Shown one piece after another: positions 1 through 43,108 of a DNA stretch of 43,108 nucleotides. Source of the stretch: a virus. Below the pieces are notes generated by a model that searched no databases, was not told the origin of the DNA, and saw only the letters and a list, made by a program, of their open reading frames with translations. The translations under genes and the position numbers were made by a program. The stretch lies in IMG/VR virus record IMGVR_UViG_3300025127_000076, positions 1-43,108 of that record. One strand, 5' to 3'. Each line of letters begins with the position of its first letter. Positions within the stretch are counted from its first letter, which is position 1.

Positions 1-165
1 ACCATGGTTATTGGAGAAGTTGAACATGACGCGATGCCAGGAGATACCTTTTTAATTAAAGCTGGAAACTTTCATCGAGTAATAAATAAGTCAGATTCTG
101 AACCTTGTGTTTTTACATGTGTGTTTGAGAAGTATGATAGAAATAGCGACGTTGCTAAATATTAA
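1..165 (+). CDS. Cupin-domain protein, C-terminal fragment
   Basis: The reading frame is open from base 1 and stops at 163-165, so only the last 54 residues are present; the start lies outside the window. The visible part contains the pattern GDTFLIKAGNFHRVIN, the usual end of a small cupin beta-barrel (G-D-x-x-x-I-x-x-G-x-x-H-x-x-x-N), where the His would be a metal ligand. Cupins of this type occur as small sugar- or metal-binding proteins and isomerases. With no N-terminal half the substrate cannot be guessed. It is followed after 25 bases by a small ORF on the same strand, probably in the same transcript. Family assignment rests on this one motif. Confidence 0.6.
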   Translation, partial: TMVIGEVEHDAMPGDTFLIKAGNFHRVINKSDSEPCVFTCVFEKYDRNSDVAKY

Positions 166-190
166 TATAAACAATCTAAAATAAAATAAA

Positions 191-361
191 ATGGCAAAAG
201 AATTTGACGAGTTAATTGACCTTTTATCTTGGGCATATGTTCAAGGATATAAACACGCATCAGACGTAGTTGCTCAAACTGTTCCTCAATCAGATAAACT
301 AAAAGAAATGTTTACAAAAATGATGAAGGAAAAACAGGAGAAAGAAAATCAAAAAAAGTAG
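191..361 (+). CDS. Small hypothetical protein (56 aa)
   Basis: This ATG-started frame encodes 56 residues, beginning MAKEFDELIDLLSWAYVQGY and ending in a Lys/Glu-rich tail. It has no signal peptide or membrane segment; it looks helical and highly charged at the C-terminus. The start follows an A-rich leader (ATAAAATAAA), the same kind of leader seen before other genes here. The stop codon abuts a strong hairpin terminator, which supports it as the last gene of a transcript shared with the cupin gene upstream. No family was recognised. Confidence 0.65.
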   Translation: MAKEFDELIDLLSWAYVQGYKHASDVVAQTVPQSDKLKEMFTKMMKEKQEKENQKK

Positions 362-369
362 AATAAAAA

Positions 370-397
370 AAAGAGGGAGTCTTTCGACTCCCTCTTT
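370..397. terminator. Bidirectional rho-independent terminator
   Basis: A perfect 12-bp inverted repeat (AAAGAGGGAGTC / GACTCCCTCTTT) encloses a TTTC loop. It has A-rich sequence on the left and T residues on the right, so it can end transcripts from both sides. It lies between the convergent small ORF (plus) and the major capsid gene (minus). Confidence 0.85.
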
Positions 398-439
398 AGT
401 AAGGATACATAGTATCGTACAGTGTAGGCTAAATTAAGA

Positions 440-2080
440 TTACTTAATTGTAGCAGAACCTGTAAGTTTACCAAGATCACCAGTTGGAACAGTCATCATA
501 CAGTACTGTGTCTCTGGGTGCCATCCTGCTTCAGTAATCGCGTATCTTGATTTCATACCGATTTTTGGAGAGAATGTACCTTCAGCGATAGTCTGTAATG
601 ACTCAGCCATGATGTAAGGCATAAACTTAACACCTGGTTCTTCGTCAGCTCCTTTTCTACCGATGCAAATTCTGTCATCACCGAACGTTAAGTTAGGATC
701 AACATAAACTTGTACTCCGTATACTTTACCAGCTGGGTAAAGGTTACCTGCAACTCCAGCCATGTCAGTTGGTACATTCGCAATTGAATAACCAGCAACA
801 TCAGCTAAAGCAGAAGCAACTCTACCGTTAGTAACTAAGAATGTACCAGCACCAAATCTACCTCTGTGGTAAATTAAGTTAGCTAATTCAAGAATTTTAG
901 TTACTAATCTTCTTTGCATAGTAGAAACGTTCTCGAATCCACCACCCGCTGTTAAGTTTAGAGTAGTTACATCAGCGCCTTCAACAGCTATAACTTCAGA
1001 TTGGTGAACAGTACCTAAGTTAAAGATATTGTCTACCAATCTTTTGTTGATTGTTTGAGCTAAATCGTTAACTGCAACGTTCTCTAACATAGAAACAACG
1101 TCGTAGTTCCAAACTCTATTCAAGTCTTGGATTTGCTCAACAGTAGCTGAGATAGCAACCTGATCGCTCTCTGCTTCGATGAATTTAGTAAACATTCTAA
1201 GACCCATGTTTCTGAATCTAGAAGACTCACTATCTTCTCTTTGCATTGAACCAGGAACATTACCAGTTCCAGGTAAGTAAGGACCGTTAAACGCTGTAGA
1301 AGCGTAATCGCCATCCGAAACTCCTGAGAAACCAGAAATGTGGTTTTCTAAAGCAGAAACTAGCTGAACATCAGCTGCTGCAACCGCATGTGGAGCTGTT
1401 AAAGGAGCACCACCCAGTTGAGTGATATTACCTGTTAAGTCAGCTGCAACTGTTGCAGTACCCGTTGGGCTAGTTAATACTTTTAAGATAAGGTGACCGT
1501 CCACACGTGAGAATCCTACAAGTTCGTAAGTACCAGAAGCAGCAGAGTGAGTAATATCTGACCCTGGAGTCAAAGTACCACCAGCTAAGTCTGATTCTAG
1601 ACAACCTTGGATTTTCACCATAAATGGTTCAGTCTCGTTATCAGTACGACCACCAGTATATAAGTAGTCTAAGTATGGAAGAAATCCTACTGGAGAATCC
1701 ATAGGTACAACTGGAACTAGGTCGAAACCAATAGTTTTAGCTGCTACCTGAATCGCAACCGGTAAAAGTGATGGAAATTTATCACCTGAACCAGTACCTG
1801 AGCTCGTGTATGAACCTTTAGCTCCACCAGCAAACGGAGAATCCGTTGCAGGAACAGCTGCACCCATACCAGGGACTGCAGGAGGCGTTTGAAGGAATTG
1901 ACCAGGACCAGTGTATTGCTCGAATACCGGTGCGCTATTATCAAAAATAGCGTGGTTGTGAGCATATTCAGCTAGCCAAGGAGTCTTTTCCATGTCTGCG
2001 CCATGAGATTCTAAAATAGGCTTCCACGTCTTGTTCAAGTTTACATCACTTGAACGTTTGAAAATTTTAGTACGTGCCAT
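440..2080 (-). CDS. 23: Major capsid protein, T4 gp23-like
   Basis: The 546-residue product (T4 gp23 is 521) builds the hexamers of the head shell. Hallmarks align by eye with gp23: PMDSPVG near residue 127 (T4 PMNSPTG), RNMGLRMFTKFIEAESDQVA (T4 NEMGFRIDKQVIEAKSRQLK), and a C-terminal MKSRYAI segment (T4 FKTRYGI). The first ~55 residues contain (L/I/V)xE-type sites (PILES, WLAEY, PVFEQ) that could be where the prohead protease removes the N-terminal delta piece, as in T4; which one is used cannot be told. The gene lies just downstream of the protease/scaffold gene, the T4 21-22-23 order. Codon use is enriched in C/G-ending codons compared with its neighbours, as expected for a very highly expressed gene. 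Confidence 0.95.
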   Translation of the reverse strand: MARTKIFKRSSDVNLNKTWKPILESHGADMEKTPWLAEYAHNHAIFDNSAPVFEQYTGPGQFLQTPPAVPGMGAAVPATDSPFAGGAKGSYTSSGTGSGDKFPSLLPVAIQVAAKTIGFDLVPVVPMDSPVGFLPYLDYLYTGGRTDNETEPFMVKIQGCLESDLAGGTLTPGSDITHSAASGTYELVGFSRVDGHLILKVLTSPTGTATVAADLTGNITQLGGAPLTAPHAVAAADVQLVSALENHISGFSGVSDGDYASTAFNGPYLPGTGNVPGSMQREDSESSRFRNMGLRMFTKFIEAESDQVAISATVEQIQDLNRVWNYDVVSMLENVAVNDLAQTINKRLVDNIFNLGTVHQSEVIAVEGADVTTLNLTAGGGFENVSTMQRRLVTKILELANLIYHRGRFGAGTFLVTNGRVASALADVAGYSIANVPTDMAGVAGNLYPAGKVYGVQVYVDPNLTFGDDRICIGRKGADEEPGVKFMPYIMAESLQTIAEGTFSPKIGMKSRYAITEAGWHPETQYCMMTVPTGDLGKLTGSATIK

Positions 2081-2104
2081 TTTAAAAATGATTTTTTTTA
2101 ATTT

Positions 2105-3361
2105 TTACTTTCGATAGTCTGCCTTTCTAAGCATACTGTCTAAGTAGTTTGAGGAATACCCTCTTGCATTCTCAACTACCCTCTCGATGGGCATCATACC
2201 TTCTATACTTTGGCTTTCGTTAAGATTTTGCAATTTTTTATTATTTTTTTCTACTTCAATTCTTTCTAATATTCCGTTTAAGTTTTGCTCATCCCAGAAT
2301 GTTTTAACCTGGTAAGGAGTATTTAAAGTATATAATTGAGACTTGCTGTAAACGTAGTTCTTTTCAGACTCGTTCATCTTATCCCAAGTAGCTTTATACT
2401 CTTCTGGCATAAACTTAATCATTGAAGGAATATTTTTAGTTGATTCATTAATAACTGATTCCATTATAGCAATAACGTCAGTTTCGTTAAACCAAACTGA
2501 AGCTCCTAATGTTTCAACAATTGATTGTTTAATTTCTTTTCCTAATGCGTAAAACTTATCTTTGTTTACGTCACTCATAACTTTTAAGAAAGGATATTTA
2601 GCTTCTAATACTGCTTTTGAAGAATCAGAAGTAACATCTGCAATAACCGCATCAACTTTTTCGATCAAGTTATCAACAGAAGCGCTCTCGTTAAGTTTGC
2701 TTACGTTTCCTAATACGTTTCTCTTTGTAGGAACAGCATTACCTTCATTTAACTCTTCAGCAATATACTCTGCGTAACCAATACCTTGAGCTGCTTTTTC
2801 TCCGATATATTGAGAATATTCTCTGTTAGCATTGATGTTTTCTGCTAAGTAGTTAGCAAACTCAGTGTTATTGTTAGATCCTTCAGCAACATATTCTGCG
2901 TATTGAATTCCCTTATCAACTTCTTCGGCTAAATAGTTTTGGTAATTAATAGAGTTATTTAAGTTCTCTTTAATATATTCAGCATAATTGATTGACTCGT
3001 TTAGTCTTTCTGCAATATAGTCTTGGTGGCCGATGCTAGTGTTTAACTTTTCTCCTAAATAAGAGCTATAATCAATAGCTTTATTAGTAGTCTCTGCAAC
3101 GTGCTCAGTATAGTTAACTGATTTATTAACCATTTCTGATAAGTAGTCAGAATAATTGATTACTCCTTCTAAATGCTCAGCTAAATAGTTTACAAAATTA
3201 ACTAGCTTAGGCATGTTTACTTCTCCACTTCCAGATTGGTCAGCTTCGAACATAGCCTTTTGATTTTTTAATTCGCCTTTAATAGCGTTAATCTGATCCT
3301 TAACTAAGTTCGAATACTTATTCATTGACTCAGAGGTTACAAATTTGTTATTATCACCCAT
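2105..3361 (-). CDS. 22: Possible nested scaffold-only product (418 aa)
   Basis: The in-frame ATG at 3361 is codon 245 of the fusion gene, at the protease/scaffold border. On the minus strand it is preceded by CAAAAAAATAAAAGAACG, the A-rich leader seen before real starts here, for example the capsid gene. Starting there would give a 418-residue scaffold without protease, beginning MGDNNKFVTSESMNKY. This is the arrangement known for lambda C/Nu3. Scaffold is needed in far higher amounts than protease, and the full gene has a weak TTG start, so a strong internal start makes sense. This is inference from sequence only. Confidence 0.5.
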   Translation of the reverse strand: MGDNNKFVTSESMNKYSNLVKDQINAIKGELKNQKAMFEADQSGSGEVNMPKLVNFVNYLAEHLEGVINYSDYLSEMVNKSVNYTEHVAETTNKAIDYSSYLGEKLNTSIGHQDYIAERLNESINYAEYIKENLNNSINYQNYLAEEVDKGIQYAEYVAEGSNNNTEFANYLAENINANREYSQYIGEKAAQGIGYAEYIAEELNEGNAVPTKRNVLGNVSKLNESASVDNLIEKVDAVIADVTSDSSKAVLEAKYPFLKVMSDVNKDKFYALGKEIKQSIVETLGASVWFNETDVIAIMESVINESTKNIPSMIKFMPEEYKATWDKMNESEKNYVYSKSQLYTLNTPYQVKTFWDEQNLNGILERIEVEKNNKKLQNLNESQSIEGMMPIERVVENARGYSSNYLDSMLRKADYRK

Positions 3362-4093
3362 CGTTCTTTTATTTTTTTGAGGTTCGATAGAATCTTCAAA
3401 AACCGATTCTATAGTATTATTTATTTTATAAATCTTGAAATTATCAGAATAATCTAAGCTTTCAGAAATTTCTTGCAAACCATTTTGCTGAACAAAAGAG
3501 TTGCTCTTTAAAGAGTCATAACTTTCTGTAAGCATTTTAAAATCGTTTTGAAGAGATTCATTAGTTACTTTATTCAAAATAGCTTCAGTAAATCCAGGCT
3601 CTCCAACTAGGTCATATGTAAATATTCTTTGAAGTTTTACTTTTCCTTCGTTTAATACTTGACCTGCTGCTCTAGATGAAATAGATAAATTAACTCCACC
3701 GTTTAGTAACGCCTTTGCTATTTTTCCATTTGGAGTATCTTCTAAAAGTCTTACTTTAATATTAACTTTATTGTCTCCATCATACTCTAGTCCTTCGATA
3801 ATATGTGAAGCGCTTTTTAACGTAACGTCAAAATGAGGAGGGTGATCTAAGTCTCCAACTAATTGTCGCTTTTCTATCTTTTCTTTTAAGTAACTTAAAT
3901 GAGGAAGGTATTCGTCTTTTTCATAAACTCGGTTGTTATTGTTTTTAGATCCAAAGACCGCGCAAACTCCTTCTAATACGGTATTATTAGGTTGATTAGA
4001 TTTAACGCTTAAGTCTTCACCTACGTTCTCGACGATTAGAACCCAATCCTCGTTCTTTTTTAAATTACTAGCATTTACTGAATTTGTATTCAA
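2105..4093 (-). CDS. 21-22: Prohead protease fused to scaffold core protein (gp21-gp22 fusion)
   Basis: Residues 1-190 resemble the T4 gp21/HK97-type prohead serine protease: a small barrel with DLDHPPH (H84 the likely catalytic His) and NLSISSRA (S139/S140 the likely nucleophile region), followed by a YDLVGEPGF segment typical of the fold. Residues 245-662 are a charged, helical, low-Cys scaffold with eleven tandem 14-residue repeats at 299-452. In T4 these are two proteins. The only start upstream of the protease motifs is TTG at 4093, 15 bases after an in-frame stop; an internal ATG at 3361 could make scaffold alone. Many (L/V/M)NE(S/G) sites in the scaffold part are likely self-cleavage sites. 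A TATAAATA element lies 20 bases upstream. Confidence 0.88.
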   Translation of the reverse strand: MNTNSVNASNLKKNEDWVLIVENVGEDLSVKSNQPNNTVLEGVCAVFGSKNNNNRVYEKDEYLPHLSYLKEKIEKRQLVGDLDHPPHFDVTLKSASHIIEGLEYDGDNKVNIKVRLLEDTPNGKIAKALLNGGVNLSISSRAAGQVLNEGKVKLQRIFTYDLVGEPGFTEAILNKVTNESLQNDFKMLTESYDSLKSNSFVQQNGLQEISESLDYSDNFKIYKINNTIESVFEDSIEPQKNKRTMGDNNKFVTSESMNKYSNLVKDQINAIKGELKNQKAMFEADQSGSGEVNMPKLVNFVNYLAEHLEGVINYSDYLSEMVNKSVNYTEHVAETTNKAIDYSSYLGEKLNTSIGHQDYIAERLNESINYAEYIKENLNNSINYQNYLAEEVDKGIQYAEYVAEGSNNNTEFANYLAENINANREYSQYIGEKAAQGIGYAEYIAEELNEGNAVPTKRNVLGNVSKLNESASVDNLIEKVDAVIADVTSDSSKAVLEAKYPFLKVMSDVNKDKFYALGKEIKQSIVETLGASVWFNETDVIAIMESVINESTKNIPSMIKFMPEEYKATWDKMNESEKNYVYSKSQLYTLNTPYQVKTFWDEQNLNGILERIEVEKNNKKLQNLNESQSIEGMMPIERVVENARGYSSNYLDSMLRKADYRK
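2738..3199 (-). repeat. Eleven tandem 14-residue (42-bp) coding repeats in the scaffold
   Basis: Residues 299-452 of the fusion protein divide without gaps into eleven 14-residue units of consensus N-Y-x-x-Y-(LIV)-A-E-x-(LV)-N-x-(SG)-I; examples are NYAEYIKENLNNSI and NYQNYLAEEVDKGI. Fourteen residues equals two heptads, so the array is probably a long coiled-coil rod. The DNA copies have diverged, so this is an old duplication kept by selection on protein shape. Confidence 0.9.
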
Positions 4094-4112
4094 AAGTCTA
4101 TAATTTTTTTAT

Positions 4113-4120
4113 TATTTATA
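4113..4120 (-). promoter_or_regulatory. Late-promoter-like TATAAATA before protease/scaffold gene
   Basis: The minus strand reads AATATAAATAATAAAAAAATT here, containing the exact T4 late promoter core TATAAATA, 20 bases before the TTG start. Similar elements precede other virion genes in the window. Function is inferred. Confidence 0.6.
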
Positions 4121-4145
4121 TTAGACTTTAATGAAAAAAATGAAA

Positions 4146-5111
4146 TTATTTGTTATATTGCGCCATTAAGTGACTTTTGAGCTGCTTCAATTTGAGTTCA
4201 CCAATCTCAGATAAATCAGGAGACTCAACATCAAACTTAACTATGTACTTTCCGACTTCCCCAGATTTAGATTTTATTCCCTCATTAGGAATGCTGAAGC
4301 TTATTCCATTTATTAGAGACGGAGAATTTATCTCTGCACTGTAAGACTTATCAAATATAGTATCTACGCTAATAGACTCGTCCTCAAATATTACTTTATA
4401 TAGTGGAATTGTGACGTTGTGAATAACATCTCCATCCTCTATTGAAATTCCTTCAGGTAGGTCGATATTGATTTTAACATTTAGGTTTCCACACAAGTGC
4501 TCTACTTCTTCATGTCCCCATATGTTAGGTCTAGGAACAATATCTTCACTACCCATTCCGTCAACTTTAACATTAAGATATGCTTTAGATCCAGAGCAAA
4601 CAATATTCATGTTTCTCTTTCTTAAATTTATTTTTAGAATTATATTCTTTTCATTCTCCTCTTTCTCTCCTATTTCTAAACATGTATATCTTAAAAACGA
4701 TACCTCAATATTTGATCCTAAAACAAGATCTTTAAAATCTACGGATTTTTCTATTGATATGTCTAGATACTCGCTTCTGCTTCTTCTGCTTCTTGTATAT
4801 GTTGTTCTTCCTCTCTCGAATGCGCTTCCTGAAAATCCTTCCCTACTAAAATCATTTACCCACTCATCAAAGTTCATTCCTCCACCTCTTGCTCTACGGT
4901 TGGATCTAGCTCTTGACATATCATAATCTTTTCTTTTAGATGAATCACCTAAAATAGAATACGCATCGGCTACTTGTTTAAATAGATTCTCAGCCTCGGG
5001 GGAATCGTTTTTGTCTGGGTGGTATTTTAAAGCAAGTTTTCTATACGCCTTCTTTACCTCAGAACTTGAGGCATTGTTAGATACTCCTAATATTTTATAA
5101 TAGTCGGTCAT
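4146..5111 (-). CDS. dnaJ: DnaJ-like co-chaperone (J-domain protein)
   Basis: Residues 1-65 are a complete J domain: DYYKILGV, then [16 protein letters not shown] with the essential HPD at 31-33, and DAYSILGD. The J domain stimulates Hsp70 (DnaK) ATPase. A Gly/Arg/Ser-rich linker follows (about 70-110), then a C-terminal substrate-binding region (about 115-300) of the DnaJ beta-sandwich type. It lacks the CxxCxGxG zinc repeats, so it is closer to type II (CbpA-like) J proteins; 321 residues fits that type. No DnaK gene is in the window, so it probably recruits host DnaK, perhaps for head assembly given its place beside the capsid and scaffold genes. The start is ATG after an AT-rich leader, divergent from the glycan operon. 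Confidence 0.9.
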
Positions 5112-5172
5112 TTAAATAAACTTACTTATATTATATTGTATAAGATATTTACAACAAGTTTTATTATTATAT

Positions 5173-5805
5173 ATGTTAGTTAAGAAACTCATAGAACTTA
5201 AAAATATTTATAAAGGTAGAAAAGCAATTGTATGCGGATGTGGACAATCGCTTAATGATTTTTATAATTCAGAATATTTTAAAAAAGTTAATGAATCAAA
5301 TATAATAACAATAGGGGTAAACGACGTTCCAAAACTATTTGATCCTACTCACTTAGTAATAACCGACCACGTTACAAGATTTAACAAAAGCAGAATAGAT
5401 CTAATAAATAATTGTAAAAGTAAGAGTGTAATAACTTGTGTTAAAGGATGGAATCATCCTAAGCTAGTACATTTTGAATTAGGTAAAAGAGGAAGACTAG
5501 AATTAGATGACTACGAAAGAGTAGATCATCACCTAAATTCACCATATACAGCAGTTAACATCGCTTATAAACTCGGAGCTTCAAAAATAGGCATGATAGG
5601 AGTAGATTTCACGGACGGCCATTTCTATAGTCCAAAGGATGGTCCTCATAATTTAACTAGAAAGTATCTTTCTTCTATAAATTCATCTTATGAAAAACTG
5701 CACAGGCAACTCGGTAATAGAGGAGTAGATTTTTATAATTTAAGTTTGACGAGTAAAGTAACTGCTGTTCCATATCTAGACCTTAAAAATTTTATAGAGA
5801 TATAG
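5173..5805 (+). CDS. MptE/DUF115-like putative glycan-transfer protein
   Basis: The 210-residue protein begins with a Rossmann-like strand-loop, RKAIVCGCGQSLNDF (residues about 16-30). It continues with a P-x-H-L-V-I-T-D segment (about 59-66) and SPYTAVNIAYKLGASKIGMI followed by GVDF. That order is typical of the MptE-like/DUF115 fold, which is related to motility-associated factor glycosyltransferases that add nonulosonic acids, and resembles GT42 sialyltransferases. It is the first gene of the glycan operon and ends 2 bases before the CMP-sialate synthetase-like gene, so a role in transferring an activated sialic-type sugar is likely but inferred. No signal peptide or membrane segment is seen. 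Confidence 0.6.
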   Translation: MLVKKLIELKNIYKGRKAIVCGCGQSLNDFYNSEYFKKVNESNIITIGVNDVPKLFDPTHLVITDHVTRFNKSRIDLINNCKSKSVITCVKGWNHPKLVHFELGKRGRLELDDYERVDHHLNSPYTAVNIAYKLGASKIGMIGVDFTDGHFYSPKDGPHNLTRKYLSSINSSYEKLHRQLGNRGVDFYNLSLTSKVTAVPYLDLKNFIEI

Positions 5806-5807
5806 AG

Positions 5808-6449
5808 ATGAAAATAATAATACCAGCAAGAAAAGGATCTAAGGGTCTTCCTTTTAAAAATAGGAAACTATTTAAATATACAGCAGATGATATTCCAATC
5901 ACTATGTATGATAGTGTGTATGTCGCGACTGACGATCATGAAATTGCTAAACTTGCAGAATCATATGATTTCAATATTCTTCCAAGGCCAAGAAAGGTAT
6001 CTAATGACACTGCATCTACAAAAGCATTGATGGAATACGCACTCGAGAATATTGAGTTAGATAATAAAGACGAGACCATAGTGATGCTATATCTAACATA
6101 TCCAGAGAGATCTTGGAGCGAGGTTGAAGATGCAGTTGCTGAGTTTGCTCGTTCTGGATCTGACTCTCTCTTGTGTAGAAAGGAGATTAAGACTTCTCCT
6201 TTTCTAGTATTAAAAGAGGAAAAGAAGGGAAGAGGTTCTCAACTATTTTACCACGATTTATATAGAAGACAAGACTATCCAAAATGTTTTGAAATAAGCC
6301 ACTACATATCTATATTTAGAGCAAGTTCTCTACATGAGCTAAACAACAATATGTATAATTCAAATACTTTCTTTCTAAAAATAGAAAAAGATATAATAGA
6401 TGTTGATACAAAAAAAGACCTTAAGAGAATAAATGGAAAAAGAAATTAA
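5808..6449 (+). CDS. neuA: CMP-N-acylneuraminate cytidylyltransferase-like enzyme (NeuA family)
   Basis: The N-terminus MKIIIPARKGSKGLPFKN is the nucleotide-binding signature of CMP-sialate and CMP-KDO synthetases (family pattern IPARxGSKGxPxKN). A YVATDD segment, RP near residue 60 followed by NDTASTKAL, and DVDTKKDL near the C-terminus complete the NeuA pattern. The family activates a nonulosonic acid with CTP to give the CMP-sugar donor for sialyltransferases. At 213 residues it is slightly shorter than the bacterial norm (about 220-230). The last 17 bases overlap the start of the glycosyltransferase gene, indicating translational coupling. A NeuB-like gene and a GT29 domain in the same operon support the assignment; the exact sugar is unknown. 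Confidence 0.85.
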   Translation: MKIIIPARKGSKGLPFKNRKLFKYTADDIPITMYDSVYVATDDHEIAKLAESYDFNILPRPRKVSNDTASTKALMEYALENIELDNKDETIVMLYLTYPERSWSEVEDAVAEFARSGSDSLLCRKEIKTSPFLVLKEEKKGRGSQLFYHDLYRRQDYPKCFEISHYISIFRASSLHELNNNMYNSNTFFLKIEKDIIDVDTKKDLKRINGKRN

Positions 6450-8748
6450 AGGAATATGTGCAATAACCGAGGTAAGTAACTCGGATTTTCATTTATGTAA
6501 GAACGCAATAAGCTCTTTCATTTTAAATAACCCTTGGTTTTCAGGAAGGCTAGTGCTAGTTAACACGGGAAATGAGCTGAGTAATCACAATCTAAATATA
6601 CTAAAATTAATATACAATAATTTTGATATAATATATCCGGATGATTCTAAAATACTTACTAAACTTAGAAAGAGAAAAAACACTCATAAACGATCTAGTT
6701 TCCTTTTTACTCATGCTTTTAAAATTAAGTCTGAGGGAAATATCTTTTTTTCAAAGACTAATTTGTTTATGGGGGAAATATCTTCAATTTTAGATAATGA
6801 TCACTTCTCTATCGCAATATCTTCTAATTCTTTTCCAGATTTAAATAATACCTTGGAAAGTAATCTTAATCATAATCTAGTATTTGTTCCAAAGAAATAC
6901 ATATCTGAAGAAAGATACGAAAATCTACAAAACAAGATATGTGAGTCTAAAGATCTTCACGATGCTCTAGGAGAATCCAACGTAATTAAGAAGTTTATTA
7001 AATCAGAAGAAATAAAAACTAAAATTCTTTCAAATACTACTATAGTTAATTCAAGTATGTTTGATAACACAAAATATACTACTTTTATTAGATATCATGA
7101 GGCGATATCAAGCCTAAATATGGATACTTCTCTTATGTCTAACTCTTTTAATTACAGGAGAATTCATGGCTATTGGAAGCAGTTTAATCACAGTTTAAAT
7201 CTAGGCATAAACAATTCTCCAAGAAAGAGGAAGCCTAGTTCGATTAAGGTTACGCCTAGGTTAAAATATAGAGCAAAGATGACTCCAACTCTTGGTAAAT
7301 TTGCTCTATCTCCGACTATTCCATCATATGTAGAAAAAGAAGATTTAAGTAAAATACCAAAAGAAAACATCAATATTTCAGTATGTACAGTATGCAATGA
7401 CGAATTCGCGCAAGGGGCGCAGGTTTTAATATATTCATTCTTAAAAAATAATCCTTGGTTTAACGGAGACTTCATTGTTTTTTATAATAATGAATATTCT
7501 CGACTCTCTTTAGAAAATAAAAATAAAATGTCTAAACTTTATTCTAAAGTAGAATTTAGAAACGTCGACACCTCTGATTATTCAAAAGTATTTAAAAGAT
7601 TTAAGAGATTATGGAAAGGTAAACCGCAAGAAAGGTTTATTCCTTCTCTGTTTACCTATGAAGCTTTTGAATTAACTAGAGAATATGATAAAGTCTTATT
7701 TTTAGATTCAGACATGTTGGTAACTGGAAACGTCTCTAACCTATTAAACATTAACGAAGATGTAACAGTTACTCCTGACGCAGGAAAATATGACGTTCAT
7801 AAAAAATATAATACATTTAATGGCGGTTTTCTTTTACTTAATGGAGACCAATCTAAATATAAAGCTGGGCTCTTAAAGTTTGGAGAGGTAACAAACAACC
7901 ACGCACTAGCAGATCAGTCCATGATGAACGACTACTTTAATGGAAATGTTTCGTTTTTAAACAGTAGATACAATTGTTTAAAAAGGTGTTTTAACGATAG
8001 AAACTTTTACAGATACGACAAACAGATTAAAATAATTCATTATGTTGGAGCAAAACCTTGGCAAGATAAAAAAATAGGTAGAGAGGCTCAATATTCTAGA
8101 ATAGAAAATCTATGGAAAGCATACAAAAGAGAAATGTTGCCTATTCTCTCTAGAGAAAATAAGAAAATAATAGTTGTAGGTAATTCTCCTAATATAATGT
8201 CAGACAAAGTTGGGCATTTAATAGATGAATTTGATATGGTAATTAGAATAAACGATTTCAAGACAAATGGGTTTCAAGAATATACCGGCACAAAAGTAAC
8301 TCACTGGGTAACTAGCTTTTCTCCTTCAATAGATACAAGAAATACTTCTATTTTTGATAAAATATTTACATCGAACGTTAGTCAAACTGAAAAGGTATTT
8401 AATGATAGGATAGAAAGAATATTGAAAGGATCAGTTTCAGCTAATAAAAAATTAGTAGTCCTATCGGATAAAGAACTTAGAGATCTTAAGCTAAGTATAG
8501 GGTACTCTGCTAAAAATAAGTGGCCCACCTCTGGTTTGATTGCTATATATGTCGCGTTAAATAAAATACATAATGTAGACGTTTACTATCATGGATTTTC
8601 ATTTTTTAAGGAGGCTGGAAAATATGTAAGCCACTATTGGAACGAAACCAAGAAAGAAGAATTTAGAAGACATCACGACCATGATCTAGAAGAAAAATAT
8701 GTAAATCGTCTAGTTAAAGAAGGAAGGATAAAAAAACTAAAATATTAA
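6433..8748 (+). CDS. Three-domain glycosyltransferase: degenerate GT8, GT8 and GT29-type sialyltransferase
   Basis: Residues 310-560 are a GT8 enzyme: YDKVLFLDSDM with the metal-binding DSD at 425-427, FNGGFLLLNGD, ADQSMMNDYF and IIHYVGAKPW. Residues 1-250 look like a worn copy of it (FILNNPWFSG against FLKNNPWFNG) without the DxD. Residues 577-771 carry the sialylmotifs of family GT29, best known from animals: motif L (VVGNSPNI, then GHLIDEFDMVIRIN and TGTKVTH), motif S (WPTSGLIAIYVALNK, then VDVYYHGF) and a late H-x4-E within HHDHDLEE. The protein would thus build a short glycan and cap it with the sugar activated by the neighbouring NeuA-like enzyme. There is no signal peptide, so it acts in the cytoplasm. 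Acceptor unknown. Confidence 0.85.
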   Translation: MEKEIKGICAITEVSNSDFHLCKNAISSFILNNPWFSGRLVLVNTGNELSNHNLNILKLIYNNFDIIYPDDSKILTKLRKRKNTHKRSSFLFTHAFKIKSEGNIFFSKTNLFMGEISSILDNDHFSIAISSNSFPDLNNTLESNLNHNLVFVPKKYISEERYENLQNKICESKDLHDALGESNVIKKFIKSEEIKTKILSNTTIVNSSMFDNTKYTTFIRYHEAISSLNMDTSLMSNSFNYRRIHGYWKQFNHSLNLGINNSPRKRKPSSIKVTPRLKYRAKMTPTLGKFALSPTIPSYVEKEDLSKIPKENINISVCTVCNDEFAQGAQVLIYSFLKNNPWFNGDFIVFYNNEYSRLSLENKNKMSKLYSKVEFRNVDTSDYSKVFKRFKRLWKGKPQERFIPSLFTYEAFELTREYDKVLFLDSDMLVTGNVSNLLNINEDVTVTPDAGKYDVHKKYNTFNGGFLLLNGDQSKYKAGLLKFGEVTNNHALADQSMMNDYFNGNVSFLNSRYNCLKRCFNDRNFYRYDKQIKIIHYVGAKPWQDKKIGREAQYSRIENLWKAYKREMLPILSRENKKIIVVGNSPNIMSDKVGHLIDEFDMVIRINDFKTNGFQEYTGTKVTHWVTSFSPSIDTRNTSIFDKIFTSNVSQTEKVFNDRIERILKGSVSANKKLVVLSDKELRDLKLSIGYSAKNKWPTSGLIAIYVALNKIHNVDVYYHGFSFFKEAGKYVSHYWNETKKEEFRRHHDHDLEEKYVNRLVKEGRIKKLKY

Positions 8749-8770
8749 CAATAGGTATAAAATAATAACT

Positions 8771-9637
8771 ATGAAAGGAAAAGTAAAAATTATCGCAGAA
8801 ATAGGAATAAATTACGCATACGGAGAAGACCGTTCTAAATTCCTAGACAATGCTAAAAAGTTAATAGATGCGGCAGTAATTGCCGGATGTGATTGGGTAA
8901 AGTTTCAAAAGAGAAATCCAGATATATGTGTTCCTGAAGATCAGAAGCTAAAACCTAAGAGAGTCCCGTGGAGGAAAGAGGAGACAACATATTTACAATA
9001 TAAAAAAGATATCGAGTTTGGATCAAAGGAATTTTCTGAAATAGACGTCTATTGTAATAAAAAGGGAATAGGGTGGTTTGTGTCGGTATGGGATAAATCA
9101 TCAGTCGACTTTATAGTAGACAATGATTATTCTAACTGGGGATCTTTCATAATGAAAATACCCTCGGCCTTAATAAACGATATAGATCTATGTGAATATG
9201 CTAGAGAAAACTCTGATCTTTTAATTATATCAACTGGAATGAGTACTGAAGAGGAAATTGTCAAGTGTGTAAAAGCATGTGATCCCGATGTAATAATGCA
9301 TACTAACTCTACCTACCCATCGAAGGTGGAAGAGCTTAATTTAGAGTATATACACTGGCTCAAAGACAAAAACTATGGAAAGGAGATAGGATACTCAGGT
9401 CATGAATTTGGTCTAGTTACAACATGGGCGGCAGTAGCCTTAGGGGCAACTTGGATTGAGCGACATATTACAATTGAAAGAACACTATGGGGATCTGATC
9501 AAATGGCCTCAGTTGAACCTGGAGGGTTAATAAAACTGGTAAAAGGAATAAGAGACATTGAAAAGTCTTTTGGAGGATATGGAGAAAGAGAAGTATTAGG
9601 ATCAGAGCTTGAAAAGTTAAAAACTCTAAGAAAATAA
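8771..9637 (+). CDS. neuB: N-acetylneuraminate (nonulosonic acid) synthase-like protein, NeuB family
   Basis: NeuB-type enzymes condense PEP with an N-acyl-hexosamine to form a nine-carbon acid. Family marks seen are IAEIGIN (residues 8-14), WVKFQKR (PEP site), a central MKIPSALIND segment, ISTGMST, IGYSGHEFG and WIERHITIE; the last two hold the His residues that bind metal. The protein is 288 residues against about 340-350 for typical NeuB. It ends just after the barrel, so the C-terminal SAF (antifreeze-like) domain that completes the partner active site is missing. The usual GINHNG is GINYAYG, so the first His is absent. Its TAA overlaps the next ATG (TAATG), showing coupling. Activity is likely but may be altered. 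Confidence 0.88.
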   Translation: MKGKVKIIAEIGINYAYGEDRSKFLDNAKKLIDAAVIAGCDWVKFQKRNPDICVPEDQKLKPKRVPWRKEETTYLQYKKDIEFGSKEFSEIDVYCNKKGIGWFVSVWDKSSVDFIVDNDYSNWGSFIMKIPSALINDIDLCEYARENSDLLIISTGMSTEEEIVKCVKACDPDVIMHTNSTYPSKVEELNLEYIHWLKDKNYGKEIGYSGHEFGLVTTWAAVALGATWIERHITIERTLWGSDQMASVEPGGLIKLVKGIRDIEKSFGGYGEREVLGSELEKLKTLRK

Positions 9638-10260
9638 TGAACATATCTGATTCTAAAAAATTTTGGGAAAAGTGCGATACTACCTTTGCTCACATTACCC
9701 CCAACAAATGGCTGAGAAATAGATCAGATTTGATAAAAAGTTTTGGTAAAAAATATGGTCCATTTGATCTATCTAACCAAACTATAATAGATTATGGAAT
9801 AGGAGGAGCGTTTCAGGGAATATATCTTCTTGAAAATTTAAATATAAAAAAATACATTGGAATTGACATCGCGAAGAGATCTCTAGACGCAGCTAAAGAG
9901 AATCTTAAAAAGTATGATTCTTATCGTGTTACTCTATTAAGGGCTCCGGTCGAATTTAAGCAATTTAAAGCTGATGTTTTTACTAGTTTTGCAGTTATCC
10001 AACACTTTCCAAATCAAGAATATTTAGATGATTTTCTTAATAATATAAACAGAAGTGGTATTCCCAAATTGATATTACAGATACGATATTCAAAAAATAA
10101 TAAGTTTTCAGGTTCTTGTAAAACACAAGATGATGTTATGCTAGGGTGCCAAACAAGCAAAGAATATATGCTAAGCAAATTAATAAAATATAAATGTGTC
10201 AAAGAAGGAAATATTCATGAGGGGTCGAATTATCAATATCTATATTTTACAAAAAAATAA
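9637..10260 (+). CDS. Class I SAM-dependent methyltransferase
   Basis: The 207-residue protein has the methyltransferase fold order: IIDYGIGGAFQGIYLLE (motif I, about residues 49-65), KYIGIDIAKRSLDAAKENL (acidic loop after strand 2, with the Asp that binds ribose), then ADVFTSFAVIQHFP (motif IV region, about 110-123). It has no DNA-methylase catalytic motif such as DPPY or PC, so a small-molecule, sugar or protein substrate is more likely than DNA. Placement between the sialate synthase and HAD genes with a one-base start/stop overlap suggests it methylates the sugar made by the operon; O-methylated sialic acids are known in nature. This role is inference. Confidence 0.75.
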   Translation: MNISDSKKFWEKCDTTFAHITPNKWLRNRSDLIKSFGKKYGPFDLSNQTIIDYGIGGAFQGIYLLENLNIKKYIGIDIAKRSLDAAKENLKKYDSYRVTLLRAPVEFKQFKADVFTSFAVIQHFPNQEYLDDFLNNINRSGIPKLILQIRYSKNNKFSGSCKTQDDVMLGCQTSKEYMLSKLIKYKCVKEGNIHEGSNYQYLYFTKK

Positions 10261-10267
10261 AATTTAA

Positions 10268-10564
10268 ATGATTACACCAACACCTAAATTAATACTTCAA
10301 TTCATAGAAGGAAATCTAAAAATGCTAGGAGATAAATTTGGAACCTTGGCAGATCACACAAAAGAGCAAGTTTTATATAGATCTCAAGTGTGTAAAAATG
10401 ATTGTATGAAAAGAGGATATTGTGTCCAATGTGGATGCTCGGTTCCTGGAAAAATGTATGTAACTAAGTCATGTAATAACGGTACTAGATTTCCAGACCT
10501 AATGGATTCAGAATCTTGGGAAAAATATAAGAAAGAAAATAACATTAAAATTGAGGGAAAATGA
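10268..10564 (+). CDS. Small cysteine-rich (putative zinc-binding) protein
   Basis: This 98-residue protein has six Cys in a 29-residue stretch: CKNDC, then CVQCGC, and a final C in YVTKSCNNG. The spacing suits one zinc knuckle or rubredoxin-like knob. The rest is hydrophilic with an amphipathic N-terminal helix (PTPKLILQFIEGN). It is in the glycan operon and its TGA overlaps the ATG of the next gene (ATGA), so it is translated with the HAD phosphatase. Similar small Cys-cluster proteins occur beside phage sugar or cofactor genes, but I cannot name the family or assign a function. Confidence 0.7.
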   Translation: MITPTPKLILQFIEGNLKMLGDKFGTLADHTKEQVLYRSQVCKNDCMKRGYCVQCGCSVPGKMYVTKSCNNGTRFPDLMDSESWEKYKKENNIKIEGK

Positions 10565-10860
10565 TTTACTATATAGATATAGACGATACCATATGTAAAT
10601 CAGGATCCCCTAGTGATTATTCTACAGCAGTTCCAATAGATAAAGCAATAAAAAAAGTAAATGACCTATATGATGCTGGTCATGAGATTGTATTTTGGAC
10701 AGCCCGAGGATCTGGCACAGGAATAGATTGGAGAGAAGTAACTGAGTCTCAGCTGAAGGAATGGGGAGTAAAATATCACAAGCTTCTTTTAGGGAAACCT
10801 GTATACGATTTCTTTATAGACGATAAAAATATCAACGCAAAAGACTGGCTAAATGAATAG
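10561..10860 (+). CDS. HAD-superfamily phosphatase, minimal (99 aa)
   Basis: The protein begins YYIDIDDTICKSG, the HAD motif I DxDxT with the nucleophile Asp6 and acid Asp8. Motif II is IVFWTARGSG (Thr/Ser position) and motif III/IV is LLLGKPVYDFFIDDKNINA, where Lys and the Asp pair bind phosphate and Mg. It is a stripped-down HAD with no cap domain, like the small phosphatases found in capsule and nonulosonic-acid clusters. In context it could supply the phosphatase step of sugar acid synthesis (removing 9-phosphate) or work on a sugar phosphate precursor. Its last 8 bases overlap the next gene. Confidence 0.85.
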   Translation: MIYYIDIDDTICKSGSPSDYSTAVPIDKAIKKVNDLYDAGHEIVFWTARGSGTGIDWREVTESQLKEWGVKYHKLLLGKPVYDFFIDDKNINAKDWLNE

Positions 10861-11461
10861 CTACAGAAATAGAGTCCTTATATTAGGCAACGGACCCGAT
10901 ATTAATAATATAGACTTCGATAGGCTTAAGGGAAATATAAAAACAGCAGGAGTCAATCGAATATGGCTAAAGCATTTTCCGGATTACTATTTTTATCATG
11001 ACTCTGAAATATCAAAAGAGATTGAAAGGGATATAATAGTTAAATCTAAGATAATGGCAAAATGTAAATGTTACTCCAGCGATTGGATACGCAGAAGAAT
11101 GTCAACGGTTCCTAGCTATCTAAAGGTAGTCAACCGATCTAATCCTACTGCGTTTGTAGACTCTGTCACAACTTTCATGAGAATACTAATATCTGATAAT
11201 GTTTTTTCTATAGATGATACTATTTTTTATATCTCAGGAGTTCCACTCTCATGGAGTGAACCCAGCCATTTTTGGAAAGAGATAGATTATGAAGGCTCGT
11301 TGAACAAACATGGAAGAGACTGGTATGATCCTAGATTTAATAGAATAGTTTCAAATTTTAAGAGACTAAAGGGATTAGGATATAATATGATATCAGTCAC
11401 ACCTCACTCTAAGCTAAATAAGATAATGAGATACGAAGGAGTCTCAAATCTCTACGCATAA
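10853..11461 (+). CDS. Putative GT42/MptE-like glycosyltransferase
   Basis: The 202-residue product starts with NRVLILGNGPDINNI, the glycine-rich entry loop of GT42-type sialyltransferases and DUF115/MptE proteins. It continues with PDYYFYHDSEI (position of the P-D-x-x-x-x-x-D segment of that fold) and FYISGVPLSWSEPSHFW. It is only distantly like the first gene of the operon (5173-5805) but shares the same layout. The stop is followed at once by a strong terminator, so it closes the operon. I infer transfer of an activated sialic-type sugar; the domain match is weak and another nucleotide-binding role is possible. Confidence 0.5.
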   Translation: MNSYRNRVLILGNGPDINNIDFDRLKGNIKTAGVNRIWLKHFPDYYFYHDSEISKEIERDIIVKSKIMAKCKCYSSDWIRRRMSTVPSYLKVVNRSNPTAFVDSVTTFMRILISDNVFSIDDTIFYISGVPLSWSEPSHFWKEIDYEGSLNKHGRDWYDPRFNRIVSNFKRLKGLGYNMISVTPHSKLNKIMRYEGVSNLYA

Positions 11462-11488
11462 AAAAAGAGGAAACTTGTTCCTCTTTTT
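11462..11488. terminator. Bidirectional terminator at the end of the glycan operon
   Basis: Perfect 11-bp inverted repeat AAAAAGAGGAA / TTCCTCTTTTT with an ACTTG loop. It has A-tract and T-tract flanks and sits between the convergent glycan operon and the minus-strand virion genes. Confidence 0.85.
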
Positions 11489-11512
11489 AATTATGAATAA
11501 TGTTATACTATT

Positions 11513-13021
11513 TTATTCTTTACAACCTTCACTATTTTTATCTATATTATATCCATCTGCTGCAAGAATAAGAGCCTCGATCTGTTCTAAATTTTCAGCA
11601 GCTTTTATAGTCGATTTCCAATTTCTAATTGCGTCTGAGTATTCTTCTTTAGATCTATCATGATTCTCCTGCCATTCTTTACGGTCGGCAAGGTTATCTT
11701 CATTTGCCTCAGCTTGCGTTTTTAAATCCTTCGCTTCAGACTTTAGATTCGTAGTTTCTGTCTCTAATGTAGATATTAATGCAGTTAATCTAGCAATTTC
11801 ATCACAATACTTTGTACAGTTTTCGTGACATGCATCTGGTTCTCCCTTAGGAGCCTCAAATCCGTTTCTTTCAAAGCATAGTTGTCTAAACTTTTCAATA
11901 TCAGAAAGTCTATCAGTTGCAGTAGCTCGTTCTTCGGCCTTAAGTGCTAGCGCATCTTCATTTTCGCTTATTTTTATCTTTAGAGAACGTCTCAAGGCTT
12001 CATAATATTCAACAGACTCCGCTGGCTTATCTGCAGCAGCTGCTTTAGTATAGCCTCCAAAAGCAATATCAGCTTCATTTTTTTGATCTGCTGCTTTTGT
12101 CTTAATCTTAGTCGCAGTTTGAGTAATAGAATCAGGTGATGTACATTCTCCAAAAAGATTATTGTCTGCTGCTATTCCTCCAGGATGCCACATATCAACA
12201 AATTCAGCTGAGAGTCCATTAGGAACAACATATTGTTTTATCTTATGTTGAATATCAAATAGAGACATTTCAAAAGTTTTATTTGATAATGTATCTAAAA
12301 CCGGAGTAAATTTAGTAACTCCTCCTGGCGTAAGCTCGCTTGTTTCAAAAAGAATATATCTAGAAAACTTATCTCTATTATAGTCTCCGCCCGGGCCAAT
12401 TAATTCATTAGGATCATATCCATATATTTCATACTTAGCTCTAACAGCATTATATCTTAATTCAAAAGTAAAGTCTCCCTCTGGTAAGTCAAGCTCAGCA
12501 TCCTTTCCACCTGGAGGACCCGCCAACGTCCATTTCTTCGTCTTATTAGTGATATCTATTACTTTTTTATCTTGATTAGATCTTAAAGAGATATTATCTT
12601 CGGAAAACGTTGGTTCTACTCCTTCCCCTAACATAGTGCTAACAAAGGTTCCGGTAATTGCCGCGATTTTTACTGGAGGAAATCCTTTAAGCTTATATGT
12701 CGACGTTGCCGTTTTAGAATCCGCAGTCGTAGTAGATTTACCCCAACTAACAGGAACTTTAGTGTGATATCTTACCATTTCACTTGATGATCCAATAGAA
12801 GTTATTCCTGATTCAAGAAAGTTAACAGTCATCGCCTGTCCATCGCTTTCCCATGTTTTTTCATCTCTTACAAAATGAATAACTCCACGGTTAGAGCTAG
12901 GTTGTCTTACTTGAACAGAAGCTCCCTTGTCCTCTCTACCCCAAACCATTTGGTTTTCCCAATTTTGTTCGTCTTTATTTTGTGCATCGTTTCCTCTTCT
13001 AAGTTCTGGTGAATTTGCCAT
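11513..13021 (-). CDS. Unknown large protein, probably tail- or virion-associated (502 aa)
   Basis: No family was recognised. The N-terminal ~290 residues are beta-rich (many T/S/G/V segments, WTLAGPPGGKDAELDLPEGD, FTFELRYNAVRAKYEIYGYD), suggesting a structural shell. From about 300 it turns into long charged helices (ENEDALALKAEERATATDRL; LISTLETETTNLKSEAKDLK) typical of coiled coil, interrupted near 390-405 by CHENCTKYC, a possible metal knuckle. It starts with ATG after an A-rich leader and lies 22 bases downstream of the 810-residue gene, forming a two-gene unit. Both start beside a late-type element, so a tail fibre or adhesin accessory is the best guess. Confidence 0.75.
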   Translation of the reverse strand: MANSPELRRGNDAQNKDEQNWENQMVWGREDKGASVQVRQPSSNRGVIHFVRDEKTWESDGQAMTVNFLESGITSIGSSSEMVRYHTKVPVSWGKSTTTADSKTATSTYKLKGFPPVKIAAITGTFVSTMLGEGVEPTFSEDNISLRSNQDKKVIDITNKTKKWTLAGPPGGKDAELDLPEGDFTFELRYNAVRAKYEIYGYDPNELIGPGGDYNRDKFSRYILFETSELTPGGVTKFTPVLDTLSNKTFEMSLFDIQHKIKQYVVPNGLSAEFVDMWHPGGIAADNNLFGECTSPDSITQTATKIKTKAADQKNEADIAFGGYTKAAAADKPAESVEYYEALRRSLKIKISENEDALALKAEERATATDRLSDIEKFRQLCFERNGFEAPKGEPDACHENCTKYCDEIARLTALISTLETETTNLKSEAKDLKTQAEANEDNLADRKEWQENHDRSKEEYSDAIRNWKSTIKAAENLEQIEALILAADGYNIDKNSEGCKE

Positions 13022-13043
13022 AATTTATAAATTTATTTTTATT

Positions 13044-15476
13044 TTATTTTCCTGATGGAGCGTATTTTTTCCAAGGTTTAGCAGTTTTAAGACTGTCGTT
13101 ACATTCTTCATAAGATATAACAGCTCCTTTAGATATAACTGCGTCTCCTCTTAATACTTCAGATTCTGTATTAACTCCGTTCTTAATATCTCCCGGAAAT
13201 ATGTACATATTGTGAACAAAGTGATGAGAATTGTTTTCTTCAAAATGAGAAGTATCTAAATCAAGAGCTAAGACTCTATTCTTAGTTTTTATTCTATCTC
13301 CCTTAAATGGGCGTGTGATTTCAACGTTATCATACTCTAATAAGCCTCCCTCTAATCTTCCTTCTGCTTGGCCTTGAGTCTCTATAGGAGGAAGAGATAT
13401 AATAGAGTCAGATGCTTCTCTCCAAAGGTCTTCTTCAGCACTAACTGAAGATCTAATGTCTTCATATTTCTCCATCTTGCTTAAATTCTTAGCCTTCTTA
13501 GCCTTTTTTCTCCATACTTCTCTGTAGCCATGTCTAACATTTTTAGCTGCTTTTTCAACATGAATTCCTCTTGATACTCCAAGTTTAATATTTTCAACCT
13601 CTTCAACTTCTAAAGGAGTTCTAAATATGTTCCCTGAGAAAGATTCAATCTCTGCACTAACACTGCTCCCTTCTCCAAAAACAAACTTTACTTGGTAGAA
13701 GGTATCATTCCATCCTGAGTACATTGTAACTGTTTCTTTCATATCTTTTTCAAGTACCTTCCTAGCAGTAACCTTACTAAAATCCTCGTCTATAGCAGTA
13801 TGATCAGAGTGAGTAGATAGAGTTTGCCTGATTGCTTTTTCATACATTTCTCTTCTCTCACTGACCTCTGTTTCAAATAGTTCAACTACAGTACCATTAT
13901 ACCAAGCTGTTCCTAAAATTCCAGTACTTGCATCATGCTTTGTATTGTAGAAAGGGTTCCAAAATTCTCTTGACTCACCGCCACCATTGTTTCTCTGGAT
14001 ACCTAAAATTCCAGGGATAATTACTAATATCTTATCTGAATCATTTAACAAGTCTTCATCTATGTTTTGTGGCCTACTCCAAGTCTTTTTCGCTAAAGTT
14101 TCACCTTTATGCTTAACATTAAACTGAGCATCAAAATCTGAGGCCTTTGAATAGTATTTAGATTTAATACCATCAAATGACTCCTTGAATGCTTGCTTCA
14201 TTCCAATAATATTTGTATTGATATATTTAGGAGATCTAACGGTAACAGAAGGACCTGCTGTATATTCTACGTCTCTGTCGGCCGGGTCTCTTAACCTCTC
14301 TTCGTCAGTAACAAGCATCTCTTTCATAAACTCTTTGTGTACTCTTCCAATGTTAAATTCTGATCCTCCGCCTGGTTCTTTTGAATTTTTCCATAATTCT
14401 GCCAATCCTTTTGCTCCTTTCTTGTCTAGCTCTTCAACGATTATAAGGTCAGCTGGTATATGGTCTCTTCCGTTTTCAGCAAGTCCAGCATATGGCTTAA
14501 AATCAATTACTTCTGCAAAATTATACTCTGGATGTATTTCAAATGGTCCTGTTGTTTTATCTAGAATACTTCCGTGATCATCTAATCTCCAATTTTCAGG
14601 TAATGCTCTAGGATCTTGGAAACTTCTAATTTCAACGAGTGACTCATCAAGATTTGATCCTCCTTCGTCTACCCCTTCTTGCCAGTCTTCAGCTAGATTC
14701 TTTCCTACGTTTTCCCACCATCTAATTGCAAGAGCTTTATAGACATGATCTAGAGATTCTTCTTCAGTCTTAGCCTCTTTAGCCAAGCTGTATATCTCCT
14801 TCAAGGTTCTAGCAGCGTACTTGATATTTTCACCGCATGCGGTATTTAGTACAGCTAATACTTTTGATGGAAGATCACTGTCTTCATAATATTTAACGCT
14901 TGCTGAGTCAGTTCCGTATACTTCTGCCGGGATGCTTACTCCAAAAGCAGCTTCAACATTCTCTGGATGTAATATATTATTATATATGTATTCTATTGTT
15001 GGAAGTGGAAACTCTTCCTGTCCTTTGTTTTTACGTTCTGCGTTAACAGATTTAATCTTACCCTCTACAATATCAAAACAGTGAGATACCACAGTGTTTA
15101 TCGGAGTACATTGTCTTACTTCTCCTCTGGCTTCTAAAACCATCTTGTTTTCTTCTCCAGTTATCTGATCGATTCCTCCTGTTGCAACAATCTTAACAAA
15201 GTCTCCCTCTAGTGAAGTGTTACCGTTCTCATCGGTAACGTCGGTTTCTATAGTTCCATCTGCTAGGTATGCTTTAACACTTGCTCCAGCAATAGGACCA
15301 GCGGATGCTCCTACTCCAGCAGCAGCTCCTCCAGTGGATCCACCACCAGTTGCACTAGTAGATGAGTCTCCGTTTTTAGCTTGTTCGTAGAGTCTTTTAT
15401 TAAACATTAACTCTGCTTCAAATTCTTCCCTTCTTCTTCTTTCTTCGGGGGTTTCGTTGGCTTTCCAAAAAATCAT
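13044..15476 (-). CDS. Unknown large virion protein with Ig/regulatory-like domain (810 aa)
   Basis: The N-terminus is a charged helix (NETPEERRRREEFEAELMFN) followed by a flexible Ser/Thr/Gly/Ala linker (about 35-60). Next is a small beta-domain containing AGASVKAYLADGTIE and DENGNTSLEGDF, the pattern of a carboxypeptidase-regulatory/Ig-like module. The rest (about 140-810) shows no known enzyme motif; it contains DKILVIIPGILGIQRNN and an acidic C-terminal third. The size, linker and beta-domain fit a tail or baseplate adhesin, but this is a guess. The gene is preceded on the minus strand by CGTAATAAATAAAAAAAA, similar to other late-type elements, and is followed by the 502-residue gene in the same direction. 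Confidence 0.78.
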   Translation of the reverse strand: MIFWKANETPEERRRREEFEAELMFNKRLYEQAKNGDSSTSATGGGSTGGAAAGVGASAGPIAGASVKAYLADGTIETDVTDENGNTSLEGDFVKIVATGGIDQITGEENKMVLEARGEVRQCTPINTVVSHCFDIVEGKIKSVNAERKNKGQEEFPLPTIEYIYNNILHPENVEAAFGVSIPAEVYGTDSASVKYYEDSDLPSKVLAVLNTACGENIKYAARTLKEIYSLAKEAKTEEESLDHVYKALAIRWWENVGKNLAEDWQEGVDEGGSNLDESLVEIRSFQDPRALPENWRLDDHGSILDKTTGPFEIHPEYNFAEVIDFKPYAGLAENGRDHIPADLIIVEELDKKGAKGLAELWKNSKEPGGGSEFNIGRVHKEFMKEMLVTDEERLRDPADRDVEYTAGPSVTVRSPKYINTNIIGMKQAFKESFDGIKSKYYSKASDFDAQFNVKHKGETLAKKTWSRPQNIDEDLLNDSDKILVIIPGILGIQRNNGGGESREFWNPFYNTKHDASTGILGTAWYNGTVVELFETEVSERREMYEKAIRQTLSTHSDHTAIDEDFSKVTARKVLEKDMKETVTMYSGWNDTFYQVKFVFGEGSSVSAEIESFSGNIFRTPLEVEEVENIKLGVSRGIHVEKAAKNVRHGYREVWRKKAKKAKNLSKMEKYEDIRSSVSAEEDLWREASDSIISLPPIETQGQAEGRLEGGLLEYDNVEITRPFKGDRIKTKNRVLALDLDTSHFEENNSHHFVHNMYIFPGDIKNGVNTESEVLRGDAVISKGAVISYEECNDSLKTAKPWKKYAPSGK

Positions 15477-15497
15477 ATCGTAATAAATTATTTTTTT

Positions 15498-15509
15498 TTA
15501 TTTATTACG
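15498..15509 (-). promoter_or_regulatory. Late-promoter-like element before the 810-aa virion gene
   Basis: Minus strand CGTAATAAATAAAA, about 25 bases before the ATG. It is a weaker match to the TATAAATA/ATAAATAATAA elements found elsewhere. Confidence 0.35.
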
Positions 15510-15526
15510 AAAAAATAGTAAGATTT

Positions 15527-17236
15527 TTATAGTTTAGATAAATTTATTGACTTACTGTTTAAGATTTCAAATTTCTGGTCTTTATAGATCTTTTCTCTTG
15601 CCTTAGAGTGCTTAATTGAATATCCTTCAAGGTCGTCTATTATATCCCAGATAATCACTTTATCTTTTCCTTTGAGATATCTCATCCCTCTCCCGATTGC
15701 CTGCCTAATTGTGATCTCAGCTTTGGTAGATTCTGCAAATATTATGTTGTGAACATTCTTTAGATCTATCCCGGTAGCAAATGTTCCATATGAAGCAACA
15801 ATAACAACGTCATTGTGCTCTTCCATGCTATCTTTAAACTCTTCTCTGAAAGAGTTTTCAACTGTGCCATCTATATAATAAGTTCTCTTATTCCATTCCC
15901 TAATATGATTACTTATATTAATTCCATACTCGTCCTTTATGTTAGAAAAAAGAATAAGGGTATTTTTACCAAGCCTTTTAACAAGGGTACTGATAAATTC
16001 TAGTCTCTCTTTACTGTCAAATATTATCCCTTTTTCTATATCTAACATATTTTTTCCAAAATCCTTTGGATCGTTGAATTGGCTTTTTATTTTTGCTCTA
16101 AGTTCGTCGTCTCGCTGTACTTTCAGATACTCAGAAACAGCAGGATGATCTTCTCTGTACTTTAGATATACCTGTTTTATCTTTACAAATGGAGAATATT
16201 TATTGTCCTGTAGAAATTTTGCATCTAACATCATAACTAGAGGACCTATATTTTGTTGCATCTTAAAGAAGTCAGAATATTCAACATCCATCTTTAGTGT
16301 ACCAGATAGTCCTAGCTTATATTCCCACTCTTTACACGATTTTAATATATCTGAAATAGAATCACCTCTTGATTTATGTGCCTCATCTACACAAACCACT
16401 CTGAATTTAGAAAAGAGATCAAGAATCTTTGCGTCATTTAACTTCTTTTTAAGCTTAGTTATATCTTCTGCTCTTTTATCTTTATCATCTTTTTTGACTC
16501 TCTTCTTTATAAGTTTTTCTAATCTTTTATCAATGCATTCCGGAACCATATTAATTAGGCTTTGATATGTAGTAATTAAAAGGTTACATTTATTGAATTC
16601 TTCAAGATTAAAATCATTATCTGATCCTCCAATTTTATGTATGTTCCACTTAACCATTCCATTATTATATTGATCGAATGCTTTAGCAGTCTGGTTTACT
16701 AAGCTTATGTTTGGAACAATTAATAGGGCCTTTGTTTCAGAATTTATTATATTCTTATTATTTAAGTAGGAGCAAAAGGTATAAAACAGAGCAGTTTTAC
16801 CGGCAGAAGTTGCAAGCTCCTGACAGCAGAACTTATTTTTTAATGCTCGATAAGCTCCCTCCTTTTGATAGTCTCTAGGATAGAAAGGTTCCCCTTTATC
16901 GGTGAGTATACCGTCGAATAAGTCGTCTACAAATTTATCGTATTCCTCCTTTTTAAAATCTGGAGGTATCACACCTTCTATTCCATTAATCTGGACCTCG
17001 ATTCCGGTTTGCTTAGAAAAGTTATATACTTCTTTCCAGAGCTCTATTTTAATAATACCTTGTTTATTGATAAAATGGTCTAAGCCATCCCATATTCCTC
17101 TCTTTACTAAGATATTAAACTTTGCATCCTTAGATTTTTTCTTAAAATATTTGAATATTGCCTCTTTTTCAGAATTAAGAGACCACTCAGAAACCTTTAA
17201 AAACTTCTTATTATTTGATATTTCTAGAGTTACCAT
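15527..17236 (-). CDS. uvsW: UvsW-like superfamily 2 DNA/RNA helicase
   Basis: T4 UvsW remodels branched DNA and R-loops and switches origin replication to recombination-dependent replication. Motifs seen in order: FYPRDYQKEG (Q-like), ATSAGKTAL (Walker A, 142-150), ITTYQSL (Ib), CVDEAHKSR (DEAH, 284-287), LGLSGTL (III), VASYGTFATGIDLKN (V) and RQAIGRGMRY (VI with the Arg fingers). At 569 residues it is close to T4 UvsW (587). The N-terminal ~110 residues correspond to the UvsW DNA-binding part. A Lys/Asp-rich stretch (about 235-275) between motifs Ib and II is an unusual charged insertion. It ends a minus-strand run whose upstream neighbour is a UvsY candidate, as in T4. Confidence 0.93.
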   Translation of the reverse strand: MVTLEISNNKKFLKVSEWSLNSEKEAIFKYFKKKSKDAKFNILVKRGIWDGLDHFINKQGIIKIELWKEVYNFSKQTGIEVQINGIEGVIPPDFKKEEYDKFVDDLFDGILTDKGEPFYPRDYQKEGAYRALKNKFCCQELATSAGKTALFYTFCSYLNNKNIINSETKALLIVPNISLVNQTAKAFDQYNNGMVKWNIHKIGGSDNDFNLEEFNKCNLLITTYQSLINMVPECIDKRLEKLIKKRVKKDDKDKRAEDITKLKKKLNDAKILDLFSKFRVVCVDEAHKSRGDSISDILKSCKEWEYKLGLSGTLKMDVEYSDFFKMQQNIGPLVMMLDAKFLQDNKYSPFVKIKQVYLKYREDHPAVSEYLKVQRDDELRAKIKSQFNDPKDFGKNMLDIEKGIIFDSKERLEFISTLVKRLGKNTLILFSNIKDEYGINISNHIREWNKRTYYIDGTVENSFREEFKDSMEEHNDVVIVASYGTFATGIDLKNVHNIIFAESTKAEITIRQAIGRGMRYLKGKDKVIIWDIIDDLEGYSIKHSKAREKIYKDQKFEILNSKSINLSKL

Positions 17237-17243
17237 ATATCAT

Positions 17244-17672
17244 TTATATACCAAGAGTCTTCTCTATCTCTACTCTAGTTTTTATTCCAAATAATATATT
17301 GTCGACAGTTTTAATAGTGTCGGTAAAGAAAGATATCTGATTTTCTATTAAATCAAGAGACTCTTTAGTGTCTGCTGTTTTACCATCAATGATAACGTTC
17401 TTTTCGTTATATTGATATCTCTGTTGTAGATTAGTAGATATTTGTTCCATGTGCCTACTGCGTTCAGCTCTATACTTTTTACGTAAAATTGAAGCATGTT
17501 CTAAAAGAGTATGACTATCTTCTAATAGCCTTTGCCTCAGGGAAAGCATCAAGATCTGAACCTCTTTAAGGTTCTTGAAATTTCCCATTGTTTCTACACA
17601 ATTTTGAATCTCAAGAGATATCTCTTCTCTCTTCTTTTTAAATGATGCTGAAATTTGATCTATTTTTGACAT
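17244..17672 (-). CDS. Possible UvsY-like recombination mediator
   Basis: The 142-residue, mostly helical, highly charged protein has no catalytic motif. T4 UvsY has 137 residues and loads UvsX recombinase onto ssDNA. The layout agrees: a Lys/Arg-rich helix (ILRKKYRAERSRHMEQI), a Tyr-containing loop, a Ser/Leu/Asp segment (TKESLDLIENQISFF), and a last helix DTIKTVDNILFGIKTRVEIE that parallels the UvsY ending ALDAIKSRGFAIKHIQDM. It sits 7 bases upstream of uvsW on the same strand, as recombination genes cluster in T4. Sequence identity is low, so this is a positional and pattern guess; a generic coiled-coil protein is the alternative. Confidence 0.45.
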   Translation of the reverse strand: MSKIDQISASFKKKREEISLEIQNCVETMGNFKNLKEVQILMLSLRQRLLEDSHTLLEHASILRKKYRAERSRHMEQISTNLQQRYQYNEKNVIIDGKTADTKESLDLIENQISFFTDTIKTVDNILFGIKTRVEIEKTLGI

Positions 17673-17729
17673 GAACTAAATATTTTATTAAATATTTTAC
17701 TCATGTTTGTGATAGGGTTTTGACATTAA

Positions 17730-17999
17730 TTATACTTCTTCTCCTTCTTCGTCAATTGAATCGCTAGATTTAGTCTTGTTTGGGGCCCATCTTTCTGCTC
17801 CAACAATTCCTAAGCCGGCAATAACAATGTACATCACAGAAGAAAATATAAATTCTTCTATTGTGAAATCAAAAAACAGATTCGAAACAAATCCTATTAT
17901 AATTAATAAAAAAGATAATAAGGTAATTAATCTTTTTGAAGATACTTTAGATCCATCTGATAATAAGTCCGTTAAAAAATTCTTCTTTTTTCTTGCCAT
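17730..17999 (-). CDS. Small two-span membrane protein, holin-like
   Basis: The 89-residue product has a basic start (MARKKKNFLTDLL), then two hydrophobic segments: ITLLSFLLIIIGFVSNLFF (about 25-44) and FIFSSVMYIVIAGLGIVGAE (about 50-69). A charged, Glu-rich tail follows. That plan, with both ends in the cytoplasm, matches many small phage holins. No lysis gene is adjacent; the nearest peptidoglycan hydrolase is at 23261-24268. Other small inner-membrane roles (superinfection immunity, lysis inhibition) are possible. The minus strand carries TCTATAAATAAC upstream, including an exact TATAAATA, consistent with late expression. Confidence 0.6.
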   Translation of the reverse strand: MARKKKNFLTDLLSDGSKVSSKRLITLLSFLLIIIGFVSNLFFDFTIEEFIFSSVMYIVIAGLGIVGAERWAPNKTKSSDSIDEEGEEV

Positions 18000-18022
18000 T
18001 TTGTTTTAAATTATATTTTAGT

Positions 18023-18030
18023 TATTTATA
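18023..18030 (-). promoter_or_regulatory. TATAAATA late-promoter-like element before the holin-like gene
   Basis: Exact T4 late promoter core TATAAATA on the minus strand, 24 bases before the ATG at 17999. Confidence 0.55.
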
Positions 18031-18038
18031 GACTATTT

Positions 18039-18518
18039 TTAGACTAATCTATAATAAGTAGATTCAAATTTATAGTAGTCATCTCCTCCAATATCGTTAG
18101 ATGATAGACTAGTTATTACTTCTCCACCGTAGTCCATTGATTCTCCTCCCATATATAAAGTTGATCCTGCTTCTCCCATTTTTCCAACTACAACTCGTTT
18201 TACATTATAGTTCTTTATAAGATCTAATACTTTATTGATAAACTTATCACTCTCTTCAAATATAAAAATGCTTGGATACTTTCCAACTTTAATATCTCCT
18301 CCTGCTTCTCCAACGTGATATCTTTGTTTAACATATGCTTCATCGTATAGCTCGCTTTCAATACATCTAGATCGAGATTCACTATCTTCGAAGTCAATTA
18401 TTACATATGGAAGTCTAGATTGAAATCTATCCCTGAGATCACTCCAACTTTTAGAGCTGCCAGTGTCAGACGCAGAATCATCAGTATAGTCCTCAAAGAG
18501 TTTTAAATATTTAGTCAC
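18039..18518 (-). CDS. Unknown protein with capsid-targeting-like N-terminus (159 aa)
   Basis: No family was recognised. It begins MTKYLKLFEDYTDD, which fits the window-wide N-terminal motif (basic/hydrophobic start, then F-x-x-[FYW]) described in the findings, though the (L/I)xE cut site is not clear. After a Ser/Asp-rich linker (14-26) comes a compact alpha/beta part with PYVIIDFED, IFIFEESDKFINKVLDLIKN and VKRVVVGKMGEAG, suggesting a small Rossmann-like fold, and an acidic Tyr-rich end. The element TGATAAATAATAA lies just upstream on the minus strand, diverging from the kinase gene. A packaged internal head protein is a possible role. Confidence 0.65.
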   Translation of the reverse strand: MTKYLKLFEDYTDDSASDTGSSKSWSDLRDRFQSRLPYVIIDFEDSESRSRCIESELYDEAYVKQRYHVGEAGGDIKVGKYPSIFIFEESDKFINKVLDLIKNYNVKRVVVGKMGEAGSTLYMGGESMDYGGEVITSLSSNDIGGDDYYKFESTYYRLV

Positions 18519-18533
18519 TATTTTTGAAACTTT

Positions 18534-18546
18534 TTATTATTTATCA
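18534..18546 (-). promoter_or_regulatory. Late-promoter-like TGATAAATAATAA
   Basis: The minus strand reads TGATAAATAATAA about 16 bases before the start of the 159-residue gene. The same 13-mer occurs on the plus strand at 19171-19183. Confidence 0.5.
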
Positions 18547-18573
18547 ATAAAATATTATTGAAATTTAATTATC

Positions 18574-19173
18574 ATGATAGTTTTAATAGAGGGACCGAGA
18601 GGAGCAGGTAAGTCACATCTAGTTGATGACTTTTTTAGTAGTAACACTAATCCTGATATCCTATATTACAAGTTTGCATTTTCTGACTATATCAAAAAGC
18701 TTCAAATAGAAGATCATGAAACTGGACCCGGGGTTCATTATTTTAGCATTTCAAATATCCTAACAATATTAGGAATATCTACCACTTTTTTTAAAGATAA
18801 ATGTGTAGTATTTGACCGATCTATATTTTCAGCATATGTTTGGTCTATCTATAGAAAAAGAATGAGCGAGGACAGGCTTGTCAATGAGTTTAGTAAAATA
18901 TTAGAAGACATTGAGTATAATAATTGCAAGGTAATTTATTTAACTAGAGATGAGTCTATTTCAACTGTTTCTAGAGATAAAGACGATGTTTTTAGTACAT
19001 ATGAAAACTACAATGTGGAGAACTCTATTTTTAAATCAATATTTTCTAGATTTAAAAATGAAATAAGCGATTCATCAAGGAATAATGAATTTATTGAATT
19101 TGTAAACAAGTTTGACAATAATAGTAAAAAAGAATTTAAACAATTAATAGAAAATATCACGAATAACATATGA
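18574..19173 (+). CDS. P-loop (deoxy)nucleoside/nucleotide kinase-like protein
   Basis: The N-terminus MIVLIEGPRGAGKSHLVDDF has a Walker A loop GPRGAGKS (residues 7-14). FKDKCVVFDRSIFSAYVW (about 83-100) is the DRS-type motif of deoxynucleoside and thymidylate kinases, where Asp-Arg holds the sugar. CKVIYLTRDESI follows as the strand before the lid. The 199-residue length fits this fold. The likely role is phosphorylation of a nucleoside or (d)NMP for phage DNA synthesis, but the exact substrate cannot be read, and polynucleotide kinase-like activity is possible. It is divergent from the minus-strand gene at 18518, with only 55 bases between starts. Confidence 0.75.
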   Translation: MIVLIEGPRGAGKSHLVDDFFSSNTNPDILYYKFAFSDYIKKLQIEDHETGPGVHYFSISNILTILGISTTFFKDKCVVFDRSIFSAYVWSIYRKRMSEDRLVNEFSKILEDIEYNNCKVIYLTRDESISTVSRDKDDVFSTYENYNVENSIFKSIFSRFKNEISDSSRNNEFIEFVNKFDNNSKKEFKQLIENITNNI

Positions 19174-19183
19174 TAAATAATAA
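19171..19183 (+). promoter_or_regulatory. Late-promoter-like TGATAAATAATAA
   Basis: TGATAAATAATAA followed by AAAA, located 16 bases before the GTG start of the next gene and overlapping the end of the kinase gene. It suggests separate late expression of 19199-19732. Confidence 0.5.
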
Positions 19184-19198
19184 AAAATCTTACATATA

Positions 19199-19732
19199 GT
19201 GAAAAATCGTGTAAATAAATTTAAAGACTACGAAAAGCTTTTTGAAGCTGAAGATAAGAAAGCTCCTCTGAGAGGATACACCGCTTCTATTATGATATCT
19301 AGAATAGAGCAATTAATGGAAGTTATGCCTGACCGAATTAAGTTTGGAGTTCCAGCAGATATAAAAGGATACTCTACTTCTTATAGAGACGCAAATGGAG
19401 CTATTCAAAAAATAATGGATATCAGCCACTATTACTCTGGAAAAGGAGAAGAGGTTACTTTTTATTGTTGGAATATAAGCTACTCTGGAAGTTGGGACGC
19501 AACTAAAGGATTAAGATCTAAAATAGATGAATTTGGTGGATTCGGTAGAGAACAGAATATGAATCTAAAGAAAGTAGTCGACTATTTTGCAGACAATACT
19601 GAAGATGCTGATAACGTAAGAAGTCTTTCAATATCTATTGATGCGATGTCCATTAGAAAAGCAGCTAACAAACAGTCTGAAGCAGAGGAAACTCCTCAAT
19701 CTGAAGAACCAATGGATGATAGCGAAGTTTAA
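19199..19732 (+). CDS. Unknown protein with capsid-targeting-like N-terminus (177 aa)
   Basis: The start is GTG; no ATG exists between the preceding in-frame TAA and this codon. The N-terminus MKNRVNKFKDYEKLFEAE fits the shared motif: basic, F-x-x-Y, then LFE|A as a possible prohead protease site. The rest is a small alpha/beta protein (ASIMISRIEQLMEVMPDRIK, VTFYCWNISYSGSWDA) ending in an acidic tail (SEAEETPQSEEPMDDSEV). No family was recognised. With its own late-type element upstream it could be an internal head protein. Confidence 0.65.
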   Translation: MKNRVNKFKDYEKLFEAEDKKAPLRGYTASIMISRIEQLMEVMPDRIKFGVPADIKGYSTSYRDANGAIQKIMDISHYYSGKGEEVTFYCWNISYSGSWDATKGLRSKIDEFGGFGREQNMNLKKVVDYFADNTEDADNVRSLSISIDAMSIRKAANKQSEAEETPQSEEPMDDSEV

Positions 19733-19755
19733 TAACTAAACATTAAAACTAAAAA

Positions 19756-21546
19756 ATGGCCGGAATAAATCACCTAAGACAAGTCAAAGAAAAGAAAGGA
19801 GATGATTTTTTAAATAATCTTCTTAATAACTATGTTATAATTAACAAGAAGACTGAAGGCACATTTTTTGGAATGAGAAAAGACAAACAGACGGACTCAT
19901 TTAAATATTTTAAAAAAGCAGGAGAGATAACTTATGTTGATCGAATGTTAATGAAATACTACAATCCCGCGATATCTCACTTTGAAAAACTAAGTAAAGA
20001 AAAGAGACAACGAATCCCTTCTAATTTCTATTTTGGATTCGAGTATTCTACTAGAAAAGATTCTAGCTCTAATAACAATATTATATTATCCTACATCCAT
20101 AGATTAGGAGAAGATGGAAAGCCCGTAGAAACGTTTCAATCTAAAAACGACCTTGAAAAATGGGCGTATTATCTAGAGGTTGAAAATCCTCCGATAATAT
20201 TTGAAGGAATGCTTGACGATGATCAAAAAACAAAGATACTTGAATTTGTATATTCTCCTTTTGAAGAACTTGTTGAGAAATTTAAAACAACATCGTTTAG
20301 TAAATACATAATTAGCATGCTGTCTGAAGAAGACTCTGAGCAGGATCATGACGTAAGCAGCATAATATTTAGGTTTTACGACGAAAACGACGAAAATCCT
20401 AAGCCATCTGCTTTTTTAGCTAAGATGGTTGACCCTCTTTTTCAAGAGGCTAATATGTCTAATAAGAAAGAATCTAATAAAAAATCTAGTGATTACATAT
20501 GGTTAATAGTAATTGATTTAATGAATCATATAGAAATGTTCAATGAAGATGAATTAAGAAGCATGTGTGATGGAATAACTGACTATGATTCTAAATATGT
20601 TCACCTAATGAACAACATATTTAAAAAGTTCATTGCATCATATGAATATAAATATGATGGTCTGATGTTAGATATACCAGATTACTTAAGAAGAGAAGAA
20701 TTTGACATTGACTATAACTTAATAGAAGATCAAGAAGTTTTATCCCTAATCAAGGAAAATGAAACTTATCGAGAAATATATCGAATACTGATAAACTTTT
20801 TTAGAAAAGTAAGAAGAAAATCATCGGCTTCATTTTTTACAGAAGAATTAATGTCTCAATTAAACATTCAAGTTGGTAAAATAAAGAGAATTATAATGGG
20901 TGATGTTCTATATGAAGGACTTTTCCCCTCTTTTAACGAATATATCGGAGCCGATCTTACAGATAACGTATATGTAGGAGAACAGGAGAGCCTTGCTAAA
21001 TCTAAAAAAACAAAAGTAGATTCTACTAAAGTAAATTTATTAATAGGAAGATTTCAGCCGATTAATAAAGGCCATATAAAAGCAGCAGAAGATATGTATA
21101 ATAAAAATGGACTACCTTGTGTATTCGTTTCAGTTATGCCCAAATCTATAAATTCACTGTTTACGGAAAAATCTGTAAATATAATGCTTAAAAAGGTTCA
21201 GCAGGAGTATTCAAATATTATAAAAGACGTAAAAATAGTATCTGATTCTTCTATAAAAAGCATACTTAAATCGATCGCTCCAATATATGAACCTATGCTA
21301 TGGGGATCGGGGTCTTCTAAAATTAAAGACTACGCTCTACAATTAGAGTATATTAAAAAGAAGAATGTTCCTCTAAGAATATCAGATGAATTAAGACTAG
21401 TTGAAATTCCTTCTTATTATAAATCTAAAGATGTTATATCAGCTATAGATAATTTAGATTTTAATAAATTTAAAGAAATGGTACCTAATAGTATTGCTTC
21501 CGAGTTTTTTAATCTTCAAAGGGAGATTCAAAGCAATAGGAAATAA
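19756..21546 (+). CDS. Fusion: RNA-ligase-like nucleotidyltransferase plus NMN-adenylyltransferase-like domain
   Basis: The N-terminal ~190 residues match the order and spacing of covalent nucleotidyltransferases (RNA/DNA ligases, capping enzymes): KTEG with Lys32 as motif I, YFGFEY (91-97) as motif III, FEG at 149-151 as motif IV, and KFK (175-177) as motif V. The C-terminal ~170 residues contain GRFQPINKGH (431-440), the NMNAT/NadM nucleotide-binding motif, and SKDVISAIDNLDFNKFKEMV where NadM proteins have SATxVR; the usual Thr and Arg seem changed. The middle is helical and unrecognised. NMNAT domains make NAD; ligases repair nicked RNA. T4-like phages encode both activities separately, so this fusion may link RNA repair to NAD metabolism. 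Catalysis is untested. Confidence 0.65.
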   Translation: MAGINHLRQVKEKKGDDFLNNLLNNYVIINKKTEGTFFGMRKDKQTDSFKYFKKAGEITYVDRMLMKYYNPAISHFEKLSKEKRQRIPSNFYFGFEYSTRKDSSSNNNIILSYIHRLGEDGKPVETFQSKNDLEKWAYYLEVENPPIIFEGMLDDDQKTKILEFVYSPFEELVEKFKTTSFSKYIISMLSEEDSEQDHDVSSIIFRFYDENDENPKPSAFLAKMVDPLFQEANMSNKKESNKKSSDYIWLIVIDLMNHIEMFNEDELRSMCDGITDYDSKYVHLMNNIFKKFIASYEYKYDGLMLDIPDYLRREEFDIDYNLIEDQEVLSLIKENETYREIYRILINFFRKVRRKSSASFFTEELMSQLNIQVGKIKRIIMGDVLYEGLFPSFNEYIGADLTDNVYVGEQESLAKSKKTKVDSTKVNLLIGRFQPINKGHIKAAEDMYNKNGLPCVFVSVMPKSINSLFTEKSVNIMLKKVQQEYSNIIKDVKIVSDSSIKSILKSIAPIYEPMLWGSGSSKIKDYALQLEYIKKKNVPLRISDELRLVEIPSYYKSKDVISAIDNLDFNKFKEMVPNSIASEFFNLQREIQSNRK

Positions 21547-21593
21547 TTAAAACCAGGCAACATTTTAATAATATAATATAACAAAAATACTTT

Positions 21594-23264
21594 ATGCGAT
21601 TTAAAGAACTAACCCAAGACGACAAAGACTTTTTCAAAAAAACATATTTAGATAAAAATTACAAATGGGACCAAAGAATAAGCATATTAATGGAATATGC
21701 TGGAGTATCTAGAAGGACTATTCAAAAGTGGTTATCTAAACTGAATCTCACTACATACGTAGAAGAGGAGTCTCCTGAACTATTAAAAGCAAAAGAGAGA
21801 AAATTTGATAAAAAGAAAAAGAGATTCATTATTACTTGGGCTCAGAATAATACTCCAATTCATGAAAAGTTCTTGAATAACATTGAAAAATATGCAGACC
21901 ACATTAATGCCAGCATTCACATAATTGCAGGTAGATATAAAAATCCTACTTCGGTGTTTACCGATAGTAAAAAAGATGTCTGGCACGAGAGAATCGTAAA
22001 ATACCTAGATGCCGCTAGACATAACGTTCATGAATATCTATCAATAATGTCGGATGTCAAAATTCAACCAACCGCAGTAAATCCTATGACTGGACTACAA
22101 GGAATGAGTGGAATAAACTCATGCGTATTTGGTTCGCCGAAGGCCCAGTTTACAACTATTCCGGTTTTAGAAGGATGTAAACCAAAGGCCATGGTAACAA
22201 CTGGAGCATGTACAGTAAGTAACTATACAGATTCTAAATCAGGTAAAAAGGGAGAGTTTCACCACACTCTAGGATTTGTAGTTGTAGAGATAAAAGACAA
22301 CGAAACCTTCTTTATGAGACAGGTTACCGCCTTAGAAGACGGAAGCTTCAGTGATCTCTACTATAACGTTTCGTTTGTAGGAAAAGAAGATCCAATTGTT
22401 TTTGATACTAAAACCGATGAGATAAATTGGTCAAAATCAAATTTTGGAGCTGATCCCGTTTCTCTTTCTGGAAAATCAGTAGTATCTAAGATTAAAGAAA
22501 TAGATGCATGTGTTTTAGGAGACATACACTATGGTCACGAAGATGAAGAGGTAATGGACTCTACCTTCAAAATGCTAGATTTTATTGTTCCTAAACACGT
22601 AATATTGCACGACGTGTTTGATGGAAATTCAATAAGTCACCATCAAATGAAAGATCCGTTTGTTCAATATAGAAAAGAGGTACATGGAACAAATAATTTA
22701 AAGAAGGAAGTAGACTATATGATTTCTGAGCTTTCTAAGTTCAAGAAATTTAAAAATGTAGTAATAGTTAGAAGTAATCACGATGACTTTATAGATAGAT
22801 GGTTAAAGAACACAGATTGGAAAAAGCAACCTAGCTATGTTAATTCTCCTGAGTATATGAAATATAGTCAAATCTTACTAGGACAATATGCGGGTGAAGG
22901 AGAAGTAAAAGGAGTAATTCCTGCACTCATTAACGAAGAGTATCCAGATTATATTACACTAGGGAGATCTGAAAGTTATAAAGTAAATGGATGGGAACTT
23001 GGTCAACATGGTGATGTTGGATCAGGAGGAAGTAGAGGATCTCTTCAACAATTTAGAAAATTAAATACTAAAATTATAGTAGGACACTACCATTCTCCAG
23101 GAAGATTAGATGGAGCCCTTGCTGTAGGTACTTCTTCAGGATTAAGGGTAGGATATAATTTAGGACCGAGTGGATGGTTGCAGTCTCATGTAATTATTCA
23201 TAAAGACGGAAAGGCTCAACATATCAATTTTATTGACGGAGAATATACTACACTAAAATATTAA
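21594..23264 (+). CDS. HTH plus metallophosphoesterase protein, resembling phage T5 A1
   Basis: Residues 25-50 (RISILMEYAGVSRRTIQKWL) form a helix-turn-helix. The C-terminal half has the calcineurin-type metal site: LGDIHYGHEDE (308-318), HDVFDGNSISHH (339-350), VRSNHDDF (about 392-399) and VGHYHSPG (about 496-503), which supply the Asp, His and Asn ligands for two metals. The 556-residue length and this domain pair resemble the A1 protein of T5-like phages, tied to host DNA breakdown and shut-off early in infection. The middle (about 150-290) is beta-rich with ATG-binding-free, unrecognised sequence. A DNase or phosphodiesterase activity is likely; A1 identity is from memory of the family. 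Confidence 0.65.
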   Translation: MRFKELTQDDKDFFKKTYLDKNYKWDQRISILMEYAGVSRRTIQKWLSKLNLTTYVEEESPELLKAKERKFDKKKKRFIITWAQNNTPIHEKFLNNIEKYADHINASIHIIAGRYKNPTSVFTDSKKDVWHERIVKYLDAARHNVHEYLSIMSDVKIQPTAVNPMTGLQGMSGINSCVFGSPKAQFTTIPVLEGCKPKAMVTTGACTVSNYTDSKSGKKGEFHHTLGFVVVEIKDNETFFMRQVTALEDGSFSDLYYNVSFVGKEDPIVFDTKTDEINWSKSNFGADPVSLSGKSVVSKIKEIDACVLGDIHYGHEDEEVMDSTFKMLDFIVPKHVILHDVFDGNSISHHQMKDPFVQYRKEVHGTNNLKKEVDYMISELSKFKKFKNVVIVRSNHDDFIDRWLKNTDWKKQPSYVNSPEYMKYSQILLGQYAGEGEVKGVIPALINEEYPDYITLGRSESYKVNGWELGQHGDVGSGGSRGSLQQFRKLNTKIIVGHYHSPGRLDGALAVGTSSGLRVGYNLGPSGWLQSHVIIHKDGKAQHINFIDGEYTTLKY

Positions 23265-24268
23265 GAGTAAGAGTACTCGATTATATCTAGATCCCTAGCT
23301 GCTTTTGCCCACATGTGATTTTTCCATGCATGAAAATACTTATCGGGCTTGTTGTATCTTCCCATTGAATATACAATATATTTATATAATATATCAGCCG
23401 CAGCTTTAGTAGTAGACGCCGTCTTGAATTGACTAAATTTAGATTCTCCCATTTCAGTTTTTATAAACCTCATCATTTCTAAAATAGTGTCGTCTATGCT
23501 TCCTACTATTTTATTGTTTTTATAGATTTCAGCAGCAGCTAATTTAGATAGGAGAGACTTTCTTCTTGTCCCCTGCCAGCTTACTATCCCAAAATTAGTA
23601 GCCTTATTTTTTGGATCAGAATGAGATGATGTTATTTTGGACCATCGTAGGTTGTTTTCTCGACCTACATTTCCTAATAAAGCGGCTATAGCATTCTCAT
23701 TCATCCCTAAAGAAGATCCAGCTTTTTGTATGGCATTAGCCACTTCCTTTTGTTTATCTGAACTTCTGTCAATATATACTTTGGCCATATCAAAATTAGC
23801 CCTTTCTGTTTTATTAGCAAAGGTTAATTTTCCCGAATCCTTATCGTATACTTTTAGTTTTTTACCGTATTTCAAATTTAAAGACTCTACACTTTCCTTA
23901 TTTTCTACAAAATTCCAAGTATCAGTTCCTATTTTTTGAAATTCCCAATATTTTTTTGAAGAATCTACTCTATAATAAAAATTAGCTCTGTTTGAAATAT
24001 TATATTTTTCATGACCTGGCTTAGCATACACAGCAAGGCTTTTATTATACTTCTCATTAAGGGCCGCGACACTCTCTTCGTTTTCAACAAAGAACCAGGT
24101 ATCAGTTCCTCTCTTTTGGTACGCCCAGTATTTCTTACTGTTAGATATTTTGTAAACGTAATTTGGCCTCGATTCTATTGTATATTCCTTTTCTTCAGAA
24201 GGAGCAAGTATCTCCTTCTCAAAAATCTTTGGTTTACTACTCCAATCTTTGAATGATAATATTTTCAT
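23261..24268 (-). CDS. Peptidoglycan hydrolase of tail-lysozyme type with two N-terminal repeats and targeting motif
   Basis: Residues 1-17 (MKILSFKDWSSKPKIFE) fit the shared targeting motif, with KIFE as a possible cut site. Two ~48-residue repeats follow (about 35-80 and 90-138), each with KKYWxxQKxGTDTW, FVEN, ESV and LNxKY; they may bind cell wall. From about 175 the sequence NAIAALLGNVGRENNLRW, then NFGIVSWQGTRRKSLLSKL, matches the phage tail-lysozyme pattern (ALLGN..xE...G..xWxxxR), with the Glu of GRENN as the likely catalytic acid. It would cut peptidoglycan either for lysis or for entry; packaging in the head or tail is suggested by the N-terminus. Its stop overlaps the end of the convergent A1-like gene. 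Confidence 0.8.
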   Translation of the reverse strand: MKILSFKDWSSKPKIFEKEILAPSEEKEYTIESRPNYVYKISNSKKYWAYQKRGTDTWFFVENEESVAALNEKYNKSLAVYAKPGHEKYNISNRANFYYRVDSSKKYWEFQKIGTDTWNFVENKESVESLNLKYGKKLKVYDKDSGKLTFANKTERANFDMAKVYIDRSSDKQKEVANAIQKAGSSLGMNENAIAALLGNVGRENNLRWSKITSSHSDPKNKATNFGIVSWQGTRRKSLLSKLAAAEIYKNNKIVGSIDDTILEMMRFIKTEMGESKFSQFKTASTTKAAADILYKYIVYSMGRYNKPDKYFHAWKNHMWAKAARDLDIIEYSYS

Positions 24269-24299
24269 AATTTGAGACTAACTTAGTTATTTGTGTATT

Positions 24300-24340
24300 A
24301 TAATAATATTTATTAGAATTATGATAAATAAAATAAAAGG
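24300..24340. promoter_or_regulatory. Divergent late-promoter-like elements
   Basis: Plus strand TGATAAATAAAATAA (24322-24336) precedes the 66-residue gene. The minus strand reads TAATAAATATTATTA (24300-24315) ahead of the lysozyme gene. Both resemble the recurrent ATAAATAATAA element. Confidence 0.4.
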
Positions 24341-24345
24341 ATACC

Positions 24346-24546
24346 ATGGCAAAAAAGAAAAATTCTTCATACCGTAATTATTCAAATTATTTAAAAGGAA
24401 AGGAGCAGTTATCTAATGCTATACTTCAGCATCCAGACGAACCAGACAACGATAGCTCCATGTATTCATATATGAAAGGAAAAGTAAACCGAAATATATG
24501 GATTATGCCTTGGAAAAAGTTTAGAAACATAGGAAAAAAGAAATAA
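24346..24546 (+). CDS. Small basic hypothetical protein (66 aa)
   Basis: The 66-residue product is rich in Lys, Tyr and Asn, with a basic start (MAKKKNSSYRNYSNYLKG) and a basic, Trp-containing end (NIWIMPWKKFRNIGKKK). It starts with ATG after a leader carrying GGATACC and a late-type element, and ends 5 bases before the 653-residue gene, so the two are probably co-translated. No family or domain was recognised; a small structural or nucleic-acid-binding role is conceivable. Confidence 0.65.
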   Translation: MAKKKNSSYRNYSNYLKGKEQLSNAILQHPDEPDNDSSMYSYMKGKVNRNIWIMPWKKFRNIGKKK

Positions 24547-24551
24547 GATAT

Positions 24552-26513
24552 ATGAATATCGAAGATGCTATAATATTAATGTCAGACAAAGTTGGGGGAG
24601 AAGACGACTTCAAGGTTAGTCGTGAGGCATCCCTAGATGCAATTAAAAAAACATTTGACATAATACCTAATAATATATTAGATGTCGAACCTGGTGACCC
24701 TAATATTCAAAGGTTGTTCTTTCATCTAACTGATCCAAAAAAGCTAGAGTATATCGAAGAATTTACTAACACTGCTGCATCTTCCCTAGATGATATAGTT
24801 AAAAAAGAAGATCCTTCTTCTGGATCAAAAAAAATAGAATCAAATAACAAAGAGTATGCTAATTCGTTTAGTGCAGCTGCACTATTATTAGCAAGACTAG
24901 AAAAGTTATATAAAGTATATTCTAGAGGAATAGAGCAAATTGAGGAAGATAGAGATAGACATCTCATATCATCTCTTAGGAACATGGGAATAATTTTAAA
25001 CCTAGAGCCAGTTCTTGGAAAAGGAAAAGTTGGAACCATTGGAAAAATAGGAGGATTAGATAGTGATATAGAAGAAGATAAATTTGAGGTAATTGTAAAA
25101 AGAGAACCAACTCTTTTATCTAAAAAAGACATTCATAAAATATTAAAGGGGCTTCCAGCAAGTAGCGGTTTAAAGGTTAGATCTAAAGGAAACCACTTAA
25201 AGAAAATGCAGGAAATCAAAAAGACTAGTTCTGAATCTATAAAAGGATGGTACGAATGGGCCTCTAAAACTCTTGAAAAAACAGTAGACAATATCGAAGA
25301 ACAAGATGAAGTAGATAGTGTTGTAAAGATAGAAAATGTAAAAGACTTTTCGGATAGAGTCGGAGGAGATATAGTCTTAAATCTTGTAATAAATCATAAA
25401 GGAAAAGAAACAAGTATCGGCTCAAAAATAAAAGAGAAAGAATCTAAATCTACTTCTTCAAGAACTCTAAAAGAGAAGAGAAGACTTCTCGCTAGAATTA
25501 GACAGGTTCTTGGAGTAGCGGAGCTTCCTGCATTTGACGACAATCAGATTCAGAGACAAGGAGACTATTTCAGACTCTTTAATACCTTGAGATCAGAAAA
25601 CTCAGGCTGGATGGATACTATATTACTTAATGACGTATTTAAGGGAGAAGCAAATAAGTTTAACGAGTTTAAGCAATTCATTGAGGTGGAAAGCCCAGAA
25701 GAGGCTGAACAACTAAACTATCTTACTGCTTCAGAATTATGGATACTTAAATTTATTGAAAGTGATTATCTTGGAGAATTTAGTTCTAGAGAGACCAAGC
25801 AACACTCTTCTACTATTCAGTCAATGGCACTAGATAAATCTAAAGACATTAAAAATTCTTATCTATCTAAAGGATTTAATCTAGGTAATTTTAATTCTGT
25901 TCAAATTAATCCTGAAATAAGCCTACCTCTCTATAAAAAAGTTAGATTGGCCGTAACTAAAGAAGACAGGAGAAAAGAAAATCCATTTAGAAATATTATG
26001 TCAGGAATTGGAGGAGCTCTCTTAGGTTTAGTATCAACAAAATTAGATAACTTTGACGCAGGTAGAGCTAAAAGAAACAATGATCAAAACAAAGCAGTAT
26101 TTCAGGGAATAAGCCAAGTAGTAAAAGGAATGGTTGGAGTAGTTGGAGGAAAAGATGCTGCTAGAAAATATGAAAAAGGTATGAAAAAAGCAACAGATAA
26201 CAGACTATTAAGAGGTGTAGGATTAACTACTGCTGACAAAAATTCTGACTCAGTTAAGGAAGATATGGTAGCCCCGATAGACGGAGCTCCAGGGGGATTC
26301 CATCAAACCGGACCAAGCATGGCTGGGGGATTTACACAACCGGACGGAACTCCAGATCCATTCGCACTCGTTGGTCCTTCTAAGAATATTACGACTAATA
26401 AGAAGAAAAAGAAAAAGAAGAAGAAAAACAATCGTAACAACTGGAAAGATTCTCGATCTTTTGCAAGCAGTAAGGTTCTCTCTTTTTCTGACTTTATCAA
26501 CAGAGAAAGCTAA
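24552..26513 (+). CDS. Unknown virion protein with C-terminal targeting-like motif (653 aa)
   Basis: No family was recognised. The N-terminal ~330 residues are helical and charged; 330-480 look globular (RRLLARIRQVLGVAELPAFD). About 490-520 is a Gly/Ala-rich apolar stretch (NIMSGIGGALLGLVSTKLD) that may touch membrane or be buried. Near 617 is a run of nine Lys written in mixed AAA/AAG codons, so it is selected rather than slippage-prone. The protein ends KVLSFSDFINRES, the same string type found at the N-terminus of the packaged-protein candidates. It opens the baseplate module, so a tail, tape-measure-like or baseplate role is possible. Confidence 0.7.
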   Translation: MNIEDAIILMSDKVGGEDDFKVSREASLDAIKKTFDIIPNNILDVEPGDPNIQRLFFHLTDPKKLEYIEEFTNTAASSLDDIVKKEDPSSGSKKIESNNKEYANSFSAAALLLARLEKLYKVYSRGIEQIEEDRDRHLISSLRNMGIILNLEPVLGKGKVGTIGKIGGLDSDIEEDKFEVIVKREPTLLSKKDIHKILKGLPASSGLKVRSKGNHLKKMQEIKKTSSESIKGWYEWASKTLEKTVDNIEEQDEVDSVVKIENVKDFSDRVGGDIVLNLVINHKGKETSIGSKIKEKESKSTSSRTLKEKRRLLARIRQVLGVAELPAFDDNQIQRQGDYFRLFNTLRSENSGWMDTILLNDVFKGEANKFNEFKQFIEVESPEEAEQLNYLTASELWILKFIESDYLGEFSSRETKQHSSTIQSMALDKSKDIKNSYLSKGFNLGNFNSVQINPEISLPLYKKVRLAVTKEDRRKENPFRNIMSGIGGALLGLVSTKLDNFDAGRAKRNNDQNKAVFQGISQVVKGMVGVVGGKDAARKYEKGMKKATDNRLLRGVGLTTADKNSDSVKEDMVAPIDGAPGGFHQTGPSMAGGFTQPDGTPDPFALVGPSKNITTNKKKKKKKKKNNRNNWKDSRSFASSKVLSFSDFINRES

Positions 26514-26543
26514 TAGATTTATAGTCTCCTATTCTTGTCTTTC

Positions 26544-26556
26544 TAATAAATAATAA
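26544..26556 (+). promoter_or_regulatory. Late-promoter-like TAATAAATAATAA
   Basis: TAATAAATAATAA plus AAAG, 17 bases before the start of the 690-residue baseplate gene. Confidence 0.5.
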
Positions 26557-26573
26557 AAAGAATCAACTAGTTC

Positions 26574-28646
26574 ATGTCTGTAGTTAATGAAATAAGAAAT
26601 ATGGCAAATTCCCCTTCCAATGCGGGAGGTCAATTACCAGCAGGGGGAGGAGTACTCATGAACATGACTGACGAGGTAGATCAGCAGATGTTTCTTCTTG
26701 AACAAGAGGCTAGACAGGACGCAGACGCAATTGTTGATAAATACGGAGTAGTTCCCGGTTCACTCTCAATCTTTAATCCGTTTAAAGTATTTAGATACAG
26801 TAAATTTGATCCAACCGGGGAATCATATAACTTAGACCTTCATTTTGATACACCCAACAGTAGCCTCAGTCAAAACGACAGAGCAGGGCTTTCTGGGTTA
26901 CATGCAGAATCATATGGACCTAGCCCAGATGGAAAGGCAACTCTAGGTCAGCTAGAACAAAACTTTAAACCTTTCTCAGATGTTAGAAAATGGATTGAAA
27001 ATCCTACAGCAAGTAATATTATAGAATGGAGTAGACTACAGACGCAGGCGGACAACACTGCGATTACACCAACACCATATTCAACTACTGATTTTTTATG
27101 GTGTAAATACTATGGAAAGGTCCCTAACAACAGAATGGTTACCCTAAGGAGATATCCTCTCCCTGTTGAAGACAACCTTGTCGTTAAACCTGAAAAGAGT
27201 CCTCTCGTGCCGATCGCACAGGCTGTCACTTGGTACGGTACTGATATAGGTAATCCTCTCTCCAGCATATTAAATCTAAGCTGGGGAATGAAGTGGGAAG
27301 AAAGAAAATCTAAAGTTCAGGACATCACAGGTAACGAGATAACAGTAGAAGAACTTGCAGCGGCGGCTGGAGTAGAGGACGAAAAAACAATATCTATCCT
27401 AAAGTCTCAAGTATTTGCAGGATCGGGAGGAAAGGTAGATATTCTTAAGCTTGCTGGATATGACTCTTCAATACAGGAATATATTAGAGATGCATACCAA
27501 GGAGACGGACCATATTGGAATAGAATATTAGGACCAGTAAATGTAATAGACTCTACTCAAATAAGAAGTAGAGGGTTCCCTGATCAAAAGGGAATTACTA
27601 TAAATTTTAAATATTCACTAAGGGCATATGGAAGTATAAATCCTAAGATAGCATTCCTAGATCTCTATTCTAACTTCTTGAGTCTTACAATGAACACTGC
27701 TCCTTTCTGGGGAGGAGGCGCTAGGTATTTCCAAAAGACAGGAATAACTCTGCCAGGATTTGGGATGGAGAATAAAATGCTAGAGGGAGACGTTGTTGGG
27801 GCAATAAGCCTTGGAACAAAACAGATACAAGAAGCGGCTGCCCAAAACATAAAAGCCTTAGTCGCCTTTGCCAAAGAGATTCAGGCAGGAAAGTGGGGAG
27901 ATAAAGATGGGCAGCGAGTACAAGACCGAAAAGAGGCACTCGATGAAAGCTTTGGAAACAAACAGGTAGAGGACGAACAGGGTAATTTACAAGCTGATCC
28001 AATATCTAAGCTGCTTGCCCCTAGAATTGGAGAAGTCTTAAGAAAGCCTCTTATCTACAGAGCAATATTAGATGGTAGAGCCGTCGGGGAATGGCACCTA
28101 ACTATTGGAAACCCAATGAACCCAATGGCGGTTATGGGTAACCTTTGTCTAGAAACATGTAGTGTTAAGTTTGGAGAAACGCTGGGTATAGATGACTTTC
28201 CTACTGAAGTAGAATTTTCAGTTACTTTAAAACATGGTAGACCAAGAGCAAAACAGGACTTAGAATCTATATTTAACCTTGGTAATGGAGCACTTGGATA
28301 CTCTCAATTGCCCCAGCCTTCTAGTGCTAGAAATAGCCACGGAGACTACAACACAATAAAGAGTAATTCTGCAATGCCAAAGGGCATAAACATTGAGACA
28401 CAGGGGGTAAATAACGGACCAACTGAAGAGGCTGGATCAAGCGCAAACATAGCCGGGGTAAATAACGTTGGGTTTGGAAACAGTACTGCTAAAGACTATA
28501 CTGTACTAAACAACGAGGAAGAAGGAACAAAACTCTCTGCTCTAGTTGAAAGATATTCTACCAGAGTAAGTCAGATGTACGGAACTGGCTTTGGTAATAG
28601 CCCAATACTAAAAGACTACTTTACAGACCTAAAAACTAAAGACTAA
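26574..28646 (+). CDS. Putative baseplate/tail structural protein (690 aa)
   Basis: This is the first large gene of a run that leads to the hub and spike. It is soluble, with no signal peptide, and rich in Gly, Pro and aromatic residues, as structural proteins are. Recognisable stretches are PTPYSTTDFLWCKYYGKVPN, GITINFKYSLRAYGSINPK, and a C-terminal beta-domain with GEWHLTIGNPMNPMAVMGNL and DDFPTEVEFSVTLKHGRPR, which reads like a tube/hub-type fold. I cannot place it as a specific T4 protein. It ends 3 bases before the gp53-like gene. A baseplate or tail-terminator component is inferred from position. Confidence 0.7.
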   Translation: MSVVNEIRNMANSPSNAGGQLPAGGGVLMNMTDEVDQQMFLLEQEARQDADAIVDKYGVVPGSLSIFNPFKVFRYSKFDPTGESYNLDLHFDTPNSSLSQNDRAGLSGLHAESYGPSPDGKATLGQLEQNFKPFSDVRKWIENPTASNIIEWSRLQTQADNTAITPTPYSTTDFLWCKYYGKVPNNRMVTLRRYPLPVEDNLVVKPEKSPLVPIAQAVTWYGTDIGNPLSSILNLSWGMKWEERKSKVQDITGNEITVEELAAAAGVEDEKTISILKSQVFAGSGGKVDILKLAGYDSSIQEYIRDAYQGDGPYWNRILGPVNVIDSTQIRSRGFPDQKGITINFKYSLRAYGSINPKIAFLDLYSNFLSLTMNTAPFWGGGARYFQKTGITLPGFGMENKMLEGDVVGAISLGTKQIQEAAAQNIKALVAFAKEIQAGKWGDKDGQRVQDRKEALDESFGNKQVEDEQGNLQADPISKLLAPRIGEVLRKPLIYRAILDGRAVGEWHLTIGNPMNPMAVMGNLCLETCSVKFGETLGIDDFPTEVEFSVTLKHGRPRAKQDLESIFNLGNGALGYSQLPQPSSARNSHGDYNTIKSNSAMPKGINIETQGVNNGPTEEAGSSANIAGVNNVGFGNSTAKDYTVLNNEEEGTKLSALVERYSTRVSQMYGTGFGNSPILKDYFTDLKTKD

Positions 28647-28649
28647 ATT

Positions 28650-29231
28650 ATGTTATTAAGTGATATTTTAAATAGTAAGAAACAGATAGATTTTAATGGA
28701 ATAAAAGGAACGGACCTTATTCAGAGTACTTTTAAATTTCCAGAAAATGCAACAACTAGTCTTATTGCAGTCGGCATGGACGAGAGCATGAGGCCAGATC
28801 TAGTAGTTAACCGTGTTTTTGGAAATCAAATGCAATGGGATGTACTTCTAAAATTTAATGGTATATCAAATCCTTTTACTCTAAAACAGGGAGACCTATT
28901 ATACGCTCTTCCTTTTAAGGATGCTATTTCTTCTATAAAACCGCCTATCACTATAATCAACAGAGACAATGGCAAAGAAGAACAACCAATAAGTCCTCTT
29001 CTAGACCCTAAAACTAAAAAAGATAAAGACCGTCTTAAAAATCTTCAGGATAAAATAGGAGAAGTAGTTCCTCCAAATGTTAACCGAAGCGGAGATAAAA
29101 ACGTTAAAGTTAAAGACGGTAAAGTAATATTTGGAGATGATGTTACTACAATCAAGAAAGAAGATTGTCCAGTTCCTATCTCTAGAAATAGACTACAGGC
29201 TGCTTTATTAAAAGATAAAATATTTATTTAA
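28650..29231 (+). CDS. 53: Baseplate wedge protein, gp53/LysM-like
   Basis: Residues 55-95 contain DLVVNRVFGNQMQWDVLLKF, then NGISNPFTLKQGDLLYALP, the LysM-like fold used by T4 gp53 and other baseplate wedge proteins (pattern R-x-Y/F-G...W..IL..N.I.dP..L..G..L.iP). The 193-residue length matches T4 gp53 (196). The C-terminal half is Lys/Asp-rich and probably extended. It lies 1 base before the hub gene and 3 bases after the 690-residue gene, within a co-transcribed baseplate module. Calling it gp53 rather than another LysM baseplate protein is inference. Confidence 0.65.
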   Translation: MLLSDILNSKKQIDFNGIKGTDLIQSTFKFPENATTSLIAVGMDESMRPDLVVNRVFGNQMQWDVLLKFNGISNPFTLKQGDLLYALPFKDAISSIKPPITIINRDNGKEEQPISPLLDPKTKKDKDRLKNLQDKIGEVVPPNVNRSGDKNVKVKDGKVIFGDDVTTIKKEDCPVPISRNRLQAALLKDKIFI

Positions 29232-29232
29232 T

Positions 29233-30705
29233 ATGTCATATTCTGATACTATAAAAGGTGTATTACTTCCAAAGATTGCAAAGCAAGAGATATCTGAAAC
29301 AGATACTCAAGGGATAAGTAAAGAAAATTTAATACATAAAACAGGATTAGATAGTGCAGACGTTAAAGATACTGCGGGAGCAGATTCGCCTCTTATAATT
29401 ATAAATAAAGCAGACATTGAACCTCAATACCTCTGCATTGATGAGACTGGTTATATTCCAAGACTTAAAGCAATATTCAAAGACACTAACGGAGCAATGT
29501 CAGGACCGAATTATCCTAAGAAAGACCCTATTATGAGCGTCTATATAAAAACCGGTAACCCTAAATTTAAGCCTATTGCTTGCGATTGGTTAATTACCAG
29601 CATTAAGACTTCGGTAGACGAGATAGCTGACCAATATGATATGGAAAAAGCTATAGTATATACTGTAACTGCTGAATTGTTTATACCCAAAATATATGAT
29701 AACGTATCTAAAGCATACTCGAGCATGACATCTAGATCGGCTCTAGAAAAATTAGCAGGGGACTTAGATATTGGGTTTGCAATTAATGATGTCAATCCAG
29801 CTGATTCTATGACATGGATTAATACTAATAGAAATTCTTTAGAATTTATTAAACATATATCTAAACATGCATATCAAAATGAAGATTCGTTCTTTACCTC
29901 GTTTATTGATAAGTACTACTATTTAAATTTTATAAATGTATCTGAGCAGATGAGGTTTGGGCACGAACTGAATGTAACATATGATAATCAAGTAGACGCA
30001 AATGAGTTTGGAAAATCAACGATACTTAGAGAAGCAGAGTCAACTGATATGAGCGAATCTCTTGCTCCTATGATACTGACAAATAAACCTTCAGAAAAAG
30101 GGAGACCTCTCTTTGTTATAAAATATTCATTAAGCGGCCTTAATGGAATGATACTAAAAAATAAAGGATACCGAAAAAAGGTTTATTACTACGACCATAT
30201 TCTTGAATCAGAAGATAAGTTTACCAGCTTTTTTATGAATCCTCTCAGAACAACTGGAGATAATCCTGATCAAGCACTTGTTCCTGAGAATGAGTTTCTT
30301 AAAGCAGGAATGGTCAAGAAATGGATGAACATTGATTATGGAAATAACCACAGAGAATATAACGCGGCTGCTTTAATCAATAACCATAATCTTGGAGAAT
30401 TAAATAAAATAAAATTTAAGGTTGAAACTGCTGGAGTAAACTTTCAAGTAGTAAGAGGGTCAGCTCTACCTGTAGCAATCTATCATACTGCACAAGATGC
30501 ATCAGATAGGGAAGCAGTGACTGAAGCTGGATTTATGGAAGATAAAAAATTAGAAGAAGGAAATCTCAGAAAGGACCCTATATTGAGTGGAAGATATTAT
30601 GTAATGGGAACTAAATATACATATGATGAATTAAATGGAGAATTTCCCTTTAAAACGGAATTTACACTAGGAAGAGTCAATTGGCTAGGAGAAAATAATT
30701 ATTAA
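29233..30705 (+). CDS. Baseplate central hub protein (gp27/gpD-like)
   Basis: The 490-residue protein has the late-control/hub layout: N-terminal beta-barrel halves (PQYLCIDETGYIPRLKAIFK; IMSVYIKTGNPKFKPIACDW), a central helical part (SMTWINTNRNSLEFIKHISK, then HAYQNEDSFFTSFIDKYYYL) that is the classic hub W-I-x...L-x-x-I segment, and a C-terminal SGRYYVMGTKYTYDELNG followed by FKTEFTLGRVNW, matching the G-x-Y-x-V...H.Y...F.T.l.L.R end of hub proteins. Hub trimers carry the spike and join it to the tube. The spike gene is two genes downstream, supporting the call. Direct similarity to T4 gp27 is low. Confidence 0.7.
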   Translation: MSYSDTIKGVLLPKIAKQEISETDTQGISKENLIHKTGLDSADVKDTAGADSPLIIINKADIEPQYLCIDETGYIPRLKAIFKDTNGAMSGPNYPKKDPIMSVYIKTGNPKFKPIACDWLITSIKTSVDEIADQYDMEKAIVYTVTAELFIPKIYDNVSKAYSSMTSRSALEKLAGDLDIGFAINDVNPADSMTWINTNRNSLEFIKHISKHAYQNEDSFFTSFIDKYYYLNFINVSEQMRFGHELNVTYDNQVDANEFGKSTILREAESTDMSESLAPMILTNKPSEKGRPLFVIKYSLSGLNGMILKNKGYRKKVYYYDHILESEDKFTSFFMNPLRTTGDNPDQALVPENEFLKAGMVKKWMNIDYGNNHREYNAAALINNHNLGELNKIKFKVETAGVNFQVVRGSALPVAIYHTAQDASDREAVTEAGFMEDKKLEEGNLRKDPILSGRYYVMGTKYTYDELNGEFPFKTEFTLGRVNWLGENNY

Positions 30706-30707
30706 TA

Positions 30708-31838
30708 ATGCATAATTTTACAGGACTAAATAGAAAACATGACAATTTTAGAAAGAGCACTTTTATGGACGCTTTCGACGAGCCAACATATCTTACTTTT
30801 GCATTAGATTTTAATATGGAGCCCGTTCCTGTTCCTGGAAAAGCTGACGAACTTGCCCTATGGAACAGCCCGCTATTCGACGAAAAAAACGGAGCAGTAA
30901 ATTTTCTAGTAAATCGAGGGTATAACCCTCAAGCGAATGGATTAGTTACCTTCAGAGAGATATTAAGATACTTAACATTTCAAGCCCCTTGGTATTTTCA
31001 AGAGATAACTGGACTAGATAAACTATATGCAGTAGCAACTAATTTAGAAGGTAAATCTCTAAGAGGTGAAGGAATAACACTCACAGTAAATACCCTCGAG
31101 GCAATTGATCTAAGGATAAATGAATTAGCAGGTCTCTATCGTAATAGTATATATGACACTAAGTTTAGAAGAGAAAGAGTTCCAGATAATCTTAGATGGT
31201 TTTCAGTTGATGTATATCTTGCTGAGTTTAGAAACCTAAGGTATCGATTACCTGGCGTAGCACAGAACGCAGGTAACCTCTTGGGAATAAACACTGCTGC
31301 TATTGGAAACGTTGTAGGAGGAGGTAATGTATTATCAAATGTACTAAAACAGTATGGATATATTAAATTTAGACTTAGACAGTGCGAATTTGACTTTAGT
31401 GATAGTCTTCCAGCTGGAAGCACAGTAAAGGTTGGTTCTAGTGGTAGATCTATGGAGAGCAATAAATTCTCAATTAAAGTAGGTTGGGTAGAAGAAGAGG
31501 CTAAATATGGAGACGGTACAATTGTATATGACGATCCTGTAAAGACAGATATTAAAAACCCATGGGGATCTAGAAATGTAGGTACCTCTATACAAAATGC
31601 AGGATCTTGGTTGAGTGGGCTTCCCGTTATTGGAGACTCAATTTCAGAATTTGGAGAGAAAATAGGAGATAAACTTGGAAGTATTGGAGGAATGATAAAT
31701 CCAGCGCTCAATGCAGCTAGTAACTTTATAGATCCTCCAGTTACAGAATTGGGAGATATTTATGAAACAGGATACGAGTCTAATGGAGACACGCCCCCTA
31801 AGCCTGGACCTGAACCTAGCGGAAACCTATATCCTTAA
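30708..31838 (+). CDS. Baseplate-tube junction / tube-like protein (376 aa)
   Basis: The protein lies between the hub and spike genes. It contains EPTYLTFALDF at the start, TFREILRYLTFQAPWYFQEI, and ITLTVNTLEAIDLRINELAG followed by YRNSIYDTKFRRERVPDNLR and FSVDVYLAEFRNLR. The last group matches tube-initiator and tube-like baseplate proteins (T4 gp48/gp54 class), where the chain reads D-x-R...L...Y...YD..R.R..lP.NLr.F...V.v.e.R. The C-terminal ~110 residues are Gly/Pro-rich, with a helix PVIGDSISEFGEKIGDKLGS. A role in starting or closing the tail tube is inferred. It ends 20 bases before the spike. Confidence 0.6.
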   Translation: MHNFTGLNRKHDNFRKSTFMDAFDEPTYLTFALDFNMEPVPVPGKADELALWNSPLFDEKNGAVNFLVNRGYNPQANGLVTFREILRYLTFQAPWYFQEITGLDKLYAVATNLEGKSLRGEGITLTVNTLEAIDLRINELAGLYRNSIYDTKFRRERVPDNLRWFSVDVYLAEFRNLRYRLPGVAQNAGNLLGINTAAIGNVVGGGNVLSNVLKQYGYIKFRLRQCEFDFSDSLPAGSTVKVGSSGRSMESNKFSIKVGWVEEEAKYGDGTIVYDDPVKTDIKNPWGSRNVGTSIQNAGSWLSGLPVIGDSISEFGEKIGDKLGSIGGMINPALNAASNFIDPPVTELGDIYETGYESNGDTPPKPGPEPSGNLYP

Positions 31839-31858
31839 AATAGTATAATCTTTATTAT

Positions 31859-32662
31859 ATGAGTATCGAAAATCACGAAATAGACAAAAGAAGAGAAGAT
31901 TACTTAGACAAGAGTTATATGGGTATAGTCGAAGACCCAAATGACCCTAGAAAAGAGGGAAGGTGTAAAGTAAAAATATTTGGTATACACGATGATATCG
32001 CTACTGAAGATCTTCCGTGGGCTTATCCTAAACAGAAGAGTGCATTTTTTGGTCAAGACGGAAAGGCAGGATCTCTTTCAGTTCCTAAAAAGAATTCTAT
32101 AGTAGCTGTACAATTTAACAACGGTAACATATACTCTCCTGAATATTATTCTATTCATGAGTTAGCGGATGATGCTAAAGAACAGCTAGAGAAAGATGGA
32201 GAGTATTTAGGATCTCATATTATCCTATTTGACGGAGACGAAGAGCTAAAGATATGGTTCAGCGTAAATTCAGGTCTAACTATAGAATTAAAAAGATCTA
32301 GAATAAACATTGGACAAGATAGTGCAATCACAATAGAACACTCAGATTTTAATTCGTCACCCTCTTCAATTGAACTAAGGGGAAGTGAGATCAATATAAC
32401 AACAAAGAGTACAATCAACCTGACGGCCCCGAGTGAAATCGAGCTTGCTTCTAACGATATTCATGTCAACGGAAATTCAGTAAAAGTAGGACATAGTCCG
32501 ATACAGGGTAGCGCAGTTTTAGGAGATCAATTATTTGTATTACTAAAAGCATTAGCCTCTCTTATTGATGCAAAAGTTCCTACCAGTTTAGGAGCCGCGA
32601 CTGCTCTAGTTGAAATGTATAAGACAATGGCTCTATCCGAAACGGTCAAAGTTTCTAAATAA
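31859..32662 (+). CDS. 5: Central spike protein, gp5/VgrG-like without lysozyme domain
   Basis: Residues 15-105 form the OB-fold of gp5/VgrG spikes: SYMGIVEDPNDPRKEGRCKV, KIFGIHD, LPWAYPKQ and VPKKNSIVAVQFNNGN. After a helical link, residues 135-220 are short repeating beta-strands (LTIELKRSRINIGQD, SSIELRGSEINITTKSTINL, SEIELASNDIHVNGNSVKVG), a beta-helix needle. T4 gp5 has a lysozyme domain between these parts; here it is absent, which explains the 267-residue length against 575. A C-terminal helix (about 225-262) follows. It is the last gene of the baseplate module; a separate tail-type lysozyme is encoded at 23261-24268. Confidence 0.85.
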   Translation: MSIENHEIDKRREDYLDKSYMGIVEDPNDPRKEGRCKVKIFGIHDDIATEDLPWAYPKQKSAFFGQDGKAGSLSVPKKNSIVAVQFNNGNIYSPEYYSIHELADDAKEQLEKDGEYLGSHIILFDGDEELKIWFSVNSGLTIELKRSRINIGQDSAITIEHSDFNSSPSSIELRGSEINITTKSTINLTAPSEIELASNDIHVNGNSVKVGHSPIQGSAVLGDQLFVLLKALASLIDAKVPTSLGAATALVEMYKTMALSETVKVSK

Positions 32663-32765
32663 TGACATATTGTCCTGTTGATTCGGGAAAATCTATATAT
32701 AATATGTCAAAATGTCCTGAAATATAGTATGGCACACTATTTGATAGTATATTATATAAAAAACT
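32663..32765 (+). promoter_or_regulatory. Leader with small repeats before Hsp20
   Basis: This gap holds an inverted pair GACATAT (32664-32670) / ATATGTC (32702-32708), the near-direct pair TTGTCCTG/ATGTCCTG, and ATAGTAT repeated 20 bases apart (32724-32730, 32744-32750). It could be an operator or leader for the chaperone gene. No promoter was defined. Confidence 0.3.
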
Positions 32766-33155
32766 ATGAATACTATGATTAAATTATTTAAAGACCCTAG
32801 GGTAGATTTCTTTAGGGATGAATTATTTGGACCAAGTTTTCTAAATACTCCTGCTCTTAGAACATCAGAAGTAAAAGAAACTGGAGAGGGAAACTATGAG
32901 ATCCAATTAAACGCTCTTGGTTTTACTAAAGAGGATTTAACAATTGAAACTGAAGGTGATTCAATTAAAGTAAGTGGCATGATAGGTAGAGAGGTTCCTG
33001 GATTTGTTACTACTAAAAATATTGATCGTGTTTGGGAACTGACTAATCTAGATCCTAAATCAGTAGATGCCGCTCTCGAGAACGGTATTCTTACTCTAAA
33101 GTTTGGAGTTAAAGAATCTTCAAAACCAAAAAAGAGTGTCATTAAATTAAAATAA
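32766..33155 (+). CDS. hsp20: Small heat-shock protein, Hsp20 family
   Basis: The 129-residue protein has the alpha-crystallin domain at about 30-115: NYEIQLNALGFTKEDLTIET, DSIKVSG and ALENGILTLKFGV, the hallmark (A/V)xLxNGxLxLxxP-type end, although the usual Pro after the last strand is replaced here. A C-terminal SVIKLK serves as the I-x-I-like tail. Hsp20 proteins hold unfolding proteins without ATP. Hsp20 is common in T4-like phages of marine bacteria. With the DnaJ-like gene it gives this window two chaperones. It starts with ATG after AAAAAACT and is followed by a strong terminator. Confidence 0.93.
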   Translation: MNTMIKLFKDPRVDFFRDELFGPSFLNTPALRTSEVKETGEGNYEIQLNALGFTKEDLTIETEGDSIKVSGMIGREVPGFVTTKNIDRVWELTNLDPKSVDAALENGILTLKFGVKESSKPKKSVIKLK

Positions 33156-33172
33156 CACTCTTACATATATTC

Positions 33173-33201
33173 AAAGGGGGGAAGATTACTTCCCCCTTTT
33201 T
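33173..33201. terminator. Bidirectional terminator between hsp20 and minus-strand genes
   Basis: Hairpin AAAGGGGGGAAG / CTTCCCCCTTT with ATTA loop (one G-T pair) and a long T run on the right. Convergent position. Confidence 0.85.
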
Positions 33202-33203
33202 TT

Positions 33204-33407
33204 TTAGTTATCTCCCAATGGTAACGACAAAAACTTTCTCTTATTGATAATAGCTGAGTCTAATTCAGATTTATCTAAAAGACTTTCAAATCTATCGTAA
33301 AAAAATTCTACATATCTTTCTGCCCCCTCTAATTGCTCTAGAGTATGGCAACTGTCTATTACTTGTTCTGCCTTATTTTTTGCTTCTAGTAGTTCTAGTA
33401 TTTCCAT
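33204..33407 (-). CDS. Small helical hypothetical protein (67 aa)
   Basis: The 67-residue product is helical and acidic/basic mixed: MEILELLEAKNKAEQVIDSC, with a second helix YVEFFYDRFESLLDKSELDS and a basic tail. Its start overlaps the last 35 bases of phoH, implying translational coupling, and its stop lies just before the terminator. No motif was recognised. The gene is accepted because it fills the space between phoH and the terminator and has good overlap geometry. Confidence 0.6.
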   Translation of the reverse strand: MEILELLEAKNKAEQVIDSCHTLEQLEGAERYVEFFYDRFESLLDKSELDSAIINKRKFLSLPLGDN

Positions 33408-34179
33408 TTCTTTTTCCGTTTAATTGTTCTTGTTCTTCTATTTCGTCAAAAACGTTAATAATCTTTTTAATGACAGGGTGACGTTGAACATCATCTCCTT
33501 CTAATTCTACAATACCAATTTCAGGAATTTTATTAAAATGTTCTAATAATATTTCTAGGGCGCTCTTCTGATTTTTGTTAACCGATTTTTGAGAAACATC
33601 TCCTAAAAATATCATCTTTGAATTTGGACCAATTCTAGTTATTAAAGTTCTCAAGTTATCTTTTGATATCTGCTGAGCTTCATCTACTATTACGATTGAA
33701 TCATCTAAAGTTACACCTAGAGCGAATTTGATAGGAAGTATTTCTATTGCCCCACTATTTCTTAGCTCTTGTGTTGCTAATTTACCAATTACTTTCTGAA
33801 AATTATGTATGAAAGGATATATGTATAATTCCATCTTTTCTTCCATTGTTCCCTTTAAATATCCTATCTCTTCGTCTTTAGGAACGTTTACTGATTTAAT
33901 TAATACGATTCTTTTGTGTTTTCTAGGATTTTCCTTTAATAGTTTTAGTGCCTTTGCACAAGATAGGAAAGTTTTACCTGTTCCCGGGGGACCTATGACA
34001 ATACTTATGTCCTTTTCCTTAATTGATTTTATTACTTCTTTCTGTTTTACCGATCTGCATTTAATGCTAATTTTGTTTTCTGTTAGTGTTTTGTTCATAA
34101 TTTGATTTTTTCTTTCTTGTTCCCACTCCGCTATCTCCTCCTGTAGTTCCTCATCCGTTAAGTGATGCTTGTACTTCAT
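33373..34179 (-). CDS. phoH: PhoH-like P-loop ATPase
   Basis: Residues 63-70 are the Walker A GPPGTGKT and 162-169 the Walker B IVIVDEAQ. GDVSQ (about 208) is the sensor motif, and KSVNVPKDEEIGYLKGTMEE is the PhoH-specific stretch after the first strand. PhoH domains are ATPases, linked with RNA or nuclease functions, and are very common in T4-like phages of marine bacteria. The 268-residue length is usual for the phage form. A ~40-residue charged N-terminal helix precedes the core. It is preceded by the 203-residue gene on the same strand. Confidence 0.95.
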   Translation of the reverse strand: MKYKHHLTDEELQEEIAEWEQERKNQIMNKTLTENKISIKCRSVKQKEVIKSIKEKDISIVIGPPGTGKTFLSCAKALKLLKENPRKHKRIVLIKSVNVPKDEEIGYLKGTMEEKMELYIYPFIHNFQKVIGKLATQELRNSGAIEILPIKFALGVTLDDSIVIVDEAQQISKDNLRTLITRIGPNSKMIFLGDVSQKSVNKNQKSALEILLEHFNKIPEIGIVELEGDDVQRHPVIKKIINVFDEIEEQEQLNGKRNGNTRTTRSKK

Positions 34180-34215
34180 TTTTATCTAATATTTTTTTTA
34201 AATTATCATAGGCTT

Positions 34216-34827
34216 TTAGTATATTTTTATTGCAATGACAATACCTAATAGTATTTTTAAGTGATGCAAATGTAAATCGTAAAAAGACCGTATGATAGAT
34301 TTTTCTACTTCTGTATATTCGTACTCCGGTACCTTCAATCTCTTGAGTTTAATGTCTCTAATAACATCGGCTTTTAAAGAATGTCTATTGTTTTTCAATA
34401 GATCGTCAAATAGTTTATTAAATGACGAACCTGCCACTAAGCTTTTTCCGATTTTTCTAACGAGCTTTTCTCCTATTTTTATTGATTTAAGCTTTTCACC
34501 AATAGCTAAAGAATTAAGGCCGTCATCTATAGATTTTCTAACGCCGTCAAACTTTAAAATATGACTACAATTGTTTATAATAAAACTAATATCGTATGTA
34601 TAAAATGAAAGGGTTATCTTATTTTCCTCTCCCGTATGTTGAAAGTTTACAAAATCAGGTGCGGCGATTCCACCTCCACCTGCGCTCAAGACGATTGGGT
34701 CTATTCCTAAGTCGTCTAAATAATCAACTCCTTGCTCTAGCGTAATACTATAATCATGGAATGGAAAGGACAAAAGGAATGGAAAAATATCAAAGATGCT
34801 TGTATCGTTTTTATAAGCTTGTTCCAT
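34216..34827 (-). CDS. Unknown protein (203 aa)
   Basis: No family was recognised. The N-terminal ~90 residues hold SIFDIFPFLLSFPFHDYSIT and DLGIDPIVLSAGGGGIAAPD; the middle is Lys-rich (IGEKLKSIKIGEKLVRKIGK). The C-terminus has SFYDLHLHHLKILLGIVIAI, an apolar end that could be a membrane anchor. The minus strand upstream carries TATATAAATAATTAAAAGGAGG, giving both an exact TATAAATA and, unusually for this window, a good Shine-Dalgarno-like AAAGGAGG, though 15 bases from the ATG. It leads the phoH operon and is divergent from the polymerase fragment. Confidence 0.65.
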   Translation of the reverse strand: MEQAYKNDTSIFDIFPFLLSFPFHDYSITLEQGVDYLDDLGIDPIVLSAGGGGIAAPDFVNFQHTGEENKITLSFYTYDISFIINNCSHILKFDGVRKSIDDGLNSLAIGEKLKSIKIGEKLVRKIGKSLVAGSSFNKLFDDLLKNNRHSLKADVIRDIKLKRLKVPEYEYTEVEKSIIRSFYDLHLHHLKILLGIVIAIKIY

Positions 34828-34855
34828 TTCGCTGGTATTAAAACCTCCTTTTAAT

Positions 34856-34863
34856 TATTTATA
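34856..34863 (-). promoter_or_regulatory. TATAAATA late-promoter-like element before the 203-aa gene
   Basis: Exact TATAAATA on the minus strand, 29 bases before the ATG at 34827, followed by AATTAAAAGGAGG. Confidence 0.55.
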
Positions 34864-34890
34864 TAAGATAGATACAAACATAAGTAATAT

Positions 34891-36300
34891 ATGGATTTAA
34901 ATAAAGAAAAAAATATCAAGAAATTAAGCCTTCAACAAGGGGCAATCAAAATTCTTATTAACTCGATTTACGGAGCATTTGGAAATAAGTGGTTTTATTT
35001 CTATAATCCAGATATTGCACAATCGATTACTCTACAAGGACAAGACATGATTAAGTTTGCAAATCAGGCGATTGATTTTTATTTTAAAAATAGATGGCAT
35101 GATGATGTTGAGTTACATGAAAAGTTAGGAATATCCGATAAAGAAATTGTTCCTATACCTAAAGACGAAATTATTGCAGTATATACGGACACTGACTCTA
35201 CTTATGTAAACTTTGGCCCGGCAATCAGATCAATCAAAGGATTAGATTTGACTGAAGACGAGTATGTAAAATTAGTAATTAACTTAGATAATCATAGAAT
35301 AAGAGAATTCTACGATAAGGCATTTATAAAATGGTCTGAAAGATTTAATACAACAAATCGCCAAACTTTTAAATTAGAAAATATATCCACTGAAGGAATT
35401 TGGATTAAGAAGAAAAACTATAGCCTGAGAGTAGTGTATGAACCTAATCCAAAACAAGAATTATTTCCAATGAAAGAAAGATTCCTTCTTATTAAAGGAT
35501 TAGAGCCTATCAAATCTTCTTATCCTATCTGGGCAAGAGACCATCAAAAGAAATTCTTAGACTATATAATGAAAGTAGGTACTAGTTTAGATCTAGAAAA
35601 AGATCTTATTCCTATGGTTAAAAAAGTTAAAGAAGAGTTTGATAAGCTTCATCCTGATGACATTGCTATGAACTTTAATATACGTCAATATGACAAGTAT
35701 GTTCAAAGTGAAGAAGATTGCTTATTTAAGAAAGGTGCAACTACTTATCCAAAAGCAGTGATTCATCATAATCACTTGGTTATTAAAAATCAATTAGAAG
35801 GAAAATATCCAAAACTTAGGCAAGGTAATAAGATTAAATTTTTATATTGCGAGCCTGGACCTCAAGAAATAGATGTATTTGCATACAACCCTGGAAACTA
35901 TCCTTCTGAAATAGCTCCTAAGGTTGACACAACTGAACAATTTTTTATATTAATAGTTGAACCTATTAATAGAATACTTGGAGCAATCGGTCTAAATAAG
36001 ATAGATGAAAATTTAAAGAGAGCAGTAGAGTTTAAAACAACTAGAAGTAAAAAACCACTTACTGAAGAACAGAAGTATCCTTTGCACGTTATTAACAGTG
36101 AAACTTTAGAACATGAAGAAGTAGATAAAAAGTTTTGGAAATTAATAGAAAATAAAGATTCAGAAATACCAGAAGATATCTTTGATGAATATCTTCAGAC
36201 AATAACAAAGTATGGATTAAATACAGTTGTCTTAATAAACAAAAATTTAAATCCTTATAAAAAAAGAATATCTAAAAAACTAGGAATTGATGTATCATAA
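34891..36300 (+). CDS. 43B: C-terminal part of a split family-B DNA polymerase (gp43-like)
   Basis: The 469-residue protein starts only 19 residues before motif B of family-B polymerases (KILINSIYGAFGN, catalytic K20, N24, Y27, G28). It continues with motif C YTDTDSTYV (two catalytic Asp, 100 and 102), KLENISTEGIWIKKKNY (the KKxY stretch) and the thumb. There is no exonuclease domain and no motif A (SLYPS); these must be on another protein outside the window, because the region upstream is minus-strand phoH. T4 gp43 has 898 residues, so this is roughly its last third to half. Split gp43 is known in some Aeromonas T4-like phages. The start is ATG after AAGTAATAT. Primase overlaps its end. Confidence 0.9.
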   Translation: MDLNKEKNIKKLSLQQGAIKILINSIYGAFGNKWFYFYNPDIAQSITLQGQDMIKFANQAIDFYFKNRWHDDVELHEKLGISDKEIVPIPKDEIIAVYTDTDSTYVNFGPAIRSIKGLDLTEDEYVKLVINLDNHRIREFYDKAFIKWSERFNTTNRQTFKLENISTEGIWIKKKNYSLRVVYEPNPKQELFPMKERFLLIKGLEPIKSSYPIWARDHQKKFLDYIMKVGTSLDLEKDLIPMVKKVKEEFDKLHPDDIAMNFNIRQYDKYVQSEEDCLFKKGATTYPKAVIHHNHLVIKNQLEGKYPKLRQGNKIKFLYCEPGPQEIDVFAYNPGNYPSEIAPKVDTTEQFFILIVEPINRILGAIGLNKIDENLKRAVEFKTTRSKKPLTEEQKYPLHVINSETLEHEEVDKKFWKLIENKDSEIPEDIFDEYLQTITKYGLNTVVLINKNLNPYKKRISKKLGIDVS

Positions 36301-37423
36301 GGAAAATTATAAGATACAAGATTTTGTACAAGATCTCTTAAAAAATAGATTTCCGAGGCAAGCGGCAAAACAGCAAGTTAACGATGAAGACCCTACTAAA
36401 CTTAATTTTGCTTGTCCATATTGCGGTGATTCAGAAAAAGATCTTACCAAGAAGAGAGGAAATCTATACTTAAATACCAATTCATACAAATGTTTTAATG
36501 ACGGATGTTTAACGTGGGTTCCTCTTCATAAGTTTGTATCTAAATATTCTTTAGAGTATTCTCTATATGTTCCTAATATAGACATGACTGCTAAAATTCC
36601 TTCTATTAATCTAGGAAATAATAGAGGATCTATCATTGAAGCTATAATAAATCCAAAAGTTAGAAACAGCCTTCTCGATTTCTCATATGTATCTGATAGG
36701 TTTTCTCTAATTCCATGCAAAGACGCCGATCCTAAAAGTAAAGTAGGAGAATATGTTAGAAGTAGAAACCTAACCGGTCTTCCAGCATTTGATAAGTCGT
36801 GTTTTTATGACAGTCGAGAAAATAAAATATACATATTTAATCTTGATCTAATATCTGGAAAGGTTTTAGGATTAGCAATAAGAAAGATAGATGATAGTAT
36901 GTATGGTCCAAAATACAATATAAAAAATTACACTGATCTAAAGAAAAATAATATTGTCTCAGGTATAGAAGAAGATGTTCTCAACAAGATCAATGCAATT
37001 AACAACTACTTTAATATATTAAACATTAATTTTAATTCACCTGTAATAGTAACAGAAGGTCAAATAGATTCGATGTTTCTAGACAATTCCATAGCAACAA
37101 CAGGAGTATCAAAAAGTAAAACATTATTAGAATCTATTCTATCTAAAAAGAATGCTAGAATATTATTTGATAATGACAAGGCTGGTAAAGAAGAATCGCT
37201 CAAATTTATTAAACAAGGATATCGAGTATTTATGTGGTCTAAAATCATATCAGATTTAAAAGCAAAATATCCAAATATGATAAAGGATATAAACCAAATA
37301 AAAGACGTAAATGACTTATATTCGTTTACTAAAAAAATAAACCCAGATATAGGATTTTTAGAATTTAACAATTCAATTTCAGAAAACTTTACTGAATCTA
37401 TGTACGATTTACTTCACATCTAG
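36290..37423 (+). CDS. 61: DNA primase (gp61-like)
   Basis: Residues ~38-75 hold a zinc ribbon: FACPYCGDS, later YKCFNDGC. The TOPRIM core follows: SPVIVTEGQIDSMFLDN (Glu as metal ligand) and NARILFDNDKAGKE (acidic pair). T4 gp61 makes short RNA primers at the fork with gp41; length 377 against 342. I chose ATG 36290 over the TTG at 36287. The start overlaps the polymerase stop by 11 bases, so the two replication genes are translated together. It ends 30 bases before the head-protein cluster. Confidence 0.9.
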   Translation: MYHKENYKIQDFVQDLLKNRFPRQAAKQQVNDEDPTKLNFACPYCGDSEKDLTKKRGNLYLNTNSYKCFNDGCLTWVPLHKFVSKYSLEYSLYVPNIDMTAKIPSINLGNNRGSIIEAIINPKVRNSLLDFSYVSDRFSLIPCKDADPKSKVGEYVRSRNLTGLPAFDKSCFYDSRENKIYIFNLDLISGKVLGLAIRKIDDSMYGPKYNIKNYTDLKKNNIVSGIEEDVLNKINAINNYFNILNINFNSPVIVTEGQIDSMFLDNSIATTGVSKSKTLLESILSKKNARILFDNDKAGKEESLKFIKQGYRVFMWSKIISDLKAKYPNMIKDINQIKDVNDLYSFTKKINPDIGFLEFNNSISENFTESMYDLLHI

Positions 37424-37425
37424 TC

Positions 37426-37440
37426 AAATAAATAATAAAA
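37426..37440 (+). promoter_or_regulatory. Late-promoter-like AAATAAATAATAAAA
   Basis: AAATAAATAATAAAA precedes the head-protein run by 14 bases and follows the primase stop, marking a switch from replication to structural genes. Confidence 0.55.
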
Positions 37441-37453
37441 AATTTAAACGACT

Positions 37454-37774
37454 ATGAATAATAGTAGAATCATAACTAACTTTAATACTTTTACTAATGA
37501 GTCTGAGCATTCTTCTGAGAAGAAGTCTAATCCTCCAGTAGATACTGAAATTTTAGATAAACTAATAGAATTAGTAGAATCAGAAGAAGATGTTGAAGCA
37601 TGTGCAAAGGAAGCATTTGAAGAACTTAAAAAGGCGTTTGAAGAAAATAAAGTTGAAGTAAAAGGAGATGAGCCTGCAGATAAATTAGCAATGGCTTCTT
37701 TAATAGTTAAACTTGTTGAAAAAGGAAAACTAGGACCAGAAGATGCTGATAAGTTTATAGAAGAAAATATGTAA
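37454..37774 (+). CDS. Small acidic head-protein candidate with targeting-like N-terminus (106 aa)
   Basis: It begins MNNSRIITNFNTFTNESEHS, where NFNTF then TNE|S fits the shared N-terminal motif, with Thr replacing Leu/Ile before the cut. The remainder is strongly acidic and helical (LDKLIELVESEEDVEACAKE; LVEKGKLGPEDADKFIEENM), with no known domain. Genes 37454-39615 are four in a row that each begin with this motif and share one late-type element upstream, so all are likely packed with the scaffold. It may be an internal head protein or a small core component. Confidence 0.7.
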   Translation: MNNSRIITNFNTFTNESEHSSEKKSNPPVDTEILDKLIELVESEEDVEACAKEAFEELKKAFEENKVEVKGDEPADKLAMASLIVKLVEKGKLGPEDADKFIEENM

Positions 37775-37782
37775 ACTAAGAA

Positions 37783-38109
37783 ATGAGCCTATTATCATTT
37801 AACGAATTCATTAATGAATCCACCGTTCCTGATCGATATAAAAAGAAAGGGTACACTAAGGTCGGAGCCAAAAAGCTAAACCGAGGTTCCGGTAATCATA
37901 AGTGGTCTGTTCTAGCTAGAAAAAAGGTAGGCGGAAAATGGAAATACCGAATAATCAAAGGTGGATATAAAGGAATGAAAGACTTCAGTCAGCATAAAGA
38001 CAATAAGAGAAAGAAAAACTTTTGGAATAGAATGGGAGGTAAAAATTCAGCTAAAGCTAGAGATCCATTCTCTGCTCTGTATTGGCACAAAAGATTTGGA
38101 ACTTGGTAA
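37783..38109 (+). CDS. Basic internal head-protein candidate with targeting sequence (108 aa)
   Basis: It begins MSLLSFNEFINES, the clearest copy of the motif and almost a match to the T4 capsid-targeting sequence MKTYQEFIAE; INE|S is a consensus gp21-type cut. The mature part is very basic (KKGYTKVGAKKLNRGSGNHK; KWKYRIIKGGYKGMK) and ends GKNSAKARDPFSALYWHKRF, a tail I recall in conserved phage proteins of marine T4-like phages. The basic charge suits binding to packaged DNA. It is 8 bases downstream of the previous gene. Confidence 0.75.
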   Translation: MSLLSFNEFINESTVPDRYKKKGYTKVGAKKLNRGSGNHKWSVLARKKVGGKWKYRIIKGGYKGMKDFSQHKDNKRKKNFWNRMGGKNSAKARDPFSALYWHKRFGTW

Positions 38110-38122
38110 AAAAAATTAAAGT

Positions 38123-38821
38123 ATGTCTAAAAAAATATTTAATTTTAAACAGTATATTATAAACGAGAAAAAATTAGACAACTCGTGTCCTGTTGCTACT
38201 CGAAATTTAGAAGTAAACACTAAGAATAGAGATAACGCTATCTCAGCTCCTCATATTAAATATGGTCCTTTAAATCTTAATGACGAAGAATATTGGGAAA
38301 AGTACGCTGAAAAATGGGGAACTACTGCTGATGTTGCTAAAAAATCAAACTGTAGTAATTGTGTAGCTTTTGATATTTCTCCAAGTATGAAAGAGTGTAT
38401 GCCAGGTTCAGTAGACAAAGAAGGATACCTAGGTTACTGTTGGATGCATCATTTTAAATGTCACTCTGCTAGAACGTGTAACACTTGGGCGACAGGCGGA
38501 CCTATAGACGACGATGAAACCTCAAAAAGCTGGGCAGACAAAGCTCCAAAAGAAACATTCGCATTAAACGAGAAAAAGAAACTTAAATTCCACCACTCAG
38601 ATGCTCCAGACGCAGAGGGTAGATTCAGAGACCTAGGAATAAGAGCCTTAGCTAAATGGCTAATTAGAACTAGAAAGGGAGATATGCGAAAGATTACAGG
38701 AAGCCTAAATCAACAAATAAACTTTAATAAAAAAAGTGATCCTAAATATGCTAAAAAGATGGAAAAGGTAAGAGAGGAAGTCAAGCGCATATTAAATAAA
38801 AAAAAGAAAGATAAGAAATGA
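38123..38821 (+). CDS. Cysteine-rich conserved phage virion protein with targeting sequence (232 aa)
   Basis: It begins MSKKIFNFKQYIINEKK, where FNFKQY then IINE|K fits the motif; FALNEKK near residue 150 is a second possible cut. Residues ~20-130 carry a Cys-rich module: SCPVATRNLEVNTKNRDNAI, YGPLN, CSNCVAFD, GYCWMHHFKC and ARTCNTWATGGPI, which I know as a conserved, unnamed domain in marine T4- and T7-like phages; it could hold a metal or Fe-S site. The C-terminal part is basic. The next gene overlaps it by ATGA, showing coupling. Confidence 0.72.
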   Translation: MSKKIFNFKQYIINEKKLDNSCPVATRNLEVNTKNRDNAISAPHIKYGPLNLNDEEYWEKYAEKWGTTADVAKKSNCSNCVAFDISPSMKECMPGSVDKEGYLGYCWMHHFKCHSARTCNTWATGGPIDDDETSKSWADKAPKETFALNEKKKLKFHHSDAPDAEGRFRDLGIRALAKWLIRTRKGDMRKITGSLNQQINFNKKSDPKYAKKMEKVREEVKRILNKKKKDKK

Positions 38822-39615
38822 AACGCATAACTAGCTTTGACAATTTTTTAAATGAAGCGACCAATCCTTCTATTTACAAAGCTCCTGACGGTAGTAAAAG
38901 AGCAAAGACCCTAGAAAAAGTTAGAGAGCTTTTAAAGGGATCTGAAGAAGACAAGAAAAAAGCATACAAGCTTAGAGATGAAATGGAACAGGAGGAGAGA
39001 GACAAGACTAACGAAAGTATTAAACCTGAAGTTGGGCTAGAGGAATTTGCAGAAGAAAGAGGAGACGCAGCACAAGGCACTGTAGATAGCACTAAAGAAA
39101 AAGGAGGATTGGCTATGTTATCTCATGATCACTTTAAAGTAAAAATTCCTTATTATGACAAAGCTTCTAGTGGAGAATTTAATATTGAAGAATTTAGAGG
39201 AGAGTATCAAGACCTTCTTAATGAATTGATGGAATTAACAAGTGAAGGTTTTAACATATCTCAAAAAGATTTCCAGGAGATTCTTGGAAAATTAGAGGTT
39301 TTAGGAGAACTCTGTATTAGAAATAATGATACATCAGAAGAGGCATTAAATGAAGCAAAGAAAACTAAAAAGAAAAAGAAAGCTAAGAAGAAGACTTTGA
39401 GTAAAGCGACCGAAGCAAAAATTAGAAAAGTTGCTAATAAGAAAGGATATACCTTTGGTAGTCTAAAGCAAGAATATATCAAAGGACTTGGCGCGTTTTA
39501 CTCTTCTGGGTCTAGGCCTGGAATGACAGCTCACGGATGGGCAATGGCAAGAGTAAATAAAGCTACACCAAGTAAACCTTGGGCAAATGTAAAGAGATCT
39601 AAAAGAAAAAAGTAA
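38818..39615 (+). CDS. Internal head-protein candidate with several protease sites (265 aa)
   Basis: It begins MKRITSFDNFLNEATNPS (LNE|A), with KTNES near residue 63 and ALNEAKK near 180 as further (L/T)NE sites. Residues 130-165 are helical and acidic. A Lys-rich linker (KKTKKKKKAKKKTLSKATEA) separates a C-terminal domain with GYTFGSLKQEYIKGLGAFYS, SGSRPGMTAHGWAMARVN, a pattern present in head-associated phage proteins. If cut at all sites, the basic C-terminal domain would remain in the head while the acidic middle is lost, as for T4 core proteins. The start overlaps the preceding stop (ATGA). Confidence 0.75.
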   Translation: MKRITSFDNFLNEATNPSIYKAPDGSKRAKTLEKVRELLKGSEEDKKKAYKLRDEMEQEERDKTNESIKPEVGLEEFAEERGDAAQGTVDSTKEKGGLAMLSHDHFKVKIPYYDKASSGEFNIEEFRGEYQDLLNELMELTSEGFNISQKDFQEILGKLEVLGELCIRNNDTSEEALNEAKKTKKKKKAKKKTLSKATEAKIRKVANKKGYTFGSLKQEYIKGLGAFYSSGSRPGMTAHGWAMARVNKATPSKPWANVKRSKRKK

Positions 39616-39659
39616 AACCTTTTCGAGTTTACTTATATAATAAAATAACTTATTTAATT

Positions 39660-39770
39660 ATGAAAAAAATATATGTTATTTTTCTTCTTTCCCTTTTTGT
39701 AGTAGGATGTTCTTCTACAAAAGAAGTATGTAAGGAAGAAACAAAACAATGTTGTTCTAAAGACAAGTAA
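39660..39770 (+). CDS. Very small lipoprotein (36 aa)
   Basis: The ORF reads MKKIYVIFLLSLFVVGCSST and ends with a Lys/Glu/Cys-rich tail (KEVCKEETKQCCSKDK). Positive start, apolar core and a VVGC lipobox make a lipoprotein signal peptide; after cleavage only ~20 residues remain, with three further Cys. Phage lipoproteins of this size act as spanin subunits (Rz1-type) or as blockers of receptors (Llp, Cor type). No partner Rz-like gene lies alongside. It is followed 1 base later by the 70-residue gene and starts after an A/T-rich leader. Confidence 0.7.
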   Translation: MKKIYVIFLLSLFVVGCSSTKEVCKEETKQCCSKDK

Positions 39771-39771
39771 A

Positions 39772-39984
39772 ATGAAAAGACTAACAGTTCACTTAAAAAA
39801 CGTAAAAAAGAAATCAGAAGAGATTATTGTAGAAGGTCAGAAGAAGACTAAAAGTAAAATCTACAATACCCTATCTTTTATGGTTGAGGGAGAAGAAGAC
39901 GCAAATCGAATAATTGCTAACCTTAACGAAAATAAAAAGCCAAGAAATAATGTAAAATCTTGGTATCTTTCAAACATCAAGTAA
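39772..39984 (+). CDS. Small basic hypothetical protein (70 aa)
   Basis: A 70-residue basic protein: MKRLTVHLKNVKKKSEEIIV, then a TLSFMVEGEEDANRIIANLN helix-strand pair and a Lys/Arg/Trp end. It resembles a small beta-alpha unit with no enzymatic motif. Its ATG is one base after the lipoprotein stop, indicating co-translation, and it ends 38 bases before gp4 with another late-type element in between. Function unknown. Confidence 0.65.
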   Translation: MKRLTVHLKNVKKKSEEIIVEGQKKTKSKIYNTLSFMVEGEEDANRIIANLNENKKPRNNVKSWYLSNIK

Positions 39985-40006
39985 TAATATATCCAAATTC
40001 TTAGCC

Positions 40007-40020
40007 GAATAAATAATAAT
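40007..40020 (+). promoter_or_regulatory. Late-promoter-like GAATAAATAATAAT
   Basis: GAATAAATAATAAT lies directly before the gp4-like gene, very close (2 bases) to its ATG. That distance is short for a promoter, so an A-rich leader role is an alternative. Confidence 0.35.
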
Positions 40021-40022
40021 AT

Positions 40023-40526
40023 ATGGCGGATAAGAAAAAAGACATAAAAAACTTTCTTAAACCTAGAAAAGGAAGGATTAGACAAGGATATTTTAAACCT
40101 ACTAATCCTGAAAAATATAAAGGAGACCCAACTAATATCATATATAGATCTAGTTGGGAATTTAAGTTTTTTAAATATTGCGACGAAAACGACATGGTGC
40201 TTGAATACGCAGCAGAGCCAATAGGGATACCCTATTGGAACTCAGTAAATAAGAAACAGTCAACATATTGGATAGATTGTTGGATGAAAACTATAGACAA
40301 GACTGGTAAAACTAAAGAATGGCTTGTGGAAATTAAGCCAAACAAGTATATTCTTCCACCGGAATCGCCTAAAAAACTAACTGAAAAACAAACTTATAAT
40401 TATGTAAGACATGCAAAGACCTACATAATTAACACTGAAAAGTTTAAAGCAGCTAAGGCATATGCTAAAGCTCACAACATGAAGTTCGGTATAATAACTG
40501 AGAACTTTTTGTTTGGAAAGATGTAA
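40023..40526 (+). CDS. 4: Head completion nuclease, gp4-like
   Basis: Strong match to T4 gp4 along the length: PEKYKGDPTNIIYRSSWEFK (T4 SKYRGDPKKITYRSNWEKFF), PIGIPYW (T4 AVIPYF), YWIDCWMK (T4 YFMDIWMK), WLVEIKPNKYILPPESPKKL (T4 FFIEIKPKKETQPPVKPAHL) and MKFGIITENFL (T4 IKFRILTEDGL). The D and ExK residues form a TnsA/PD-(D/E)xK nuclease site. gp4 acts on the filled head before tail joining. Length 167 (T4 150). It precedes the unknown and the portal genes. Confidence 0.93.
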   Translation: MADKKKDIKNFLKPRKGRIRQGYFKPTNPEKYKGDPTNIIYRSSWEFKFFKYCDENDMVLEYAAEPIGIPYWNSVNKKQSTYWIDCWMKTIDKTGKTKEWLVEIKPNKYILPPESPKKLTEKQTYNYVRHAKTYIINTEKFKAAKAYAKAHNMKFGIITENFLFGKM

Positions 40527-40536
40527 AATATACTGT

Positions 40537-41196
40537 ATGATAACGTTAGATGAAATATTAACTAATAACAGGGAAAGAAACTATACACAAGTATTTGAAC
40601 AATACGGCGAAGACGTAGTTAGAAATGAGCTTTTACCTGGACATTATTATAGTGTTGAGGTTATGTATGACAATTTTAACGAGAGCAGAATACCTTCTTC
40701 TCTAGAGGAGTGGAAATCTAATCCCTCTTTCTATCTAACGACTGAAAAGCACCTGGATTTCAATCCGACGGGTTTAGTATTCAACCATGATGACTGGAAA
40801 AATAGTGTATTAATGTTAAACTTAAAAGTCATACCACCTAAATATAAAGCTAAGTTAATAATGGCTCATCTAAACCTAATAGAGTCAGATTTAAAAAGAA
40901 TAGATGCATTTTCAAAAAGAAATAAGTTATCTATTGATGAAAGAAAAAAAGTAAATCTATCTATTTTCAAGATAACGCCTTCTATCCTAGAACAACAAAC
41001 CGGGATAAAGATAGGATATGCAATGAATAGATATAAAATAGATAAGATAAATAATGTAAGAGTACTAGACTGGAATAATATTGGAGAACTCCCTATGGCT
41101 AATATTGAAACTAACGGTTTTAAATATGCAAGTGGAGCATTTAATATATCTACAGTGTTTAATACTTTTGAATCAAAACAACAAAATTTAATATAA
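40537..41196 (+). CDS. Unknown protein between gp4 and portal (219 aa)
   Basis: I use ATG 40537 rather than the upstream TTG at 40513, which overlaps gp4. The product has 219 residues: MITLDEILTNNRERNYTQVF, an LPGHYYSVEVMYDN strand, NPTGLVFNHDDWKNSVLMLN, then long helices (AKLIMAHLNLIESDLKRIDA). It is soluble and moderately basic. No family was recognised. It ends one base before the portal start, and this position between head-completion and portal genes suggests a neck or head-assembly role. Confidence 0.7.
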   Translation: MITLDEILTNNRERNYTQVFEQYGEDVVRNELLPGHYYSVEVMYDNFNESRIPSSLEEWKSNPSFYLTTEKHLDFNPTGLVFNHDDWKNSVLMLNLKVIPPKYKAKLIMAHLNLIESDLKRIDAFSKRNKLSIDERKKVNLSIFKITPSILEQQTGIKIGYAMNRYKIDKINNVRVLDWNNIGELPMANIETNGFKYASGAFNISTVFNTFESKQQNLI

Positions 41197-41197
41197 A

Positions 41198-42919
41198 ATG
41201 GCAGGATTTGGAGATAATATTCAAGGAGGAAGTAGCTCAGCTCTTTCTAATCTAAGTAAGTTTGGATCGAGATATGACGATTTACTTCTTAAAAATTCAA
41301 AAGCAATTGGTTTTGTAGAAGGACAGCTAGCGTCAAGGTCTACTACTTTAAATAGCGGAAACGACCTACTAAAGTTTTCGATGGCAATTGCAGATACTAC
41401 ATCTCAACTTAGAACTAAGGCCATTGCTTTCTTTCAATTAGACTACGCGGTAAAAAGGGAGAGACTTAGAGATATTGCTTCAAATGGTGAAATAGAATTT
41501 GTACTAGATACTATCGCAGATGATATGATAGTATATGATGAAGAAAATAGATGGTGCAGTCCAAACGATATAACTGGAAAAATATTATATAAGGGATCTA
41601 ATAAGAAAGAGAGATTAAACTATCAAGAAAACATAGTAAACAAATACACTAGTAATTTTGAAAGCATTTATAATACATGGGGATTTGGAGAAGGAATATC
41701 TGCTTGGCAATATGCATTCCAATTCTTAATTGAAGGACATTTATCTTTCGAGATAATATATGATAATCCAGATAAGCCTAAAAAAATAATAGGATTTAAA
41801 GAACTTGATCCTGCATCTATAGCTCCACAGTTGACTAAGGACTCTAAAGGAAAACTTTATCTTCAGTGGATACAGTATGATAATGGTTCTGGAAATACAA
41901 GAACTTTAACTGATTCTCAAGTGATATATGTTTCTTATGCAAATCACTTTAAAACTAAAAGAATTAGTTTTGTTGAAAGAATGATTAGATCATTTAACCT
42001 CCTTAGAATTATTGAGCATAGTAAAGTAATATGGCACGTAATGAATGCGCCAATTAGATTACAAACTAGTGTTCCAACAGGATCTAAGAGTTTTCAAAAG
42101 GCACAAGAGGATGTAAAGGAATTCTTAAACTTATTAAAAGAAGACGTATTCTTTAATGGAGATACTGGAGAGCTTACAGTTGACGGTAAACCTAATATGT
42201 TATTTTATAAAAACTACGTAACTCCGGTAAATGATCAACAGCAGCAAGTAAAAATCGAGCCACTCTCTTATCCGGGACCTAATCTTTCTAGCTCGGAGCT
42301 ACTCGGATATTTTACTAAAAAATTAAAAATGGATTCTAAAATTCCTTACTCTAGATGGGAAGGTCAATCTGGAATGGGAGCATTTACTCTTAATGCAGAA
42401 GGAATAACTAGAGAAGAGGTTAGATACCAAAAATTTATAAAAAGATTAAGATCAGCTTATTCTGAACTTGTAGTAAAACCTTGGTTTTTACAAATGTGTT
42501 TAGATTTCCCTGCTCTTAAAGACGACTTCAAATTTAGCAATGCAATTGGAATAAAGTACCATAATGATAATGTATTTGAAGAAATGAAAGAAAAAGAATT
42601 AGAAGCTAAGAGAATAGCATCGTTCACCGCTAAGAAAGGAATAATGAAGGACGATGGAACTCCTTTCTTCTCAACAGATTACTTAATAAGAAATGAATTA
42701 AGAATGACTGAAAGCGAAATAGACGCTAACGAAGAATGGTTTGAAATGAGAGAGAAAGAAGTTCAAGCTGCAGCCGGAGACATGGCAGCCGGAGGAGGTG
42801 GAGACCTCGGAGCCGGAGGAGGTGGAGCCGCAGCCGGTGGAGGCGGTGGAGAAGGCGCAGCCGGAGGTGGAGGTGAAACAATAGATGGTGGAGAAGTCGG
42901 AGCTGAAGGATCTCTATAA
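41198..42919 (+). CDS. 20: Portal protein, gp20-like
   Basis: The 573-residue protein (T4 gp20 524) forms the dodecamer at the head vertex through which DNA is packed. Family features: IEFVLDTIADDMIVYDEENR (crown/wing start), WQYAFQFLIEGHLSFEIIYD, IGFKELDPASIAPQ, HSKVIWHVMNAPIRLQ (clip/stem entry), IPYSRWEGQSGM, and FSTDYLIRNELRMTESEID near the end (T4 FTKDYIRKNIL-type). After residue 520 the chain ends in a Gly/Ala-rich tail (AAGGGGGEGAAGGGG) not seen in T4. The gene is last of the head run and starts one base after the preceding stop. Confidence 0.95.
   Translation: MAGFGDNIQGGSSSALSNLSKFGSRYDDLLLKNSKAIGFVEGQLASRSTTLNSGNDLLKFSMAIADTTSQLRTKAIAFFQLDYAVKRERLRDIASNGEIEFVLDTIADDMIVYDEENRWCSPNDITGKILYKGSNKKERLNYQENIVNKYTSNFESIYNTWGFGEGISAWQYAFQFLIEGHLSFEIIYDNPDKPKKIIGFKELDPASIAPQLTKDSKGKLYLQWIQYDNGSGNTRTLTDSQVIYVSYANHFKTKRISFVERMIRSFNLLRIIEHSKVIWHVMNAPIRLQTSVPTGSKSFQKAQEDVKEFLNLLKEDVFFNGDTGELTVDGKPNMLFYKNYVTPVNDQQQQVKIEPLSYPGPNLSSSELLGYFTKKLKMDSKIPYSRWEGQSGMGAFTLNAEGITREEVRYQKFIKRLRSAYSELVVKPWFLQMCLDFPALKDDFKFSNAIGIKYHNDNVFEEMKEKELEAKRIASFTAKKGIMKDDGTPFFSTDYLIRNELRMTESEIDANEEWFEMREKEVQAAAGDMAAGGGGDLGAGGGGAAAGGGGGEGAAGGGGETIDGGEVGAEGSL
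42778..42890 (+). repeat. Gly-rich coding repeat in the portal tail
   Basis: Repeated GGAGGTGGAG / GCAGCCGGAGG units encode the Gly/Ala-rich tail of the portal. The G-rich composition stands out in an AT-rich genome. Copies are imperfect, suggesting expansion by slippage or unequal recombination. Confidence 0.7.
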
Positions 42920-42925
42920 TAAAGT

Positions 42926-43108
42926 ATGACAACAGTAATTATAATATCGATACTATTAATTGGAGCCGTGTCTTTTTGGGCGGGTTTCAAGATAGGATAT
43001 TCTAAAAATAGAAAAATTATATCTTCTGCTATAGATTCATGGAAAGCAAACTATTTATATAAGAATAACTTTACTCAGCCCGGTACTTTTATATATCATG
43101 AGAATGAT
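42926..43108 (+). CDS. N-terminal part of a membrane-anchored protein
   Basis: The frame starts with ATG 42926 and runs off the end of the window; 61 residues are visible. It begins with one hydrophobic segment (VIIISILLIGAVSFWAGFKI) followed by a basic stretch (GYSKNRKIISSAIDSW), the pattern of an N-terminal membrane anchor with the rest in the cytoplasm. It follows the portal gene by 6 bases. No function can be read from this fragment. Confidence 0.6.
   Translation, partial: MTTVIIISILLIGAVSFWAGFKIGYSKNRKIISSAIDSWKANYLYKNNFTQPGTFIYHEND

What the first reader, a model, noticed from the sequence alone, without database searches (positions are those of the whole stretch)
18039..39615. A shared capsid-targeting-like motif marks at least seven unrelated proteins
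Seen: the genes at 18039, 19199, 23261, 37454, 37783, 38123 and 38818 start with a short string of basic/apolar residues, F-x-x-[FYW], and usually then (L/I)xE: SFNEFINES, SFDNFLNEA, NFKQYIINEK, KFKDYEKLFEA, SFKDW..KIFE, LFEDYTDD, NFNTFTNES. Known: T4 internal proteins carry the capsid-targeting sequence MKTYQEFIAE, cut after Glu by gp21. Inference: these are head-packaged proteins of this phage, so the motif would find its ejected cargo genome-wide. The proteins share nothing else, so common descent does not explain the match.
Basis: partly seen in the sequence, partly recalled or inferred. Interest (0 to 1): 0.88.

Follow-up and report, generated by a model that had tools for sequence, protein, structure and literature searches.

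The report
Capsid-cargo tags in huge phages
Seven unrelated proteins of this uncultured phage start with the same short tag, which most likely sends them into the virus head to be clipped and injected into the host; related giant phages put the tag on dozens to about a hundred proteins, and their head scaffold carries the same motif in a row of repeats.

Summary
The window comes from a huge-phage relative with a T4-type head: gp23-like capsid protein and an S77 (gp21-type) protease fused to a scaffold. That fusion carries 11-12 tandem 14-residue repeats of the same motif, YxxY[LIV]xE, conserved in about 130 related contigs. In all eight array-bearing phages tested, N-terminal tags are strongly over-represented (31 vs 1.6 expected in a 270-kb phage; 74 vs 6.0 in a 635-kb phage). 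Seven array-less phages, including T4, show no or weak excess. Tagged proteins are unrelated after the tag. They are enriched for an ATAAATA element that also precedes the protease-scaffold and neck genes. They include lysozymes, NUDIX, RNA ligase and Acb1-like (anti-CBASS) proteins. Best reading: a T4-like capsid-targeting and cleavage tag used on an exceptional scale, with the scaffold array as possible docking site. Packaging and cleavage are not shown. T4 internal proteins are the known kind; the scale, the array and the cargo repertoire look new. Four of the seven tags are very strong; three (18039, 19199, 23261) are weaker.

The parts
2105..4093 (-). S77 prohead protease fused to scaffold, 662 aa
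   Evidence: PF03420 E=2e-12 and 4.5e-10; PHROG 207 head maturation protease 5.8e-31
2756..3196 (-). Tandem array of 14-residue repeats, core YxxY[LIV]xE, residues about 300-446 of the protease-scaffold
   Evidence: exact 14-residue spacing; predicted helical at low confidence
440..2080 (-). gp23-like major capsid protein; candidate propeptide end PVFE|QYTG at residues 51-54
   Evidence: PF07068 1.3e-35; [LI]xE at the equivalent place in most relatives
18492..18518 (-). N-terminal tag MTKYLKLFE of gene 18039-18518 (weaker case; GTG start uncertain)
   Evidence: orthologues KYLKLFEDY, KYIRLYEEY; full late-like element 25 nt upstream
19199..19246 (+). N-terminal tag MKNRVNKFKDYEKLFE of gene 19199-19732 (weaker case)
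   Evidence: orthologues keep [LI]xE while changing the middle residue: KLFE, HLNE, KINE; late-like element
24218..24268 (-). N-terminal tag MKILSFKDWSSKPKIFE of gene 23261-24268, a Phage_lysozyme2 protein (weakest case)
   Evidence: PF18013 6e-8; orthologue MKRIISFTKIFEQ; not singled out
37454..37501 (+). N-terminal tag MNNSRIITNFNTFTNE of gene 37454-37774
   Evidence: score above all internal windows; full late-like element 25 nt upstream
37783..37818 (+). N-terminal tag MSLLSFNEFINE of gene 37783-38109 (DUF5754-like, just under Pfam cut-off)
   Evidence: best score in the window; PF19058 4e-6
38123..38167 (+). N-terminal tag MSKKIFNFKQYIINE of gene 38123-38821
   Evidence: orthologue MRRKVFNFKQYVLNE
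38818..38856 (+). N-terminal tag MKRITSFDNFLNE of gene 38818-39615 (DUF5824 protein)
   Evidence: orthologues DYNEYLKE, NYSNYLKE; untagged DUF5824 homologues on other contigs
26478..26510 (+). C-terminal copy of the aromatic core, LSFSDFINRES, at the end of gene 24552-26513
   Evidence: same C-terminus in likely counterparts of G005, G001, G002; Glu not conserved
4106..4119 (-). Late-promoter-like element ATAAATAATAAAAA upstream of protease-scaffold
   Evidence: T4 gp20 and gp22 have TATAAATA upstream
18531..18544 (-). Same element upstream of tagged gene 18039
19173..19186 (+). Same element upstream of tagged gene 19199
26546..26559 (+). Same element upstream of gene 26574, which lies in the tail/baseplate run
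37428..37441 (+). Same element upstream of the four-gene tagged cluster 37454-39615
40009..40018 (+). ATAAATAATA upstream of the neck gene 40023, followed by the portal gene
41198..42919 (+). Portal protein, next to the tagged cluster
   Evidence: PHROG 213 5e-60

Best explanation
The N-terminal strings are a T4-type capsid-targeting sequence. Inferred mechanism: the proteins are made late, together with the head proteins; the amphipathic aromatic tag ([LIVM]xx[FY]xx[FW][IL]xE) brings each into the prohead core; the S77 protease cuts after the Glu; the cargo stays in the head and enters the host with the DNA. Shown by computation: the tag's enrichment at N-termini, its spread over unrelated proteins, its likeness to the scaffold repeats, the promoter association, and the association with array-bearing scaffolds. 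Inferred: packaging, cleavage, ejection, and that the repeat array is what the tag docks to (about 0.4 on its own).
For: Array phages: N-term motif observed/expected 31/1.6, 18/1.7, 9/0.9, 8/0.7, 74/6.0, 31/3.3, 24/3.0 and window 5/0.2; array-less: Lak-A1 5/2.6, PTm1 1/1.7, T4 2/1.4, MaF61 0/0.9, MA9V-1 1/1.5, P-SSM2 6/0.9, KVP40 5/1.7. 14-residue YxxY[LIV]xE array in the scaffold of the intact relatives. A matrix trained only on scaffold repeats finds N-termini 3 times more often than expected, 25 of 103 hits, P=8e-8. Residue after Glu is mostly S, N or A, as at MCP candidate sites SINE|S, SLNE|A, SINE|N. Tagged genes have ATAAATA within 70 nt upstream in 36/76 against 133/858 others, P=7e-10, carried mainly by G001 and G002. 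In the window the full element precedes protease-scaffold, a tail-run gene and three tagged genes, a shorter form the neck gene, and none of polymerase, primase, helicase, PhoH. A second, AT-rich element is enriched in the 635-kb phage, P=7e-9. DUF5824 homologues elsewhere start without the tag. The motif scan finds T4 ipII and ipIII; the CTS role of T4 internal proteins is published (PMC7411985; PMC12373910). Cargo types fit early delivery.
Against: No virion proteome for any array-bearing phage. T4, KVP40, P-SSM2 and MA9V-1 carry a few such tags without an array, so the array is not required for the tag. The hydrophobic residue before the motif sits at -3 in tags and -2 in repeats, so the tag is not an exact copy. 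The array is modelled as helix only at pLDDT about 30. The promoter association is not significant in G004, G005 or the window taken alone. A few matches are chance, e.g. a protein I take for a UvsX-type recombinase.
Confidence: 0.85

Rival explanations
1. Cleavage-only: the motif is just the recognition sequence of the S77 protease. Cargo enters the prohead by other means, and the scaffold array only supplies cut sites so that the scaffold leaves as 14-residue peptides.
For: Motif shared by tags, scaffold repeats and T4 gp23 (FGSFLTE); T4 gp22 has many [LI]xE sites without aromatic repeats.
Against: Tags are N-terminal and near the start; tagged proteins share nothing else that could target them; the published T4 CTS both targets and is cut (PMC5694885); the C-terminal copy in 24552-26513 keeps the aromatic core but not the Glu.
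Confidence: 0.25
2. Docking track (an extension of the best explanation rather than its opposite): the tandem array is the binding site, and tags mimic one repeat and co-assemble with the scaffold; array expansion is what allows large-scale cargo loading.
For: Association of array and massive tagging in 8 versus 7 phages; Lak-A1, sister to the window clade in the capsid-protein tree, lacks both (93/98); scaffold-trained matrix finds tags.
Against: T4-like phages have tags without an array; array phages are few lineages and the deep branches of the tree are unresolved; no structure of the complex.
Confidence: 0.4
3. The N-terminal helix targets proteins elsewhere, such as membrane, tail or an intracellular phage compartment.
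For: The tag is short, basic and amphipathic.
Against: Conserved Glu with small residue after it, match to scaffold and capsid sites, sharing of an upstream element with protease-scaffold and neck genes.
Confidence: 0.07
4. Chance or start-codon context bias in an AT-rich genome.
For: The bare FxxF motif is near chance in the window.
Against: Enrichment P down to 1e-53; controls such as T4 and Lak-A1 show no such excess; different codons encode the same tag residues.
Confidence: 0.02

Closest known systems
T4 internal proteins IPI, IPII, IPIII and Alt with the capsid-targeting sequence (CTS), cut by gp21
   Same: Short N-terminal [FY]xx[FY]IxE leader on otherwise unrelated proteins; gp21-family S77 protease; anti-defence cargo (IPI-III block GmrSD restriction, PMC12373910)
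   Different: T4 has a handful of such genes and a separate gp22 scaffold without the repeat array; here a protease-scaffold fusion with 11-12 repeats and dozens to about a hundred tagged genes in relatives
phiKZ / SPN3US inner-body and ejection proteins
   Same: Giant phages that package many proteins with propeptides removed by a prohead protease; phiKZ injects the CBASS/Thoeris blocker Tad1 (PMC13282480)
   Different: Propeptides mostly over 100 residues and a different motif (AXE in SPN3US; PMC5694885, PMC10052503); no proteome-wide short leader described there
P1 DarB packaging signal
   Same: N-terminal 30 residues suffice to send a reporter into the head (PMC9024508)
   Different: Single large protein; sequence not compared here
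Lak megaphage N-terminal leaders (seen here, not found in the papers searched)
   Same: Shared N-terminal leaders on many proteins
   Different: Different sequences (KKLYxSI..ISKxVK..LNE and KKL[LI]ESLFDDxxDD), scaffold without array

Membership tests
T4-type CTS / internal-protein system | Short N-terminal leader with [FY]xx[FY][IL]xE on proteins that share nothing else | tested here: met
   strong for four window genes, weaker for three
T4-type CTS / internal-protein system | gp21-family (S77) prohead protease in the same phage | tested here: met
   PF03420 over its cut-off at 2105-4093
T4-type CTS / internal-protein system | Cleavage after the Glu of the leader | not testable with these tools
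   only indirect: small residues after Glu and similar capsid-protein sites
T4-type CTS / internal-protein system | Protein found in the head and ejected into the host | not testable with these tools
   needs virion proteomics; no isolate with an array was found in the phage collection
T4-type CTS / internal-protein system | Expression together with head genes | tested here: inconclusive
   promoter-like element only: shared with protease-scaffold and neck genes, enrichment P=7e-10 pooled over relatives; three of seven window genes have the full element; no expression data
T4-type CTS / internal-protein system | Anti-defence function of cargo | tested here: inconclusive
   Acb1-like domain on tagged proteins in three phages, at or near the Pfam cut-off; window cargo functions mostly unknown
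phiKZ/SPN3US ejection proteins | Long propeptides (mostly over 100 residues) cut at AXE | tested here: not met
   tags are about 9-17 residues with [LI]xE
gp21/gp22 protease-scaffold fusion | Protease domain followed by scaffold in one reading frame | tested here: met
   annotated as such in PTm1

The most novel reading that the evidence does not exclude
In several lineages of huge phages the scaffold has evolved a tandem docking track whose repeat unit is the cargo tag itself, allowing up to about a tenth of the proteome, including CBASS-blocking and RNA-repair enzymes, to be loaded into the head and delivered at infection. The cargo list can then be read straight from the genome.
Probability: 0.38. 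Interest if true: 0.88.

Novelty: new variant of a known kind. Interest (0 to 1): 0.74.

Why it matters
If right, a sequence rule predicts which of the many unknown proteins of huge phages are delivered into the cell with the DNA. That makes the effector set of uncultured phages, up to the 635-kb genome examined here, testable from sequence. It also suggests how T4-type cargo targeting may work physically (mimicry of a scaffold repeat), which the papers read here leave open. A natural array-plus-tag pair would be a ready-made protein-packaging module for laboratory phage work.

Tried and rejected
Bare FxxF as a signal: not significant in the window. [quoted passage not shown] Structure of the array: AlphaFold2 gave long helices at pLDDT about 30, so no docking argument can rest on it; no fold search was run on it. 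Cargo 38123 and 37783 against solved structures: nothing significant. Enlarging the array-less control set with Lak relatives in IMG/VR: only one contig, 0 tags in 29 genes. Position-specific covariation between repeat sequence and tag sequence across phages: looked at by eye, no convincing residue-by-residue match. Search of the open-access library for earlier reports of such tags in huge phages: none found, but subscription journals are mostly missing.
Full report
Observation. The seven N-terminal strings are real, although the finding lists them out of order. The fuller pattern does. Enumerating three-class spaced patterns in other phages gave [LIVM]xx[FYW]xx[FYW] as the top N-terminal pattern of the 270-kb relative and second in the 635-kb and 462-kb phages. 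A matrix trained on strict-motif tags of other phages places 37454, 37783, 38123 and 38818 above every internal window and leaves 18039, 19199 and 23261 undistinguished. For 18039 and 19199 orthologues help: 19199 keeps [LI]xE while the middle residue changes (KLFE, HLNE, KINE), and 18039 keeps K-Y-[LI]-x-L-[FY]-E. For 23261 there is one orthologue that keeps KIFE.

Context. The record is an unnamed 43-kb virus contig. It encodes a gp23-type capsid protein, a portal and neck protein, a gp5-like hub and a gp21-type S77 protease. The nearest named capsid proteins are those of the uncultured huge phages LR756500 and LR745206 and of Lak phages. The protease is fused to a scaffold whose middle consists of 14-residue units with core YxxY[LIV]xE at exact spacing. 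The array was found in 53 of the related contigs fetched with the capsid protein, many of the others being cut off at that gene; in 76 of 80 relatives of LR745206, the other four being cut near the end of the contig stretch; and in the 735-kb phage. LR756500 has a degenerate form. T4 gp22 has no such array.

Genome-wide test. I fetched whole or large parts of 14 phage genomes or contigs and called genes by one rule. In all eight array-bearing sets, the window included, the motif is strongly enriched at N-termini relative to internal windows. Among seven array-less phages five show little or nothing, and P-SSM2 and KVP40 show a weak excess. In array phages 91 of 235 strict motif occurrences start in residues 1-10. 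The capsid-protein tree places Lak-A1, which has neither array nor this tag, next to the window clade with 93/98 support, which favours joint loss or repeated joint gain; deeper forks are unresolved. The strict motif of the tags has the scaffold core, and a matrix built from repeats alone finds N-termini about three times more often than expected (25 of 103 hits, P=8e-8). The flanking hydrophobic residue is one position off, so likeness is not identity.

Tag anatomy. The usual form is M-K-x-[IL]-K-x-[FY]-x-[EQD]-[FW]-[IL]-N-E-[SNA]. Varied codons encode it, so selection is on the protein. Without the first 20 residues, 212 tagged proteins form 172 families; the 32 of the 270-kb phage are 32 singletons. 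DUF5824 homologues on other contigs begin directly with the domain, while those of this clade carry the tag in front. Capsid proteins of most relatives carry [LI]xE followed by S, N or A near residues 40-55, the expected end of a propeptide, for example SINE|S, SLNE|A, SINE|N; the window has PVFE|Q. T4 gp23 carries FGSFLTE|A (the cut there is established knowledge).

Expression proxy. Tagged genes of the window clade are enriched for ATAAATA within 70 nt upstream (36/76 versus 133/858, P=7e-10), carried by the two large contigs G001 and G002. In the window the full 14-mer ATAAATAATAAAAA occurs five times: before protease-scaffold, before a gene in the tail run, and before three tagged genes (18039, 19199 and the 37454 cluster); a shorter form precedes the neck gene. 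None is found before polymerase, primase, helicase or PhoH. T4 gp20 and gp22 have TATAAATA, the T4 late promoter, upstream. In the 635-kb phage a different AT-rich element is enriched before tagged genes (37/79 versus 138/813, P=7e-9). This makes co-expression with head genes likely but does not show it.

Cargo. Most tagged proteins have no known domain. Among those that do are phage lysozyme, CHAP and cell-wall hydrolases, NUDIX and HAD enzymes in the window clade. In the 635-kb phage there are an SMODS-associated NUDIX domain, a T4-type RNA ligase, a nucleotide cyclase, NFACT-R and other RNA-related domains. Acb1-like proteins carry the tag in three phages; a second copy in one of them lacks it. 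They score at or near the Pfam cut-off. An injected CBASS blocker, Tad1 of phiKZ, is on record (PMC13282480). In the window, 23261 is a Phage_lysozyme2 protein.

Mechanism. T4 internal proteins are brought into the prohead by a short leader that interacts with the core and is then cut by gp21 (PMC7411985, PMC5694885), and internal-protein genes of T-even phages have been found by this leader (PMC12373910). I judge the same for the tags here at 0.85. That the tag docks on the array is an attractive extension (0.4): the association is strong, but T4-like phages, P-SSM2, KVP40 and MA9V-1 have a few tags without an array, and no complex structure is available (one search is low confidence). A C-terminal copy of the aromatic core without conserved Glu, at the end of 24552-26513 and its likely counterparts, hints that docking and cutting are separable.

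Verdict. Known kind (T4 CTS), new variant: scale, fused scaffold with tag-like array, and cargo repertoire. Packaging, cleavage and ejection need proteomics.

Noticed in passing
MK250016 (Lak-A1; loci L189-L207, L231-L235): Lak-A1 lacks this tag but has its own N-terminal leaders, KKLYxSI..ISKxVK..LNE and MNKxIK[KR]L[LI]ESLFDDxxDD: 28 hits against 2.4 expected by an iterated matrix (some drift likely).
   Followed up: partly
24552-26513, residues 643-653: C-terminal LSFSDFINRES after a lysine-rich stretch, with the same end in likely counterparts (GFADFIKE, EFSDFINQ, SFSDFINRDS); Glu not conserved.
   Followed up: partly
NC_000866 18966-19130(-): T4 gp61.1, a hypothetical protein, begins MKTFKEFIKED, a CTS-like leader; no late promoter seen upstream.
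   Followed up: no
34891-36300: Family B DNA polymerase frame matches only a middle stretch of the Pfam profile (positions 147-237 of 453) near its own start, so the polymerase may be split.
   Followed up: no
5173-11461: Run of sugar-related genes, by eye including a NeuB-like synthase, a cytidylyltransferase-like gene and glycosyltransferases, inserted between head genes.
   Followed up: no
L317-L396, gene just downstream of the capsid protein: One gene family varies its tag freely (YNFFLEG, YNLYLES, YKSYNES, FKSFLYEG) while keeping aromatics and Glu.
   Followed up: partly
L400-L404: bS21 genes in array phages; those whose N-termini could be read are untagged.
   Followed up: yes
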